A DNA stretch of 43,017 nt from Halalkalibacter oceani. Its GTDB lineage: Bacteria; Bacillota; Bacilli; Bacillales; Bacillaceae_D. The notes beneath the pieces are model-generated. The model saw nothing but the letters and a program-made list of their open reading frames with translations. It made no database searches and was not told the origin of the DNA. The DNA lies in the NCBI RefSeq assembly GCF_023715605.1, contig NZ_JAMBOL010000029.1:1-43017 (forward strand), given 5' to 3'. A program made the position numbers and the translations under genes. Below, piece after piece: positions 1 to 43,017 of the stretch. Within the stretch, counting starts at the first letter, position 1, and each line of letters starts with the position of its first letter.

Positions 1-133
1 GATCGTATAGCCAAGTCCCTTTCTAGCAAGCAGACTAGTCAAGCCGCGTAATTAATTTTTTAAAAACACTAAAAGCGAAATGGGGGTCGTCTAACAATCG
101 TGAACTAGGCTTTATGAAATTGATTCATCTATC

Positions 134-160
134 AAAAAAAGCCGCCGCAGCGACTTTTTT
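134..160 (-). terminator. Terminator of the sugar-acid operon
   Basis: Read on the minus strand, an A-rich arm ending in CGC and an arm GCGGC followed by seven T form a short hairpin with a U-tract, 10 bases after the dehydratase stop. The A-run on the other side could make it bidirectional. Bases 1-133 hold no gene or other structure that I can support, so the operon appears to end here. Confidence 0.7.
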
Positions 161-169
161 CACTTCTTA

Positions 170-1333
170 TTACCAATCCGCGACTGATCCGTCTTCATGC
201 CAATACCTTGCCAACACCTCCGGCTTGTAAGGGTGTTTTGCTGCTTCTGTTTCATTGACTTCTACTCCGAGTCCTGGCTTTTCACTTGGAATGACATACC
301 CCTCCTTTACTTGAATCGGATTGCTTACGACCTCATCCCTCCACGGCACATCGCTTCTGAACGACTCCTGAATCAGCCAGTTTGGTGTGCAAGTCGCAAA
401 GTGGATCGCCGCTGCGGTTGCAAGAGGACCAAGTGGGTTATGAGGAGCGACACTGACGTAATATGTTTCTGCCATCGCAGCAATTTTTCGCGCTTCCCAG
501 AGTCCTCCACAGTGAGCGAGGTCTGGTTGGATAACAGCGCAGGCATTTTTTTCTAATAGCTCGCGGAATTGAAAGCGCGTCACGAGCCTTTCCCCTGTTG
601 CGACGGGAATGTCTATGCTATTTGTGACCCGCAAGGTACCTTCAACATTTTCAGGCAAACAAGGTTCTTCAAAGAAGAATGGCTTATATTGCCGCAGTTC
701 TTTTGCATATTGGATCGCCATCTCTGGTGTCGTGCGTCCGTGTAAATCGACCATAATATCGATATCATCGCCGACTGCGTCACGAATCGCTCCCATCAGC
801 ATCGAAGCATGACGAATCACTCTGTTTCCTTCTAATGGGGCTGTGCGCGGGACGACCAGCACTTTGATTGCTGTGTAACCATCCTCAACAGATTGAAGTG
901 CTTTTTCCACCATTGTTGTCGTATCATCGATTGAATTGTATAGACTATCCATCTGCCCTCCGCCTAAATGGTCATACATGCGAATCTTGTCTCTGACTTT
1001 TCCTCCTAATAATTTATAAACCGGAAGCCCAAGAGACTTTCCGAAAATATCCCAGCAAGCCATTTCGATTCCACTGATCGCACTATAGCCGACAGCTCCA
1101 GGACGGAAAAAAGGATGACGCTGCATCACCTGATAAAGATGTTCGATATTCGTCGGATCTAAACCTAGAATAAATGGTTTTAAATCTTCAATACAACCAA
1201 CGACCCCTCTTGTTTTCCATTCTAAAGAAGCTTCCCCCCAGCCGATGATTCCTTCATCTGTTTCTACTTTTACGAAGACCCAGTTTCTCAATTCAGCATT
1301 CACTACAACAGATTTCACATCAACAATTTTCAT
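170..1333 (-). CDS. DgoD-like sugar-acid dehydratase (mandelate racemase/enolase superfamily)
   Basis: A 387-residue enzyme expected to dehydrate an aldonic acid (galactonate or a relative) to a 2-keto-3-deoxy acid in the cytoplasm. The N-terminal enolase cap domain (about 1-120) is followed by the barrel. Metal ligands are visible as D196 (VDLHGR), E222 (FFEEP) and E248 (TGERL). H198 and H298 (APHNPLGP) match the two histidines of E. coli galactonate dehydratase, and the end (KPGLGVEV, then WHEDGSVADW) also resembles DgoD closely. It is the last gene of the operon, 22 bases after the TRAP permease gene, with GGAG eight bases before the ATG. Substrate specificity in this family cannot be read reliably from sequence. 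Gluconate, galactonate or another C6 acid are all possible. Confidence 0.85.
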   Translation of the reverse strand: MKIVDVKSVVVNAELRNWVFVKVETDEGIIGWGEASLEWKTRGVVGCIEDLKPFILGLDPTNIEHLYQVMQRHPFFRPGAVGYSAISGIEMACWDIFGKSLGLPVYKLLGGKVRDKIRMYDHLGGGQMDSLYNSIDDTTTMVEKALQSVEDGYTAIKVLVVPRTAPLEGNRVIRHASMLMGAIRDAVGDDIDIMVDLHGRTTPEMAIQYAKELRQYKPFFFEEPCLPENVEGTLRVTNSIDIPVATGERLVTRFQFRELLEKNACAVIQPDLAHCGGLWEARKIAAMAETYYVSVAPHNPLGPLATAAAIHFATCTPNWLIQESFRSDVPWRDEVVSNPIQVKEGYVIPSEKPGLGVEVNETEAAKHPYKPEVLARYWHEDGSVADW

Positions 1334-1355
1334 CTCTCATTCTCCGTTCTATCGA

Positions 1356-2630
1356 TTATGGACTTATCATTTTGAACCACAGTGTAATCTCTGGAATATA
1401 GCTGATGATGAGTACATCTAACGCAACAACTAAAATAAATGGAATAATCGGCTTCATAATTTGCTCCAGACGTAAATTGGCGACCTGACACGCCACAAAC
1501 AGATTTACACCGAGTGGTGGAGTGAACATTCCCATCGCCAGGTTGACAATCATGATGATCCCGAAGTGAACCGGATCAATGCCTAATTCCATTGCAATCG
1601 GCGTTAAAATTGGTGCTAAAATGACGATGCCCGCCCCTGTTTCAAAGAACATTCCTACAATAAATAACAGAACGTTCACAATCAGCAAAAAGATTAAAGG
1701 ATTATCGGTGAACGTTGTAAATAAATTTGCCAGCTGCTGAGGAATTTTCTCTTGGGAAATAACCCATGTAAAAATCCCCGCCGCTCCAATAATGAGCATA
1801 ATAATAGAAGATGTGACAAATGAATCCTTTAAAATGGGAAGCACATCTTTCAATTTAATATCTCGATACACAAGTGTCCCGACAATCAGGGCATATACAA
1901 CAGCTACAACCGCCGCTTCTGTCGGCGTGAAGATCCCCCCATAAATCCCTCCTAAAATAATAAATGGCATTAACAGTGCTAAAAATGCTTTTCTAAACGC
2001 TGTAAAGCGTTCTCCCCAGGACGATTTCTCTCCACCTTTGTAGTTGTTCTTTTTACTTATAATAAAGACGAGTGTCATCACAGTAAGGCCAATTAAAATC
2101 CCAGGCAAAATACCCGCGATAAACATGTCTCCAATCGATACTTGCGTGACAATCCCGAATAAGATCATCGGTACACTTGGCGGAATAATAACGCCTAATT
2201 CACCTGAAGAGGCTGTCACTGAGGTCGCAAAACGGATATCATAGCCACGCTTCACCATCGCCGGTATCAAAATTGAGCCAACTGCTGCAGTTGTGGCAGC
2301 ACTCGATCCCGAAATCGCAGCAAAAAACATTGAAGTAAGCACGGCGACCATGGCAAGTCCCCCCGTCATGTGACCGACAAAGGAATTTGCCAAATTCACC
2401 AACCGTTGGGAGATTCCTCCCTTTTCCATCAAGTAGCCAGCCAAAATAAAAAAAGGAATCGCCATAATCGGAAAGGAGTCTAATGTATTATAGATACGCT
2501 GTACCGCAACCAAAAGCGGTACTTGGCCATCGACTAAAATACCGATCATCGATGCTAGACCAATTGAAATCGCAATCGGAACGCTAAGACTGATAAAAAC
2601 TAAGAGAAGGATAATCGCGATCAGGGCCAT
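1356..2630 (-). CDS. TRAP transporter large permease (DctM family)
   Basis: A very hydrophobic membrane protein of about 12 segments, the large subunit of a tripartite ATP-independent periplasmic (TRAP) transporter. It imports small carboxylates using the sodium or proton gradient. The family signature region (SGSSAATTAAVGSILIPAM) and the late stretch around FTPPLGVNLFVACQ are present. I place the start at the ATG at 2630 (MALIAIILLL), because GGAGG lies nine bases upstream and the stop of the small permease gene is one base away. A longer reading frame from 2675 would overlap that gene and has no ribosome site. It works with the small permease and binding protein encoded just upstream. Confidence 0.9.
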   Translation of the reverse strand: MALIAIILLLVFISLSVPIAISIGLASMIGILVDGQVPLLVAVQRIYNTLDSFPIMAIPFFILAGYLMEKGGISQRLVNLANSFVGHMTGGLAMVAVLTSMFFAAISGSSAATTAAVGSILIPAMVKRGYDIRFATSVTASSGELGVIIPPSVPMILFGIVTQVSIGDMFIAGILPGILIGLTVMTLVFIISKKNNYKGGEKSSWGERFTAFRKAFLALLMPFIILGGIYGGIFTPTEAAVVAVVYALIVGTLVYRDIKLKDVLPILKDSFVTSSIIMLIIGAAGIFTWVISQEKIPQQLANLFTTFTDNPLIFLLIVNVLLFIVGMFFETGAGIVILAPILTPIAMELGIDPVHFGIIMIVNLAMGMFTPPLGVNLFVACQVANLRLEQIMKPIIPFILVVALDVLIISYIPEITLWFKMISP

Positions 2631-2631
2631 C

Positions 2632-3126
2632 TTATTCCGCCTCCTCTTTCCACAGACTTTCAAAAAGAACAACAACCGTATTCAGGAAGATTAACAATGT
2701 CCCGATTGGCACAGATGAGTACGGGATTGCCATTGAGATTTGCATAGCTGGCGACTTCTGAAGAATAACCTGCCTAACCATATCAATCCCGTAGGAAAAC
2801 AAGTAGTAGCAAAATATGATTATAATTGCATAGACTAGCAGTTTGACCCACTTTGCAAATCGTTCCGGCAGCTTTTGAGGGAGTATTTCCACTGCAATTA
2901 ACGACTGATAACGAGTTGCGATGGCAGAACCGATAAAGACGCCCCACACCATAATAAAGCGGGCTAATTCTTCTGACCATGATAAGGATTCTCCTAATAG
3001 ATACCGACTGATAATCTGAGCAAAGATAACGACAGTCATGACAAGCAGCATAAGAGCTAGTAGATACCCCATCGTTTTATTAAGTTTATCTATTGATTGA
3101 ATGTAGATTCTAACCGTTTTCGGCAC
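2632..3126 (-). CDS. TRAP transporter small permease (DctQ family)
   Basis: A 164-residue protein with four predicted membrane helices, the DctQ subunit that bridges the binding protein and DctM. Typical features are the early ALMLLVMTVVIFAQIISRY segment and the LSWSEELARFIMVWGVFIG motif. The start is a GTG at 3126 preceded by AAGGAGG with an eight-base spacer. The in-frame GTG at 3135 lies inside that ribosome site, so it is not the start. The stop abuts the dctM-type gene, suggesting translational coupling. Confidence 0.88.
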   Translation of the reverse strand: MPKTVRIYIQSIDKLNKTMGYLLALMLLVMTVVIFAQIISRYLLGESLSWSEELARFIMVWGVFIGSAIATRYQSLIAVEILPQKLPERFAKWVKLLVYAIIIIFCYYLFSYGIDMVRQVILQKSPAMQISMAIPYSSVPIGTLLIFLNTVVVLFESLWKEEAE

Positions 3127-3152
3127 TCCGTCCACCTCCTTATAATCAAAAG

Positions 3153-3187
3153 GGCAGGGAGACTCTCACACAGGTGAGACCCCCTAC
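3153..3187 (-). promoter_or_regulatory. Stem-loop between binding-protein and permease genes
   Basis: In the 82-base gap between the dctP-type and dctQ-type genes the minus strand can fold into an imperfect GC-rich stem (GGTAGGGGG...CTCAC against GTGAG...CTCCCTGCC) with a CTGT loop, followed by CTTTTG. Such hairpins behind binding-protein genes often stabilise the upstream message or partly terminate transcription, so that the binding protein is made in excess. That role is inferred here. Confidence 0.5.
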
Positions 3188-3208
3188 CAATACCAGCATC
3201 CAATCTGG

Positions 3209-4261
3209 CTATTTAACCGCTTCTAACATTTGCTCAACAAGCTCTGCCCCTATGACATCACTAAATTGGTCATAGATAGGCAAGGTTGCCTCTTGAAAGG
3301 CTGCTTTTTCTTCTGCTGTCAGTTCGATTACCTCCATACCGGTTTCAGCTAAACTCGCTTTAATTTCATCTTCCTCTTCAAGTACTAATTGGCGGTTTGC
3401 CTGTTTCGCTTCTTCCATGGCAGTTTCAATAGCTGCCTGTAAGTCAGGAGAGAGGCCATCATAGAACTGTTTATTAAATAAAACAACGAACGGACTATAG
3501 ACATGACCTGTAAGCGTTACATAGTCATTAACCTCGTAAACTTTTTGATCGTAAATAATGCTGAGTGGGTTTTCCTGTCCATCCAGCGCCCCTTGTTGCA
3601 AGGATACATAAACGTCGGCCCATGCCATTGGCGTAGGGTTTGCTCCAAGTAATTTCCAAGTTTCCAAGTGCATATTGTTCTCCATTGTCCGGATCTTTAA
3701 TCCCTCTACATCTTCTGGAGTCCGTACTGGAAGCTTGCTGTTCGTTAAATTACGATAACCATTTTCCCAATAGCCGAGCCCTTTCATTCCAATATTCTCA
3801 AGCCTGTCCAGCATCTCCTGTCCAACTGTTCCATCCAGCACATTGTATGCGGTTTCACGATCTTTAAATAAAAATGGCAGATCGAAAACTGAATAGGTTT
3901 CGTCAAAGCCTGCTACTGGGGCAGTCGAAGGGGCTGTAGCGGTGATTGTCCCAACTTGAACCCCTTCAATTGACTCCCGGTCATTTCCTTTTTCTCCATT
4001 CGGATAGATTTCAACAGTTAATAAGCCATCACTTTCTGCCTCGACTACTTCTCCAAATTTCTCCCATGTTTCATAAAGAGATGAGTTTTCTGAAAGTGTC
4101 AGAGCGACTGAAATAATTTGAGCTTCAGCTGTTCCCTCCGAACTGGAATCATCGTTCTCGCTCCCTCCTGATTGACTATTCCCTTCCGATGAATTACAAC
4201 CTATTAATGTTCCCAGAACAACTCCTAGTAGCAATAAAAATGCAAAGCCTTTTTTCATCAT
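3209..4261 (-). CDS. TRAP transporter solute-binding lipoprotein (DctP family)
   Basis: A 350-residue extracytoplasmic binding protein. A signal peptide ends in a lipobox (LIGC, Cys22), followed by a Ser/Gly/Asp-rich linker to about residue 45, so it is predicted to be membrane-anchored by lipid, as is usual in Gram-positives. The DctP fold carries the conserved GLKIRT motif, whose Arg191 normally binds the substrate carboxylate, and the following PTPMAWADVYVSLQQGALDG block. Two consecutive ATGs (4261 and 4258) are possible starts, and GGGGGAAG lies just upstream. It delivers an acidic sugar or other carboxylate to the two permease subunits. Confidence 0.9.
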   Translation of the reverse strand: MMKKGFAFLLLLGVVLGTLIGCNSSEGNSQSGGSENDDSSSEGTAEAQIISVALTLSENSSLYETWEKFGEVVEAESDGLLTVEIYPNGEKGNDRESIEGVQVGTITATAPSTAPVAGFDETYSVFDLPFLFKDRETAYNVLDGTVGQEMLDRLENIGMKGLGYWENGYRNLTNSKLPVRTPEDVEGLKIRTMENNMHLETWKLLGANPTPMAWADVYVSLQQGALDGQENPLSIIYDQKVYEVNDYVTLTGHVYSPFVVLFNKQFYDGLSPDLQAAIETAMEEAKQANRQLVLEEEDEIKASLAETGMEVIELTAEEKAAFQEATLPIYDQFSDVIGAELVEQMLEAVK

Positions 4262-4287
4262 TACACTTCCCCCATGTTTTTATTTAT

Positions 4288-4950
4288 CTATTTTTTTAAT
4301 TCATAGATAACATCATCAATATGAGCTTTCATTAGATTCCTTGCTTGAGACGGATTTTTTTGGGCAATCGCTTCGGCAATGAGAATATGATAGTGGGAGG
4401 CCTTTTCATCCATCCCTTCCATTTGCATTGTTCGTTTCCGACTATCAACAAGCAAGTCACTAATTTTATTTAGCATTTGAAAAATAATATAATTACCTGA
4501 TGCCTTTGCGATTAAATAATGAAATAACATATCTTCCCGAAAGAAATTTTTATTTTGTTTTCTTTTTCGATTCATACCATGTGCCGCCTTCATAATACTT
4601 TTCACTTCTTCTTCCGTGGCATTTTCTGCGGCTAGTGCAGCTAATTCAGGTTCAATGATTATGCGAGCTTCTGTTAATTGGAGCATCGTCGCATCCTCAA
4701 GGAAGGTGAAGCCATGATTTTCCTGACCGCTTTTCAAATCATTCATCACATATGTTCCGCGCCCTTGCTCCACTTTCAGGATGTTTTGTTTAGCTAAAAC
4801 ACGAATCGCTTCGCGCACAGAGGAAGCTCCCACCTCCAACTCCTTCGATAAAGCTTGAACAGTTGGAATTTGCTCTCCTTCTTTCCATACACCTTCCTTG
4901 ATACGCTTTTTGATTTCCTCATAAACACTTTCATACATAAGTTTTCTCAT
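4288..4950 (-). CDS. GntR-family transcriptional regulator (FadR/FCD type)
   Basis: A 220-residue regulator. The N-terminal winged helix-turn-helix (about 1-70) carries the motif LEVGASSVREAIRVLAKQNI and ends in EQGRGTYV. The C-terminal all-helical FCD effector domain contains the FREDMLFHYLIAKASGN segment and later histidines (SHYHILIAEA) typical of the metal/ligand pocket. AAGGAG lies eight bases before the ATG. Located between the SDR and transporter genes, it probably senses a pathway intermediate and represses this operon. Candidate operators overlap the operon promoter at 6818-6861. Confidence 0.88.
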   Translation of the reverse strand: MRKLMYESVYEEIKKRIKEGVWKEGEQIPTVQALSKELEVGASSVREAIRVLAKQNILKVEQGRGTYVMNDLKSGQENHGFTFLEDATMLQLTEARIIIEPELAALAAENATEEEVKSIMKAAHGMNRKRKQNKNFFREDMLFHYLIAKASGNYIIFQMLNKISDLLVDSRKRTMQMEGMDEKASHYHILIAEAIAQKNPSQARNLMKAHIDDVIYELKK

Positions 4951-4974
4951 CTCATGCTCTCCTTCATCTACCGC

Positions 4975-5730
4975 CTATCGTCCTAACCAACCACCATCTA
5001 CGGCCAGTACATGCCCGTTCACATAATTTGACGCCTGAGATGCTAAAAAGATGACTGCACCTTTCATATCATCAGGGTTCCCCCAGCGTTCGGCTGGAAT
5101 TCTCTCTAAAATTTGGCGGGATCTATTTTCGTCATTAAGTAACGCTTCATTTAAATCGGTCGCCATATAGCCAGGGGCAATCGCATTGACATTGATGCCG
5201 AATTTTGCCCATTCATTCGACAATGCCTTCGTCAATTGGGCGACGCCTCCTTTTGCTGCTGCATAAGCGGGCACTGTGATCCCACCTTGAAAAGAAACCA
5301 GTGATGCAATGTTAATAATTTTGCCATATTGGTTTGAAATCATCATTTTTCCCGCTTCCCGGCAAAGAAGAAAAATCGACTTCAAATTAATATCGATGAC
5401 GTCATCCCAATCCTTTTCAGAAAAGTCAATCGCGGGTGATCTTCTTTGGATTCCGGCGTTATTGACAAGAATATCAATTTTGCCTGCTTGCTTCACTACA
5501 TGGTCTATAGCCAGTCTGACTTGCCCCATATCTTGTAAATCACATTCAATTAGGTGACACTCTCTCCCGAGTTGGTTAACTTTCTCTTGTGTCTCCGTAT
5601 TTTGTGTATTCCGCTGCAGGAGGACAAGATCGGCTCCTGCTTCTGCGAGGGCAATTGCCATTGACTGTCCAAGACCTCTGGTTGCACCCGTTATAACCGC
5701 CCTCTGTCCATGTAAATCAAATAATTTCAT
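4975..5730 (-). CDS. SDR oxidoreductase resembling KduD / gluconate 5-dehydrogenase
   Basis: A classical short-chain dehydrogenase of 251 residues: the TGATRGLG nucleotide-binding motif (14-21), NNAG (90-93), catalytic S143, Y156 and K160 (YAAAK). Long stretches match E. coli KduD, such as FSEKDWDDVI, KIINIAS, SFQGGI, INVNAIAPGYMAT and the C-terminal AVDGGWL. KduD interconverts 5-keto-4-deoxyuronate-derived DKII and KDG; the close relative IdnO reduces 5-ketogluconate to gluconate. Its ATG overlaps the stop of the Zn-dehydrogenase gene (ATGA), so the two enzymes are probably made in equal amounts and may act in sequence. Either activity fits, and I did not assign a symbol. Confidence 0.85.
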   Translation of the reverse strand: MKLFDLHGQRAVITGATRGLGQSMAIALAEAGADLVLLQRNTQNTETQEKVNQLGRECHLIECDLQDMGQVRLAIDHVVKQAGKIDILVNNAGIQRRSPAIDFSEKDWDDVIDINLKSIFLLCREAGKMMISNQYGKIINIASLVSFQGGITVPAYAAAKGGVAQLTKALSNEWAKFGINVNAIAPGYMATDLNEALLNDENRSRQILERIPAERWGNPDDMKGAVIFLASQASNYVNGHVLAVDGGWLGR

Positions 5731-6761
5731 CGTCCCCCTCCTCCTTTCTTTGGATAAAGTAATACTTTTAACGCCGCTTCAGCTTCACGCATTAAGGCAA
5801 ATCCTCTTTCCGCTTCTTCCAGTGGAAGCTTGTGCGTGATGACATTCGAGAATTCCGGATATGTGCAAAGCATTCGCATCGCAATCTCATAATCCTTATC
5901 GGTATACACTCTAACCCCTAACATCGACAGTTCACGAAAGTTCAGCGCTTGGAGATCAACCTTTGAAGGCTCTTTAAACACACTTACAATCACCACTTGT
6001 CCTGTTATCTTAACGAGCTCGGTAGAAAGGAGAGCAGTTGCTGGAACTCCGGCAACTTCAAAAACAATATCGGCTCCATTTCCTTTTGTTTGCTCCATCA
6101 CTTTTTCTACTGGTTGATCATTTCCATCGATGACTTTGAATCCTTGTTCTTTTGCAAACTGCCTTCTCTGCTCACTAACCTCACAAATCATCACATTTGC
6201 AGCCCCGGCTAGTCTAACAGCCATCGCAGTTAACATCCCAATCGGTCCGGCTCCAATAACCACCACCTGATCCCCTGCTTTATATTGAGACTTTCGAATT
6301 GCATGCACCGTGACTGCTAATGGTTCTATCAAGCTCGCCATTTCAAAAGACAGTTCTGAAGGAATGTGAATGACATTTCCACTTGCTACTTTAACGAATT
6401 CCGCAAAACCTCCATCTCTGTCGATTCCGATAAGCTTTAAATCGCGACAAACATGAGAATGACCTGTTTTACATGGCTGGCATTTCCCACATGTCAGCAA
6501 CGGATTAATCACAACCCGTTCGTTTATTTCAACAGTGTCGACATCTTTTGTTTCAACTACTACGCCGCTAACTTCATGTCCCATAATGAGAGGAGCCACC
6601 GCCCGTGGGTGTTTACCTGCAAGTACCCCCATGTCAGAGCCACAAATCCCGGCAAATGCTACTTGTACGAGTACTTCTCCAGGATCGAGCATCGGCCTTT
6701 TGACTTCTTCAAATGAAAGTTGATTGCTCCCCTTATAGTAAAGCGCTTTCATATCCGGCAT
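5727..6761 (-). CDS. Zinc-dependent alcohol dehydrogenase (L-idonate/threonine/sorbitol dehydrogenase type)
   Basis: First gene of the operon, a medium-chain dehydrogenase of 344 residues from the ATG at 6761 (AAAGGAAG just upstream; the longer frame from 6794 lacks a ribosome site). Catalytic zinc ligands are C40 (GICGSD) and H62-E63 (GHE). The structural zinc loop has C91, C94, C97 and C105 (CGKCQPCKTG). The NAD-binding Rossmann motif is VIGAGPIG. Members oxidise polyols or sugar acids such as L-idonate, L-galactonate or threonine. Coupled to an SDR, it could oxidise a hydroxyl that the SDR then reduces with opposite stereochemistry. The true substrate is unknown. Confidence 0.87.
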   Translation of the reverse strand: MPDMKALYYKGSNQLSFEEVKRPMLDPGEVLVQVAFAGICGSDMGVLAGKHPRAVAPLIMGHEVSGVVVETKDVDTVEINERVVINPLLTCGKCQPCKTGHSHVCRDLKLIGIDRDGGFAEFVKVASGNVIHIPSELSFEMASLIEPLAVTVHAIRKSQYKAGDQVVVIGAGPIGMLTAMAVRLAGAANVMICEVSEQRRQFAKEQGFKVIDGNDQPVEKVMEQTKGNGADIVFEVAGVPATALLSTELVKITGQVVIVSVFKEPSKVDLQALNFRELSMLGVRVYTDKDYEIAMRMLCTYPEFSNVITHKLPLEEAERGFALMREAEAALKVLLYPKKGGGGR

Positions 6762-6817
6762 CACTACTTCCTTTCTGCAAATGTTTATATTCATATGATC
6801 AATTTCAAAAAATCATA

Positions 6818-6861
6818 AATTCATTATACATCTCATGAATTGAATTATATCAAATATTCAT
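6818..6861. promoter_or_regulatory. Candidate operator cluster for the GntR regulator
   Basis: Three ATTCAT/ATGAAT half-sites alternate in orientation at 6819-6824, 6835-6840 and 6856-6861. The first two form an inverted repeat with 7-base arms (AATTCAT / ATGAATT) and a 10-base spacer. They overlap the -10 box and the expected start of transcription of the operon promoter, as expected for a repressor site. Assignment to the operon-encoded GntR protein is inference. Confidence 0.45.
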
Positions 6862-6871
6862 CTGATGTCAA
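6844..6871 (-). promoter_or_regulatory. Sigma-A promoter of the sugar-acid operon
   Basis: On the minus strand a perfect TTGACA (6866-6871) and a perfect TATAAT (6844-6849) are separated by 16 bases. Transcription would start near 6837 and give a leader of about 75 bases before the dehydrogenase ATG. Confidence 0.75.
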
Positions 6872-6962
6872 TGTAATTTTCTGAAAAGTATGTATAGTGA
6901 TTTTCATTTTACATTACTCAACTAATCAGCTGAGATCCTGGCCGTCTCCTTAACGCCAAACC

Positions 6963-7013
6963 AAAAAAGATCAATTGATCCGACCTCTTTACCTGGAGGG
7001 GCTCAATTGATCT
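6963..7013 (-). terminator. Terminator of the flagellar operon
   Basis: Perfect 11-bp arms AGATCAATTGA / TCAATTGATCT (7003-7013 and 6968-6978) enclose an inner CCTC/GAGG stem. On the minus strand they are followed by a run of T at 6963-6968. It lies 35 bases downstream of the yviE-type stop codon. Confidence 0.75.
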
Positions 7014-7047
7014 ATAAACATATTTATTTTCTATCAACAAACGGGAT

Positions 7048-7638
7048 TCACAATCCCATATTCACTTCTGTCCCGACCGCTTGAAAGGAAATGTTGTTTT
7101 TCTGTCTTAGATAGACATCGAGCTGCCATTTCGGCATTTCGATTTGCGGCGGACGGGGGGTTACGGTAATATCGGGTTCCTTATACGGAGCTTTCATCGA
7201 CAGCTGCCCGGGCTGATAATCAAATGAGATGCTGAAAGCCGAACGCGGCATTGTCGTATAGACCGCTTTCTGTGGCGCCCGCTCGCCGTTCACTTTGGCG
7301 ATTTGGGCAAAAGCGGCCCCGCCCCGCGCGCCGTTTTCGATTTTCATCATTTGATCCCCTTGCTGGGCTTTTTTCGCAAGATACTGGTGAACGACGCTCG
7401 TCGTTTTGTTCCAGTAGTCATTTGCCATCCGCAACGGGGTCTTTAAATTCGCCTCGGCAAAAGCCTGTCTCTGGTCAATAAACAGCTTCGCGGCGGTTTG
7501 ACTAATTTCGATCATGCCGACATGCTGCTGACGAATTTGCAGATCGGCGGACGGCTGCGAGATACGCGGGCCGGGGCGATGAGAGCTCATGCCGATATAG
7601 GCGTCTGTTGAATGAATCTCAAGCGTAGGCAGCTGCAA
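7048..7638 (-). CDS. yviE: DUF6470 family protein (YviE)
   Basis: A 196-residue cytoplasmic protein of unknown biochemical role, encoded directly after flgL in bacilli. It begins with the typical QLPTLEIHSTDAYIGM segment, in which the protein refers to a short beta-rich N-terminus, and continues with a helical middle containing IEISQTAAKLFIDQRQAFAEA. The start is a TTG at 7638 with AAAGGAGG eight bases upstream; no ATG fits. In B. subtilis yviE is followed by fliW, csrA and hag. None of them follows here; a terminator and then an unrelated operon do. Confidence 0.8.
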   Translation of the reverse strand: MQLPTLEIHSTDAYIGMSSHRPGPRISQPSADLQIRQQHVGMIEISQTAAKLFIDQRQAFAEANLKTPLRMANDYWNKTTSVVHQYLAKKAQQGDQMMKIENGARGGAAFAQIAKVNGERAPQKAVYTTMPRSAFSISFDYQPGQLSMKAPYKEPDITVTPRPPQIEMPKWQLDVYLRQKNNISFQAVGTEVNMGL

Positions 7639-7660
7639 GCGAGCTTCCTCCTTTGCTCAA

Positions 7661-8806
7661 TTATCTGAGGAAATCGAGTAATGTCGGCTGTATGATTCTC
7701 GCGCCAACGGCAAGAGCGGCACGATGAACGCTTTCCTGAATCGTCAGGTCGATAATCACCTGTTCAATATCGGCATCCTCATTGTTGGACATAATGTTTT
7801 TCGCGCTGACCTCCTGCTCCATTAAGCGGCTTTCCATCATCTCCACCCGGTTCACACGGGCTCCAAGTTCAGCACGCTCCGCGACAAACTGGTCAATATG
7901 GCCAAAGACATTGTCGATATACCCGGTCAAATCATTCCCGGTAACTCCCGGGTCGTTCAAGGCATGCTCCAGCCTGATAATATCGCCGAAAAGCGCATTG
8001 TTGAAAATGTTCGCCGGATCGACATTCACAGGAATCGTGACACCCTTCAGCAATTCGATTTCAACCGTTTGCGTGTTAATCGAAACAGCATCATTGTATG
8101 AGGCGATGACATCAGCTGGGCGCAGAGTTTCGGTTATCGTTGGTTCACTTACAGAGCTATCCGGATTTGGTCGAGTGAAGGTCACTTTATTGCCATTTTC
8201 TTCAATGATCAATTGGACATCTTCCTGGCCGACCGCCTCAAATACAATTTGTCCGCCATCACTCGAAACTTCTTTAAAGATCTTACCATCATAGCTAAGC
8301 TCAATCTTATCAAGCTCCGTGTTTGGATCAAATAACGTTTCCAGCCCGATATCGATCTTCTCCATATCAATAATCGGCGCGTTCGTCGTGTCCGTCCCAT
8401 TAAAAATATAGCGGTGACTGCTTTTTGTATTGGCGAGGGACTGCAAGTGTTCCCGCAGCTGCTGAACTTCCTTGGCAATGTTCGCCCGTTCCTCCGCATT
8501 ATAGGAGTCGTTCGCCGCCTGTGTCGACAGATCGCGAATCCGCCGCAATGTTTCCGTCGCCTGATCCAATGCAGCATCCGCCGTATCCAGCCAGTTATAG
8601 GCTTCACTGAGGTTGCGCTTGAACTGTTCCACTTCCGTAACCTGGGTGCGGTAGCGCATTCCCTTCATCGCCACAACTGGGTCCTGCGATGGGCGGGTAA
8701 TTTTTTTTCCGGTAGAAAGTTGATCCTGCAGCGAGGCAAGGCGGTTATAACCCTGATTGATATGCCGTAATGAATTTGTCGATAGCATCATTTGTGTTAC
8801 ACGCAT
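7661..8806 (-). CDS. flgL: Flagellar hook-associated protein 3 (FlgL)
   Basis: Hook-filament junction protein exported through the flagellar type III apparatus. The N-terminal flagellin-like helix region (about 1-140) includes STNSLRHINQGYNRLASLQD, LSTGKKITRPSQDPVVAM and YIFNGTDT. The C-terminal helix (about 320-381) includes NRVEMMESRLMEQE and ends near QPTLLDFLR. At 381 residues it is longer than the roughly 300 of B. subtilis FlgL. The extra length is in the middle (about 150-290), the surface-exposed variable region. ATG at 8806 with AGGTGA upstream. It lies 16 bases after flgK. Confidence 0.93.
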   Translation of the reverse strand: MRVTQMMLSTNSLRHINQGYNRLASLQDQLSTGKKITRPSQDPVVAMKGMRYRTQVTEVEQFKRNLSEAYNWLDTADAALDQATETLRRIRDLSTQAANDSYNAEERANIAKEVQQLREHLQSLANTKSSHRYIFNGTDTTNAPIIDMEKIDIGLETLFDPNTELDKIELSYDGKIFKEVSSDGGQIVFEAVGQEDVQLIIEENGNKVTFTRPNPDSSVSEPTITETLRPADVIASYNDAVSINTQTVEIELLKGVTIPVNVDPANIFNNALFGDIIRLEHALNDPGVTGNDLTGYIDNVFGHIDQFVAERAELGARVNRVEMMESRLMEQEVSAKNIMSNNEDADIEQVIIDLTIQESVHRAALAVGARIIQPTLLDFLR

Positions 8807-8822
8807 CGTTTCTCACCTATCC

Positions 8823-10598
8823 TTATCTTCCGACTATCCCCATATTATTAATAATGCGGTCAAGCATCTCATCGACCATCGTGATGTTTCGCGCCGCCGC
8901 ATTATAGGCGTGCTGAAATTGAATCATTAATGTAAATTCCTCATCCGCCGAAACATTGCTGACGGACTGGCGGCGAAATTCAACACTGTCTCGCAGCGAT
9001 AATGAGCTGTCCGCCATCCGCGCCGATTCCTGGGCCTCAACAGCCATATCGCCGATCACGCTTTGATAATAGCTGCTGATCGTGCCTGAATTGCCCGAGC
9101 TGAATTCCATAATAATGTCCTTCATATTCGCTAATTCAAGCGCATTCGTTCCGCTTCCGGCATAGGCTTTTGGCATGCCTTCAATGAAATTATCATTATT
9201 TCCTAATAATGCATGGAGAGCCTCATAATCTCTAGGAGAGGCACTCATTAAGGTCTCATAAGACTCTCTTGCACCGCTAGTCAACGCATCCAGATTCACC
9301 CCAGCTGCGGCGATGTTATTGCGGCTTGCTTCAATAGCAGCGTCGATCTTGATCGCCTTCGCTGCGCCCGCCGGACCAGTAAGATCGCCTAAGTCAAAAA
9401 AGTCGTCACCATTTGTCGCAGCCTCACTTTCTGTTCCAAGCGTAAAGCCGAGCTTATGAATATTGTTAATCTCGGTAGCGAACTTATAAGCCATTAAGTC
9501 AATCTCCGCTAGCATATCGGGATAGGTGCCGACAATCTGAGTTTCCCCGCCGACCGTTGTCTCGTAGCCATACGCCTCAATTAAGGCTTTCATTTCCCCA
9601 CGTGGCATATCGGTATGGAGGTCATCTATTGCATAAGCTACATCTGTTTCCTCATCATTGACTTGATTCATAAAGGAGTAGCCGGTTACTGCTTTGTTTG
9701 TATCATCAAAGTTAATCTTCATTTTCAAATAACTTTGCGCCCCTGTCCCATCCACAAGCTTAATCGGTTCAAAGAGCGGCTCACCATCATCACCCGTTGC
9801 TTGTTCACCTGCATCATTCAAAACCGGCTTCGTATAAGCCTGTCCATTCTCATTCACCAAATAGACAGTTACCGCTCCTTCGGCGACTTCGTTCGGCTTG
9901 CCGCCGCTTTGTTCGCGTTCGACTTTGATGTTGACGATCCGCGAGAGCTGGTCAATTAGGCGGTCCTGTTCGTCGTAAAGGTCGTTGGTGACGTAGCCGT
10001 GCGGTTCGACTTTGCGGATTTGTTCATTGACGTTGTCGAGTTGGCGGAGAAGCGCGTTGACTTCCTTTTCCGTCACTTCAATTTCGCTTTTGTAATCATT
10101 GCGGATTTCAGATAATGAATCGTGCATGTAGTTGAAGCTTTCGGCGATGAAACGGCCGCGCTCGCGAACGACGGAGCGGGCGCCGGAATCGTCAGAGCTG
10201 CCGGCCAAGTCCTGAAATGATCTCCAGAAAAGGTCAATCTGGTGGTTCAGTCCGTTTTCTGAAGGCTCATTTAAAATATCCTCCATTTTCATCAGCGAGT
10301 TGTAGCGGGCATCCCAATAGCCAACCTTGTTCGCTTCATTGCGGTACTGCACATCAAGAAATGCTTCGCGCACGCGTTGAACCGAGCCGGCCTTGACGCC
10401 GGTACCGAGATGACCGGGGATGCGGGGGCTGTTCATGCCGCTGGACGGGTAAGGCTCCGTTTGCGCAAAGTTAACACGCTGTCTCGTATAGCCCGGCGTG
10501 TTGGCGTTGGCGATATTATGACCGACTGTATGTAGAGCGTATTGCTGGGTCATCATCGCCCGGCGTGCTGTTTCTAAACCGTGGAACGTTGATAGCAT
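8823..10598 (-). CDS. flgK: Flagellar hook-associated protein 1 (FlgK)
   Basis: Hook-filament junction protein of 591 residues. The N-terminus (STFHGLETARRAM, then VGHNIANANTPGYTRQRVNF) and the C-terminus (VSADEEFTLMIQFQHAYNAA, then DEMLDRIINNMG) are the paired helices of the rod/hook/HAP family and of FlgK in particular. It is longer than the about 507 residues of B. subtilis FlgK, with acidic extra sequence around residues 240-420 that probably forms an exposed domain. GGAGG lies nine bases before the ATG at 10598. It follows its chaperone gene flgN. Confidence 0.95.
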   Translation of the reverse strand: MLSTFHGLETARRAMMTQQYALHTVGHNIANANTPGYTRQRVNFAQTEPYPSSGMNSPRIPGHLGTGVKAGSVQRVREAFLDVQYRNEANKVGYWDARYNSLMKMEDILNEPSENGLNHQIDLFWRSFQDLAGSSDDSGARSVVRERGRFIAESFNYMHDSLSEIRNDYKSEIEVTEKEVNALLRQLDNVNEQIRKVEPHGYVTNDLYDEQDRLIDQLSRIVNIKVEREQSGGKPNEVAEGAVTVYLVNENGQAYTKPVLNDAGEQATGDDGEPLFEPIKLVDGTGAQSYLKMKINFDDTNKAVTGYSFMNQVNDEETDVAYAIDDLHTDMPRGEMKALIEAYGYETTVGGETQIVGTYPDMLAEIDLMAYKFATEINNIHKLGFTLGTESEAATNGDDFFDLGDLTGPAGAAKAIKIDAAIEASRNNIAAAGVNLDALTSGARESYETLMSASPRDYEALHALLGNNDNFIEGMPKAYAGSGTNALELANMKDIIMEFSSGNSGTISSYYQSVIGDMAVEAQESARMADSSLSLRDSVEFRRQSVSNVSADEEFTLMIQFQHAYNAAARNITMVDEMLDRIINNMGIVGR

Positions 10599-10619
10599 CT
10601 GAATTATCCTCCATTCAAG

Positions 10620-11117
10620 TTAAGCTTTTGAGTCGAACAAGGAGTGTCCGGTATCGTAAGGCTGGTCATCGCGCTCGTTCGGACGCTTGTAGCTGATATC
10701 CTCCTGGTGCGGCACCATTAAATCAAGGGAAAGATTGACAAACCGCAACGATTCCTCGATAAGCTGCTGATTTAGTTCATTTTGCCGCTTTAATAAATGA
10801 AGCTCTGTGACCAATTGCTGCTGAAGGGCATCAAGCTGCTCACGCTCTTCTGTCGTTGCCCATTCCTTGACTTCGGCCAACGTTGCGTTTTCTGTTACCT
10901 TTCCCTTGCTTAAAAGAAATGTGCGGACAACCTTCTCCCGCATTGATTCCGTCGCCTGTGCCTTGCGCACCAGCTTGGCTTCCGCGCGGACAAGCTCTTC
11001 CAGGGCAGGCATATCACCTTTTTTGATCAGCTCGACCTTTTGCCCGGCTGCTTTATTTAACTCGTGATGAATCGTAATCAATGCTTCAAGCAGCTCTGTT
11101 ATTGCCTTCACTGACAT
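10620..11117 (-). CDS. flgN: Flagellar export chaperone FlgN (YvyG)
   Basis: A 165-residue helical protein, expected to bind FlgK and FlgL before their export. It is almost all predicted coiled coil (LLEALITIHHELNKAAGQK, then a long Glu/Gln/Leu-rich helix to about residue 130), with a charged, disordered tail. Length and position immediately upstream of flgK match FlgN. AAAGGAGG is seven bases before the ATG at 11117. Confidence 0.88.
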   Translation of the reverse strand: MSVKAITELLEALITIHHELNKAAGQKVELIKKGDMPALEELVRAEAKLVRKAQATESMREKVVRTFLLSKGKVTENATLAEVKEWATTEEREQLDALQQQLVTELHLLKRQNELNQQLIEESLRFVNLSLDLMVPHQEDISYKRPNERDDQPYDTGHSLFDSKA

Positions 11118-11141
11118 GCCCGTTCCTCCTTTGCCTCATCT

Positions 11142-11402
11142 CTACTCATTCCAAAATTGATAAAACTTGTTCGCCACTGCCTGTGGATTTACTTTGTATT
11201 CTCCGGCCTCGATCTTCTGCTTCAGATCTTCAACCTTCGTCTGACGTTCTTTTTCAATCGCTGTCCCCTTTTGCATTTCCAGCGCTTCAGAGGAAATCTC
11301 AAGCTTATCGCTTTTCGCTTTCGTCTCGGCAGCCTTATCCTGCTTTTCCAGCTGCTTGCGGTATGGATTTTGCTGAACCGATTGATACGGATTGATTTTC
11401 AT
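11142..11402 (-). CDS. flgM: Anti-sigma-D factor FlgM
   Basis: An 86-residue protein that holds the flagellar sigma factor SigD inactive until the hook-basal body is finished. It starts MKINPYQSVQQNPYRKQ and carries SDKLEISSEALEMQKG, then the conserved C-terminal helix IEAGEYKVNPQAVANKFYQF that contacts SigD. It is preceded by a sigma-D-type promoter and a terminator-like hairpin that overlap each other, and it is followed by flgN after 24 bases. Confidence 0.92.
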   Translation of the reverse strand: MKINPYQSVQQNPYRKQLEKQDKAAETKAKSDKLEISSEALEMQKGTAIEKERQTKVEDLKQKIEAGEYKVNPQAVANKFYQFWNE

Positions 11403-11453
11403 GCTCTCACCTCACTGTTTTACCCCTTGTGAATACGATTGTTTTCAAAAGAA

Positions 11454-11527
11454 AAATGTGCCGATGGGCTGTCTCAAAGAGGGTTTTCCCTTTTGAAACA
11501 TCCCCTACTCATTATATCGGCACATTT
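11454..11527 (-). terminator. Long hairpin between yvyF and flgM, terminator-like
   Basis: Perfect 12-bp outer arms (AAATGTGCCGAT at 11454-11465 and ATCGGCACATTT at 11516-11527) enclose a second GGG/CCC, TGT/ACA, TCAAA/TTTGA and GGG/CCC stem with an AAAA loop on the minus strand. The outer stem is followed on the minus strand by TTTTTCTTTT. Transcripts arriving from comF-yvyF would contain both arms. Transcripts from the sigma-D promoter at 11514-11541 should start after the left arm. Confidence 0.65.
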
Positions 11528-11541
11528 CTCAAAAATGTTTA
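11514..11541 (-). promoter_or_regulatory. Sigma-D promoter of flgM
   Basis: The minus strand has the exact sigma-D -10 octamer GCCGATAT (11514-11521) with TAAA (11538-11541) 16 bases upstream; the consensus spacing is about 15. The TAAA lies in the last codons of yvyF. The octamer shares GCCGAT with the left arm of the hairpin at 11454-11527. SigD control of flgM and the genes after it is known in B. subtilis. Confidence 0.75.
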
Positions 11542-11979
11542 TTCATTTTTATTAAATCGGCTGTTAAGAGAATGATAAGTCGTCACCCTGTTTTTCTCTT
11601 TTTCCGTTTCCTTTTTCCGCTCAACGAATTCTTTTTCTTTTTCAAGCTTTTCAAGATCGCCGGTAATCGAGTCTTTGCAGTTGCTGCAAAGGCGGCCTTC
11701 CTGAATCATTGTACCGCATGAATCGCACGGATAACCGAGGTTGGGGAAATGAGTGGCGAGCAACCTGCCCTCGCGGACAAACATATGAATCTGTTCTAAC
11801 GGGACTTCTGTCTTTTCGTGAACTTCCTGAATGGAAGCCATTCTGTTTTGCTTGCGCCGCATGAACTTCGACACCTTTTCATAGTTATCCTCTTGCTCTT
11901 TATAACACTGCTGGCATATAGGGCGTAACGCCTTAACAAAAATCCGGCCGCAACGTGGGCAATTGGCTACGTTTTTCAT
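11539..11979 (-). CDS. yvyF: YvyF family flagellar operon protein
   Basis: A 146-residue protein of the family named after its place in flagellar operons (TIGR03826). It has two zinc-ribbon-like cysteine pairs in its N-terminus (CPRC at 8-11, CQQC near 23) and two more in the middle (CDSC, CSNC). Between them is a possible helix-turn-helix (SIQEVHEKTEVPLEQIHMFV), and the C-terminus is a Lys/Glu-rich coiled coil. Its function is not established; a regulatory or chaperone role is possible. AAAGGGG lies upstream of the ATG at 11979. Confidence 0.83.
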   Translation of the reverse strand: MKNVANCPRCGRIFVKALRPICQQCYKEQEDNYEKVSKFMRRKQNRMASIQEVHEKTEVPLEQIHMFVREGRLLATHFPNLGYPCDSCGTMIQEGRLCSNCKDSITGDLEKLEKEKEFVERKKETEKEKNRVTTYHSLNSRFNKNE

Positions 11980-12054
11980 GGATCATTCCCCTTTCCATTC
12001 CTTTCTTTTATTATACTGCCTGATGCGCATATGACAATAGTCTCTAGTCTCTTT

Positions 12055-12750
12055 TTACCGTGCGATTGTCAAGGAAGCGATGCGCTCTGCCCCGTGCCGC
12101 TTCAATATCCGCGCCGCCTGCCGGACCGTCGTTCCCGTCGTATAGATGTCATCAATCAAGACGAGCTTTTTTCCTTCAATCAACGGTTTCGCTAACTGTG
12201 TGAGATGAAACGGCTGCTCGTTGATCCGGGCAATTCTCTGCCTGCGGTTCCGCTTGCTCTGTTTCTCCCCGCTCGCTCTTTGCAGCAGCTTTGTTTCCTC
12301 TGCCCATCCCTCCATCAGCAGCACCGATTGATTGAATCCTCTCGACTTGAGTCTCGCTTCACTGAGCGGGATCTCGACCGGCAAGTAACCGCGAAATTCT
12401 TTTTGATAAAGCGCCTTTAGCCGTCCGGCAAAAAAGCGCGCCAGCTCAGCATCGCCGCGGAATTTGAACATCGTGATCACTTCCTTTAAAAAAGCATTGT
12501 ATTGATAGAGTGACATGTTGCGTTCAAGCAGGTCGGCCGTTTCTTGCCGCTGCTGCCAGCGCAGGCAATCATGACAGATCCTTTCATCATTACGAAGAGC
12601 GCGGGAGCAGATGTGACAGCGGCGCCCTTCAAGCGTGATCAGCTGGGTCTCGCATTCCGGACAAAGCGCGCTCTCTTCCTCCAACAGCAAAAGTCCGTGC
12701 CAGCTCACCCGTTCAAAAAAAGGTTGATGGCAAAACAAACAGCGGCTCAT
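12055..12750 (-). CDS. comFC: ComF family protein ComFC
   Basis: A 231-residue late-competence protein with an N-terminal zinc finger (CLFCHQ, CPEC, CHIC, CHDC) and a C-terminal phosphoribosyltransferase-like domain. The latter carries the PRPP-loop signature VLIDDIYTTGTT and the family motif SRGFNQSVLL. It helps DNA uptake and is thought to work with ComFA. The ATG overlaps the comFA stop (ATGA), so comFB, which lies between them in B. subtilis, is absent here. Confidence 0.92.
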   Translation of the reverse strand: MSRCLFCHQPFFERVSWHGLLLLEEESALCPECETQLITLEGRRCHICSRALRNDERICHDCLRWQQRQETADLLERNMSLYQYNAFLKEVITMFKFRGDAELARFFAGRLKALYQKEFRGYLPVEIPLSEARLKSRGFNQSVLLMEGWAEETKLLQRASGEKQSKRNRRQRIARINEQPFHLTQLAKPLIEGKKLVLIDDIYTTGTTVRQAARILKRHGAERIASLTIAR

Positions 12751-14090
12751 TTCGTACTCGCCTCCTGATTCATCAGCTGGATATGGCGTTTGGCAGCGCG
12801 CATCGCCTGTGAAATGCCATAATGAAAAAAGATGACATCGCCATCCGGCTGGGCGGCTGATCTCCCGACACGTCCGGCGATTTGGACGAGCGCCGTCTCG
12901 GTAAAAATCCGATGGTCTGCTCCGAGCACCGCGACCTGAACACCGGGAAACGTGACGCCCCGTTCAAGAATCGTCGTCGTTACTAAAATCGCGGTTTTCT
13001 GCTGGCGAAAGGCTTCTATTCGTTGATGCCGCCCGGAATCATTCGCATGCACGGAGACGGCGTCATAAGAATCGTTCTGAAGAAGACGAGTAGCTTGATG
13101 GAGAAAGGAAACGGTTGGAACGAAAAGGAGAATCGGCTTACGTTGATTGAGGTGTTCTGTCAGCCAGCGCAGCAGAACGGCAGGGAGTTTGCCCTTTTTC
13201 AAGTGTTTCTGCCAATTTCCGCACCAGCTAAAGCGCGGTTCGGGCAAAGGAAAGCCGTGAAAGCGACGGGGGATCTTGATCACTTCTAGCGGTTCGGAGC
13301 GCAGTGCTTGACTAGGAGTGGCGCTCAAGTAAATGCGTGCTGCCTGCTTTTTTTCAGCCTGGGAGACTGCATAGGCGAGACTTTGATCGTAAGAATAAGG
13401 AAAGGCGTCGACCTCGTCAACGATGACAACGTCAAATGTGCGATAAAAGCGGAGAATCTGATGGGTCGTGGCGATGACAAGCTGGCTGTAACGGTGACGA
13501 TCACGGCTTCCACCGTAGAGGGCAGAAATGGCGATGCGTGGAAAGCTGCGGCGCAGACGAGGTTCAAGCTCTTTAACGACGTCCGCTCGCGGGGTGGCGA
13601 GAAGGACTCTCTTCCCTTCTGAAAAAGCTTGCTCCAGCCCCGGGAAAAGGATCTCTGTTTTGCCCGCTCCTGTAACCGCCCAGATGAGCAGCTGTTTTTG
13701 CTGCCTAATCGCTTCTTTCACCGCAATGGCGGCCCGCTGCTGTCCTGCTGAGAGAGCGCCGCTCCAGCTTAGGCTTTCCGCAACCTCTGGCAGCTGAGGA
13801 ATCAAGCCCTGCCAGGAGAACAGCGGCTCACATTGGCTCACCTTGCCGAGCGTCAGGCAATGCCGGCAATAATGACAACGCTCGCCGCATTTCGCGCAAA
13901 GGTGGCTGCCGATTAAAAAAGGATCCCTGTTATTGCAGCGGCGGCACGTCAGTCTCCCCTTCTCGGTAACAAGACCCGCTTCACGTCTGATCAGCTGCTT
14001 TTGTTCAAGCTCTGCCAGGATGTGAGAGGGAAGGGGAATTTCCGAACGCAGCAATCGCTTCCCTGCAAAAATAGGGGCATATTTCAGCAT
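12747..14090 (-). CDS. comFA: DNA-uptake helicase/translocase ComFA
   Basis: A DEAD-box-like ATPase that drives uptake of single-stranded DNA across the membrane. It has an N-terminal four-cysteine zinc module (CRRCNN, CAKCGERCHYCRHC, about 50-85), Walker A AVTGAGKT, Walker B with VDEVD, motif III as SATP, and helicase motif VI near QIAGRVGR. I start at the ATG at 14090 (447 residues) because AAAGAGGTG sits six bases before it; the GTG at 14099 lies inside that site. Only about 28 bases separate it from degV, with no terminator, so it may also be read from the degV side. Confidence 0.92.
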   Translation of the reverse strand: MLKYAPIFAGKRLLRSEIPLPSHILAELEQKQLIRREAGLVTEKGRLTCRRCNNRDPFLIGSHLCAKCGERCHYCRHCLTLGKVSQCEPLFSWQGLIPQLPEVAESLSWSGALSAGQQRAAIAVKEAIRQQKQLLIWAVTGAGKTEILFPGLEQAFSEGKRVLLATPRADVVKELEPRLRRSFPRIAISALYGGSRDRHRYSQLVIATTHQILRFYRTFDVVIVDEVDAFPYSYDQSLAYAVSQAEKKQAARIYLSATPSQALRSEPLEVIKIPRRFHGFPLPEPRFSWCGNWQKHLKKGKLPAVLLRWLTEHLNQRKPILLFVPTVSFLHQATRLLQNDSYDAVSVHANDSGRHQRIEAFRQQKTAILVTTTILERGVTFPGVQVAVLGADHRIFTETALVQIAGRVGRSAAQPDGDVIFFHYGISQAMRAAKRHIQLMNQEASTK

Positions 14091-14117
14091 AGTCCTCACC
14101 TCTTTGTTTTTTTACTA

Positions 14118-14981
14118 TTACGCCTCAGCCTGCTTGTACCAGGAGATGCCAAGGCTGCCCGGTCCGAGATGGGTGCCGATTACCGGGCCAAAGACGCTGA
14201 TGACGACGTCGACGACATTGTCGTAGTTTTCACGAATGTCGGCAGCCAGCTGCTCGGCTGCTTCCGGACGCATCGCATGGATGACCGTCACTTCATAGCG
14301 GCCGTCGGAACGAAGATCTTGATCCAGCAGCTGGAGGATGCGGTCGATCGCCTTTTTTTCGGTTCGTACTTTTTCAAAGGGGACAATTTTTCCGTCGACG
14401 AAATGAAGGATCGGCTTGATCTTCAATAAATTACCGACGAGAAGCTGACCGCCGCTCAGCCGTCCGCCCCGATGGAGATGGCCCAAATCAGCGACCATAA
14501 AATACGCCTTCAGCGTCGCCTTTATTTCCTCAAGCCGGGTTAAAATCTCGCTCACTCCGGCTCCTTTCAGGGCAAGCTGCGCTGCTTCCCTGACGAAAAA
14601 GCCGAGCGCATAGCAGGCAATCTCCGAATCAAAGCCGTGGACTTCAAGCTCGTCGACCATTTCGCCTGCGGTTAGCGCATTTTGAAAGGTACCGCTGATT
14701 CCACTTGAAAGATGTAGCGTGACGACCTGCTGATAGCCTTGTTTCTTCAGGTCGGTAAACAGCTCAACAAACTGGCCCGTTGATGGCTGGGAAGTCGTCG
14801 GAAGCTGTTCAGCGCCTTCTAGCTTTTTATAGAACTCCTCCGTCGTCAGCTCCAGCTCTTCCTTGTACGTTTTCTCAGCAAAAATGACACTTAATGGTAC
14901 CATATAAATCGAAAGACGCTCCCGCTCCTCTTTTGGCAGGTAGGCGGTACTGTCCGTTACAATCGCAACGTTTTTATTCAT
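14118..14981 (-). CDS. DegV family fatty-acid-binding protein
   Basis: A 287-residue DegV/FakB-type protein that binds a fatty acid and presents it to the kinase FakA for phosphorylation. It has the N-terminal VTDSTAYLP motif, TTSQPSTGQF, the LSSGISGTFQNA loop contacting the carboxylate, and HRGGRLSGGQ in the second domain. It matches B. subtilis YviA/DegV by position between degU and comFA. The ATG is at 14981 with GTGAGG about nine bases upstream. Confidence 0.9.
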   Translation of the reverse strand: MNKNVAIVTDSTAYLPKEERERLSIYMVPLSVIFAEKTYKEELELTTEEFYKKLEGAEQLPTTSQPSTGQFVELFTDLKKQGYQQVVTLHLSSGISGTFQNALTAGEMVDELEVHGFDSEIACYALGFFVREAAQLALKGAGVSEILTRLEEIKATLKAYFMVADLGHLHRGGRLSGGQLLVGNLLKIKPILHFVDGKIVPFEKVRTEKKAIDRILQLLDQDLRSDGRYEVTVIHAMRPEAAEQLAADIRENYDNVVDVVISVFGPVIGTHLGPGSLGISWYKQAEA

Positions 14982-15275
14982 AGCAAAAGCCTCACTTTAT
15001 CATTAATACGCATGCTCATTCATTATTTATTGTACACGCCGGGCAAACAACGATTCAATAGCAGAAAGGCAAAAGGTAGATTTTGATAGGAGCTGTCTCA
15101 AACGACGATGTTTGAAAAAGCGCAGACGATGAAGGAAAACGAGGCAAGACGGAAGATAGTCTTTTGCCGGAATAAAGAGGTCCACTCGTTCCGCTTGTCG
15201 CCGAAAGGAGCAGCAAATGAGAGAAATAACGGACTCCTGTTCCGATGAGGGGGGATAGGCGGGCCAGCCCGCCTC
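14982..15275. repeat. Non-coding spacer with repeat-like sequence between degV and degU
   Basis: No convincing gene. From about 15055 to 15260 the composition and the CTGTCTCAAA motif (also at 11469-11478) look like a dispersed Bacillaceae intergenic element. A GC-rich hairpin GGCGGGC/GCCCGCC sits at 15258-15273. Open frames across it translate into low-complexity Ser/Leu-rich strings without a ribosome site. Only one copy is in the window, so repeat status is a guess. Confidence 0.35.
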
Positions 15276-15276
15276 G

Positions 15277-15324
15277 ACGAAAAAGCATCTCTTCTGTCTG
15301 CTTGGACTAGAGATGCTTTTTCGT
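15277..15324 (-). terminator. Terminator of degS-degU
   Basis: A perfect 16-bp stem, ACGAAAAAGCATCTCT (15277-15292) against AGAGATGCTTTTTCGT (15309-15324), lies 20 bases after the degU stop. The arms themselves hold the A- and T-runs, so it could stop transcription in both directions. Confidence 0.8.
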
Positions 15325-15344
15325 TTACAATGGCAGCCTGTCCG

Positions 15345-16058
15345 TTAGCGGACGATGACATAGCCCTTTTTTATTGCTTCGACAACGGCCTGCGTCCGGT
15401 CATTGACGTTCATTTTCTGAAGGATGTTACTAACGTGGTTTTTCACCGTTTTCTCACTAATATAGAGTGATTCGCCAATCGCCCGGTTGCTCTGTCCGTC
15501 GGTCATCAGCTGAAGAACCTCGCACTCGCGCCGGGTGAGAATATGTAACGGCTTCCGGTATTCCACTTCGCGGTAGCCGATTGAATCCTCATGCTCCTCA
15601 TCCTCTGCCGCCAGACGGCGGTATTCCTTAATTAAATTGTGCGTTACCTTCGGATGAATGTAAGCACCACCGGAGGCTACAACCTTAACAGCTTCCACAA
15701 GAGCTGCCGCATCCATTTCCTTCAATAAATAACCGGAAGCGCCGGTCTTAAGAACGTGGGTAACATACGATTCGTCATCATGAATGGAAAGGACGAGCAC
15801 CTTTACATTCGGAAAAGCCTTGGTCAGCTCCCGCGTCGCTTCGATTCCATTCATTTGCGGCATATTAATATCCATCAGGATGACATCCGGACGGTATTCT
15901 TTGACAAGCTGGAGGGCATCGGAACCATCTTCGCCATCGGCTACTACTTCAAATTCATCCTCCATGGCCAGAATACGCTTTACGCCTTCCCTGAACAATT
16001 GGTGATCGTCGATGAGGACGATACTTATCTTCTTTTCATTTGTTTCTGTCACTGTCAT
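15345..16058 (-). CDS. degU: Response regulator DegU
   Basis: A 237-residue NarL/FixJ-type regulator paired with DegS. The receiver domain (about 10-130) has the acidic pocket IDD (16-18), phospho-acceptor D63 (MDINMP) and K in LLKEM. The LuxR-type DNA-binding domain includes [20 protein letters not shown] and [20 protein letters not shown]. In bacilli it controls degradative enzymes, motility, competence and biofilm genes. I start at the ATG at 16058, with GGAG five bases upstream. A GTG at 16061 and one at 16052 are alternatives. Confidence 0.95.
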
Positions 16059-16105
16059 CACCTCTCCGTTATATACGGGCTTTTATTTTCTTTTCATCTC
16101 ATTTC

Positions 16106-17242
16106 TTATGTGGCAGAGCGAAAGGGCACCTCGATCACAATGACAGTACCGGCTTTCGGTTTCGACTGGATGGTGAGCTGGCCTTTGAGCATATTGACCC
16201 GCTCTTTCATCCCGATCAGTCCAAAAGAGCCTTCTTTCTCTGTTATCGCCGGATCGAAGCCTTTGCCATCATCTTTAATAATTATTATAACCTTTGTCGC
16301 TTTGATTTCAATTTTCACTTGGATTTCAGAGGCTTCACCGTGCTTATAGGCATTTTGTACTGCTTCCTGTACAAGGCGAAATAAGGCAATTTCAAATTCC
16401 TGCGGGAGCCGCTTATCCTTGCCGATCTGGCGAAACACAGTCGTGATTTGGTTATGCTCCTGAAATGTTTTCAAATATTTCGCAAGAGTCGGAACAAGGC
16501 CAAGGTCATCGAGAGCCATCGGACGTAAGTCGTAAATAATCCGTCTCACTTCGACAAGTGAGGATTTTACCATTTTTCGCAAGTCTCGAATCTCATTTAA
16601 CGCCTCTTCAATTCCTTTTTCTTGATAAATTCGTTCAATTAGCTCAGATCGCAGTAAAACATTTGCCATCATTTGCGCAGGTCCGTCGTGAATTTCACGC
16701 GAAAGCTTCTTTCGTTCTTCCTCCTGGGCCTGAATAATTTTCAGACCGAAGGCTTGCTTTTGCCTTGCATCCTCAATCGCATCTCCGACCTGCTTTAAGT
16801 CTGTTGACAAAAAGTTGTAAATGACCGCCATCTGTCCCGCCAGTTCCTCGGCCCGCTCCACCGTATCATTCAGGTTGACAAGCCGTCGTTCAATATGGTC
16901 TCTTCGTTCCCGCAGCTGAATTTCTTCCTGCTCCAGCACGGCTAATTGAACCTGGTAATCATTCGCCTGTTCATAGGCCGCCCGGACTTCCTCTCCGCTG
17001 AATTTGTCAAAGGCCCGGCTTACTTCCACAAGCCGATTTCGCGCAAAGCGGGCACGAAGTTGCGTTTGATCTGTTTTTTCAATAATGGCCGCTACTTTTA
17101 AACGCACTTGTTTTAGCTCTTCTGCAAGACTTACATATTCGGCCCGGGACTTTTCACCAATTTCAAAAATCTGCTCCCGGCTCTCCCCGACTGCTTCCAA
17201 GGTATTTGTAATAATCTTGTCGAGCAACGTTGTGTCAGTCAA
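16106..17242 (-). CDS. degS: Sensor histidine kinase DegS
   Basis: A soluble 378-residue histidine kinase that phosphorylates DegU. The N-terminal sensor coiled coil (about 20-150, with RHIERR-type heptads) is followed by the HisKA_3 dimerisation helix with H185 in SREIHDGPAQMMANV, and an HATPase with DDGKGFDP and GLIGMKERV. Length and sequence follow B. subtilis DegS along the whole protein. The start is a TTG at 17242 (a GGTGAT element lies upstream); no in-frame ATG precedes the conserved N-terminus. No membrane segment is present. Confidence 0.95.
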   Translation of the reverse strand: MTDTTLLDKIITNTLEAVGESREQIFEIGEKSRAEYVSLAEELKQVRLKVAAIIEKTDQTQLRARFARNRLVEVSRAFDKFSGEEVRAAYEQANDYQVQLAVLEQEEIQLRERRDHIERRLVNLNDTVERAEELAGQMAVIYNFLSTDLKQVGDAIEDARQKQAFGLKIIQAQEEERKKLSREIHDGPAQMMANVLLRSELIERIYQEKGIEEALNEIRDLRKMVKSSLVEVRRIIYDLRPMALDDLGLVPTLAKYLKTFQEHNQITTVFRQIGKDKRLPQEFEIALFRLVQEAVQNAYKHGEASEIQVKIEIKATKVIIIIKDDGKGFDPAITEKEGSFGLIGMKERVNMLKGQLTIQSKPKAGTVIVIEVPFRSAT

Positions 17243-17269
17243 GCGTCATCACCAGCCTCATCCTTCGTC

Positions 17270-17302
17270 CAGCCTGCGCATGAGATTTGCGCCCATAGGC
17301 TG
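17270..17302 (-). promoter_or_regulatory. Hairpin in the degS leader
   Basis: Read on the minus strand, CAGCCT pairs with AGGCTG, and inside it GCGCA pairs with TGCGC around a 7-base loop, with a 4-base bulge (ATGG) on the 5' side only. It ends 27 bases before the TTG start of degS and has no U-tract, so it is not a terminator. It could affect translation or message stability. Confidence 0.45.
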
Positions 17303-17477
17303 TTTTCGCTATTCTTATCTTACATCATCTTCTAATGAAAGCACAAAGAATCATTGAATTATACCTATAATAGGCGACATAATTACTACGCTTTCTGACG
17401 ATCCCATCGTATCAGATCAATATTACACCCCGATAACTGATATTTGTAAAACTATGAAAAAAGAAGGAGGAATTATC

Positions 17478-18113
17478 ATGCCACTTTCCACCTATCAAAC
17501 CGTGAAAGGGGAAGGATCACATGAAATTGTTATCCAGAAATCAAGATTTATCGCCCATTTTACGAGGGCGGAAACCGAGGAGGAGGCGCAGCGTTTCATC
17601 GAACGAATCAAAAAAGAGCATTGGAACGCCACGCATAATTGCTCGGCTTATTTGATTGGCGAAGCCGACCATATCCAAAAAGCCAATGATGACGGCGAGC
17701 CGAGCGGCACCGCAGGCGTTCCGATGCTTGAAGTGTTAAAAAAACGCGGCTTAAAGGACACCGCGGTCGTCGTCACCCGTTACTTTGGCGGCATTAAACT
17801 TGGCGCAGGTGGATTGATCCGGGCATATGGAAGTGCGGTCAGCGAAGGCCTTCAGGCTGTCGGTGTTGTCCAACGGACACTCGTCCACACTGTCCACACT
17901 GAAATCGACTATCACTGGCTCGGAAAAGTCGAGCATGCTTTAAGGGAATCTCCTTATAAAATGAAAGGGATTGACTACCTTGAGCAGGTCGATGTCCAGG
18001 CGTACGTCGAACCGGATCAGCTGGAATCGTTCCATGAGTGGATCACAAATTTAACGAACGGTCAGGCGACTGTCAAAAGCGGGGACGAGCTTTATTTAGA
18101 AAGCACGGTTTGA
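17478..18113 (+). CDS. yvyE: YigZ/IMPACT family protein (YvyE)
   Basis: A 211-residue protein of the UPF0029/IMPACT family, transcribed away from degS. The N-terminal domain has KSRFIAHF, the HNCSAYLIG strand, DDGEPSGTAGVPML and VVVTRYFGGIKLGAGGLIRA; a smaller C-terminal domain follows. Cellular role is unclear; the family has been linked to translation and nucleotide or protein binding. I use the ATG at 17478, since AAGGAGG lies just upstream; the upstream ATG at 17454 would put that site inside the gene. Confidence 0.92.
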   Translation: MPLSTYQTVKGEGSHEIVIQKSRFIAHFTRAETEEEAQRFIERIKKEHWNATHNCSAYLIGEADHIQKANDDGEPSGTAGVPMLEVLKKRGLKDTAVVVTRYFGGIKLGAGGLIRAYGSAVSEGLQAVGVVQRTLVHTVHTEIDYHWLGKVEHALRESPYKMKGIDYLEQVDVQAYVEPDQLESFHEWITNLTNGQATVKSGDELYLESTV

Positions 18114-18187
18114 TGACGGATTGCTGCGAAATCGCCGGTCAGCGGCGCCTCCTTCTATCAATCTCTAAAACTGTCTTAATCTTCTTC

Positions 18188-18216
18188 TTTACGTTCTCTC
18201 TCTTTTTCGCTATTAT
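18188..18216 (+). promoter_or_regulatory. Probable sigma-A promoter of the LCP gene
   Basis: TTTACG (18188-18193) and TATTAT (18211-18216) are 17 bases apart, 42 bases before the LCP start codon, after a pyrimidine-rich stretch. The -35 matches the consensus at four of six positions, the -10 at five of six. Confidence 0.5.
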
Positions 18217-18258
18217 GGGGGAGATTAGTATCTTTCAAGATAGAAGTGAGGTATTGCG

Positions 18259-19245
18259 ATGACGCAATCTAGAGTAAGCAAGCGCAAGCGAAGAACGAAA
18301 CGAGTTATGCGGACATTTATAATTATTGGCCTTGCCTCCTTCCTGATCCTTGGCGGGACGATAGGTTATTTTTTTCTTAAACTGCAAGATGTATCCTCAG
18401 CCACACAGCAGGACCTTCAGCGCGGAGAGAAATCAGAAAAACGGGAAGAACCGGTTTCACCGAGCAAGGATAACATTTCCATTCTCTTTCTTGGTGTCGA
18501 TGACCGCGATGGCGATCTCGGAGGGCGAACCGATGCCATGCTGCTCGCAACCTTTAATAAGGAGCTCGGGACGATCAAACTGTTAAATATCCCCCGCGAC
18601 TCCCTTGTTGACATTCCCGGCCGCAGAAATCAGGATAAAATTAACCACGCCCATGCTTTTGGCGGAGTTGATTTAGCGGTGGAGACAGTCGAGCAGCTGT
18701 TTGACATTCCAGTCGACTATTATACGAAGCTGAATTTCGTTGCTTTTGTTGAGATTGTGGATGCGCTTGGCGGAATTGAAGTTGACGTGCCATTCGCCTT
18801 TACGGAAATGGACAGTCACGATCAGCACGACGCAATCGCTTTAGAACAAGGATTACAGACGTTAAACGGAGAAGAAGCATTAGCCTTTGCGCGGATGCGT
18901 AAACAGGACCCACGCGGCGATTTAGGACGCGGTGAGCGCCAGCAGGAGATCATTAAAGCGATCATCGCCAAAGGAGCCTCCCTCTCTTCGATTAACAATT
19001 ACGATGAAGTGTTACAAAGTGTGGAGACTCATCTTTCAACGAATTTAACATTTGGTAACATGTTAGCACTCCATTCCTATGCCGGCTCGTTACATTCGAT
19101 TGAGTCGTTGCATTTGGCCGGACGCGATGCCAGAATTAACGGTGTTTACTATTACGAGCTTGACCCGGATTCAGTCCGCGAGCTGTCCGTTACCTTCCAG
19201 ACCCACCTTGGGCTGATCGAACCGGCTCAGGATGAAGCGAGCTAA
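18259..19245 (+). CDS. LytR-CpsA-Psr family cell-wall polymer ligase (TagV/YvhJ position)
   Basis: A 328-residue membrane-anchored enzyme that transfers lipid-linked wall polymers to peptidoglycan. A basic N-terminus (RVSKRKRRTKR) precedes one membrane helix (about 18-38). The extracellular LCP domain has ILFLGVDDRDGDLGGRTDAM, IPRDSLVDIPG, KINHAHAFGG, DALGGIEVDV and FARMRKQDPRGDLGRGERQQ, including the conserved Arg/Asp set that binds the polyprenyl pyrophosphate. In B. subtilis yvhJ (tagV) lies between yvyE and tagO, the same place as here. With an S-layer polysaccharide locus nearby, it may attach teichoic acid, the pyruvylated secondary polymer, or both. Confidence 0.92.
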   Translation: MTQSRVSKRKRRTKRVMRTFIIIGLASFLILGGTIGYFFLKLQDVSSATQQDLQRGEKSEKREEPVSPSKDNISILFLGVDDRDGDLGGRTDAMLLATFNKELGTIKLLNIPRDSLVDIPGRRNQDKINHAHAFGGVDLAVETVEQLFDIPVDYYTKLNFVAFVEIVDALGGIEVDVPFAFTEMDSHDQHDAIALEQGLQTLNGEEALAFARMRKQDPRGDLGRGERQQEIIKAIIAKGASLSSINNYDEVLQSVETHLSTNLTFGNMLALHSYAGSLHSIESLHLAGRDARINGVYYYELDPDSVRELSVTFQTHLGLIEPAQDEAS

Positions 19246-19267
19246 CAGGAGCCACCATTTTAAAATA

Positions 19268-19312
19268 AGAGGCTGGGAAAAAGGTTGTTTTTTTACCTTT
19301 TTCCCAGCCTCT
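19268..19312 (+). terminator. Terminator of the LCP gene
   Basis: A perfect 18-bp stem (19268-19285 against 19295-19312, arms beginning AGAGGCTGGGAAAAAGGT) has a 9-base loop TGTTTTTTT. A closely related hairpin with compensatory changes lies at 36604-36644. Confidence 0.8.
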
Positions 19313-19316
19313 CTAA

Positions 19317-19400
19317 GCAATGAGCGGAGCCGCCACGATCTTTTAAAGCCCGATGTGAGAAACCAACTCACATCGGGCTTGTGGCGTGTGTAGCCATTGC
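19317..19400 (-). repeat. Structured palindromic element, copy A
   Basis: Plan on the plus strand: outer arm GCAATG, 9-base AGCGGAGCC, inner arm GCCAC, 9-base GATCTTTTA, 14-bp hairpin starting AAGCCCGATGTGAG with 7-base loop AAACCAA, then GTGGC, 9-base GTGTGTAGC and CATTGC. It is 81/84 identical to copy B. On the minus strand the hairpin is followed by TTTAAAAG, a weak U-tract. Confidence 0.85.
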
Positions 19401-19498
19401 CAGTAGGTCCAAAGCTAGTTTTGTCTCAAGCTCTTATTTCGCATTTGACGATTGGCAGGAAGATACCTGAAGTCCGCACCGGTAAATGAGGAGCAAAG

Positions 19499-19675
19499 GG
19501 AACGTCATTCCGTTATTTCGCTTTCAGGGCCCTTCTCGTTGGGGTACAAGGAACCTCATTCCGCTATTGTCGGTTACAAGGTGGTTGAACCGCTTGTTTT
19601 TGCCTAGTAACGGAATCTCGTTCCTATTGTTGCACAGATGAGCGTCAAAATAGAAAAATAACGGAATCTTGTTCC
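19499..19675. repeat. Cluster of four GGAAC-N3-ATTCCG repeats
   Basis: Two copies run forward (19499-19517, 19550-19568) and two reversed (19608-19624, 19657-19675), each of the form GGAAC, three bases, ATTCCG, then (T/C)TA. Each can form a tiny GGAA/TTCC hairpin. They lie between structured copies A and B. No gene is seen anywhere in 19246-19859. Confidence 0.65.
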
Positions 19676-19732
19676 AACACCCTGTGCCTCCAAAGGCGGG
19701 AAAGAGCCATCCTTGAACTTCGGCCAGACTAA

Positions 19733-19816
19733 GCAATGAGCGGAGCCGCCACGATCTTTTAAAGCCCGATGTGAGAAACCCACTCACATCGGGCTTGTGG
19801 CAAGTGTAGCCATTGC
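19733..19816 (-). repeat. Structured palindromic element, copy B
   Basis: Same plan and nearly the same sequence as copy A, with the same perfect 14-bp inner hairpin and the loop AAACCCA. It ends 43 bases from the tagO stop and, on the minus strand, is the only hairpin that could terminate tagO transcription. Confidence 0.85.
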
Positions 19817-19859
19817 TACGCCATGCTAACCAGGTTTGTTTTATTTTTTTCCATACGCT

Positions 19860-20915
19860 TTATAGCGGTCGTCTGGCATTGGCCAGCCGTCTTAAGAAAT
19901 TCATCATCGGGCGATAATCCTTGCTGATCAGGCCGACTCGTTCCACTAAAAACTCAATGGCAAAGAGCAGGACGAAAATGATCAGAACAGATGTCCAGAA
20001 CGTCGCCATTGTCATCATGACCGCGGCGAGGCTGAAGAACGCCGTCATCGCGTAAATCGTCAGCACTGTCTGTCTGTGCGTCAGACCGAGCCGTAACAGA
20101 CAGTGGTGCAAATGAGATTTATCCGGTGCTGATAACGGTTTTTTCTGTACAAGGCGACGGATAATCGCAAACAGGGTGTCCGAAATCGGAATCGCCAAAA
20201 TGACAATCGGCACTAGCAATGAGGAAACCGTGACATTTTTAAAGCCGAGCAGGGCGATCACCGAAATCATGAAACCGAGGAATAAAGCTCCTGTATCCCC
20301 CATAAAGATTTTCGCCGGGTTAAAGTTATGAACGAGGAAGCCGAGCGTACTTCCTAACAGAATGACACCTAAAGCGGCGACGAACATGCTGCCATCCATA
20401 ATCGCAATACCGGTAATCGTCAGCAGCACGATCGACGATACACCAGCCGCAAGCCCATCAAGCCCGTCAATTAAATTAATCGCATTCGTTACCCCGATAA
20501 TCCAGAGCAACGTTAATGGAATGCTGAACCAGCCAAACTCCAGCTGCATCTCAAATGGCAAGTTGATAAACTCCACCTGGACACCGCCATAGACGACAAC
20601 AGCTGCGGCCGCGACCTGTCCGAGCAGCTTCCATTTCGCCGACAGCTCAATCATATCATCAAGAAAACCAGTCACAATAATAATGAAGCCGCCGATTAAA
20701 ATCGGGATCGTATAGCTGCTTTCCGGCTGCAAAATCAAAAATCCAACTAAAAAACCAATATATATCGCTAAACCGCCGAGCCGAGCCATCACCTTCTGGT
20801 GAACTTTACGATGATTAGGCTTGTCTGTGGCGCCAATTTTAATCGCAAAACGCTTCACAACCGGAGTAATCAAAACCGTCACGATGAAGCAAATCACTAA
20901 TGCTAAAACAAGCAT
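19860..20915 (-). CDS. tagO: Undecaprenyl-phosphate GlcNAc-1-phosphate transferase TagO
   Basis: A 351-residue multi-pass membrane enzyme that starts wall-polymer synthesis by moving GlcNAc-1-phosphate from UDP-GlcNAc to undecaprenyl phosphate. Motifs of the MraY/WecA family are clear: TDKPNHRKVHQKVMARLGGL, FLDDMIELSAKWK, NAINLIDGLDGLAAG, FMGDTGALFLGF and SHLHHCLLRLGLTHRQ. The ATG at 20915 follows AAGGAGGG by five bases; the TTG at 20945 has no site. It has its own promoter and serves the teichoic-acid or secondary-polymer pathway together with TagA and the LCP protein. Confidence 0.93.
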   Translation of the reverse strand: MLVLALVICFIVTVLITPVVKRFAIKIGATDKPNHRKVHQKVMARLGGLAIYIGFLVGFLILQPESSYTIPILIGGFIIIVTGFLDDMIELSAKWKLLGQVAAAAVVVYGGVQVEFINLPFEMQLEFGWFSIPLTLLWIIGVTNAINLIDGLDGLAAGVSSIVLLTITGIAIMDGSMFVAALGVILLGSTLGFLVHNFNPAKIFMGDTGALFLGFMISVIALLGFKNVTVSSLLVPIVILAIPISDTLFAIIRRLVQKKPLSAPDKSHLHHCLLRLGLTHRQTVLTIYAMTAFFSLAAVMMTMATFWTSVLIIFVLLFAIEFLVERVGLISKDYRPMMNFLRRLANARRPL

Positions 20916-21006
20916 GCTGACCCTCCTTATTTCTACCTTCTCCAACTTATCTCTTTTTATGATTTTCTTTCGTCATTCACACTCTTTTAATCTATTACCT
21001 TTTCGG

Positions 21007-21015
21007 ATTATAGCA
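21007..21015 (-). promoter_or_regulatory. Extended -10 promoter of tagO
   Basis: The minus strand reads TGCTATAAT, a perfect -10 with the upstream TGN extension, about 90 bases before the tagO ATG. No good -35 is visible at the right spacing, as is common for extended -10 promoters. Confidence 0.55.
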
Positions 21016-21151
21016 TAAATAAAGCAACCAGGCACAGTCATTTCTTAACAATCCCTAACGGCTGCCACAATTTCACACATTTCCGAAAATGTCATCCATC
21101 ATTTCCCTGCTCGCCTGGTTCTGAAACATGTTAAAAGAGGAAAATCTCTTG

Positions 21152-22213
21152 TTAGATGCTACTCTTTCCCTGAAGGATATCATAAGCGGTCTGTCTCGCT
21201 TTTTGCCGCGCTTCCTTCGTATAAAGCTGCATATCAGTGATGGCCTGCTCTCTCTTGCTAAGCTGAACGTCAGCTTGCTCATAAAGCATATCCGCTTCCC
21301 ATTTTTCATTGACATGAGCGGCGACCGGCTGGCGGCACAGCTTGGCAAAGGAATCAATCTTCGGATCATAGGACAGCGCGACAAAAGGCGTATCACCAAC
21401 CGCGGCGAAAATTAGCGCATGAAGCCGCATCCCGATCAGCAGCTCGCTGTCTGTGATCCACTTTATTTTTTCCATAATCGTTGCTTCATGCGGAGCGAGC
21501 GTCGCCTCGGCCGTCATCAGCTGCCGTGTTTCCTCCGATGCTTTTGCATCATGCTCACCGTGCATCGGCACGAAAACAATCGGATAACCTTCCGCGGCAA
21601 GCCTGTCGAGGCTGTGGGCCAGCTCTTGCTTAAAATGATGCTCACTCGGCCAGTCGCGCACTGAAACGGCAATATACGGCGCCGCGACGAAACGATCCTC
21701 AGACTGAGCCGGAGTTAAGCCGAGCACTGGATCAGGCACTTGCGCAATCGGCTTCGTCACGCCAATCCGTTCGAGCAATTGTTTCGATTCTGCATCGCGG
21801 ACGGTGAGCAGCCGACTGCCGTTCAATGTCCGTCTGACAATCGCCTGATTCCGTTTGCTTTGCAGGGGGCCGATCCCTTGAGCATAGACATAATAAGGCT
21901 TACGCAGCCATTTGGCGATCCACATCACCGCCGAATAGTAAATGACGCTGCGGTTTCCTGTCTTATCCTGAAGCAGGCTGCCGCCGCCGCTAATCACCCC
22001 ATCAGAGGAACGGATCGCCCGGATGATCTCTTTTATCTTCCACCGGTTAACAGCCTTCACTTGATACTTGGAGGCGGTTTGCTCCGGCTGGTTGGAGAGA
22101 ACCGTAATCTCAACCGCCGGATCGGCCTCACGCAACGCGCTTATAATCGCGTACAAGATCGCTTCATCGCCGACATTATCAAAGCCGTAATAGCCAGATA
22201 AAACGAGCCTCAT
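21152..22213 (-). CDS. csaB: Polysaccharide pyruvyl transferase CsaB
   Basis: A 353-residue enzyme that adds ketal-linked pyruvate to the secondary cell-wall polysaccharide, the modification recognised by SLH domains. The N-terminus has LSGYYGFDNVGDEAILYAI, then ISGGGSLLQD, YVYAQGIGPL, VRDAES and, in the second half, LLIGMRLHALIFAA with the catalytic-region histidine. The ATG at 22213 overlaps the stop of the DUF5693 gene (ATGA); AAAGAGGTGG precedes it. The three SLH proteins in this window are its likely downstream clients. Confidence 0.93.
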   Translation of the reverse strand: MRLVLSGYYGFDNVGDEAILYAIISALREADPAVEITVLSNQPEQTASKYQVKAVNRWKIKEIIRAIRSSDGVISGGGSLLQDKTGNRSVIYYSAVMWIAKWLRKPYYVYAQGIGPLQSKRNQAIVRRTLNGSRLLTVRDAESKQLLERIGVTKPIAQVPDPVLGLTPAQSEDRFVAAPYIAVSVRDWPSEHHFKQELAHSLDRLAAEGYPIVFVPMHGEHDAKASEETRQLMTAEATLAPHEATIMEKIKWITDSELLIGMRLHALIFAAVGDTPFVALSYDPKIDSFAKLCRQPVAAHVNEKWEADMLYEQADVQLSKREQAITDMQLYTKEARQKARQTAYDILQGKSSI

Positions 22214-24171
22214 CCAAGCCACCTCTTTCTTACTTCAGGGTACACGTAACGGATGATCAGGCGATAAATGAAAATAAGCACAAGCCCGATCAAAAAACCA
22301 AATACAAGGCCGTAGCCCGTTCTAATTAAGGAAACAAGCAGGGCGGTATGCAAGTGAGTAAACGTGCCGACCATCGAAGCGAAGCCGAGCATCCCCAATG
22401 TAATAAAGAGCGGCGCCGCTTTTTCGTTTTTCATCCGCAAGTACAGGCCGAGCACAAATAGTGGAAATCCGACAAGAAATTCCGACGTGCGCGGACGTAC
22501 ATATAACACTGATTCAAGCCAGTATCTAAATTCAAGCTCATACGGCAGCGTCAACGCGGCATTTCCCGTCCGCCACACATAGAAACCAAGTACACCGACA
22601 ACGAGCCCCATGATCACGACATGCCAATAGCGCACCGGCTCATTCATCAGCTTCTTCAAGAAGGAAGCAAACAGCACAAACCCGACAACAAGAACCGGCA
22701 CAGCGGCAAGCACCTTCACCCCTCTGAACTCATCCACTTTCATGACAAAGGTCGGTCCATAAAGCAGCGCGATCACAAGCCACGCTCCCGTTAAGGCGAT
22801 TGCTGCTGATAACGCATATTGCCCGACTAGCTGCTTCCAATCTTTAATCCGGTCAACAGCTAAGCCGGCATAAACCGCCCCGCTAATCGCCGTTAGTAAG
22901 GCGAGACCTTTCAAGGCGACGTCGACATGAAGCAGCGCCAGCGCACTTAACCCAAGAGCGCCGACCGCGGCGAGTACACCGAGATAGCGATGGAGGGCCA
23001 AACCCGTTAAGCTCAGGAAAGCGACCGTTCCTGCCAAGACTAGCAGGGTGATGATAAATGGCTGTGAAAACGACTGAAACGGCTGGGCTGTCCCGGCCTG
23101 ATCTGCTCCAAGCTGGTTTGTCAACAACTCAAGCATTTCAAGCGTATACGTGTAGCCCGTCAACGCTTCACCTGGGTGGTGATACGTCTCCATTCCGGTC
23201 GGGAAGTTCATCACCGGATTGACGTAGAGCATGCGGATATTGCGTTCCTTATAGCCGCGCAACGCTTTTTCGACCTCATCAACATAAGTTGTAGCTTCTC
23301 TTCCTTTTCCAAGCGTCATGCTAAACAGCCGGACGACATTTTCCTCCAGCTCGCCAACGCGTAAAAAGGCACTCATTCCACGTTGATCATTGAAGTCAAT
23401 CGTGACAATCGCCAGGCCGAGCTCTTTTGCCTTCCGGGCGAAGGTCCGCAGCTCTTCCGGATTATCAGCGCCGACGACATCATTTCCTGTAAAGGAAAGA
23501 GCCTCAGCCCCGTATTCCTCAACGAGCATGTCAAGCATGTCATACACATAATGATTTTCATTGTGGATATTCATAAAATGATTCGGTAAACGCGGTATGA
23601 TATGCAAGCCGGCATCATCAATCAATTGCAGCGCATCACGGTCAAAGCCGACAGGCATCGCATTTAAACTCACTTCATAAGGAAGAAACAAGTAAGCATC
23701 ATCGTCATAGGCATGAAAAGAAACATGAAGACGATTAGGAAGAATCCCTTCCTCTGTCATAATCGCATAGTGATTGTTGTACACCTCTTCGACAGTATCG
23801 ATGTATTCACTGTCCTTCTCCAGCAGCTTGACGAATTGCCCGTTGTTTTCCGGGAGCTCTCCCCGTGCCTCTGGATGCTCATGCTCAATCTCACTTCGTT
23901 GAATGCGTTCAAACACCCCGTCTTCAACGAGATCAGAAATCGTCAGCGGCTCAATACTAATCGACGTTAAGCCGTTTTCTCTTAATTCAGCCAAGGCTTG
24001 TCCGGCATCAAGCGATCCCTCCAGCATATCCGGCCACTGAGCAAATTGCTCATAAGGCATGACGACTTCATATGAACGGTTTTGCTGCTCAACTTGTACT
24101 CGTTCAATTAAAGATGGAATCGAGACGAGCAGCGCCAGGATCACCACAATCCAAAGACCTTTTTTTACCAA
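22210..24171 (-). CDS. DUF5693 family membrane protein
   Basis: A 653-residue protein of unknown function. One N-terminal membrane segment (about 5-22) is followed by an outside domain of about 330 residues that looks like a barrel fold (ALAELRENGLTSISIEP, LHIIPRLPN, ALSFTGNDVVGADNPEELR, LGLAIVTIDFNDQRG). Then come about ten membrane helices (350-640). It is translationally coupled to csaB and sits directly after the flippase gene, so a role in export, polymerisation or modification of the pyruvylated polysaccharide is a fair inference. The start is a TTG at 24171 with AAAGGA upstream. Confidence 0.8.
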   Translation of the reverse strand: MVKKGLWIVVILALLVSIPSLIERVQVEQQNRSYEVVMPYEQFAQWPDMLEGSLDAGQALAELRENGLTSISIEPLTISDLVEDGVFERIQRSEIEHEHPEARGELPENNGQFVKLLEKDSEYIDTVEEVYNNHYAIMTEEGILPNRLHVSFHAYDDDAYLFLPYEVSLNAMPVGFDRDALQLIDDAGLHIIPRLPNHFMNIHNENHYVYDMLDMLVEEYGAEALSFTGNDVVGADNPEELRTFARKAKELGLAIVTIDFNDQRGMSAFLRVGELEENVVRLFSMTLGKGREATTYVDEVEKALRGYKERNIRMLYVNPVMNFPTGMETYHHPGEALTGYTYTLEMLELLTNQLGADQAGTAQPFQSFSQPFIITLLVLAGTVAFLSLTGLALHRYLGVLAAVGALGLSALALLHVDVALKGLALLTAISGAVYAGLAVDRIKDWKQLVGQYALSAAIALTGAWLVIALLYGPTFVMKVDEFRGVKVLAAVPVLVVGFVLFASFLKKLMNEPVRYWHVVIMGLVVGVLGFYVWRTGNAALTLPYELEFRYWLESVLYVRPRTSEFLVGFPLFVLGLYLRMKNEKAAPLFITLGMLGFASMVGTFTHLHTALLVSLIRTGYGLVFGFLIGLVLIFIYRLIIRYVYPEVRKRWLG

Positions 24172-24220
24172 CGTAATGACATCCTTTCAGCTTTTGATTT
24201 TACACTTCTATCGATGACCT

Positions 24221-25789
24221 TTATGTACGCTCCTTGGCGACAAATTTCGAGACGACCGGCAATGATTGCAGCAATGAGCGGTCGATTCCCTTCAGCGCCA
24301 GAACAAGTCCAACAAAAATCACCGCTCCCAGCACGATCGCCCCTGTCAAATAAAGCGCCATGACGCCCCGCGACCATTCCTCGTTAACAACGAACCAATG
24401 CAACAGCCCGAGCACTCCCGCCATTACAAGACTTGCCCCGGCAAAGACGACATGCGACCGCTTCAGCCAGGCATAGCTTATCGTCCGATAGAGAACGAAC
24501 AGATTCACAATCGTAATGAAAATATAGGTGACGAGCGTGGAAACCGCCGCACCGAGAACCCCTAATCTTGTCACGAGGAGAAGATTCAAGACTACTTTTA
24601 CAATAGAAAAAATAAGGACAATGACGGCCGCGGCACGCTCGCGGTTAGCCCCCTGCAGCATCCCGGTGCTAAGCACGGTAAAGGACGTAAACAGGGCGCT
24701 GATCGAAAGGACGAAAATAACCTCACTTCCAAGCGCATCGCCAAATAACACCACATTCATCGGGATTGTCACAGCTGTCATCCCGGCCGCTACAGGCCAT
24801 GATGTCAAATGCGTAAATGTCGTCGCCTTTGTCATCAACGCTGAAGCATCTGCCTGCCTCTGTTCTGTCAGGGCTTTCGTGATCGCCGGAATAAGCGGCA
24901 GGATCAAAGCGCTGGCAAACACAACAGCGACCTGGACGAGCGCCTGTCCGCGCCCGTAAATACCATATAACCTTGTAATCTCTTCACTTGTATGTCCCAT
25001 CGCTCCCAGCTGCCGCGGTACGGTCAAGGAATCGACGACATTTAGCAGCGCCATCGTCAGCGCCCCGAAGCAAATCGGCAAGGATACGATCAGAATTCGC
25101 TTGCTCCACCGTTTAAACTGGCTCCAGTTATAGGCTGCCCGTTTTTTCGGAAGAAGCTTGCTTTTCGCAAAAATGATTTTCAAATAAATAAGTGCGAGCA
25201 CGACGCCAACAGCGGAGCCGATCATCACGCCCCCGGCGACAATATCAATCGAATAAGCCTGGGCCGTTAAATAGACGGCCGCAACCAGAATGAGCAGCAC
25301 GCGAACAAGCTGCTCCAGCACCTGGGAAATCGCCGTCGGCATCATATCCTCAAACCCTTGGAAAAAGCCGCGGTAAACAGCCATATACGGCGCGAAAATA
25401 AGCGCCAGGGAAACGACCATAACCGAGTATGTAACGAGCGGCCCACCAAGCTGCATCGCAATGGTTTCGGCGAAGGTGAACATCAGCGCAAAGCTCACTA
25501 CTCCGAAAACGAGGCCGAGAATCGTCGCCGTCCGATAGATGAAGTAAATATCATCCGTGCGCCCTTCCCCCCGCGCCGTAGAAATCAGCTTTGAAATCGC
25601 CAGCGGAATGCCCGCCACTGTAATAATCAAGACAGACATGTACACCGGATAAACGGCGGTGAAAATTCCAAGTACTTCATCACCGGCAATATTTTGCAAA
25701 GGAATACGGAAGGCACTGCCGAGCACCTTGGAAATAAAGGTGGCGATCGTTAGCCAAATCGCCCCCTTTAAAAAGGAAGAACGGCTCAT
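24221..25789 (-). CDS. MurJ/SpoVB-like polysaccharide flippase (MOP superfamily)
   Basis: A 522-residue membrane protein with about 14 predicted helices and the family start SSFLKGAIWLTIATFISKVL, then GSAFRIPLQNIAGDEVLGIF and KLISTARGEG. Members move lipid-linked saccharides across the membrane. B. anthracis has a MurJ-like gene in its csaB/secA2 neighbourhood, so this one probably serves the S-layer polysaccharide rather than general peptidoglycan. Its ATG overlaps the tagA-type stop (ATGA). A general lipid II flippase or sporulation role cannot be excluded. Confidence 0.88.
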   Translation of the reverse strand: MSRSSFLKGAIWLTIATFISKVLGSAFRIPLQNIAGDEVLGIFTAVYPVYMSVLIITVAGIPLAISKLISTARGEGRTDDIYFIYRTATILGLVFGVVSFALMFTFAETIAMQLGGPLVTYSVMVVSLALIFAPYMAVYRGFFQGFEDMMPTAISQVLEQLVRVLLILVAAVYLTAQAYSIDIVAGGVMIGSAVGVVLALIYLKIIFAKSKLLPKKRAAYNWSQFKRWSKRILIVSLPICFGALTMALLNVVDSLTVPRQLGAMGHTSEEITRLYGIYGRGQALVQVAVVFASALILPLIPAITKALTEQRQADASALMTKATTFTHLTSWPVAAGMTAVTIPMNVVLFGDALGSEVIFVLSISALFTSFTVLSTGMLQGANRERAAAVIVLIFSIVKVVLNLLLVTRLGVLGAAVSTLVTYIFITIVNLFVLYRTISYAWLKRSHVVFAGASLVMAGVLGLLHWFVVNEEWSRGVMALYLTGAIVLGAVIFVGLVLALKGIDRSLLQSLPVVSKFVAKERT

Positions 25790-26523
25790 GATGTCCTCTT
25801 CCGCTTCTCACGCAGAATCCGTCCGGCAAAAACCGGCAGCGCCAGCATCCGGCGCCAGCGGGACGGCTGTTTGACAAGACGGTAGAACCATTCAAGATGA
25901 ATCTTCTGCCAAAAAACAGGCGCGCGCTTCACTTCACCGGCTAACACGTCAAAGCTCCCGCCAATCCCCATGAAGATTCCTTTCTCGAACTGGTCATAGC
26001 GTTCGGCAATCCACTTCTCCTGACGTGGAAAACCAAGGGCAAGAAAAACGAGGTCCGGTTTTTTCAAACGGATTTCGTCCTCAATTTCCGTCGAATCCCA
26101 GTCAAAATAGCCGTGATGGGAACCAGCCACCTCGACCTGTGGAAATTGTCTCTCGATCGCAGCAATTGTTTTCTCTAACACTTCTTCTTTCGCTCCCAGT
26201 AAATAAACACTGAATTTCCGCTCATTCGCCACTTCCAATAAGGAGAGGAACATATCGAAGCCCGTTACGCGCTCCGGCAGCGGATCACCAAGCAGTCCCG
26301 CCGCTTTCACGACGCCAATTCCATCCGCGGTAATATAGCTTGCCTTGGCAAGATACGTTCTGTACGCTTCATCCTCCTGCGCATGCAGCACAATCTCCGG
26401 ATTAGCTGTGACGACAAATGCTTTTTCCTCACGCTCCAAATGACCTGAGAGACGCGCGATCATCTCGTTCATTGTCGTATGTAAAAAGTCAACACCAAGA
26501 ACAGAAACGGTGCGATTTGACAT
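25786..26523 (-). CDS. tagA: WecG/TagA/CpsF family glycosyltransferase
   Basis: A 245-residue peripheral enzyme that, in the teichoic-acid pathway, adds ManNAc to the TagO product. Family motifs: SVLGVDFLHTTMNEM, FVVTANPEIV with T39, YITADGIGVV with D67 (the catalytic Asp of TagA), then ERVTGFDMF, KPDLVFLALGFPRQEKWI and GIGGSFDVLAGEVKRAP. The C-terminal WFYRLVKQPSRWRRM segment is the membrane-binding tail. It is the first gene of the run tagA, flippase, DUF5693, csaB, all overlapping or close, and is transcribed away from secA2. Confidence 0.9.
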   Translation of the reverse strand: MSNRTVSVLGVDFLHTTMNEMIARLSGHLEREEKAFVVTANPEIVLHAQEDEAYRTYLAKASYITADGIGVVKAAGLLGDPLPERVTGFDMFLSLLEVANERKFSVYLLGAKEEVLEKTIAAIERQFPQVEVAGSHHGYFDWDSTEIEDEIRLKKPDLVFLALGFPRQEKWIAERYDQFEKGIFMGIGGSFDVLAGEVKRAPVFWQKIHLEWFYRLVKQPSRWRRMLALPVFAGRILREKRKRTS

Positions 26524-26587
26524 TGTTTTTCACCAACTCACTTCTATAATATAATATCAACGATTATCGATTTTTGAAAAGTGTGTG

Positions 26588-26673
26588 GCAATGGCTTCGT
26601 GCGCTACTCGCATAGAGAGAAGAACCCCACTTCTCTCTATGCTTTTAAGGATTGTAGCGACTACGCTCATTGC
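26588..26673 (+). repeat. Structured palindromic element, copy C, in the secA2 upstream region
   Basis: Same plan as copies A and B but inverted. Outer arms are GCAATG/CATTGC and second arms GCTAC/GTAGC, a compensatory change from GCCAC/GTGGC. The inner hairpin is different (GCATAGAGAGAAG against its complement) with a 7-base loop. On the plus strand the hairpin is followed by TTTTAAGG, so it faces secA2, whose ATG is 187 bases further on. A second hairpin (GCTTATCCC / GGGATAAGC) follows at about 26679-26701. The rest of 26524-26859 is non-coding. Confidence 0.75.
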
Positions 26674-26859
26674 TTCGTGCTTATCCCACAAGGGGATAAG
26701 CCCTACCATAGCCGATCATATCAAAAATCGGGAGGTTTTGGAATTGATTTTTCGACAGCGGATCGACAATTCCTCTTATTCCCAGTCGTTTCTTCTCTAT
26801 TAATGGTTCATAAAGTCGTGTTATACTTACAAATGATGTCTAATGAAGGAGAGAAGCTA

Positions 26860-29232
26860 ATGCTACGCTCAATAAAGAAGCTTATTGGCGATGAACAACA
26901 ACGAAAAATCAAGAAGTATGAAAAGGTTGTAGCGGAAGTCAATAATCTTGAACCAGAATTGGAGAAGCTCTCCGATAAAGAGCTCCAACATAAAACGGTT
27001 TACTTTAAAGAACAATTACAAAATGGTGCCGAGCTTGAATCCATAAAAGTCGAAGCTTTCGCCGTCGTGCGGGAGGCCGCCAAGCGCGTGCTTGGCCTTC
27101 GCCACTACGACGTGCAATTAATTGGCGGACTTGTGTTAAATGACGGCGATATTGCCGAAATGCCAACCGGCGAAGGAAAAACACTCGTCGCTTCCTTGCC
27201 GAGTTACCTGCGCGCCTTAGAAGGCAAAGGGGTCCATGTCATTACTGTAAATGAATATTTAGCAAAGCGTGACCGTGAACTGATTGGTCAGGTTCATGAA
27301 TTTCTCGGGCTGACAGTCGGCCTGAATGTGCCGATGCTCACCCCCGACGAGAAAAAGGTGGCCTACAAGGCTGATATTACGTACGGGGTCGGAAATGAGT
27401 TCGGCTTTGATTATCTTCGTGACAATATGGTGACAGATGTCAGCCAGCGGGTGCAGCGCCCTTATCATTTTGCGATTATCGATGAAATCGACAGCGTTCT
27501 TGTCGATGAAGCGAAAACACCGCTTATTATCGCTTCAAAAACCCAGGTGAGTCCAAATCTTTATTATATCGGCGCTAAAGTTGCCAGAGGGTTTAAAGAA
27601 AATGAGGACTATATGTATGACAGCCTGTTAAAAGCGGCAAGCTTAACCGATCAGGGCATTACAAAAATCGAACGGGCCTTCGGAATCGATAACCTGTATG
27701 ACCTGGAGCATCAGACGCTTTATCATTTTATGATTCAGGCACTTCGGGCACGCGTCATGTTCAGACGGGACGTCGAGTACATCGTCAAGGACGGCGAGCT
27801 TCATCTTGTCGATATGTTCACCGGACGGGTGATGGAAGGACGGACGTTTAGCGATGGACTTCACCAGGCACTGGAAGCAAAAGAAGGACTGACGATTACC
27901 GAAGAAAACAAAACGAGAGCTTCCATTACCGTCCAAAACTATTTCCGCATGTATCCGACAATGTCGGGGATGACAGGAACCGCCAAGACCGAAGAGCGCG
28001 AATTCCAAATGCTCTACGGGATGGATGTCGTTCAAGTTCCGACGAACAAACCGCGAATTCGCCAGGATCATAAGGAGCTCGTCTTTGCCACTGCCGAAGA
28101 TAAATACCGGGCAGTAGCGAAGGAAGTTCAGGCACGGCATGAAAAGGGACAGCCTGTCTTGATCGGAACGACCTCGATTATTCAATCGGAGACGATGGCG
28201 ACCTATCTTGACGAGATTCAAGTTCCTTATGAATTGTTAAACGCCAAAAGCGTCGAAAAAGAAGTCCAGCTGATTTCCCTCGCCGGTCAAAAAGGCCAAG
28301 TCACGATCGCAACGAATATGGCTGGCCGTGGAACGGATATTATGCTCGGAGAAGGAGCAGCTGAGCTTGGCGGTCTATTTGTCATCGGAACCGAGCGTCA
28401 TGAAAGCCGGCGGATTGACAACCAGCTGCGCGGTCGTTCCGGACGTCAGGGAGACCCGGGAGAGACGCAATTTTTCATCTCGCTTGCCGACGAAATGCTG
28501 CAGCGCTTCGGACGTGAGGATATAGAGAAATTCGATCCGCAGAATAACTGCGACCAAAACGGTTTGATTACGAATGAAGATGTTTATCCGTTAGTAGACC
28601 GGCTGCAGCGGATGTGTGAGGATCATAATTACGCCGCCCGTGAATATACGCTCAAGCTCGATGATATTATTAACGAGCAGCGCGGCGTCATTTATTCATT
28701 GCGCAACCGCGCGCTCGAACAGGAGGATACACCTGCTCTAATCAAGCCGATGGTCGAAGCGACGGTCGAAGATCATATTGCCAGATACTGTGCGGAAGAG
28801 CTTTTGCCGGAAGAATGGCAGCTCGATGACCTGGTCAAATACGGGCAGCTGCTTCTACCGGATCTGGAGCCATTTACGAAGCGTCCGGAAGATCTGGATG
28901 ATGTAAAAGCCCATATCGCGCCGGCATTAGCAAAAGTAACCGACGTCCTCGATGAATTCAGTCAGGATCCGGAAGGGCAGATCGCAGCGAGACAGGTGAT
29001 CTTGATGAATATTGATATTCATTGGCAACGTCATCTTGAAGAGATGAGCCGCCTGAAGGAAGGAATCGGGCTGCGCGGTTACAGCCAGGAAGACCCGATG
29101 CGGATTTATACGCGCGAAGGGTTTGAGCTTTTTAAGATGATGTACAGCGGACTGCAACGTGATGTCAGCCTTCAATTCCAACGAGTGGTCAAGCGATTCA
29201 AAGAGAAAGAAGCCGAGCTGCAATCGAGATAA
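26860..29232 (+). CDS. secA2: Accessory Sec translocase SecA2 (Bacillus S-layer type)
   Basis: A 790-residue SecA-type ATPase dedicated to exporting a few proteins, in B. anthracis the S-layer proteins. Walker A is MPTGEGKT (K107), followed by ITVNEYLAKRD, YGVGNEFGFDYLRD, the DEIDSVLVDEA Walker B region, MSGMTGTA, ATNMAGRGTDI and NQLRGRSGRQGDPG. Compared with ordinary SecA it lacks the C-terminal zinc-binding tail, ending at EAELQSR. The start is the ATG at 26860 (GAAGGAGAG upstream). The frame is open back to 26581, but that stretch crosses structured copy C and is not protein-like. Confidence 0.93.
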   Translation: MLRSIKKLIGDEQQRKIKKYEKVVAEVNNLEPELEKLSDKELQHKTVYFKEQLQNGAELESIKVEAFAVVREAAKRVLGLRHYDVQLIGGLVLNDGDIAEMPTGEGKTLVASLPSYLRALEGKGVHVITVNEYLAKRDRELIGQVHEFLGLTVGLNVPMLTPDEKKVAYKADITYGVGNEFGFDYLRDNMVTDVSQRVQRPYHFAIIDEIDSVLVDEAKTPLIIASKTQVSPNLYYIGAKVARGFKENEDYMYDSLLKAASLTDQGITKIERAFGIDNLYDLEHQTLYHFMIQALRARVMFRRDVEYIVKDGELHLVDMFTGRVMEGRTFSDGLHQALEAKEGLTITEENKTRASITVQNYFRMYPTMSGMTGTAKTEEREFQMLYGMDVVQVPTNKPRIRQDHKELVFATAEDKYRAVAKEVQARHEKGQPVLIGTTSIIQSETMATYLDEIQVPYELLNAKSVEKEVQLISLAGQKGQVTIATNMAGRGTDIMLGEGAAELGGLFVIGTERHESRRIDNQLRGRSGRQGDPGETQFFISLADEMLQRFGREDIEKFDPQNNCDQNGLITNEDVYPLVDRLQRMCEDHNYAAREYTLKLDDIINEQRGVIYSLRNRALEQEDTPALIKPMVEATVEDHIARYCAEELLPEEWQLDDLVKYGQLLLPDLEPFTKRPEDLDDVKAHIAPALAKVTDVLDEFSQDPEGQIAARQVILMNIDIHWQRHLEEMSRLKEGIGLRGYSQEDPMRIYTREGFELFKMMYSGLQRDVSLQFQRVVKRFKEKEAELQSR

Positions 29233-29269
29233 CGATTGGCTTAGAGGAGAAAATGAGGAGGAACGAAGC

Positions 29270-30172
29270 ATGTTACCATTCTTTAATAAAAACAAAAATG
29301 AAAAACCTGAATTAGCGGGTCAGGAGAGTCCGGTCTCTTCAGAGGAGCTTCTTAACGAGTCTTCTTCCAGCGGTGATGAGGAAATTGAAACCGAATTGTC
29401 GATTCACCCTGCCTGGAACCTGGCCAAGGAAGATTTTTATGCGTTTCAATTTCTCAACCTGGAATGCGAGCCTCTTAAGCCAAACCAGCTTTCTCTTTCC
29501 GGGATCAGCTTACTGCCTGAAAATGAGCGTCTTTTCCGCGTAACAGCTTTTATTCGCAACAGTCTCGACAAAGCGATTACGCTCGAAGATGTCACGCTCG
29601 TCTTACTTAATGAGGATGGCACTCTTCTTGGCAGAAAGGCATTCAATTTAAAAGAAGTCGGTGAGATCCCGGCACGAAGCAGCCGTCCATGGTACTTCAA
29701 GTTCAGCGACAAGGACTTGTTCACCACTGAATTGCCATCGACCGGCTGGAAGCTCGCGTTTCAACTGAAGCCATCTTCGCGCAAGCATTCGCTCGACTTG
29801 GCGAAGTCATGGGAATCATCGCTTGCCAAGGAAAGCAAGCAGCAGCTGGAAGCAATGGTCGAGAAAATCGAGCCGCCTAAGCCGGGCGAAGTCAATTTCA
29901 TGGGCCTTCAGGCGAAGAAGGACGAGAAAGGTGACCTTCACGTTACCATGCTGATCCGGAATGGTACGGAAAAGAACATTAACCTTGAGCAGCTGCCTCT
30001 TCATGTCGAAGACGCAAGCGGCGAAGTAGTCGCCAAAGGCGGCTTCAAGCTTGATGATTTCACGGTAAAAGCCAATACGAGCAAGCCGTGGACGTTTATT
30101 TTCCCGAAAGAGATGGTGACAAAAGAAGAGCTCGACCTATCGAAATGGAAAGCCTACTCGCCAACTAAATAA
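29270..30172 (+). CDS. slaP: Accessory Sec system S-layer assembly protein (SlaP type)
   Basis: A 300-residue protein found next to secA2 in S-layer-forming bacilli; in B. anthracis SlaP is needed with SecA2 for efficient S-layer protein secretion. After an acidic, Ser-rich N-terminus (about 12-48), it has two related domains at about 62-160 and 198-290. Each carries an FIRNS/LIRNG strand, an internal L-G-x-K/V-x-GGF-type turn and a S(R/K)PW(Y/T)F(K/I)F strand. This is the SLAP domain duplication (TIGR04398/04399 families as I recall them). It has no signal peptide, so it is probably cytoplasmic. GGAGG lies eight bases before the ATG at 29270; the frame open upstream overlaps secA2. Confidence 0.9.
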   Translation: MLPFFNKNKNEKPELAGQESPVSSEELLNESSSSGDEEIETELSIHPAWNLAKEDFYAFQFLNLECEPLKPNQLSLSGISLLPENERLFRVTAFIRNSLDKAITLEDVTLVLLNEDGTLLGRKAFNLKEVGEIPARSSRPWYFKFSDKDLFTTELPSTGWKLAFQLKPSSRKHSLDLAKSWESSLAKESKQQLEAMVEKIEPPKPGEVNFMGLQAKKDEKGDLHVTMLIRNGTEKNINLEQLPLHVEDASGEVVAKGGFKLDDFTVKANTSKPWTFIFPKEMVTKEELDLSKWKAYSPTK

Positions 30173-30195
30173 GCCTCTCTCTTTGAAGGGGCATG

Positions 30196-30234
30196 AAAAA
30201 GATGATTTCCGCGTGATACGGAAATCATCTTTTT
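30196..30234. terminator. Bidirectional terminator between slaP and the amidase gene
   Basis: A perfect 16-bp stem AAAAAGATGATTTCCG / CGGAAATCATCTTTTT with a 7-base loop and A/T runs on both sides separates the two convergent genes. Confidence 0.88.
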
Positions 30235-30237
30235 TTC

Positions 30238-31971
30238 TTATTTATAGTAATCTAACAATCCTTCATAAATCGCCTGCGCTGAGCTTTGACGGAAGGAATC
30301 CTTTTTCAGCAATTCCGCTTCAGATGGATTGGTGATAAAACCGAGCTCAAGCAGAACACTTGGCATTCTCGTTTCACGAATCACCTGGAAATTCCCCTGC
30401 TTCACACCGCGGTCTGTCGTTCCAAGGTGGGCGATCAGCCGCTTATGAATCGAGTTGGCGAGCTTTTCGCTGTTCGCAGCGGAATAAGTCGCATACCAAT
30501 ACGTTTCCGTTCCCTTTGCCGCTTCAGAACCGGCCGCATTGGCGTGAATGCTGATGAAGACCTCCGCATTGACATCATGGGCGACCTTTACGCGGTCGGA
30601 CAAGGATGGATACACATCGGCATCACGGGTCATGATAACATTGGCGCCCGCTTCACGAAGCAGCTTCTCCGTACGGAGGCCAACATCGAGGACAAGCTCT
30701 TTTTCCTGAAGGCCATTGGCCGTCGCACCCGGATCACTGCCTCCATGTCCCGGATCGATGACAATTTTCTTACCGGACAATGGCTTTCCAGCTACTTTCG
30801 GCGTCACATTGATAATCAGTTCGCCAGTCGTGTGGCTGACAGCCGCCTGATAGCCGTCGCTGACCGTAAAGGTAATCGTTTTGCCATTGGACTGGTTGGA
30901 GATGGCGAAATCGGCTACGCCTTTCACTGCGCGTGTCAGCTGTTCCACTTCCACAGCGTCAGTTTGAATTGTTACTTTATTGCCTGACTGACTATGGGAG
31001 CTGGCGACCGTCCCCCCGATTTTCGGCCAGGTGACAGTTGTTGTATTGCTTACTTCAGAAATCGTCGGCTGGCCGAGCATTTTCTGTTGCTGATTACCGG
31101 CATACAAGTCAAGATAATAGGAATGAACATAGGCCTCCCGGCCATTGAAGCTGATTTTCGCCCAACGGTCGGAAAAGCCGGAAACCTCAACACGGGCTCC
31201 TTTTGAAAGCTGGCCGATCGATTCATACTGAGTTCCCGGACCTGTTCGTACTTGAAGGGAATCCGCGCGGCTCACTTGCCCGGAGTAAGCCCCTTTTACA
31301 TCTGTCTCAGGCGGCTGCTGAACCGGCGGAGCAGCCGTGCTGCTATTGACCCGGACTTCCTTTGTCGCCTGATTCCAGGAAACGTCTTTCCCAAATGCTT
31401 CCGCAAAGAAGCGCAACGGAATCACTGTGCTGTTTTCAATGATTTTAGGGGCCGGGCTGACTTGCAGCGTTTGCCCGTTCACCTTTGCCTCTTCCTTGTT
31501 CACCGTTAAAATAACTTCGGTTCCCCCTTCGCGGGCGGTGACCTGCTTTATTTGCTGCTGCCATTTGACATCAATCCCCAAAGCTTCGCCAATCACCCGA
31601 AACGGGACGAGTACATGATTATTCTCCATAGGAACCTTTGAAATCGTCGGCTCCAGTTTTTGATTATTCACATAAATGGAGATATCATTCGCTGAAGCCG
31701 ATGATTTAACCGTGATGTAATCCTTATGTACATATCCGTTACGGCCTTGCAGCTGGATTTGATGCCAATCTCCCGACGTGCGGATGATCGTCACCGTCGC
31801 CCCTGGCTGAAGAGAACCAATACGTTCACTTGTCGTGGAAGGCTCCGCGCGAACATTTAAAGTTGAACCGCTCGTAACAGTCCCTTCCGAAGCTGCTGCC
31901 GCATAGGTCGCCCCTAAAAAAAGTGTACAAGCGATGATGAAGACTGCGATGAAAATCCTTTTTCCACTCAT
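30238..31971 (-). CDS. N-acetylmuramoyl-L-alanine amidase with SH3 and copper-amine-oxidase-like domains
   Basis: A secreted 577-residue autolysin that cleaves the bond between muramic acid and the stem peptide. Signal peptide about 1-28; SH3b domain about 30-90 (TLNVRAEPSTTSERIGSLQ); copper-amine-oxidase N-like stalk about 97-210 (VLVPFRVIGEALGI, VIPLRFFAEAFGK); second SH3b about 238-290; AMIN-like region about 298-390; Amidase_3 domain about 399-577. The zinc and catalytic residues are present: H409 (DPGHGG), E423, H476 (SIHAN) and E542 (LLELGF). No SLH domain. It is convergent to secA2-slaP. Start ATG at 31971, or the TTG just before it; GGGGAG lies upstream. Confidence 0.93.
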   Translation of the reverse strand: MSGKRIFIAVFIIACTLFLGATYAAAASEGTVTSGSTLNVRAEPSTTSERIGSLQPGATVTIIRTSGDWHQIQLQGRNGYVHKDYITVKSSASANDISIYVNNQKLEPTISKVPMENNHVLVPFRVIGEALGIDVKWQQQIKQVTAREGGTEVILTVNKEEAKVNGQTLQVSPAPKIIENSTVIPLRFFAEAFGKDVSWNQATKEVRVNSSTAAPPVQQPPETDVKGAYSGQVSRADSLQVRTGPGTQYESIGQLSKGARVEVSGFSDRWAKISFNGREAYVHSYYLDLYAGNQQQKMLGQPTISEVSNTTTVTWPKIGGTVASSHSQSGNKVTIQTDAVEVEQLTRAVKGVADFAISNQSNGKTITFTVSDGYQAAVSHTTGELIINVTPKVAGKPLSGKKIVIDPGHGGSDPGATANGLQEKELVLDVGLRTEKLLREAGANVIMTRDADVYPSLSDRVKVAHDVNAEVFISIHANAAGSEAAKGTETYWYATYSAANSEKLANSIHKRLIAHLGTTDRGVKQGNFQVIRETRMPSVLLELGFITNPSEAELLKKDSFRQSSAQAIYEGLLDYYK

Positions 31972-32023
31972 CAATACTTACTCCCCTTTCCATTAAACAT
32001 GTATCGGAGTGAAAAGCTGGCGA

Positions 32024-32056
32024 AACCCTGCGCCATCGGAAACCTGACGCAGGGTT
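32024..32056 (-). terminator. Hairpin after the SLH glucosaminidase gene
   Basis: AACCCTGCG (32024-32032) pairs with CGCAGGGTT (32048-32056), 39 bases beyond the stop. The U-tract is short (TTT), so termination may be partial and the amidase gene could receive read-through. Confidence 0.55.
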
Positions 32057-32094
32057 CTGCTAACTTACTAGTAAAGCTGACCCTCAAATCATAT

Positions 32095-33990
32095 TTAACG
32101 CTTCATAATTGAAACCGGCTGCACATAATTCCCATGGACATAGCCAAATTCATGATCCTTATGATCCGAATAGATTCTGTGCCATGTGCCGTCAGATTGA
32201 TTCGTGCTTTCAAGCAAGGCGACAAAATAGTTTGCCCCCGGATATTGATATTGTGAAGCCAGTCTCGTATTTGGTTCCGGTCTGACATTCAATGCTTCCG
32301 TTGTTCTGGCGATCGTATAGTAGCCATAATCTTTTTTACCGAGATACGTGTCGGCTCGATACATATGGCCTGCGATCTTCTGTCCCCAAAATGGATCTGA
32401 GGCATAATTGACATTCATTCCATAGCTTTTATTTCCAAGAACCGCGCCGCGATAATTCACCCCGTCAGGCGTCAAATAGCGTTCATCCATCGCTTCAGCG
32501 ACAAACATAATTGACTCTTCAAAGCTGGCAAACGGTTTGGCGTTGCCGAGCGGATCACGGTCATACGCCTGATAGCCAAATAGATTTTTACGCTGATTGG
32601 CAATTTCACTTAGCCCGTAGCTGCTCTCATGGATCGCCTTGGCGAATAAATAAAGAGCATTGATGCCATATCGCTCTTCAGCCTGCTTAAAAACGTGCCC
32701 CAAATTGCGCAGCGGACTTTCCTGAGCGACGACTTTTCCGTTAATCTCCGTCGTTACGGAACGAATATAGCGGTTCAAGTCCTCAGCTGTGTAATTTGTT
32801 TTCGTACGCAATGGCAAATAGTTAAAGTATTGATAAGCTTCGCCAACCTTTTGACCGGACGTATTATAGAAATCACGTCCATTGCGGCTGTAATAACGCT
32901 CATTTTCCTGCATAAACGATGGTGCGTCTCCGTAATAATACATTCCTGTCGCATTCGTCAGCGGATTATAGACATAATGCCGCAGGACGCCGTTGACCGA
33001 CTGATAATAAGAGCGTCCCTGCAACATCCCTGTCGGAATCAGCTTCGCGTCCCTTTGGCGGACAAAGCCGGTGCTATCCGCATAGCGTACTTCAACCCAC
33101 TCTTCATCAGAGCCGATATATTCCAGTTCAGCGCCACCCATGACATAAGTGAGCTGAGTCGTCTTATTGGAAGCAAAAATTCTCGTCGTTGATTCTCCGG
33201 CTGATGGCGAGGCTGCCACCATTCCGCCCTGCATTTTTAAAATTTTCTCACCTTTCACAATAACTTCGGCTCCGGCCTGCTCTGCATCACGATAGCTCAA
33301 ATACGGCTGAGGCTGAAGGCGCACTTGACCGCCGGAATCAACCGTACCGACATGGTAAAGCTCCGTATTTCCTGTGCCGGTTTCCGCCACTTTCAGCATC
33401 CGAATCATGAACGCAGCCGCATGAGCGCGGGTCGCGTCATCTTTTGGACCAAAACGAAAGCGCTGGTTCCCTTGCGGCATTCCTTGAATAATGCCGAAAT
33501 AAGCATTATGAGCAACCGCCGTCCGGAACGTCGGATGGATTTGCTCCGTGTCCGTAAAGGTTAAGGCGATTGGTGTACGCTGCACCTGTTTATATTCCAG
33601 CGCCCGATCAATCATCACAGCCATCTGTTCACGCGAAATATTTTCCTCAGGACGAAAAACATTTCCCGGATACCCGCCAACGATTCCCGCTTTTGAAGCC
33701 CGTCCAATTCCTCCCGCTAATGGATGAGAAGCCGGTACGTCACTGAAAGAGGCTGTCCCGGATGGAAGCTCAAGCGCCCTTGCCAGGAACGTCGCGAATT
33801 GGGCACGAGTAACCGCGTCATCCGGCCCGTAGCGTCCATTCCCGTACCCCGCCATAATTCCACGGGCAACGGCCTCACGCATTTCAGTTTCGAGTGAATG
33901 ACCTGTTAAATCATCCGCCGCCTCTACACTTGCACCAGCCTGAAAGAAAACCGTACTTAAAACGAATAAAATAGCAAGAAAGTGTTTCAA
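32095..33990 (-). CDS. SLH-domain endo-beta-N-acetylglucosaminidase
   Basis: A secreted 631-residue wall hydrolase bound to the surface by SLH domains, comparable in role to B. anthracis BslO. Signal peptide about 1-25; three SLH domains about 28-200 with the VTRAQF, ISREQM and ATRAHA motifs that meet the pyruvylated polysaccharide; a Tyr/Gly-rich linker region about 205-395; glucosaminidase domain about 425-560 with probable catalytic E455 (AIHESSYGLSEIA); a C-terminal SH3-like domain about 565-631 (ALNVRPEPNTR). The start is a TTG at 33990 with AAAGGAG seven bases upstream. It may trim peptidoglycan for cell separation. Confidence 0.9.
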   Translation of the reverse strand: MKHFLAILFVLSTVFFQAGASVEAADDLTGHSLETEMREAVARGIMAGYGNGRYGPDDAVTRAQFATFLARALELPSGTASFSDVPASHPLAGGIGRASKAGIVGGYPGNVFRPEENISREQMAVMIDRALEYKQVQRTPIALTFTDTEQIHPTFRTAVAHNAYFGIIQGMPQGNQRFRFGPKDDATRAHAAAFMIRMLKVAETGTGNTELYHVGTVDSGGQVRLQPQPYLSYRDAEQAGAEVIVKGEKILKMQGGMVAASPSAGESTTRIFASNKTTQLTYVMGGAELEYIGSDEEWVEVRYADSTGFVRQRDAKLIPTGMLQGRSYYQSVNGVLRHYVYNPLTNATGMYYYGDAPSFMQENERYYSRNGRDFYNTSGQKVGEAYQYFNYLPLRTKTNYTAEDLNRYIRSVTTEINGKVVAQESPLRNLGHVFKQAEERYGINALYLFAKAIHESSYGLSEIANQRKNLFGYQAYDRDPLGNAKPFASFEESIMFVAEAMDERYLTPDGVNYRGAVLGNKSYGMNVNYASDPFWGQKIAGHMYRADTYLGKKDYGYYTIARTTEALNVRPEPNTRLASQYQYPGANYFVALLESTNQSDGTWHRIYSDHKDHEFGYVHGNYVQPVSIMKR

Positions 33991-34007
33991 AAAAAAGCTC
34001 CTTTCTT

Positions 34008-34028
34008 AAGGGCTGCAAAGCAGCCCTT
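34008..34028 (-). promoter_or_regulatory. Perfect hairpin before the SLH glucosaminidase ribosome site
   Basis: AAGGGCTGC and GCAGCCCTT pair around a three-base loop, just upstream of AAGAAAGGAG. There is no direct U-tract. It may be a 5' stabilising stem, or a weak terminator of the gene ending at 34111. A TATAAT box on the minus strand at 34070-34075 suggests that transcription starts upstream of the hairpin. Confidence 0.45.
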
Positions 34029-34110
34029 CCCACAGAATAATGACTTTTATGAATCTTTCTCATTCTATCATTATACTGATAGATAAAAATAGTTGGAGAT
34101 TGCTGTTAAT

Positions 34111-36369
34111 TTACTGACTAACCCGATCAAGGAAGACTGAGAATTCAGCTCTTGTCGTTGGTAAGGCAGGACCAAATCCACCGCCGGGTTGGCCTTGAGC
34201 AATTCCGTTCGCTTTTAACGCATCAATCGCTTCATAGGCCCAATGCGTGCTTGCCACATCAGGGAACGGCTCGGACGATTGCCCTGTAATGCTGTACGCA
34301 CGCTGAAGAATTGTCGCCATCTCCGCTCTCGTCAACGTTGCTTTCGGGTCAAAGCTTGATGCTGATTTTCCGCTCATAATGCCTGCCCGGTCAACCGCGG
34401 CAATCGCATCATAGTAAAACGACTGGGACGTGACATCATTAAAGGCCGGACGGTGATTCCCCGCGGACAAGTTAAGAGCCCGTGCAATCATGATCGCCGT
34501 CTGCTCACGCGAGATCGCTTCACCCGGCCGGAATGATCCGTCACTATAGCCGCTGATCACATTGCGGTCATTCAGCGCTAAAATCGACTGACGCGCCCAG
34601 AAGGAAGAGGAAACATCCTTAAACCGTTCGACTTGATAGGAAGATTGATAGATCGCTTCCAGCTGGTCAAAGAAGACGGCACCCTTCCCTTGCTTCTCTG
34701 CGCTTCCTTGCGCCGTATAAACTTGTTCCACCTTAAATGGCTGAGGGGCATCAGCAGGCAGCTGCGCCCGCACATAACGCCAGCCTGTCCAATTAAATTG
34801 GTTTTCCTCGGTGAAATTGATTGTATGTCTTTGTCCATTACCGTCAATAACCGTCGCCCGCAGCCAGTGCTCCGCCCCATCACCGGAAGCCCACATGCCG
34901 AGTTCCAGCGGACGTCCCTGTAAAGGAATCGCTGTTCTTGCTTTCGCATAGGCCGCGGCAATTCCGCTCTCACCTTTCGAGTAATCATAAGTGAGTTTCA
35001 ATGATTTTGAGCCGACCCGAACCGGATCGTATGGACCCGACAAGGAAATCGAAGCTTCAGCCCGCGCACTGCTCGCTGTCCAGTTATTCAGATTCTCAAA
35101 TGGATCGACGACAAGCATCGGCTCCGTCACCCTTTTAGGCGGTTCGCTCGAAATGACCTGAAGGGTATTCGGCACCGCTCTTAGGCTTGATTCTGAAGGC
35201 CGGTTCACGGTAATCGCCTGCTCATAGTATGGCAGACGCGCCACCATTGTCGTCGAGCCTCCGCCATCAAGATTGATAGCCTGATAAGCGCCTAATGAGC
35301 GCATATACTCAGCAAGCTCACGCAACGTAGCTCCCTGACTGTAGCCTGATTGCCGACCATCAATCGTCACAAGGAACAGCTTTGTCCCATCTCCGGAAAT
35401 TCCGACTGCCGACCGCGGATGCCGGGAAGTCGCAAATGAACCGGACTCATTCATCGAAATCGAAACCTGGCCGTTGCGCACAAGAGTCGGCCCTGTAGCC
35501 ATCATGAATTCAGCGTCTTTCCATGTGTCATTGATTTGCGCCTCAACGGTAATGGAATCACCGACCGCTACCCCGGCCAGTGATTGGGCAAGGGCTCCCC
35601 CATTCGCCGAGATGACAAAACCGTCTTCAGGAATCGGGGTGTTCGCCCCTTCTCCCAATCTGCGAATCTCGGAAACCGTGCCTGTAATACGGTCACCAAA
35701 GGCAAAATTTTTGGCACTTTTCGACGTGTTGGTCACAACGATTTCGGTCGCATACTGACTCGCCCCGGTCGTTGCCGCCTGATGACCGCCTGTAAACAGG
35801 ACAGCCTGTCCATTTTCCCGCTGCCCGTTGACAGATGTCAGCGGGATCGTCTGGCCATTGATCTCAAAGCTCATTTGCGGCTCGTAATCAGCGATCGTCA
35901 GCGCTCCGTTACGGTTCACACCGAAAGCAAAAGGCGCATTAACCGGCCCATCATCATTGGAGAGGATTCCGTAATTAATAATTTCATTTTGCTTGATGAG
36001 CATATTAACAGGAATTCCATTCGCTAAATTATAAAACGAAGCATTGACCGCGCCGACTACATAATGCCCGTCATATGTATTGGCAATCGCCTGCTGCGGA
36101 GTCGTCTGTACCCGTCCTAGCGGTGAAAGCTGATAAAGCTCAAGATCAACCGCCGGATTGCGGTATGCGACATCGAGTACTTGCACCGCGCGGGGTGTTC
36201 CGCCGGAAGTAAGATAATGCTCGCGGATTAACGATACCCCTGTTGAAATTTCGTCCTTCGTTGACGATTGCTTATTGCCAAACCCGCTGTATGCTTCGGC
36301 CTGAAACGGGCTGACGACTAACGCAATCCCAACGACATAAGCTGCCAGTTTTTGATTTATTTTCTTCAA
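34111..36369 (-). CDS. Phosphodiester glycosidase (NAGPA-like) with three C-terminal SLH domains
   Basis: A secreted protein of about 752 residues. Signal peptide to about residue 28. The phosphodiester glycosidase domain follows (about 50-400), with VVGAVNASFYNL, RHPRSAVGISGDG, LFLVTIDGRQSGYSQGATL and the hallmark AINLDGGGSTTMV. A beta-rich carbohydrate-binding-like region (about 410-555) contains LELGMWASGDG. Three SLH domains (about 570-752) have ISREQTAIM, LTRAEMATI and TTRAEFSVF. The domain class removes sugar phosphates from glycans or proteins. Start: a TTG at 36369 with GGAG eight bases upstream gives a normal MKK-type signal; the GTG at 36378 is the alternative but touches the ribosome site. 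Confidence 0.88.
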   Translation of the reverse strand: MKKINQKLAAYVVGIALVVSPFQAEAYSGFGNKQSSTKDEISTGVSLIREHYLTSGGTPRAVQVLDVAYRNPAVDLELYQLSPLGRVQTTPQQAIANTYDGHYVVGAVNASFYNLANGIPVNMLIKQNEIINYGILSNDDGPVNAPFAFGVNRNGALTIADYEPQMSFEINGQTIPLTSVNGQRENGQAVLFTGGHQAATTGASQYATEIVVTNTSKSAKNFAFGDRITGTVSEIRRLGEGANTPIPEDGFVISANGGALAQSLAGVAVGDSITVEAQINDTWKDAEFMMATGPTLVRNGQVSISMNESGSFATSRHPRSAVGISGDGTKLFLVTIDGRQSGYSQGATLRELAEYMRSLGAYQAINLDGGGSTTMVARLPYYEQAITVNRPSESSLRAVPNTLQVISSEPPKRVTEPMLVVDPFENLNNWTASSARAEASISLSGPYDPVRVGSKSLKLTYDYSKGESGIAAAYAKARTAIPLQGRPLELGMWASGDGAEHWLRATVIDGNGQRHTINFTEENQFNWTGWRYVRAQLPADAPQPFKVEQVYTAQGSAEKQGKGAVFFDQLEAIYQSSYQVERFKDVSSSFWARQSILALNDRNVISGYSDGSFRPGEAISREQTAIMIARALNLSAGNHRPAFNDVTSQSFYYDAIAAVDRAGIMSGKSASSFDPKATLTRAEMATILQRAYSITGQSSEPFPDVASTHWAYEAIDALKANGIAQGQPGGGFGPALPTTRAEFSVFLDRVSQ

Positions 36370-36603
36370 CCTCTTCACTCCAAACTATAGATGACTTACA
36401 CATTTGTCGAGAATCTCCAACATATACGCCTATAATTTTACAAGGTTTCCTATGTAATTAAAAGGTAGATTACGAAACTTTGAAATTTTTGTAGGGAATT
36501 GATACTTTATGCTCAGTCCCTTTCTTTCCTGTAAGAAGAGCTACAAAAAATATACTGCCATTAGGAGATGGCCCTTCGTAAACTTTAAAGAATCTACAGA
36601 AAA
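36370..36603. other. Non-coding spacer upstream of the phosphodiester glycosidase gene
   Basis: AT-rich sequence between two minus-strand genes. Open frames here have no ribosome site and no protein-like composition. A promoter for the downstream SLH gene should lie here, but I see no convincing -35/-10 pair. Confidence 0.5.
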
Positions 36604-36644
36604 AGGCTGGACAAAAGGTTGTTTTTTCACCTTTCGTCCAGCCT
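36604..36644 (-). terminator. Terminator after the Spo0E-like gene
   Basis: A 16-bp stem with one mismatch (36604-36619 against 36629-36644, arms beginning AGGCTGGACAAAAGGT) has a 9-base loop TGTTTTTTC and is followed by T-rich sequence on the minus strand. It is a relative of the hairpin at 19268-19312. Confidence 0.75.
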
Positions 36645-36668
36645 CTGGCAAAGCCGGTTATTTTCCTG

Positions 36669-36827
36669 TTAGTCATGAATTGCCTGATAACGGTTCAGCA
36701 GGGAGTCCAGCTGCTGGCTGCAGGAAACAACTCTGGAGTCAGTCATGCCGAAGTATCTTGCTTTTATATACATTTCTCTTTTCTTTAAGGTAATAGCCGA
36801 TAGTAAGATGGCCTTTTTACAGAACAT
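36669..36827 (-). CDS. Spo0E-family aspartyl-phosphate phosphatase (small, 52 residues)
   Basis: A short gene of 52 codons between the SLH genes. AGGAG lies eight bases before the ATG at 36827, and a terminator follows 24 bases after the stop. The protein has the Spo0E-like plan: a first helix (AILLSAITLKKREMYIKARY), a short turn (FGMTDSRVVSC) and the family signature SQQLDSLLNRYQ (37-48), in which SQxLD is the key motif. Spo0E proteins dephosphorylate Spo0A~P and hold back sporulation; several small paralogues per genome are usual. It has no signal peptide. Assignment rests on this motif and length only. Confidence 0.82.
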   Translation of the reverse strand: MFCKKAILLSAITLKKREMYIKARYFGMTDSRVVSCSQQLDSLLNRYQAIHD

Positions 36828-37030
36828 TGTTCTCTCTCCTTCACCTAACTAAATCATCGTGCACATCAAAGGAGGTAAACTCTTGGAAGCTTTGAACACC
36901 TTCATTATCTTAACGCAGCAGGCTAATGGATTTTGTAGAATTTTGTCAGCTGATTCATTGTTCATATATCTGTCATATTTCCACTTCCCTGCCCAGTTAC
37001 CATTACCATCCACGCTATCCCGTATCACCT
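36828..37030. other. Spacer with a doubtful short ORF
   Basis: Mostly non-coding. On the plus strand a perfect AAAGGAGGT (36868-36876) lies six bases before a TTG (36883) that opens 64 codons to 37077. The frame has a plausible first half, but its Pro/Ser-rich second half overlaps the opposite gene at 37031-37219. I do not call it a gene. Confidence 0.35.
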
Positions 37031-37219
37031 TTACTTGCTTCTCTTTTCCTTCTGCACACGTGCAGCCTGCGGCATGACATACTGCTGTAACCGTGCTGCA
37101 ATATCCCCTACAGCTTCTGCTGTGTTCATCGTCTCAACTTCATATGCTGCTTTCGAATAAACACCTCGGAGGATGAGCAGCAATTCCTGCTCATTCAATG
37201 GTTTTTGTTTCATTTTCAT
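37031..37219 (-). CDS. Small hypothetical protein (62 residues)
   Basis: Not recognised. From the ATG at 37219 (AGGAG seven bases upstream) it encodes a basic N-terminus (MKMKQK), then a helix-rich stretch (EQELLLILRGVYSKAAYEV, AEAVGDIAARLQQYVMPQA) and a basic tail (KEKRSK). It has no signal peptide, membrane segment or cysteine. The good ribosome site and amphipathic helices argue that it is real. The longer frame to 37282 has no site. It is upstream of and in the same direction as the Spo0E-like gene, and it is divergent from the CAP/SLH gene. Confidence 0.6.
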   Translation of the reverse strand: MKMKQKPLNEQELLLILRGVYSKAAYEVETMNTAEAVGDIAARLQQYVMPQAARVQKEKRSK

Positions 37220-37417
37220 TATTCTGCTCCTCTTCTTATCACTCGTAGGCGGTTCTTTGCTGGCATGAGAGCGAATTGGCACAGTTTTTCTTATACCCTT
37301 CTATCAATCTGCAAAACATTTCTTTGCCTTCCTTATCTCGTTGCCACAAGCCTCCTCACACGTTTCTATTACATTTCAACGTCATCTTTGTAATCTGAAA
37401 AATGATCATTTATTCCA

Positions 37418-37426
37418 TGCTATAAT
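37418..37426 (+). promoter_or_regulatory. Extended -10 promoter of the CAP/SLH gene
   Basis: TGCTATAAT, the same extended -10 as before tagO, lies about 42 bases upstream of the GTG start. No strong -35 is visible. The rest of 37220-37467 shows no gene. Confidence 0.55.
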
Positions 37427-37467
37427 TAAGCTTATTCTATCTATTTAGGAAAAAGGAGGAATTTGTT

Positions 37468-38502
37468 GTGAGATGTATACAACTTGGTATCAGCATCGTT
37501 CTCGCCGTCCTGCTGATTGCTGCCCCTGCTGCAGCCGATACTCCCTTTTCGGATGTCCCGGCCACCCACTGGGGAATCGATGCGATACATTACCTCGCCG
37601 ATCTTGAGATTATCCGCGGCTATGACGATCAAACGTTCAGGCCGGCGCAAACGGTGACAAGAGCTGATGCGGCGATCATGATAGCCCGAGCACTCGAATT
37701 GGAAATTGATGAAGCCTCATCCTCACCTTTCTCTGATGTCAGCCCGCAATTTTACGCCTACGACGAAATTGCAGCAGTAGCGGAAGCCGGCATTATCCAA
37801 GGCTTTAACGGGAGATATTCACCGCGCGACGACTTAACTAGAGGACAGATGGCAGCCATTTTGCAACGTGCCTTTGAGCTGTCCGGTACAGCTGACAATC
37901 AATTTTCAGACGTAGGAGAAACTCATCTCTTCTATTCTGAGATTCAGACACTTATCGCCAACCAAATCACCAACGGATACAGCGACAGAACATTCAGACC
38001 GGACAACAGCATGAGAAGAGATGAGTTTGCCACTTTCATCGCGAGAGCGTTAGATGAGAGTTTCCGGGCCATCACCTTCCCTCCGGAACCGGTCACGGAC
38101 GATGACGATCAGGATGTCCATCCATTTGAACACGAAGTGCTTGAACGAACGAATGAGGAACGGGCCAAGCATGGTCTTGATCCACTGGCTTTTGATGAGG
38201 AAACGCAAAAAGTCGCCCGCCTCAAATCCGAGGACATGCGCGACCGTCAATATTTTTCACATACGTCACCAACCTATGGCTCGCCTTTTGAGATGATGAG
38301 CCAGTTTGGCATCAACTACAGCTTCGCCGGAGAAAATATCGCCGCCGGCCAAACGACACCGAGTGAAGTCGTAGAAGCATGGATGAACAGCGAGGGCCAC
38401 CGCCAGAACATTTTAAATCCGAACTACACCCATCTCGGCGTCGGCTACGCAGAAGGCGGCTCCATGCGCCACTACTGGACACAAATGTTTGTTGGATACT
38501 AA
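37468..38502 (+). CDS. SLH-domain CAP/SCP family protein
   Basis: A secreted 344-residue surface protein. Signal peptide about 1-23 (ISIVLAVLLIAAPAAA); three SLH domains about 25-195 (VTRADAAIM, LTRGQMAAI, MRRDEFATF, each after a GY/GF-x-F-P/S-D/R strand); an acidic linker; CAP domain about 210-344 with ERTNEERAKHGLDPL, YFSHTSPTYGSP, GENIAAGQTTPSEVVEAWMN and the GHRQNILNPNYTHLGVGYA strand. The CAP histidine/glutamate pocket residues appear intact. The family resembles YkwD; its surface role is unknown. The start is GTG at 37468, with AAAGGAGG eight bases upstream. Confidence 0.9.
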   Translation: MRCIQLGISIVLAVLLIAAPAAADTPFSDVPATHWGIDAIHYLADLEIIRGYDDQTFRPAQTVTRADAAIMIARALELEIDEASSSPFSDVSPQFYAYDEIAAVAEAGIIQGFNGRYSPRDDLTRGQMAAILQRAFELSGTADNQFSDVGETHLFYSEIQTLIANQITNGYSDRTFRPDNSMRRDEFATFIARALDESFRAITFPPEPVTDDDDQDVHPFEHEVLERTNEERAKHGLDPLAFDEETQKVARLKSEDMRDRQYFSHTSPTYGSPFEMMSQFGINYSFAGENIAAGQTTPSEVVEAWMNSEGHRQNILNPNYTHLGVGYAEGGSMRHYWTQMFVGY

Positions 38503-38503
38503 A

Positions 38504-38528
38504 AGAAAGCGACAAGCTGTCGCTTTCT
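38504..38528 (+). terminator. Terminator of the CAP/SLH gene
   Basis: AGAAAGCGAC and GTCGCTTTCT form a perfect 10-bp stem with a 5-base loop directly after the stop codon. It is followed two bases later by structured element D. Confidence 0.7.
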
Positions 38529-38530
38529 GA

Positions 38531-38620
38531 AGCAGCGTACGGAGTCTGCGCCGGTTTTAAAAAATGAGAGTCAAAGCGGGTTTCTTTGACTCTCATTTTG
38601 CGCAGGACGGAGCCGCTGCT
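38531..38620 (-). repeat. Structured palindromic element, copy D, also the terminator of the oxidase/MFS pair
   Basis: Outer arms AGCAGCG/CGCTGCT, 9-base TACGGAGTC, second arms TGCGC/GCGCA, 9-base CGGTTTTAA, a perfect 16-bp hairpin (38561-38576 with 38584-38599) with 7-base loop CGGGTTT, no base before the second arm, and 9-base GGACGGAGC. Spacer lengths equal those of copies A and B exactly, though almost none of the paired sequence is shared. On the minus strand the hairpin is followed by TTTTTTAAAA, a good intrinsic terminator just beyond the MFS stop. Confidence 0.7.
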
Positions 38621-38631
38621 CTTTCCCCACT

Positions 38632-39165
38632 CTATTCCTCAATCTTCAAAATGAACATTCCACTGATGAAGAGCAGCATGGAGCCGATATAAAAAATCAA
38701 ATCGACGGTTAACCAGTCAATGAGATAACCACCGGCAATCACGGCGAAGCCGGAGTAAAGCGATACCCAAAAATGATAAGAGCCGATCTTCTCGCCACGC
38801 CTGCCGCCATCGGTCGCATCGGCGATCATCGCCTTTTCACTCGTTTTTTGCATTGCACCCACAATTCCGAGCAGCACTTGCAGCACATATACCTGCCAAA
38901 TCGCGGTGACAATTGGAAAAAGCAGAAAAATGACTGCTGTCGTCCATGTGCTAAGTAAGAGAAACCCTTTTCTCCCCCGCTTGTCAGATGTCGTGCCGAT
39001 CCAGCGGTGGACTAGGGCGGAGCTAAGTGTAAACAAGCCGTATGCCAAACCAAATTCGGAGAAATTCCCACCCACCTCACGCAGAAAAATCACATAAAAC
39101 GGAAACACCAGCCCCGTCGCAAACAGCACCCAGCTTTGTGAAATGACGATCCATTTAAGATTCAT
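38632..39165 (-). CDS. Half-size MFS transporter protein
   Basis: A 177-residue membrane protein that matches only the first six-helix half of a major facilitator transporter. The loop-2 signature of the family is present as GTTSDKRGRKGFLLLS, and LGIVGAMQKTSEKAMIADAT follows the fourth helix. It ends cleanly with LKIEE and a stop, followed by a terminator, with no second half downstream in any frame. It may be a natural half transporter that dimerises, or an old truncation. I start at the ATG at 39165 (GAGGAG ten bases upstream), which overlaps the oxidase gene by 11 bases; an ATG at 39183 is the alternative. Confidence 0.75.
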   Translation of the reverse strand: MNLKWIVISQSWVLFATGLVFPFYVIFLREVGGNFSEFGLAYGLFTLSSALVHRWIGTTSDKRGRKGFLLLSTWTTAVIFLLFPIVTAIWQVYVLQVLLGIVGAMQKTSEKAMIADATDGGRRGEKIGSYHFWVSLYSGFAVIAGGYLIDWLTVDLIFYIGSMLLFISGMFILKIEE

Positions 39166-40648
39166 CCCGACGATACTCCTCATAAAAATGATTCATGAAC
39201 CGTTCCTCAGGATCATACTTTCGCTTTTCCGCAAAAAAAGCATCGATTTCAGGATAAGCGGCTCTTATCTGCTCCTGTGTCGGGAAGGACTGATACGTTA
39301 AATAATAAGTGCCCTGACAAGCAAGAACGGCCTCGACAACACGCTGCGTCGCTGCTCTCACCTGTTCAATCCCTTCATCAGACAGGGAATGATTGATGAG
39401 AAGAACGAGCGCCAACGTGTCTTCATTCGAATAACGAAGAAAACCTTCTGCATGTTTCGGAGTATACCTGACCGTAACATTTAACACATTAAGCTCTTCC
39501 TCTTCGATGATTTCTTTTAATTCCCCGACAAAACGAGGAAACTGGGCTGTTGGAACAAAGTATTCCTGCAAAATATCCGTATTATTGTCAGAATCATACT
39601 CCAAAAACGCCACCGGCGGACGCATCGCATTATTCCGGCTCACAATTTCGACAGCGTCCTCGTTGGCATACAGCCTTTGCTGCAAGTCCCAGACAAGCCG
39701 TTTCCCCCAGTCAAAGTTCCGGGCCAACCCTAAAAAGAATTTGTCTCTTCGAACATGTGTCTCTTCCTGCAGTAAAGAGAGCTCCTCAAGCTGCGTTGAG
39801 TCAGGGTAACGCTCATCATCAGGCGCCAGGGTGCGGTACGTCGTGACATACATGTCTTCAAATAACGAACCAGGCGTAGCTGACAGGCGGGCAAAGTGAA
39901 GACCGACATCCTCGGCGTCTTTAATATGCTTCTCGATATAGGCCGGATATTCCTCATAATCCAGCTTTTCTGTCGTGCCAGCATACAGCTCATTGTCCGT
40001 TACTTCGAGTGTGACATCAAGTATGACGCCGAATAAGCCGAAGCCGCCGATCACAAGCTCAAACAGTTCCTTGTTTTCGCTTCGACTGACATTTTTGATC
40101 TCTCCTTCAGCAGTCAAGAGACGGAAGGATTCCACCGTATCAATCAGCGGGCCGTAGCGCGGATCACGTCCATGCACATTTGAGCTCAATGATCCGCCGA
40201 TGGTAAAAATATTGGATGACTGCATTACTTTAACCGCCAGCCCGTACCGGTTTAAAGCGTTTTGTACTTCCGCCCACGTTACCCCGCTTTGGACCGTCAT
40301 CAATTTCCGCTCCGGATCTATCGAAAGAATCTCATCAAAATCCGTCATATCAAGCAGGAGGGAGTCTCGATAAAAGGCATGTCCCCCTTGACTGTGCCTC
40401 GCCCCGGCAATCGAAATCTTCAAATGATCCTCCTTCGCCTGCCGAACCGCTTTGACCAACGCCTCTTCTTCTCTCCCTTTAATAATATCTTCGACCCGTT
40501 CCGGGAATAGACGGCTTACATCGTGAATGAGTAGTTCATCCCCTGTGTGATTCCGATAAAGGGAAAGCGAAAAAGCCAGCCCGTACATAGCGATTGCACA
40601 ACAAATCACGACAACGAAACGCAGCCGTTGCTGATCCTTGCTCTTCAT
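39155..40648 (-). CDS. Membrane-anchored FAD-binding oxidase (VAO/PCMH family)
   Basis: A 497-residue flavoenzyme. An N-terminal membrane anchor (about 10-28) is followed by the FAD_binding_4 domain, with SIAGARHSQGGHAFYRDSLL, VQSGVTWAEVQNALNRYGL, FTIGGSLSSNVHGRDPRYG and ELVIGGFGLFGVIL. A substrate-cap region extends to about residue 480. The domain resembles sugar-lactone and alditol oxidases, but the substrate is unknown. Its stop overlaps the half-MFS gene start, so the two products are probably coupled. It is preceded by a promoter, a structured leader and a terminator (40744-40923). Confidence 0.88.
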   Translation of the reverse strand: MKSKDQQRLRFVVVICCAIAMYGLAFSLSLYRNHTGDELLIHDVSRLFPERVEDIIKGREEEALVKAVRQAKEDHLKISIAGARHSQGGHAFYRDSLLLDMTDFDEILSIDPERKLMTVQSGVTWAEVQNALNRYGLAVKVMQSSNIFTIGGSLSSNVHGRDPRYGPLIDTVESFRLLTAEGEIKNVSRSENKELFELVIGGFGLFGVILDVTLEVTDNELYAGTTEKLDYEEYPAYIEKHIKDAEDVGLHFARLSATPGSLFEDMYVTTYRTLAPDDERYPDSTQLEELSLLQEETHVRRDKFFLGLARNFDWGKRLVWDLQQRLYANEDAVEIVSRNNAMRPPVAFLEYDSDNNTDILQEYFVPTAQFPRFVGELKEIIEEEELNVLNVTVRYTPKHAEGFLRYSNEDTLALVLLINHSLSDEGIEQVRAATQRVVEAVLACQGTYYLTYQSFPTQEQIRAAYPEIDAFFAEKRKYDPEERFMNHFYEEYRRDES

Positions 40649-40743
40649 ACGTTCACCTGATCTCCTAAAAAATTTATACCATATCTTTTTTCGTTTCTTA
40701 CCGCTTTTTTCCTTCTATTAAATAGTGCGATTAAGAAAAACAA

Positions 40744-40783
40744 AAAGCAGGCACCCTGTTATTTCTAACAGGATGCCTGCTTT
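40744..40783 (-). terminator. Intrinsic terminator in the leader of the oxidase gene
   Basis: Eighteen-base arms 40744-40761 and 40766-40783, one mismatch, loop of four; on the minus strand GCCTGCTTTTTG closes the arm. The oxidase ATG lies 95 bases further downstream, so the terminator either ends a small RNA or controls read-through. Confidence 0.8.
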
Positions 40784-40888
40784 ATTATAATGAACAGAAG
40801 GATAGACGTACCCACACGTCTCCTAACTCATCATTTCCGCTGCCCTTGTCAGTCTCGCGGACTGACTTAAAGGTACCACTGTTGAATT
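40744..40888 (-). ncRNA. Structured leader or small RNA before the FAD oxidase gene
   Basis: From the predicted start near 40888 the minus strand can fold into a three-helix junction. P1 is AACAG (40879-40883) with CTGTT (40793-40797). P2 is GTCAGTC/GACUGAC around loop CGCGA, extended by CCUU/AAGG across a UAA bulge. P3 is GACGU/ACGUC, extended by GGA/UCC. The CUGUU/AACAG pair also occurs inside the terminator arms, so P1 and the terminator could compete. I do not recognise a known riboswitch class, and it lacks the order of T-box elements. Confidence 0.5.
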
Positions 40889-40894
40889 ACGATC

Positions 40895-40923
40895 ATTATG
40901 ACAAGAAATAAGAGATTTGTCAA
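40895..40923 (-). promoter_or_regulatory. Sigma-A promoter of the oxidase leader
   Basis: On the minus strand a perfect TTGACA (40918-40923), a 17-base spacer and CATAAT (40895-40900). It is one of the strongest promoter matches in the window. Confidence 0.75.
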
Positions 40924-40980
40924 CAGCGAAATTTCGTTCCCTGCTGCTCGAAGCGCTCCTTACATGATCGGACAACAAGC

Positions 40981-41022
40981 TCGGAAAAGCTTATAAAGAC
41001 TACTCTTCTTTAGCTTTCCCGA
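40981..41022 (-). terminator. Possible terminator of the PucR-type gene
   Basis: TCGGGAAAGC pairs with GCTTTTCCGA (one G-U pair), and inside it TAAAGA pairs with TCTTTA. No clear U-tract follows, so it may stop transcription poorly. Confidence 0.4.
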
Positions 41023-41060
41023 TTTTCCTTCTTATAAAACGTATTTTTTGAAAACTATTT

Positions 41061-42656
41061 TTATCCGGCATGAAGAAGATAATAAATATTTAAACCGAGA
41101 TAAAGCATTTGTTTGCCCTCGGATGTCTTCAGATTGAGTCCTGTCAGCTTTTCGATCTTCGTTAATCTGTATTTCAGCGTATTGACGTGCACATTCATCC
41201 GCTCTGCCGTTCGCTGCAAATGTTCGTTTTCCTCGAAGTACGCTATGACCGTTTCAAAGAAATTCGTCTGACGTTGTTCATCGAACGCCAAAATCGGCTC
41301 AATTGTTTCTTCACAGTATGTTTTCATTGTTGTTTCATTCGACAGTGAATTAATCACTTTAAAAATTCCAAGCTCATCGTAGAATGTCAGTTTACGATCT
41401 TCCATTTTTTTATGACGGACTTTCGGGCCGAGGTCGCAGGCGAGTTTGGCTTCGACATAGCTGTTCTGCAATTCCGTGATTCCTTTTGCGCAGCTGCCGA
41501 CGCCGATATGCGAGACCATTTCCATTAACTCCGGATGGCGCTCCAACTGTTGATATAAGTCGAGGATGTCCGCACGCAGGCTGACAAAATCGGAATGCTG
41601 AATCGGCAATAACAAAATACTTTGACGGGACACTTCCCCAACGATGCTCCCTTTATAAAACGGATGCACGGCCGCGAGCAGCTCATCCAGCTGCTCCCCA
41701 TTCTGTTGATCTGTGGTGGCGATGTACACGACTGCATACAGGGAGTCGGCGGAGAAGGCAAACTCGGCTGCATATTTCTCCACAAATTTCTGGTTATGCC
41801 CCTCCTGCGTAAGAAGCTCCACTAAAAAATTATTCACGTACTGCTTTTGCACATCATGCTTCACTTTTTGCTTTAAAAATTCAATCGATAAAAGCGTCGA
41901 TGCTTTGTTCATTAAAGCGAAATCGACTTTTAGATGCCCCTCATTCACTCCCCAGCACGTGATGTGGCCTAAACACTCCTTGTCGACGACAATCGGCGCG
42001 ACGATGCATTCAATCTCTTCGTTGTTCATCACTCGCGTCATCCGGAGCGAGCGCTTCATCAGCGCCAATTCCTCTATCTGTTGTGGAAGAAGTGGCGCAA
42101 TCTCTTTCGCCGGTAAGGGAGTTTCAATATAAAGCGGCTGATTCTCGACAGTAATCGGATTTCTTGTTAACCCCGACAAGGAATCAATAAAATAAGAAAG
42201 CCCGTATTCTTCAATCGAAATTTCCTGAAGCAATTGCTCAGCCTGCTCATAATCTTCCTGCAAAATGACCTTGCTCTCGAATATCTCATTCACCGCCGGC
42301 CAGAGAATATCCAAGTAGCTGATATGCTTCGGAATTTCAATAATCGGCATGCCGTATTTCTCAGCCTCGACGAGAATGACTTGAATGTCATCCACAAACC
42401 GGTACGGCTTTATCGCGACGGCCGCCGTGCCGATTGAAGCGAGCTGCTCAATCAATTCCTTCTGCTTTTCTACGCTATCTTTGATTGGATAAAGGCTCGT
42501 TAACAAAAGCTCCCCGCCTTTTAACCAATTTAAAATATCGGGAACCTCCATGATCGTCACATACTTGACTTCCCTCTCAACTCCAGAGTGACCGGCAATG
42601 ATTTTGCATTCACGGAGTCCTCCGCTCTTCATTAAATCCTTAATGGTCGTTGTCAT
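41061..42656 (-). CDS. PucR family transcriptional regulator
   Basis: A 531-residue regulator of the purine-catabolism regulator family. The N-terminal PucR domain (about 1-125) contains MEVPDILNWLKGGELLLTS and the GGDEF-like CdaR middle region follows (about 270-400). The C-terminal PucR-type helix-turn-helix has ENEHLQRTAERMNVHVNTLKYRLTKIEK. Members respond to purine, amino-acid or other nitrogen sources and often control the adjacent gene. Here the nearest upstream gene is only a remnant (42786-42908), so its target is uncertain. The start is the ATG at 42656 (AGGATGG upstream); the frame to 42716 has no ribosome site. Confidence 0.88.
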   Translation of the reverse strand: MTTTIKDLMKSGGLRECKIIAGHSGVEREVKYVTIMEVPDILNWLKGGELLLTSLYPIKDSVEKQKELIEQLASIGTAAVAIKPYRFVDDIQVILVEAEKYGMPIIEIPKHISYLDILWPAVNEIFESKVILQEDYEQAEQLLQEISIEEYGLSYFIDSLSGLTRNPITVENQPLYIETPLPAKEIAPLLPQQIEELALMKRSLRMTRVMNNEEIECIVAPIVVDKECLGHITCWGVNEGHLKVDFALMNKASTLLSIEFLKQKVKHDVQKQYVNNFLVELLTQEGHNQKFVEKYAAEFAFSADSLYAVVYIATTDQQNGEQLDELLAAVHPFYKGSIVGEVSRQSILLLPIQHSDFVSLRADILDLYQQLERHPELMEMVSHIGVGSCAKGITELQNSYVEAKLACDLGPKVRHKKMEDRKLTFYDELGIFKVINSLSNETTMKTYCEETIEPILAFDEQRQTNFFETVIAYFEENEHLQRTAERMNVHVNTLKYRLTKIEKLTGLNLKTSEGKQMLYLGLNIYYLLHAG

Positions 42657-42785
42657 CGTAAGCCATCCTTTTTTTCCTAGTATTTCTTTTAGTTTACTAG
42701 AGTCGAAGACGTTCATGTGAAAAAATTCATAGAAAAAACATGACTTTACGAGGAAATCGTCCTCTTCTGATTGCCGCCCCGCTTT

Positions 42786-42908
42786 TTAATAAACCGGCCA
42801 GTCGGGTTTTTTCGTTAACTCCCAGGCATTGCTGCGATCGAGCAAGCTGAAAATGACCTCATTTCCTTTATTGATAATTTTTTCCTTATCGAGACTAACT
42901 ATATAAAG
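42786..42908 (-). pseudogene. C-terminal remnant of an unidentified gene
   Basis: On the minus strand about 40 codons without a stop run to a TAA at 42786, preceded by an in-frame TGA. The last 34 residues look like a real protein end (KEKIINKGNEVIFSLLDRS, then NAWELTKKPDWPVY), with no start codon or ribosome site. It may be what is left of a metabolic gene once controlled by the PucR-type protein. I could not identify the family. Confidence 0.4.
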
Positions 42909-42964
42909 TCAAGCAGTAATAGGAGAAGGGTAAAGCTTTCGTAAAATAGAAATGTAAGCATGAC

Positions 42965-43017
42965 AAAGAAGCCTATAATGGCCTCCTTTTAAAAAATGGG
43001 GGTTATTGGGCTTCTTT
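42965..43017. terminator. Long hairpin at the window end
   Basis: AAAGAAGCC (42965-42973) pairs with GGCTTCTTT (43009-43017), with further imperfect pairing inside (ATAA/TTAT and CCTCC/GGGGG). The window stops at its edge, so I cannot see whether a gene follows. Between 42657 and 43017 only this hairpin and the remnant were found. Confidence 0.5.

Follow-up and report, generated by a model that had tools for sequence, protein, structure and literature searches.

Folded, gene-less repeats in a Halalkalibacter oceani contig appear to be part of an extensive family of short mobile DNA elements

Four copies of a folded core

The window, a stretch of 43,017 nucleotides from Halalkalibacter oceani (contig NZ_JAMBOL010000029.1, positions 1 to 43,017, forward strand), contains four copies of a folded sequence, the core, that is about 80-90 nt long. 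All four had been claimed in the original prediction and are present. Core A (19317..19400, + strand) and core B (19733..19816, + strand) are identical at 81 of 84 positions, as had been stated; a hairpin directly upstream is absent from B. Core C (26588..26673) lies on the - strand and core D (38532..38619) on the + strand, and at the position of D a sister species carries an A-type element. When the fetched loci were searched by geometry only, A, B, C and D were recovered with spacers of 9/9/9, confirming the shared plan, and with inner arms of 14, 14, 15 and 16 bases, respectively. When a covariance model was trained on D together with four copies from elsewhere, A, B and C being left out, it also gave exactly four matches in the window at E<=1, namely the four cores.

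The core is only one part of a larger unit. Beside it lies a second, variable hairpin, H1. The H1 of A (19269..19311, + strand) has a 16-bp stem with the tip AAAAAGG..CCTTTTT, and a sister species has a similar hairpin alone at this locus. The H1 of C (26677..26703, - strand) has the stem GGGCTTATCC/GGATAAGCAC, with a different inner part in the sister species, and the H1 of D (38504..38528, + strand) immediately follows the stop codon that ends the upstream ORF. With its right end (19411..19433, + strand), A makes up a complete A-type element of 165 bp (19269..19433, + strand), measured from left to right terminal repeat, its ends being where A-type similarity stops. This element is short, has no coding capacity and carries the terminal inverted repeats GAGGCTGGGA../..TGTCTCAAGCTC. 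The unit of 84-90 nt originally proposed was therefore right as to the core but not as to the extent of the element, having missed H1 and the right end.

The fold and the size of the family

The suggestion that structure is under selection is borne out by covariation. In an alignment of 101 distinct sequences, 30 of the 32 pairs vary on both sides. This alignment was fitted to the structure; pairing is nevertheless found in 93.2% of cells, compared with 68.9% in shuffled and at most 42.3% in slid controls, the latter having undergone the same fitting, and on each of the five measures the real alignment scores above every one of the 500 shuffles. The core and its inner hairpin, H2, probably vary because their sequence is free while their pairing is kept. 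Two details of the predicted fold needed revision. The spacers of a supposed 9 x 9 internal loop hold, but the pair table shows this region to be mostly helix rather than unpaired: a single unpaired base precedes 2 bp, a 3x3 G.A/N.N/A.G loop and 3 bp with a one-base bulge. Both strands carry GNA in 98 of the 101 sequences of the alignment, a figure that leans towards GNA because the model was built from GNA-bearing copies. Similarly, the inner hairpins had been called replaceable, which is true of the middle of the stem but not of the tip or, usually, the foot. The tip is GAG/CTC in 49 and AAG/CTT in 18 of 76 nonredundant copies; since only copies with the GNA motif had been admitted (163 of 164, before redundancy was removed), the presence of GNA in 76/76 is circular. 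The core is conserved across genera, and across subfamilies that have different ends.

A wider search with a covariance model had been proposed as a check, and it found further copies both in the same genome and in relatives among the Bacillaceae. There are at least 148 family matches in the H. oceani genome (covariance-type model, 150 candidates scored), so that a reduction of the family for want of further genomic copies did not arise. With the same number of candidates scored per genome, core matches are present in 13 of the 13 genomes of the genus that were searched, H. oceani included. Among the matches listed (at least 80 loci), those named are mainly from Halalkalibacter, Evansella and related Bacillaceae; 8 of these listed loci are from other taxa, and there the structural plan is absent by eye. 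With a looser structure finder, the fetched loci yielded 164 unique copies; single-base shuffles, a control that covered every third locus and preserved base composition alone, yielded none. Because of this absence from shuffles, together with covariation above all 500 shuffles, a chance origin of the four-copy pattern is excluded. The window copies thus appear to be members of an extensive family of short mobile DNA elements that carry no genes. A plasmid or phage origin was considered and rejected: positions 19272-19440 have no match among 72,556 records of plasmids and 50,697 of phages. In viral contigs there were nine pattern matches, one of which (L374) is by eye a true copy.

Whole elements, their ends and their sites

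Using a hairpin score of 9 as the threshold, H1 is found directly upstream of the core in 62 of 74 nonredundant copies, compared with a hairpin downstream in 12/76 and at random places in 20/200. Downstream of the core, a second occurrence of the 3' arm of H1, matching at 12 or more of 14 positions, is seen in 19 of 60 copies, whereas permutation gives a mean of 1.2 and a maximum of 5. A complete element has a terminal repeat X, then the complement X' (X and X' together forming H1), the folded core and, often, a further X'-like right end.

An alternative is that the core is a separate mobile unit that inserts beside existing hairpins, with H1 being part of the host site or of a different element. 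Different H1 stems do stand beside similar cores, 12 of the 74 copies fall below the hairpin score of 9, and H1 also exists without a core. Nevertheless, full A-type elements of about 165 bp recur as a set of H1, core and right end with fixed ends, and in many other copies X' is found again past the core; we consider independent insertion of the core unlikely, and favor a single element that includes H1.

For some subfamilies, X equals the terminal repeats that IS1182-family insertion sequences carry in related bacteria. A search with the PF13751 profile provided 17 transposase loci that were checked for terminal repeats, and five have matching ends (L332, L335, L328, L341 and L342); the four of these with intact proteins all pass the IS1182 model. 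The A-type ends equal those of one autonomous member, L332, from a congeneric genome, with 20 of the 23 bases at the right end of A being shared. Among 60 H1 stems, only 9 can be matched to one of four reference repeats. The H. oceani genome itself retains just one short IS1182 fragment, and the profile had no match in genomes G005, G006 and G011, despite their 46, 149 and 41 core matches (150 candidates scored per genome). We also asked whether an insertion sequence carries the core. None of the IS1182 insertion sequences read contains it, including the relics near A-type copies in G007 and H. oceani, and this candidate was rejected.

The flanks of 25 full A copies, a set that includes one orthologous pair (L023 and L196), are complementary to each other (runs of 48 versus 21.0; 0/5000 permutations). 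In H. oceani alone the effect is weaker (27 versus 13.8; 49/10000), and a complementary run of 4 or more occurs at only 4 of 18 sites. Across the 25 copies, A makes up 49% of the left and T 69% of the right flank, falling to 26% and 31% further out. Judged by their sequence, A-type flanks look like the remains of terminators. At orthologous loci, a sister species can have a bare hairpin, a hairpin of another kind, a member of another subfamily, or the element in inverted orientation. These comparisons point to a stem-loop as the target, mostly lost on insertion, clearly at the L016 locus and less certainly at L003; the polarity, that is the direction of hairpin and element replacements, is one that we infer.

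Mobility, mechanism and related systems

The original prediction had offered three readings: a MITE/REP-like mobile element, a modular terminator and a structured RNA. MITE-like mobility is supported by the many copies, the terminal inverted repeats, the insertion sequences with like ends and the sister sites with bare hairpins. We think it likely that the elements are non-autonomous mini-transposons with a structured interior, mobilized by IS1182 and replacing stem-loops as in IS1272. An IS1182-type transposase, acting in trans, would cut the stem of a target hairpin; on the precedent of IS1272, most of that hairpin would be lost and the element would occupy its place. H1 would then vary because subfamilies track different IS1182 ends and because H1 hairpins get replaced.

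The role of the core could be explained in another way, as a functional RNA (a processed or regulatory 3' UTR element) spread by mobile ends. The strong covariation, the conserved tip and internal loop and the preference of copies for gene 3' ends are all consistent with this. However, where pairs are broken G.T does not clearly outnumber A.C (25 versus 16, p=0.21), even though the finder favors G.T, nor does it when H2 stems are included (75 versus 56, p=0.12), and orthologous loci contain inverted or hairpin-less cores. The window has no Rfam match at gathering scores, and a permissive search with five copies yielded only three chance matches, to microRNA families and below cut-offs, which argues against a known RNA family. 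The structured RNA is thus not favored, and we regard it as slightly less probable even than the separate core.

Copies favor gene 3' ends: with ORFs called mechanically, 3 of 88 lie in divergent gaps, compared with 67 of 390 background gaps, and convergent gaps are enriched. This location agrees with a modular terminator, and ordinary duplicated, immobile terminators would also have the stable hairpins and T-rich right flanks seen in A copies, although a same-strand T-tract directly after H1 is absent. As a full account, such immobile duplication is refuted, and we give it very little credence, as near-identical copies are dispersed with sharp ends, share terminal repeats with insertion sequences and occupy orthologous loci that differ in content. 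Mobilization of REP-like elements by a Y1 (RAYT) transposase is the least probable reading, even though the repeats are short, structured and intergenic, with GNAG motifs adjoining a hairpin (the tetranucleotide rule is described in PMC3733652), as the ends match IS1182 and PF01797 has no match in the H. oceani genome, in a search that was positive in 5 of 14 control genomes; this largely refutes RAYT/REP there. An integron attC-like site, suggested by the bulge and the variable hairpin, was a further reading considered.

Within the proposed IS1182-mobilized mini-transposon, the core might be a folded module at the DNA level (GNA/GNA loop, one-sided T-rich bulge, tip-conserved hairpin) that is common to many hairpin-targeting transposons with different ends and permits gene-end hairpin swaps with termination kept or taken over, so that the terminators of a genome would be subject to a system of hairpin replacement, a proposal we make only tentatively. 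If the core acts as DNA, it would be a selectable structure within a mini-transposon; if it terminates transcription, this would account for the tolerance of many insertions at gene ends. Because one bacterial group has genomes with up to at least about 150 detected copies, and sister-species sites span bare, replaced, inverted and nested states, it becomes directly testable which rules govern target choice and where the variable stems come from.

To our knowledge, few cases of hairpin-targeting transposition have been described, namely IS1272 and EFAR. EFAR, the subject of Venditti et al. 2007, is reportedly about 170 bp long and is said to insert into unrelated stem-loops and to leave parts of their stems in place. 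It is counted among MITEs in the relevant part of PMC3733652, and Efa-1 of Enterococcus faecalis appears in a passage of PMC2267715 as a 163-bp repeat with two adjacent stem-loops; by published description, the likeness to our elements lies in size and paired stem-loops. IS1272/TnSha1, of the IS1182 family, inserts into hairpins, often terminators, with part of the stem-loop lost and no target duplication (PMC4923244, in the section cited). IS1182 members of the present bacterial group have GGCTGGGACAAAA-type ends. Target duplication is absent at L016, but an 8-bp repeat flanks a nested insertion in G007, unlike IS1272. IS1272 also differs in being autonomous and of larger size, and none of the IS1182 members that were read showed the core. 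By published description, bcr1 of the Bacillus cereus group is also similar, being a structured intergenic repeat of about 150 bp that is named as a MITE (PMC2267715 and PMC3733652, passages cited). Small, mutually nested repeats are described for Streptococcus pneumoniae as BOX, RUP and SPRITE, the last terminator-like (PMC10969869, in the part cited); the link to IS630 and TA targets, given in a passage of PMC2229807, is a feature of RUP that sets it apart.

A dispersed family of structured mini-transposons

The four copies of the structured core, a folded unit of about 80-90 nt, were recovered by a sequence and geometry search just as the original prediction had described them: A (19317-19400, + strand), B (19733-19816, +), C (26588-26673, -) and D (38532-38619, +). 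Between A and B, 81 of 84 bases are identical. A covariance model was built from D together with four copies taken from other loci; at E<=1 its matches in the window were A, B, C and D and no others. The wider genome search that the original prediction had proposed revealed the same plan dispersed throughout this Halalkalibacter oceani genome. At E<=1 this first model gave at least 91 matches among the 150 candidates scored out of 574, a few of which count one place on both strands, and a model from 106 copies gave at least 148 at E<=1e-5 (150 of 1603 candidates scored); the union of three of the match lists comprises 109 places. At least 40 places are A-like (40 of 136 candidates scored), and diverged D-like and C-like copies are also present. 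We conclude that the family is real, and that it consists of abundant, structured mini-transposons. No description of it was found in the literature searched, most subscription papers lying outside that search.

Related Bacillaceae also carry the core. The larger model matched all 13 genomes of the genus (1 to 149 matches each); elsewhere in the order, one genome had 68 matches, and a further eight genomes had none. With stricter filters, the first model matched 14 of 60 relatives. A pattern scan of named genomes found, among the matches listed, Halalkalibacter, Evansella, Alkalihalobacillus deserti, Bacillus solitudinis, Bacillus suaedae and a Bacillus MAG; 8 of the 80 listed matches, in other taxa, were rejected by eye as lacking the plan. 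Halalkalibacter, Evansella and other genera of the scan are alkaliphiles. A class-wide sample of 299 genomes, searched with low sensitivity, added one further genome with a true element. One true element also lies on an IMG/VR viral contig (L374, 3348-3429), with an upstream hairpin like those of Evansella copies.

Fold of the core

The covariation of paired bases first noticed in four copies holds well beyond them. In 101 distinct aligned sequences, 93.2% of pairing cells pair; shuffling lowers this to 68.9%, and sliding one side to 42.3% or less. Of the 32 pairs, 30 have changed on both sides. The middle helix, for example, occurs as GCCAC/GTGGC, GCTAC/GTAGC, TGCGC/GCGCA, GTTGC/GCAAC, GATGC/GCATC and CTTAC/GTAAG, among other forms. 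The region originally read as a 9 x 9 internal loop is mostly helical: after a single unpaired base come 2 bp, a 3x3 loop (G.A, N.N, A.G) and a further 3 bp interrupted by a one-base bulge, with GNA on both strands in 98 of the 101 sequences. The inner hairpin, H2, had been thought replaceable. Its tip, and usually its foot, is conserved; the stem between them is free, so that the arms can differ between copies without any special mechanism. A minority of A-type copies, A and B among them, have the seven-base H2 loop inverted (AAACCCA-type versus TGGGTTT; L001-L004, L008, L040 and L185). Broken pairs show no clear excess of G.T over A.C, either in the framework (25 versus 16, p=0.21) or with H2 stems included (75 versus 56, p=0.12), which makes selection on an RNA less likely.

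The whole element and its hairpin

When A-type copies were aligned with their flanks, the ends were sharp and the length mostly 162-166 bp. Reading from the left, a terminal repeat X and its complement X' form a hairpin (H1); then come, in most copies, TAA or GAA, followed by the core, a spacer and, at the right end, a complement of X. Of 74 nonredundant copies, 62 have a hairpin scoring at least 9 immediately upstream of the core, compared with 12 of 76 downstream and 20 of 200 random places; for a score of at least 11, the same sets gave 55, 5 and 3. H1 stems vary widely, frequently with an AAAAGG..CCTTTT tip, and in 19 of 60 copies the 3' arm of H1 is repeated downstream of the core (at least 12/14 match), as against a mean of 1.2 and a maximum of 5 after permutation. 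Loci L268, L270, L271 and L282 have H1 and the right end but no core.

Fourteen of 159 copies lie inside an ORF of at least 100 codons. Among the 88 with both neighbours placed, copies are scarcer than the background in divergent gaps (3, versus 67 of 390; p=0.0004) and commoner in convergent ones (31 versus 82 of 390; p=0.008). The sequence immediately bordering 25 full A copies is A-rich on the left and T-rich on the right, and the two flanks are complementary beyond permuted pairs (runs 48 versus 21.0, 0/5000); in the H. oceani genome alone this is weaker (27 versus 13.8, 49/10000; a run of at least 4 at 4 of 18 sites).

Fourteen loci were queried and read in G007, a sister-species genome. 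There the element is unchanged at L005 and L023, kept with H1 and right end changed at L258, inverted at L018, and kept at L010, where an element of a second family interrupts the H2 arm with an 8-bp repeat on either side. The core is kept at C with the inner part of H1 changed, inverted without H2 at L035, and accompanied by a truncated H1 at L026. At A there is H1 alone, followed by a T-tract; L016 clearly, and L003 by a less certain alignment, are bare terminator-like hairpins. At L081 the stem base is shared but the H1 it carries is replaced, and most of the core is deleted; L021 has another H1 and a core remnant, and D is occupied by a different subfamily. The order of these states between the two genomes is one that we infer. 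The points of interest are the visible replacement of hairpins and the conserved core.

Together with its H1 or X' arm, the core forms head-to-tail arrays with a spacing of about 117-147 bp at L043-L045 (contig C28), L041 (C36), L131/L142 (G012) and L154 (H. alkaliphilus); C28 has a tandem array of three copies spaced 132 bp. At L315 (G007:C67:9800-10800), a second-family element (GTAATG core, ends like GCCACTGAAAAA) is nested in an A-type H2 arm with CGTTGTGA on either side. Between A and B (19498-19676), four short related motifs, two of them GGAACNTCATTCCGYTATT and two running nearly as its reverse complement (TAACGGAATCTNGTTCC), may represent a further small repeat.

Candidate transposases

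A RAYT-type (PF01797/Y1) transposase is not supported as mover in the H. oceani genome, which has no Y1 match. Matches to PF13751, the IS1182-type transposase domain, occur in 24 of 36 genomes searched, this one included. Five of 17 PF13751 loci checked have terminal repeats like the element ends (L332, L335, L328, L342 and, imperfectly, L341); the rest had other repeats, or none found. The ends at L332, in a congeneric genome, are GGCTGGGACAAAAC, the right one agreeing with that of A at 20 of 23 bases; the repeats are GGGGCTGTCTCAAAAG at L328 and GAGGCCACTGAAAAA at L341. Five intact proteins exceed the cut-off of the IS1182 protein model NF033551 (L332, L342, L328, L335 and L337), and the L337 insertion sequence sits, as judged by eye, between inverted flanks.

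Hairpin targeting has precedents. EFAR was reported in 2007 to target unrelated stem-loops and to retain parts of their stems. In E. faecalis, the repeat Efa-1 is a double hairpin of 163 bp (PMC2267715), and EFAR appears in a list of MITEs (PMC3733652). Hairpins, frequently terminators, are the targets of IS1272, which removes part of the stem-loop by a blunt deletion and makes no target duplication (PMC4923244).

Against mobilisation by IS1182, the H. oceani genome has only a single fragment, which like those of G007 falls below the NF033551 cut-off; G005, G006 and G011 have many cores and no PF13751 match; and only 9 of 60 H1 stems fit four reference repeats. The most likely reading is that this mini-transposon family is mobilised by IS1182 and targets hairpins.

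Many degenerate copies of an IS1182-type insertion sequence were also seen in G007 and H. oceani (L376-L387), some adjoining A-type elements, and several contain a further palindromic repeat with CCTGCAGGAGTCGGCCC.
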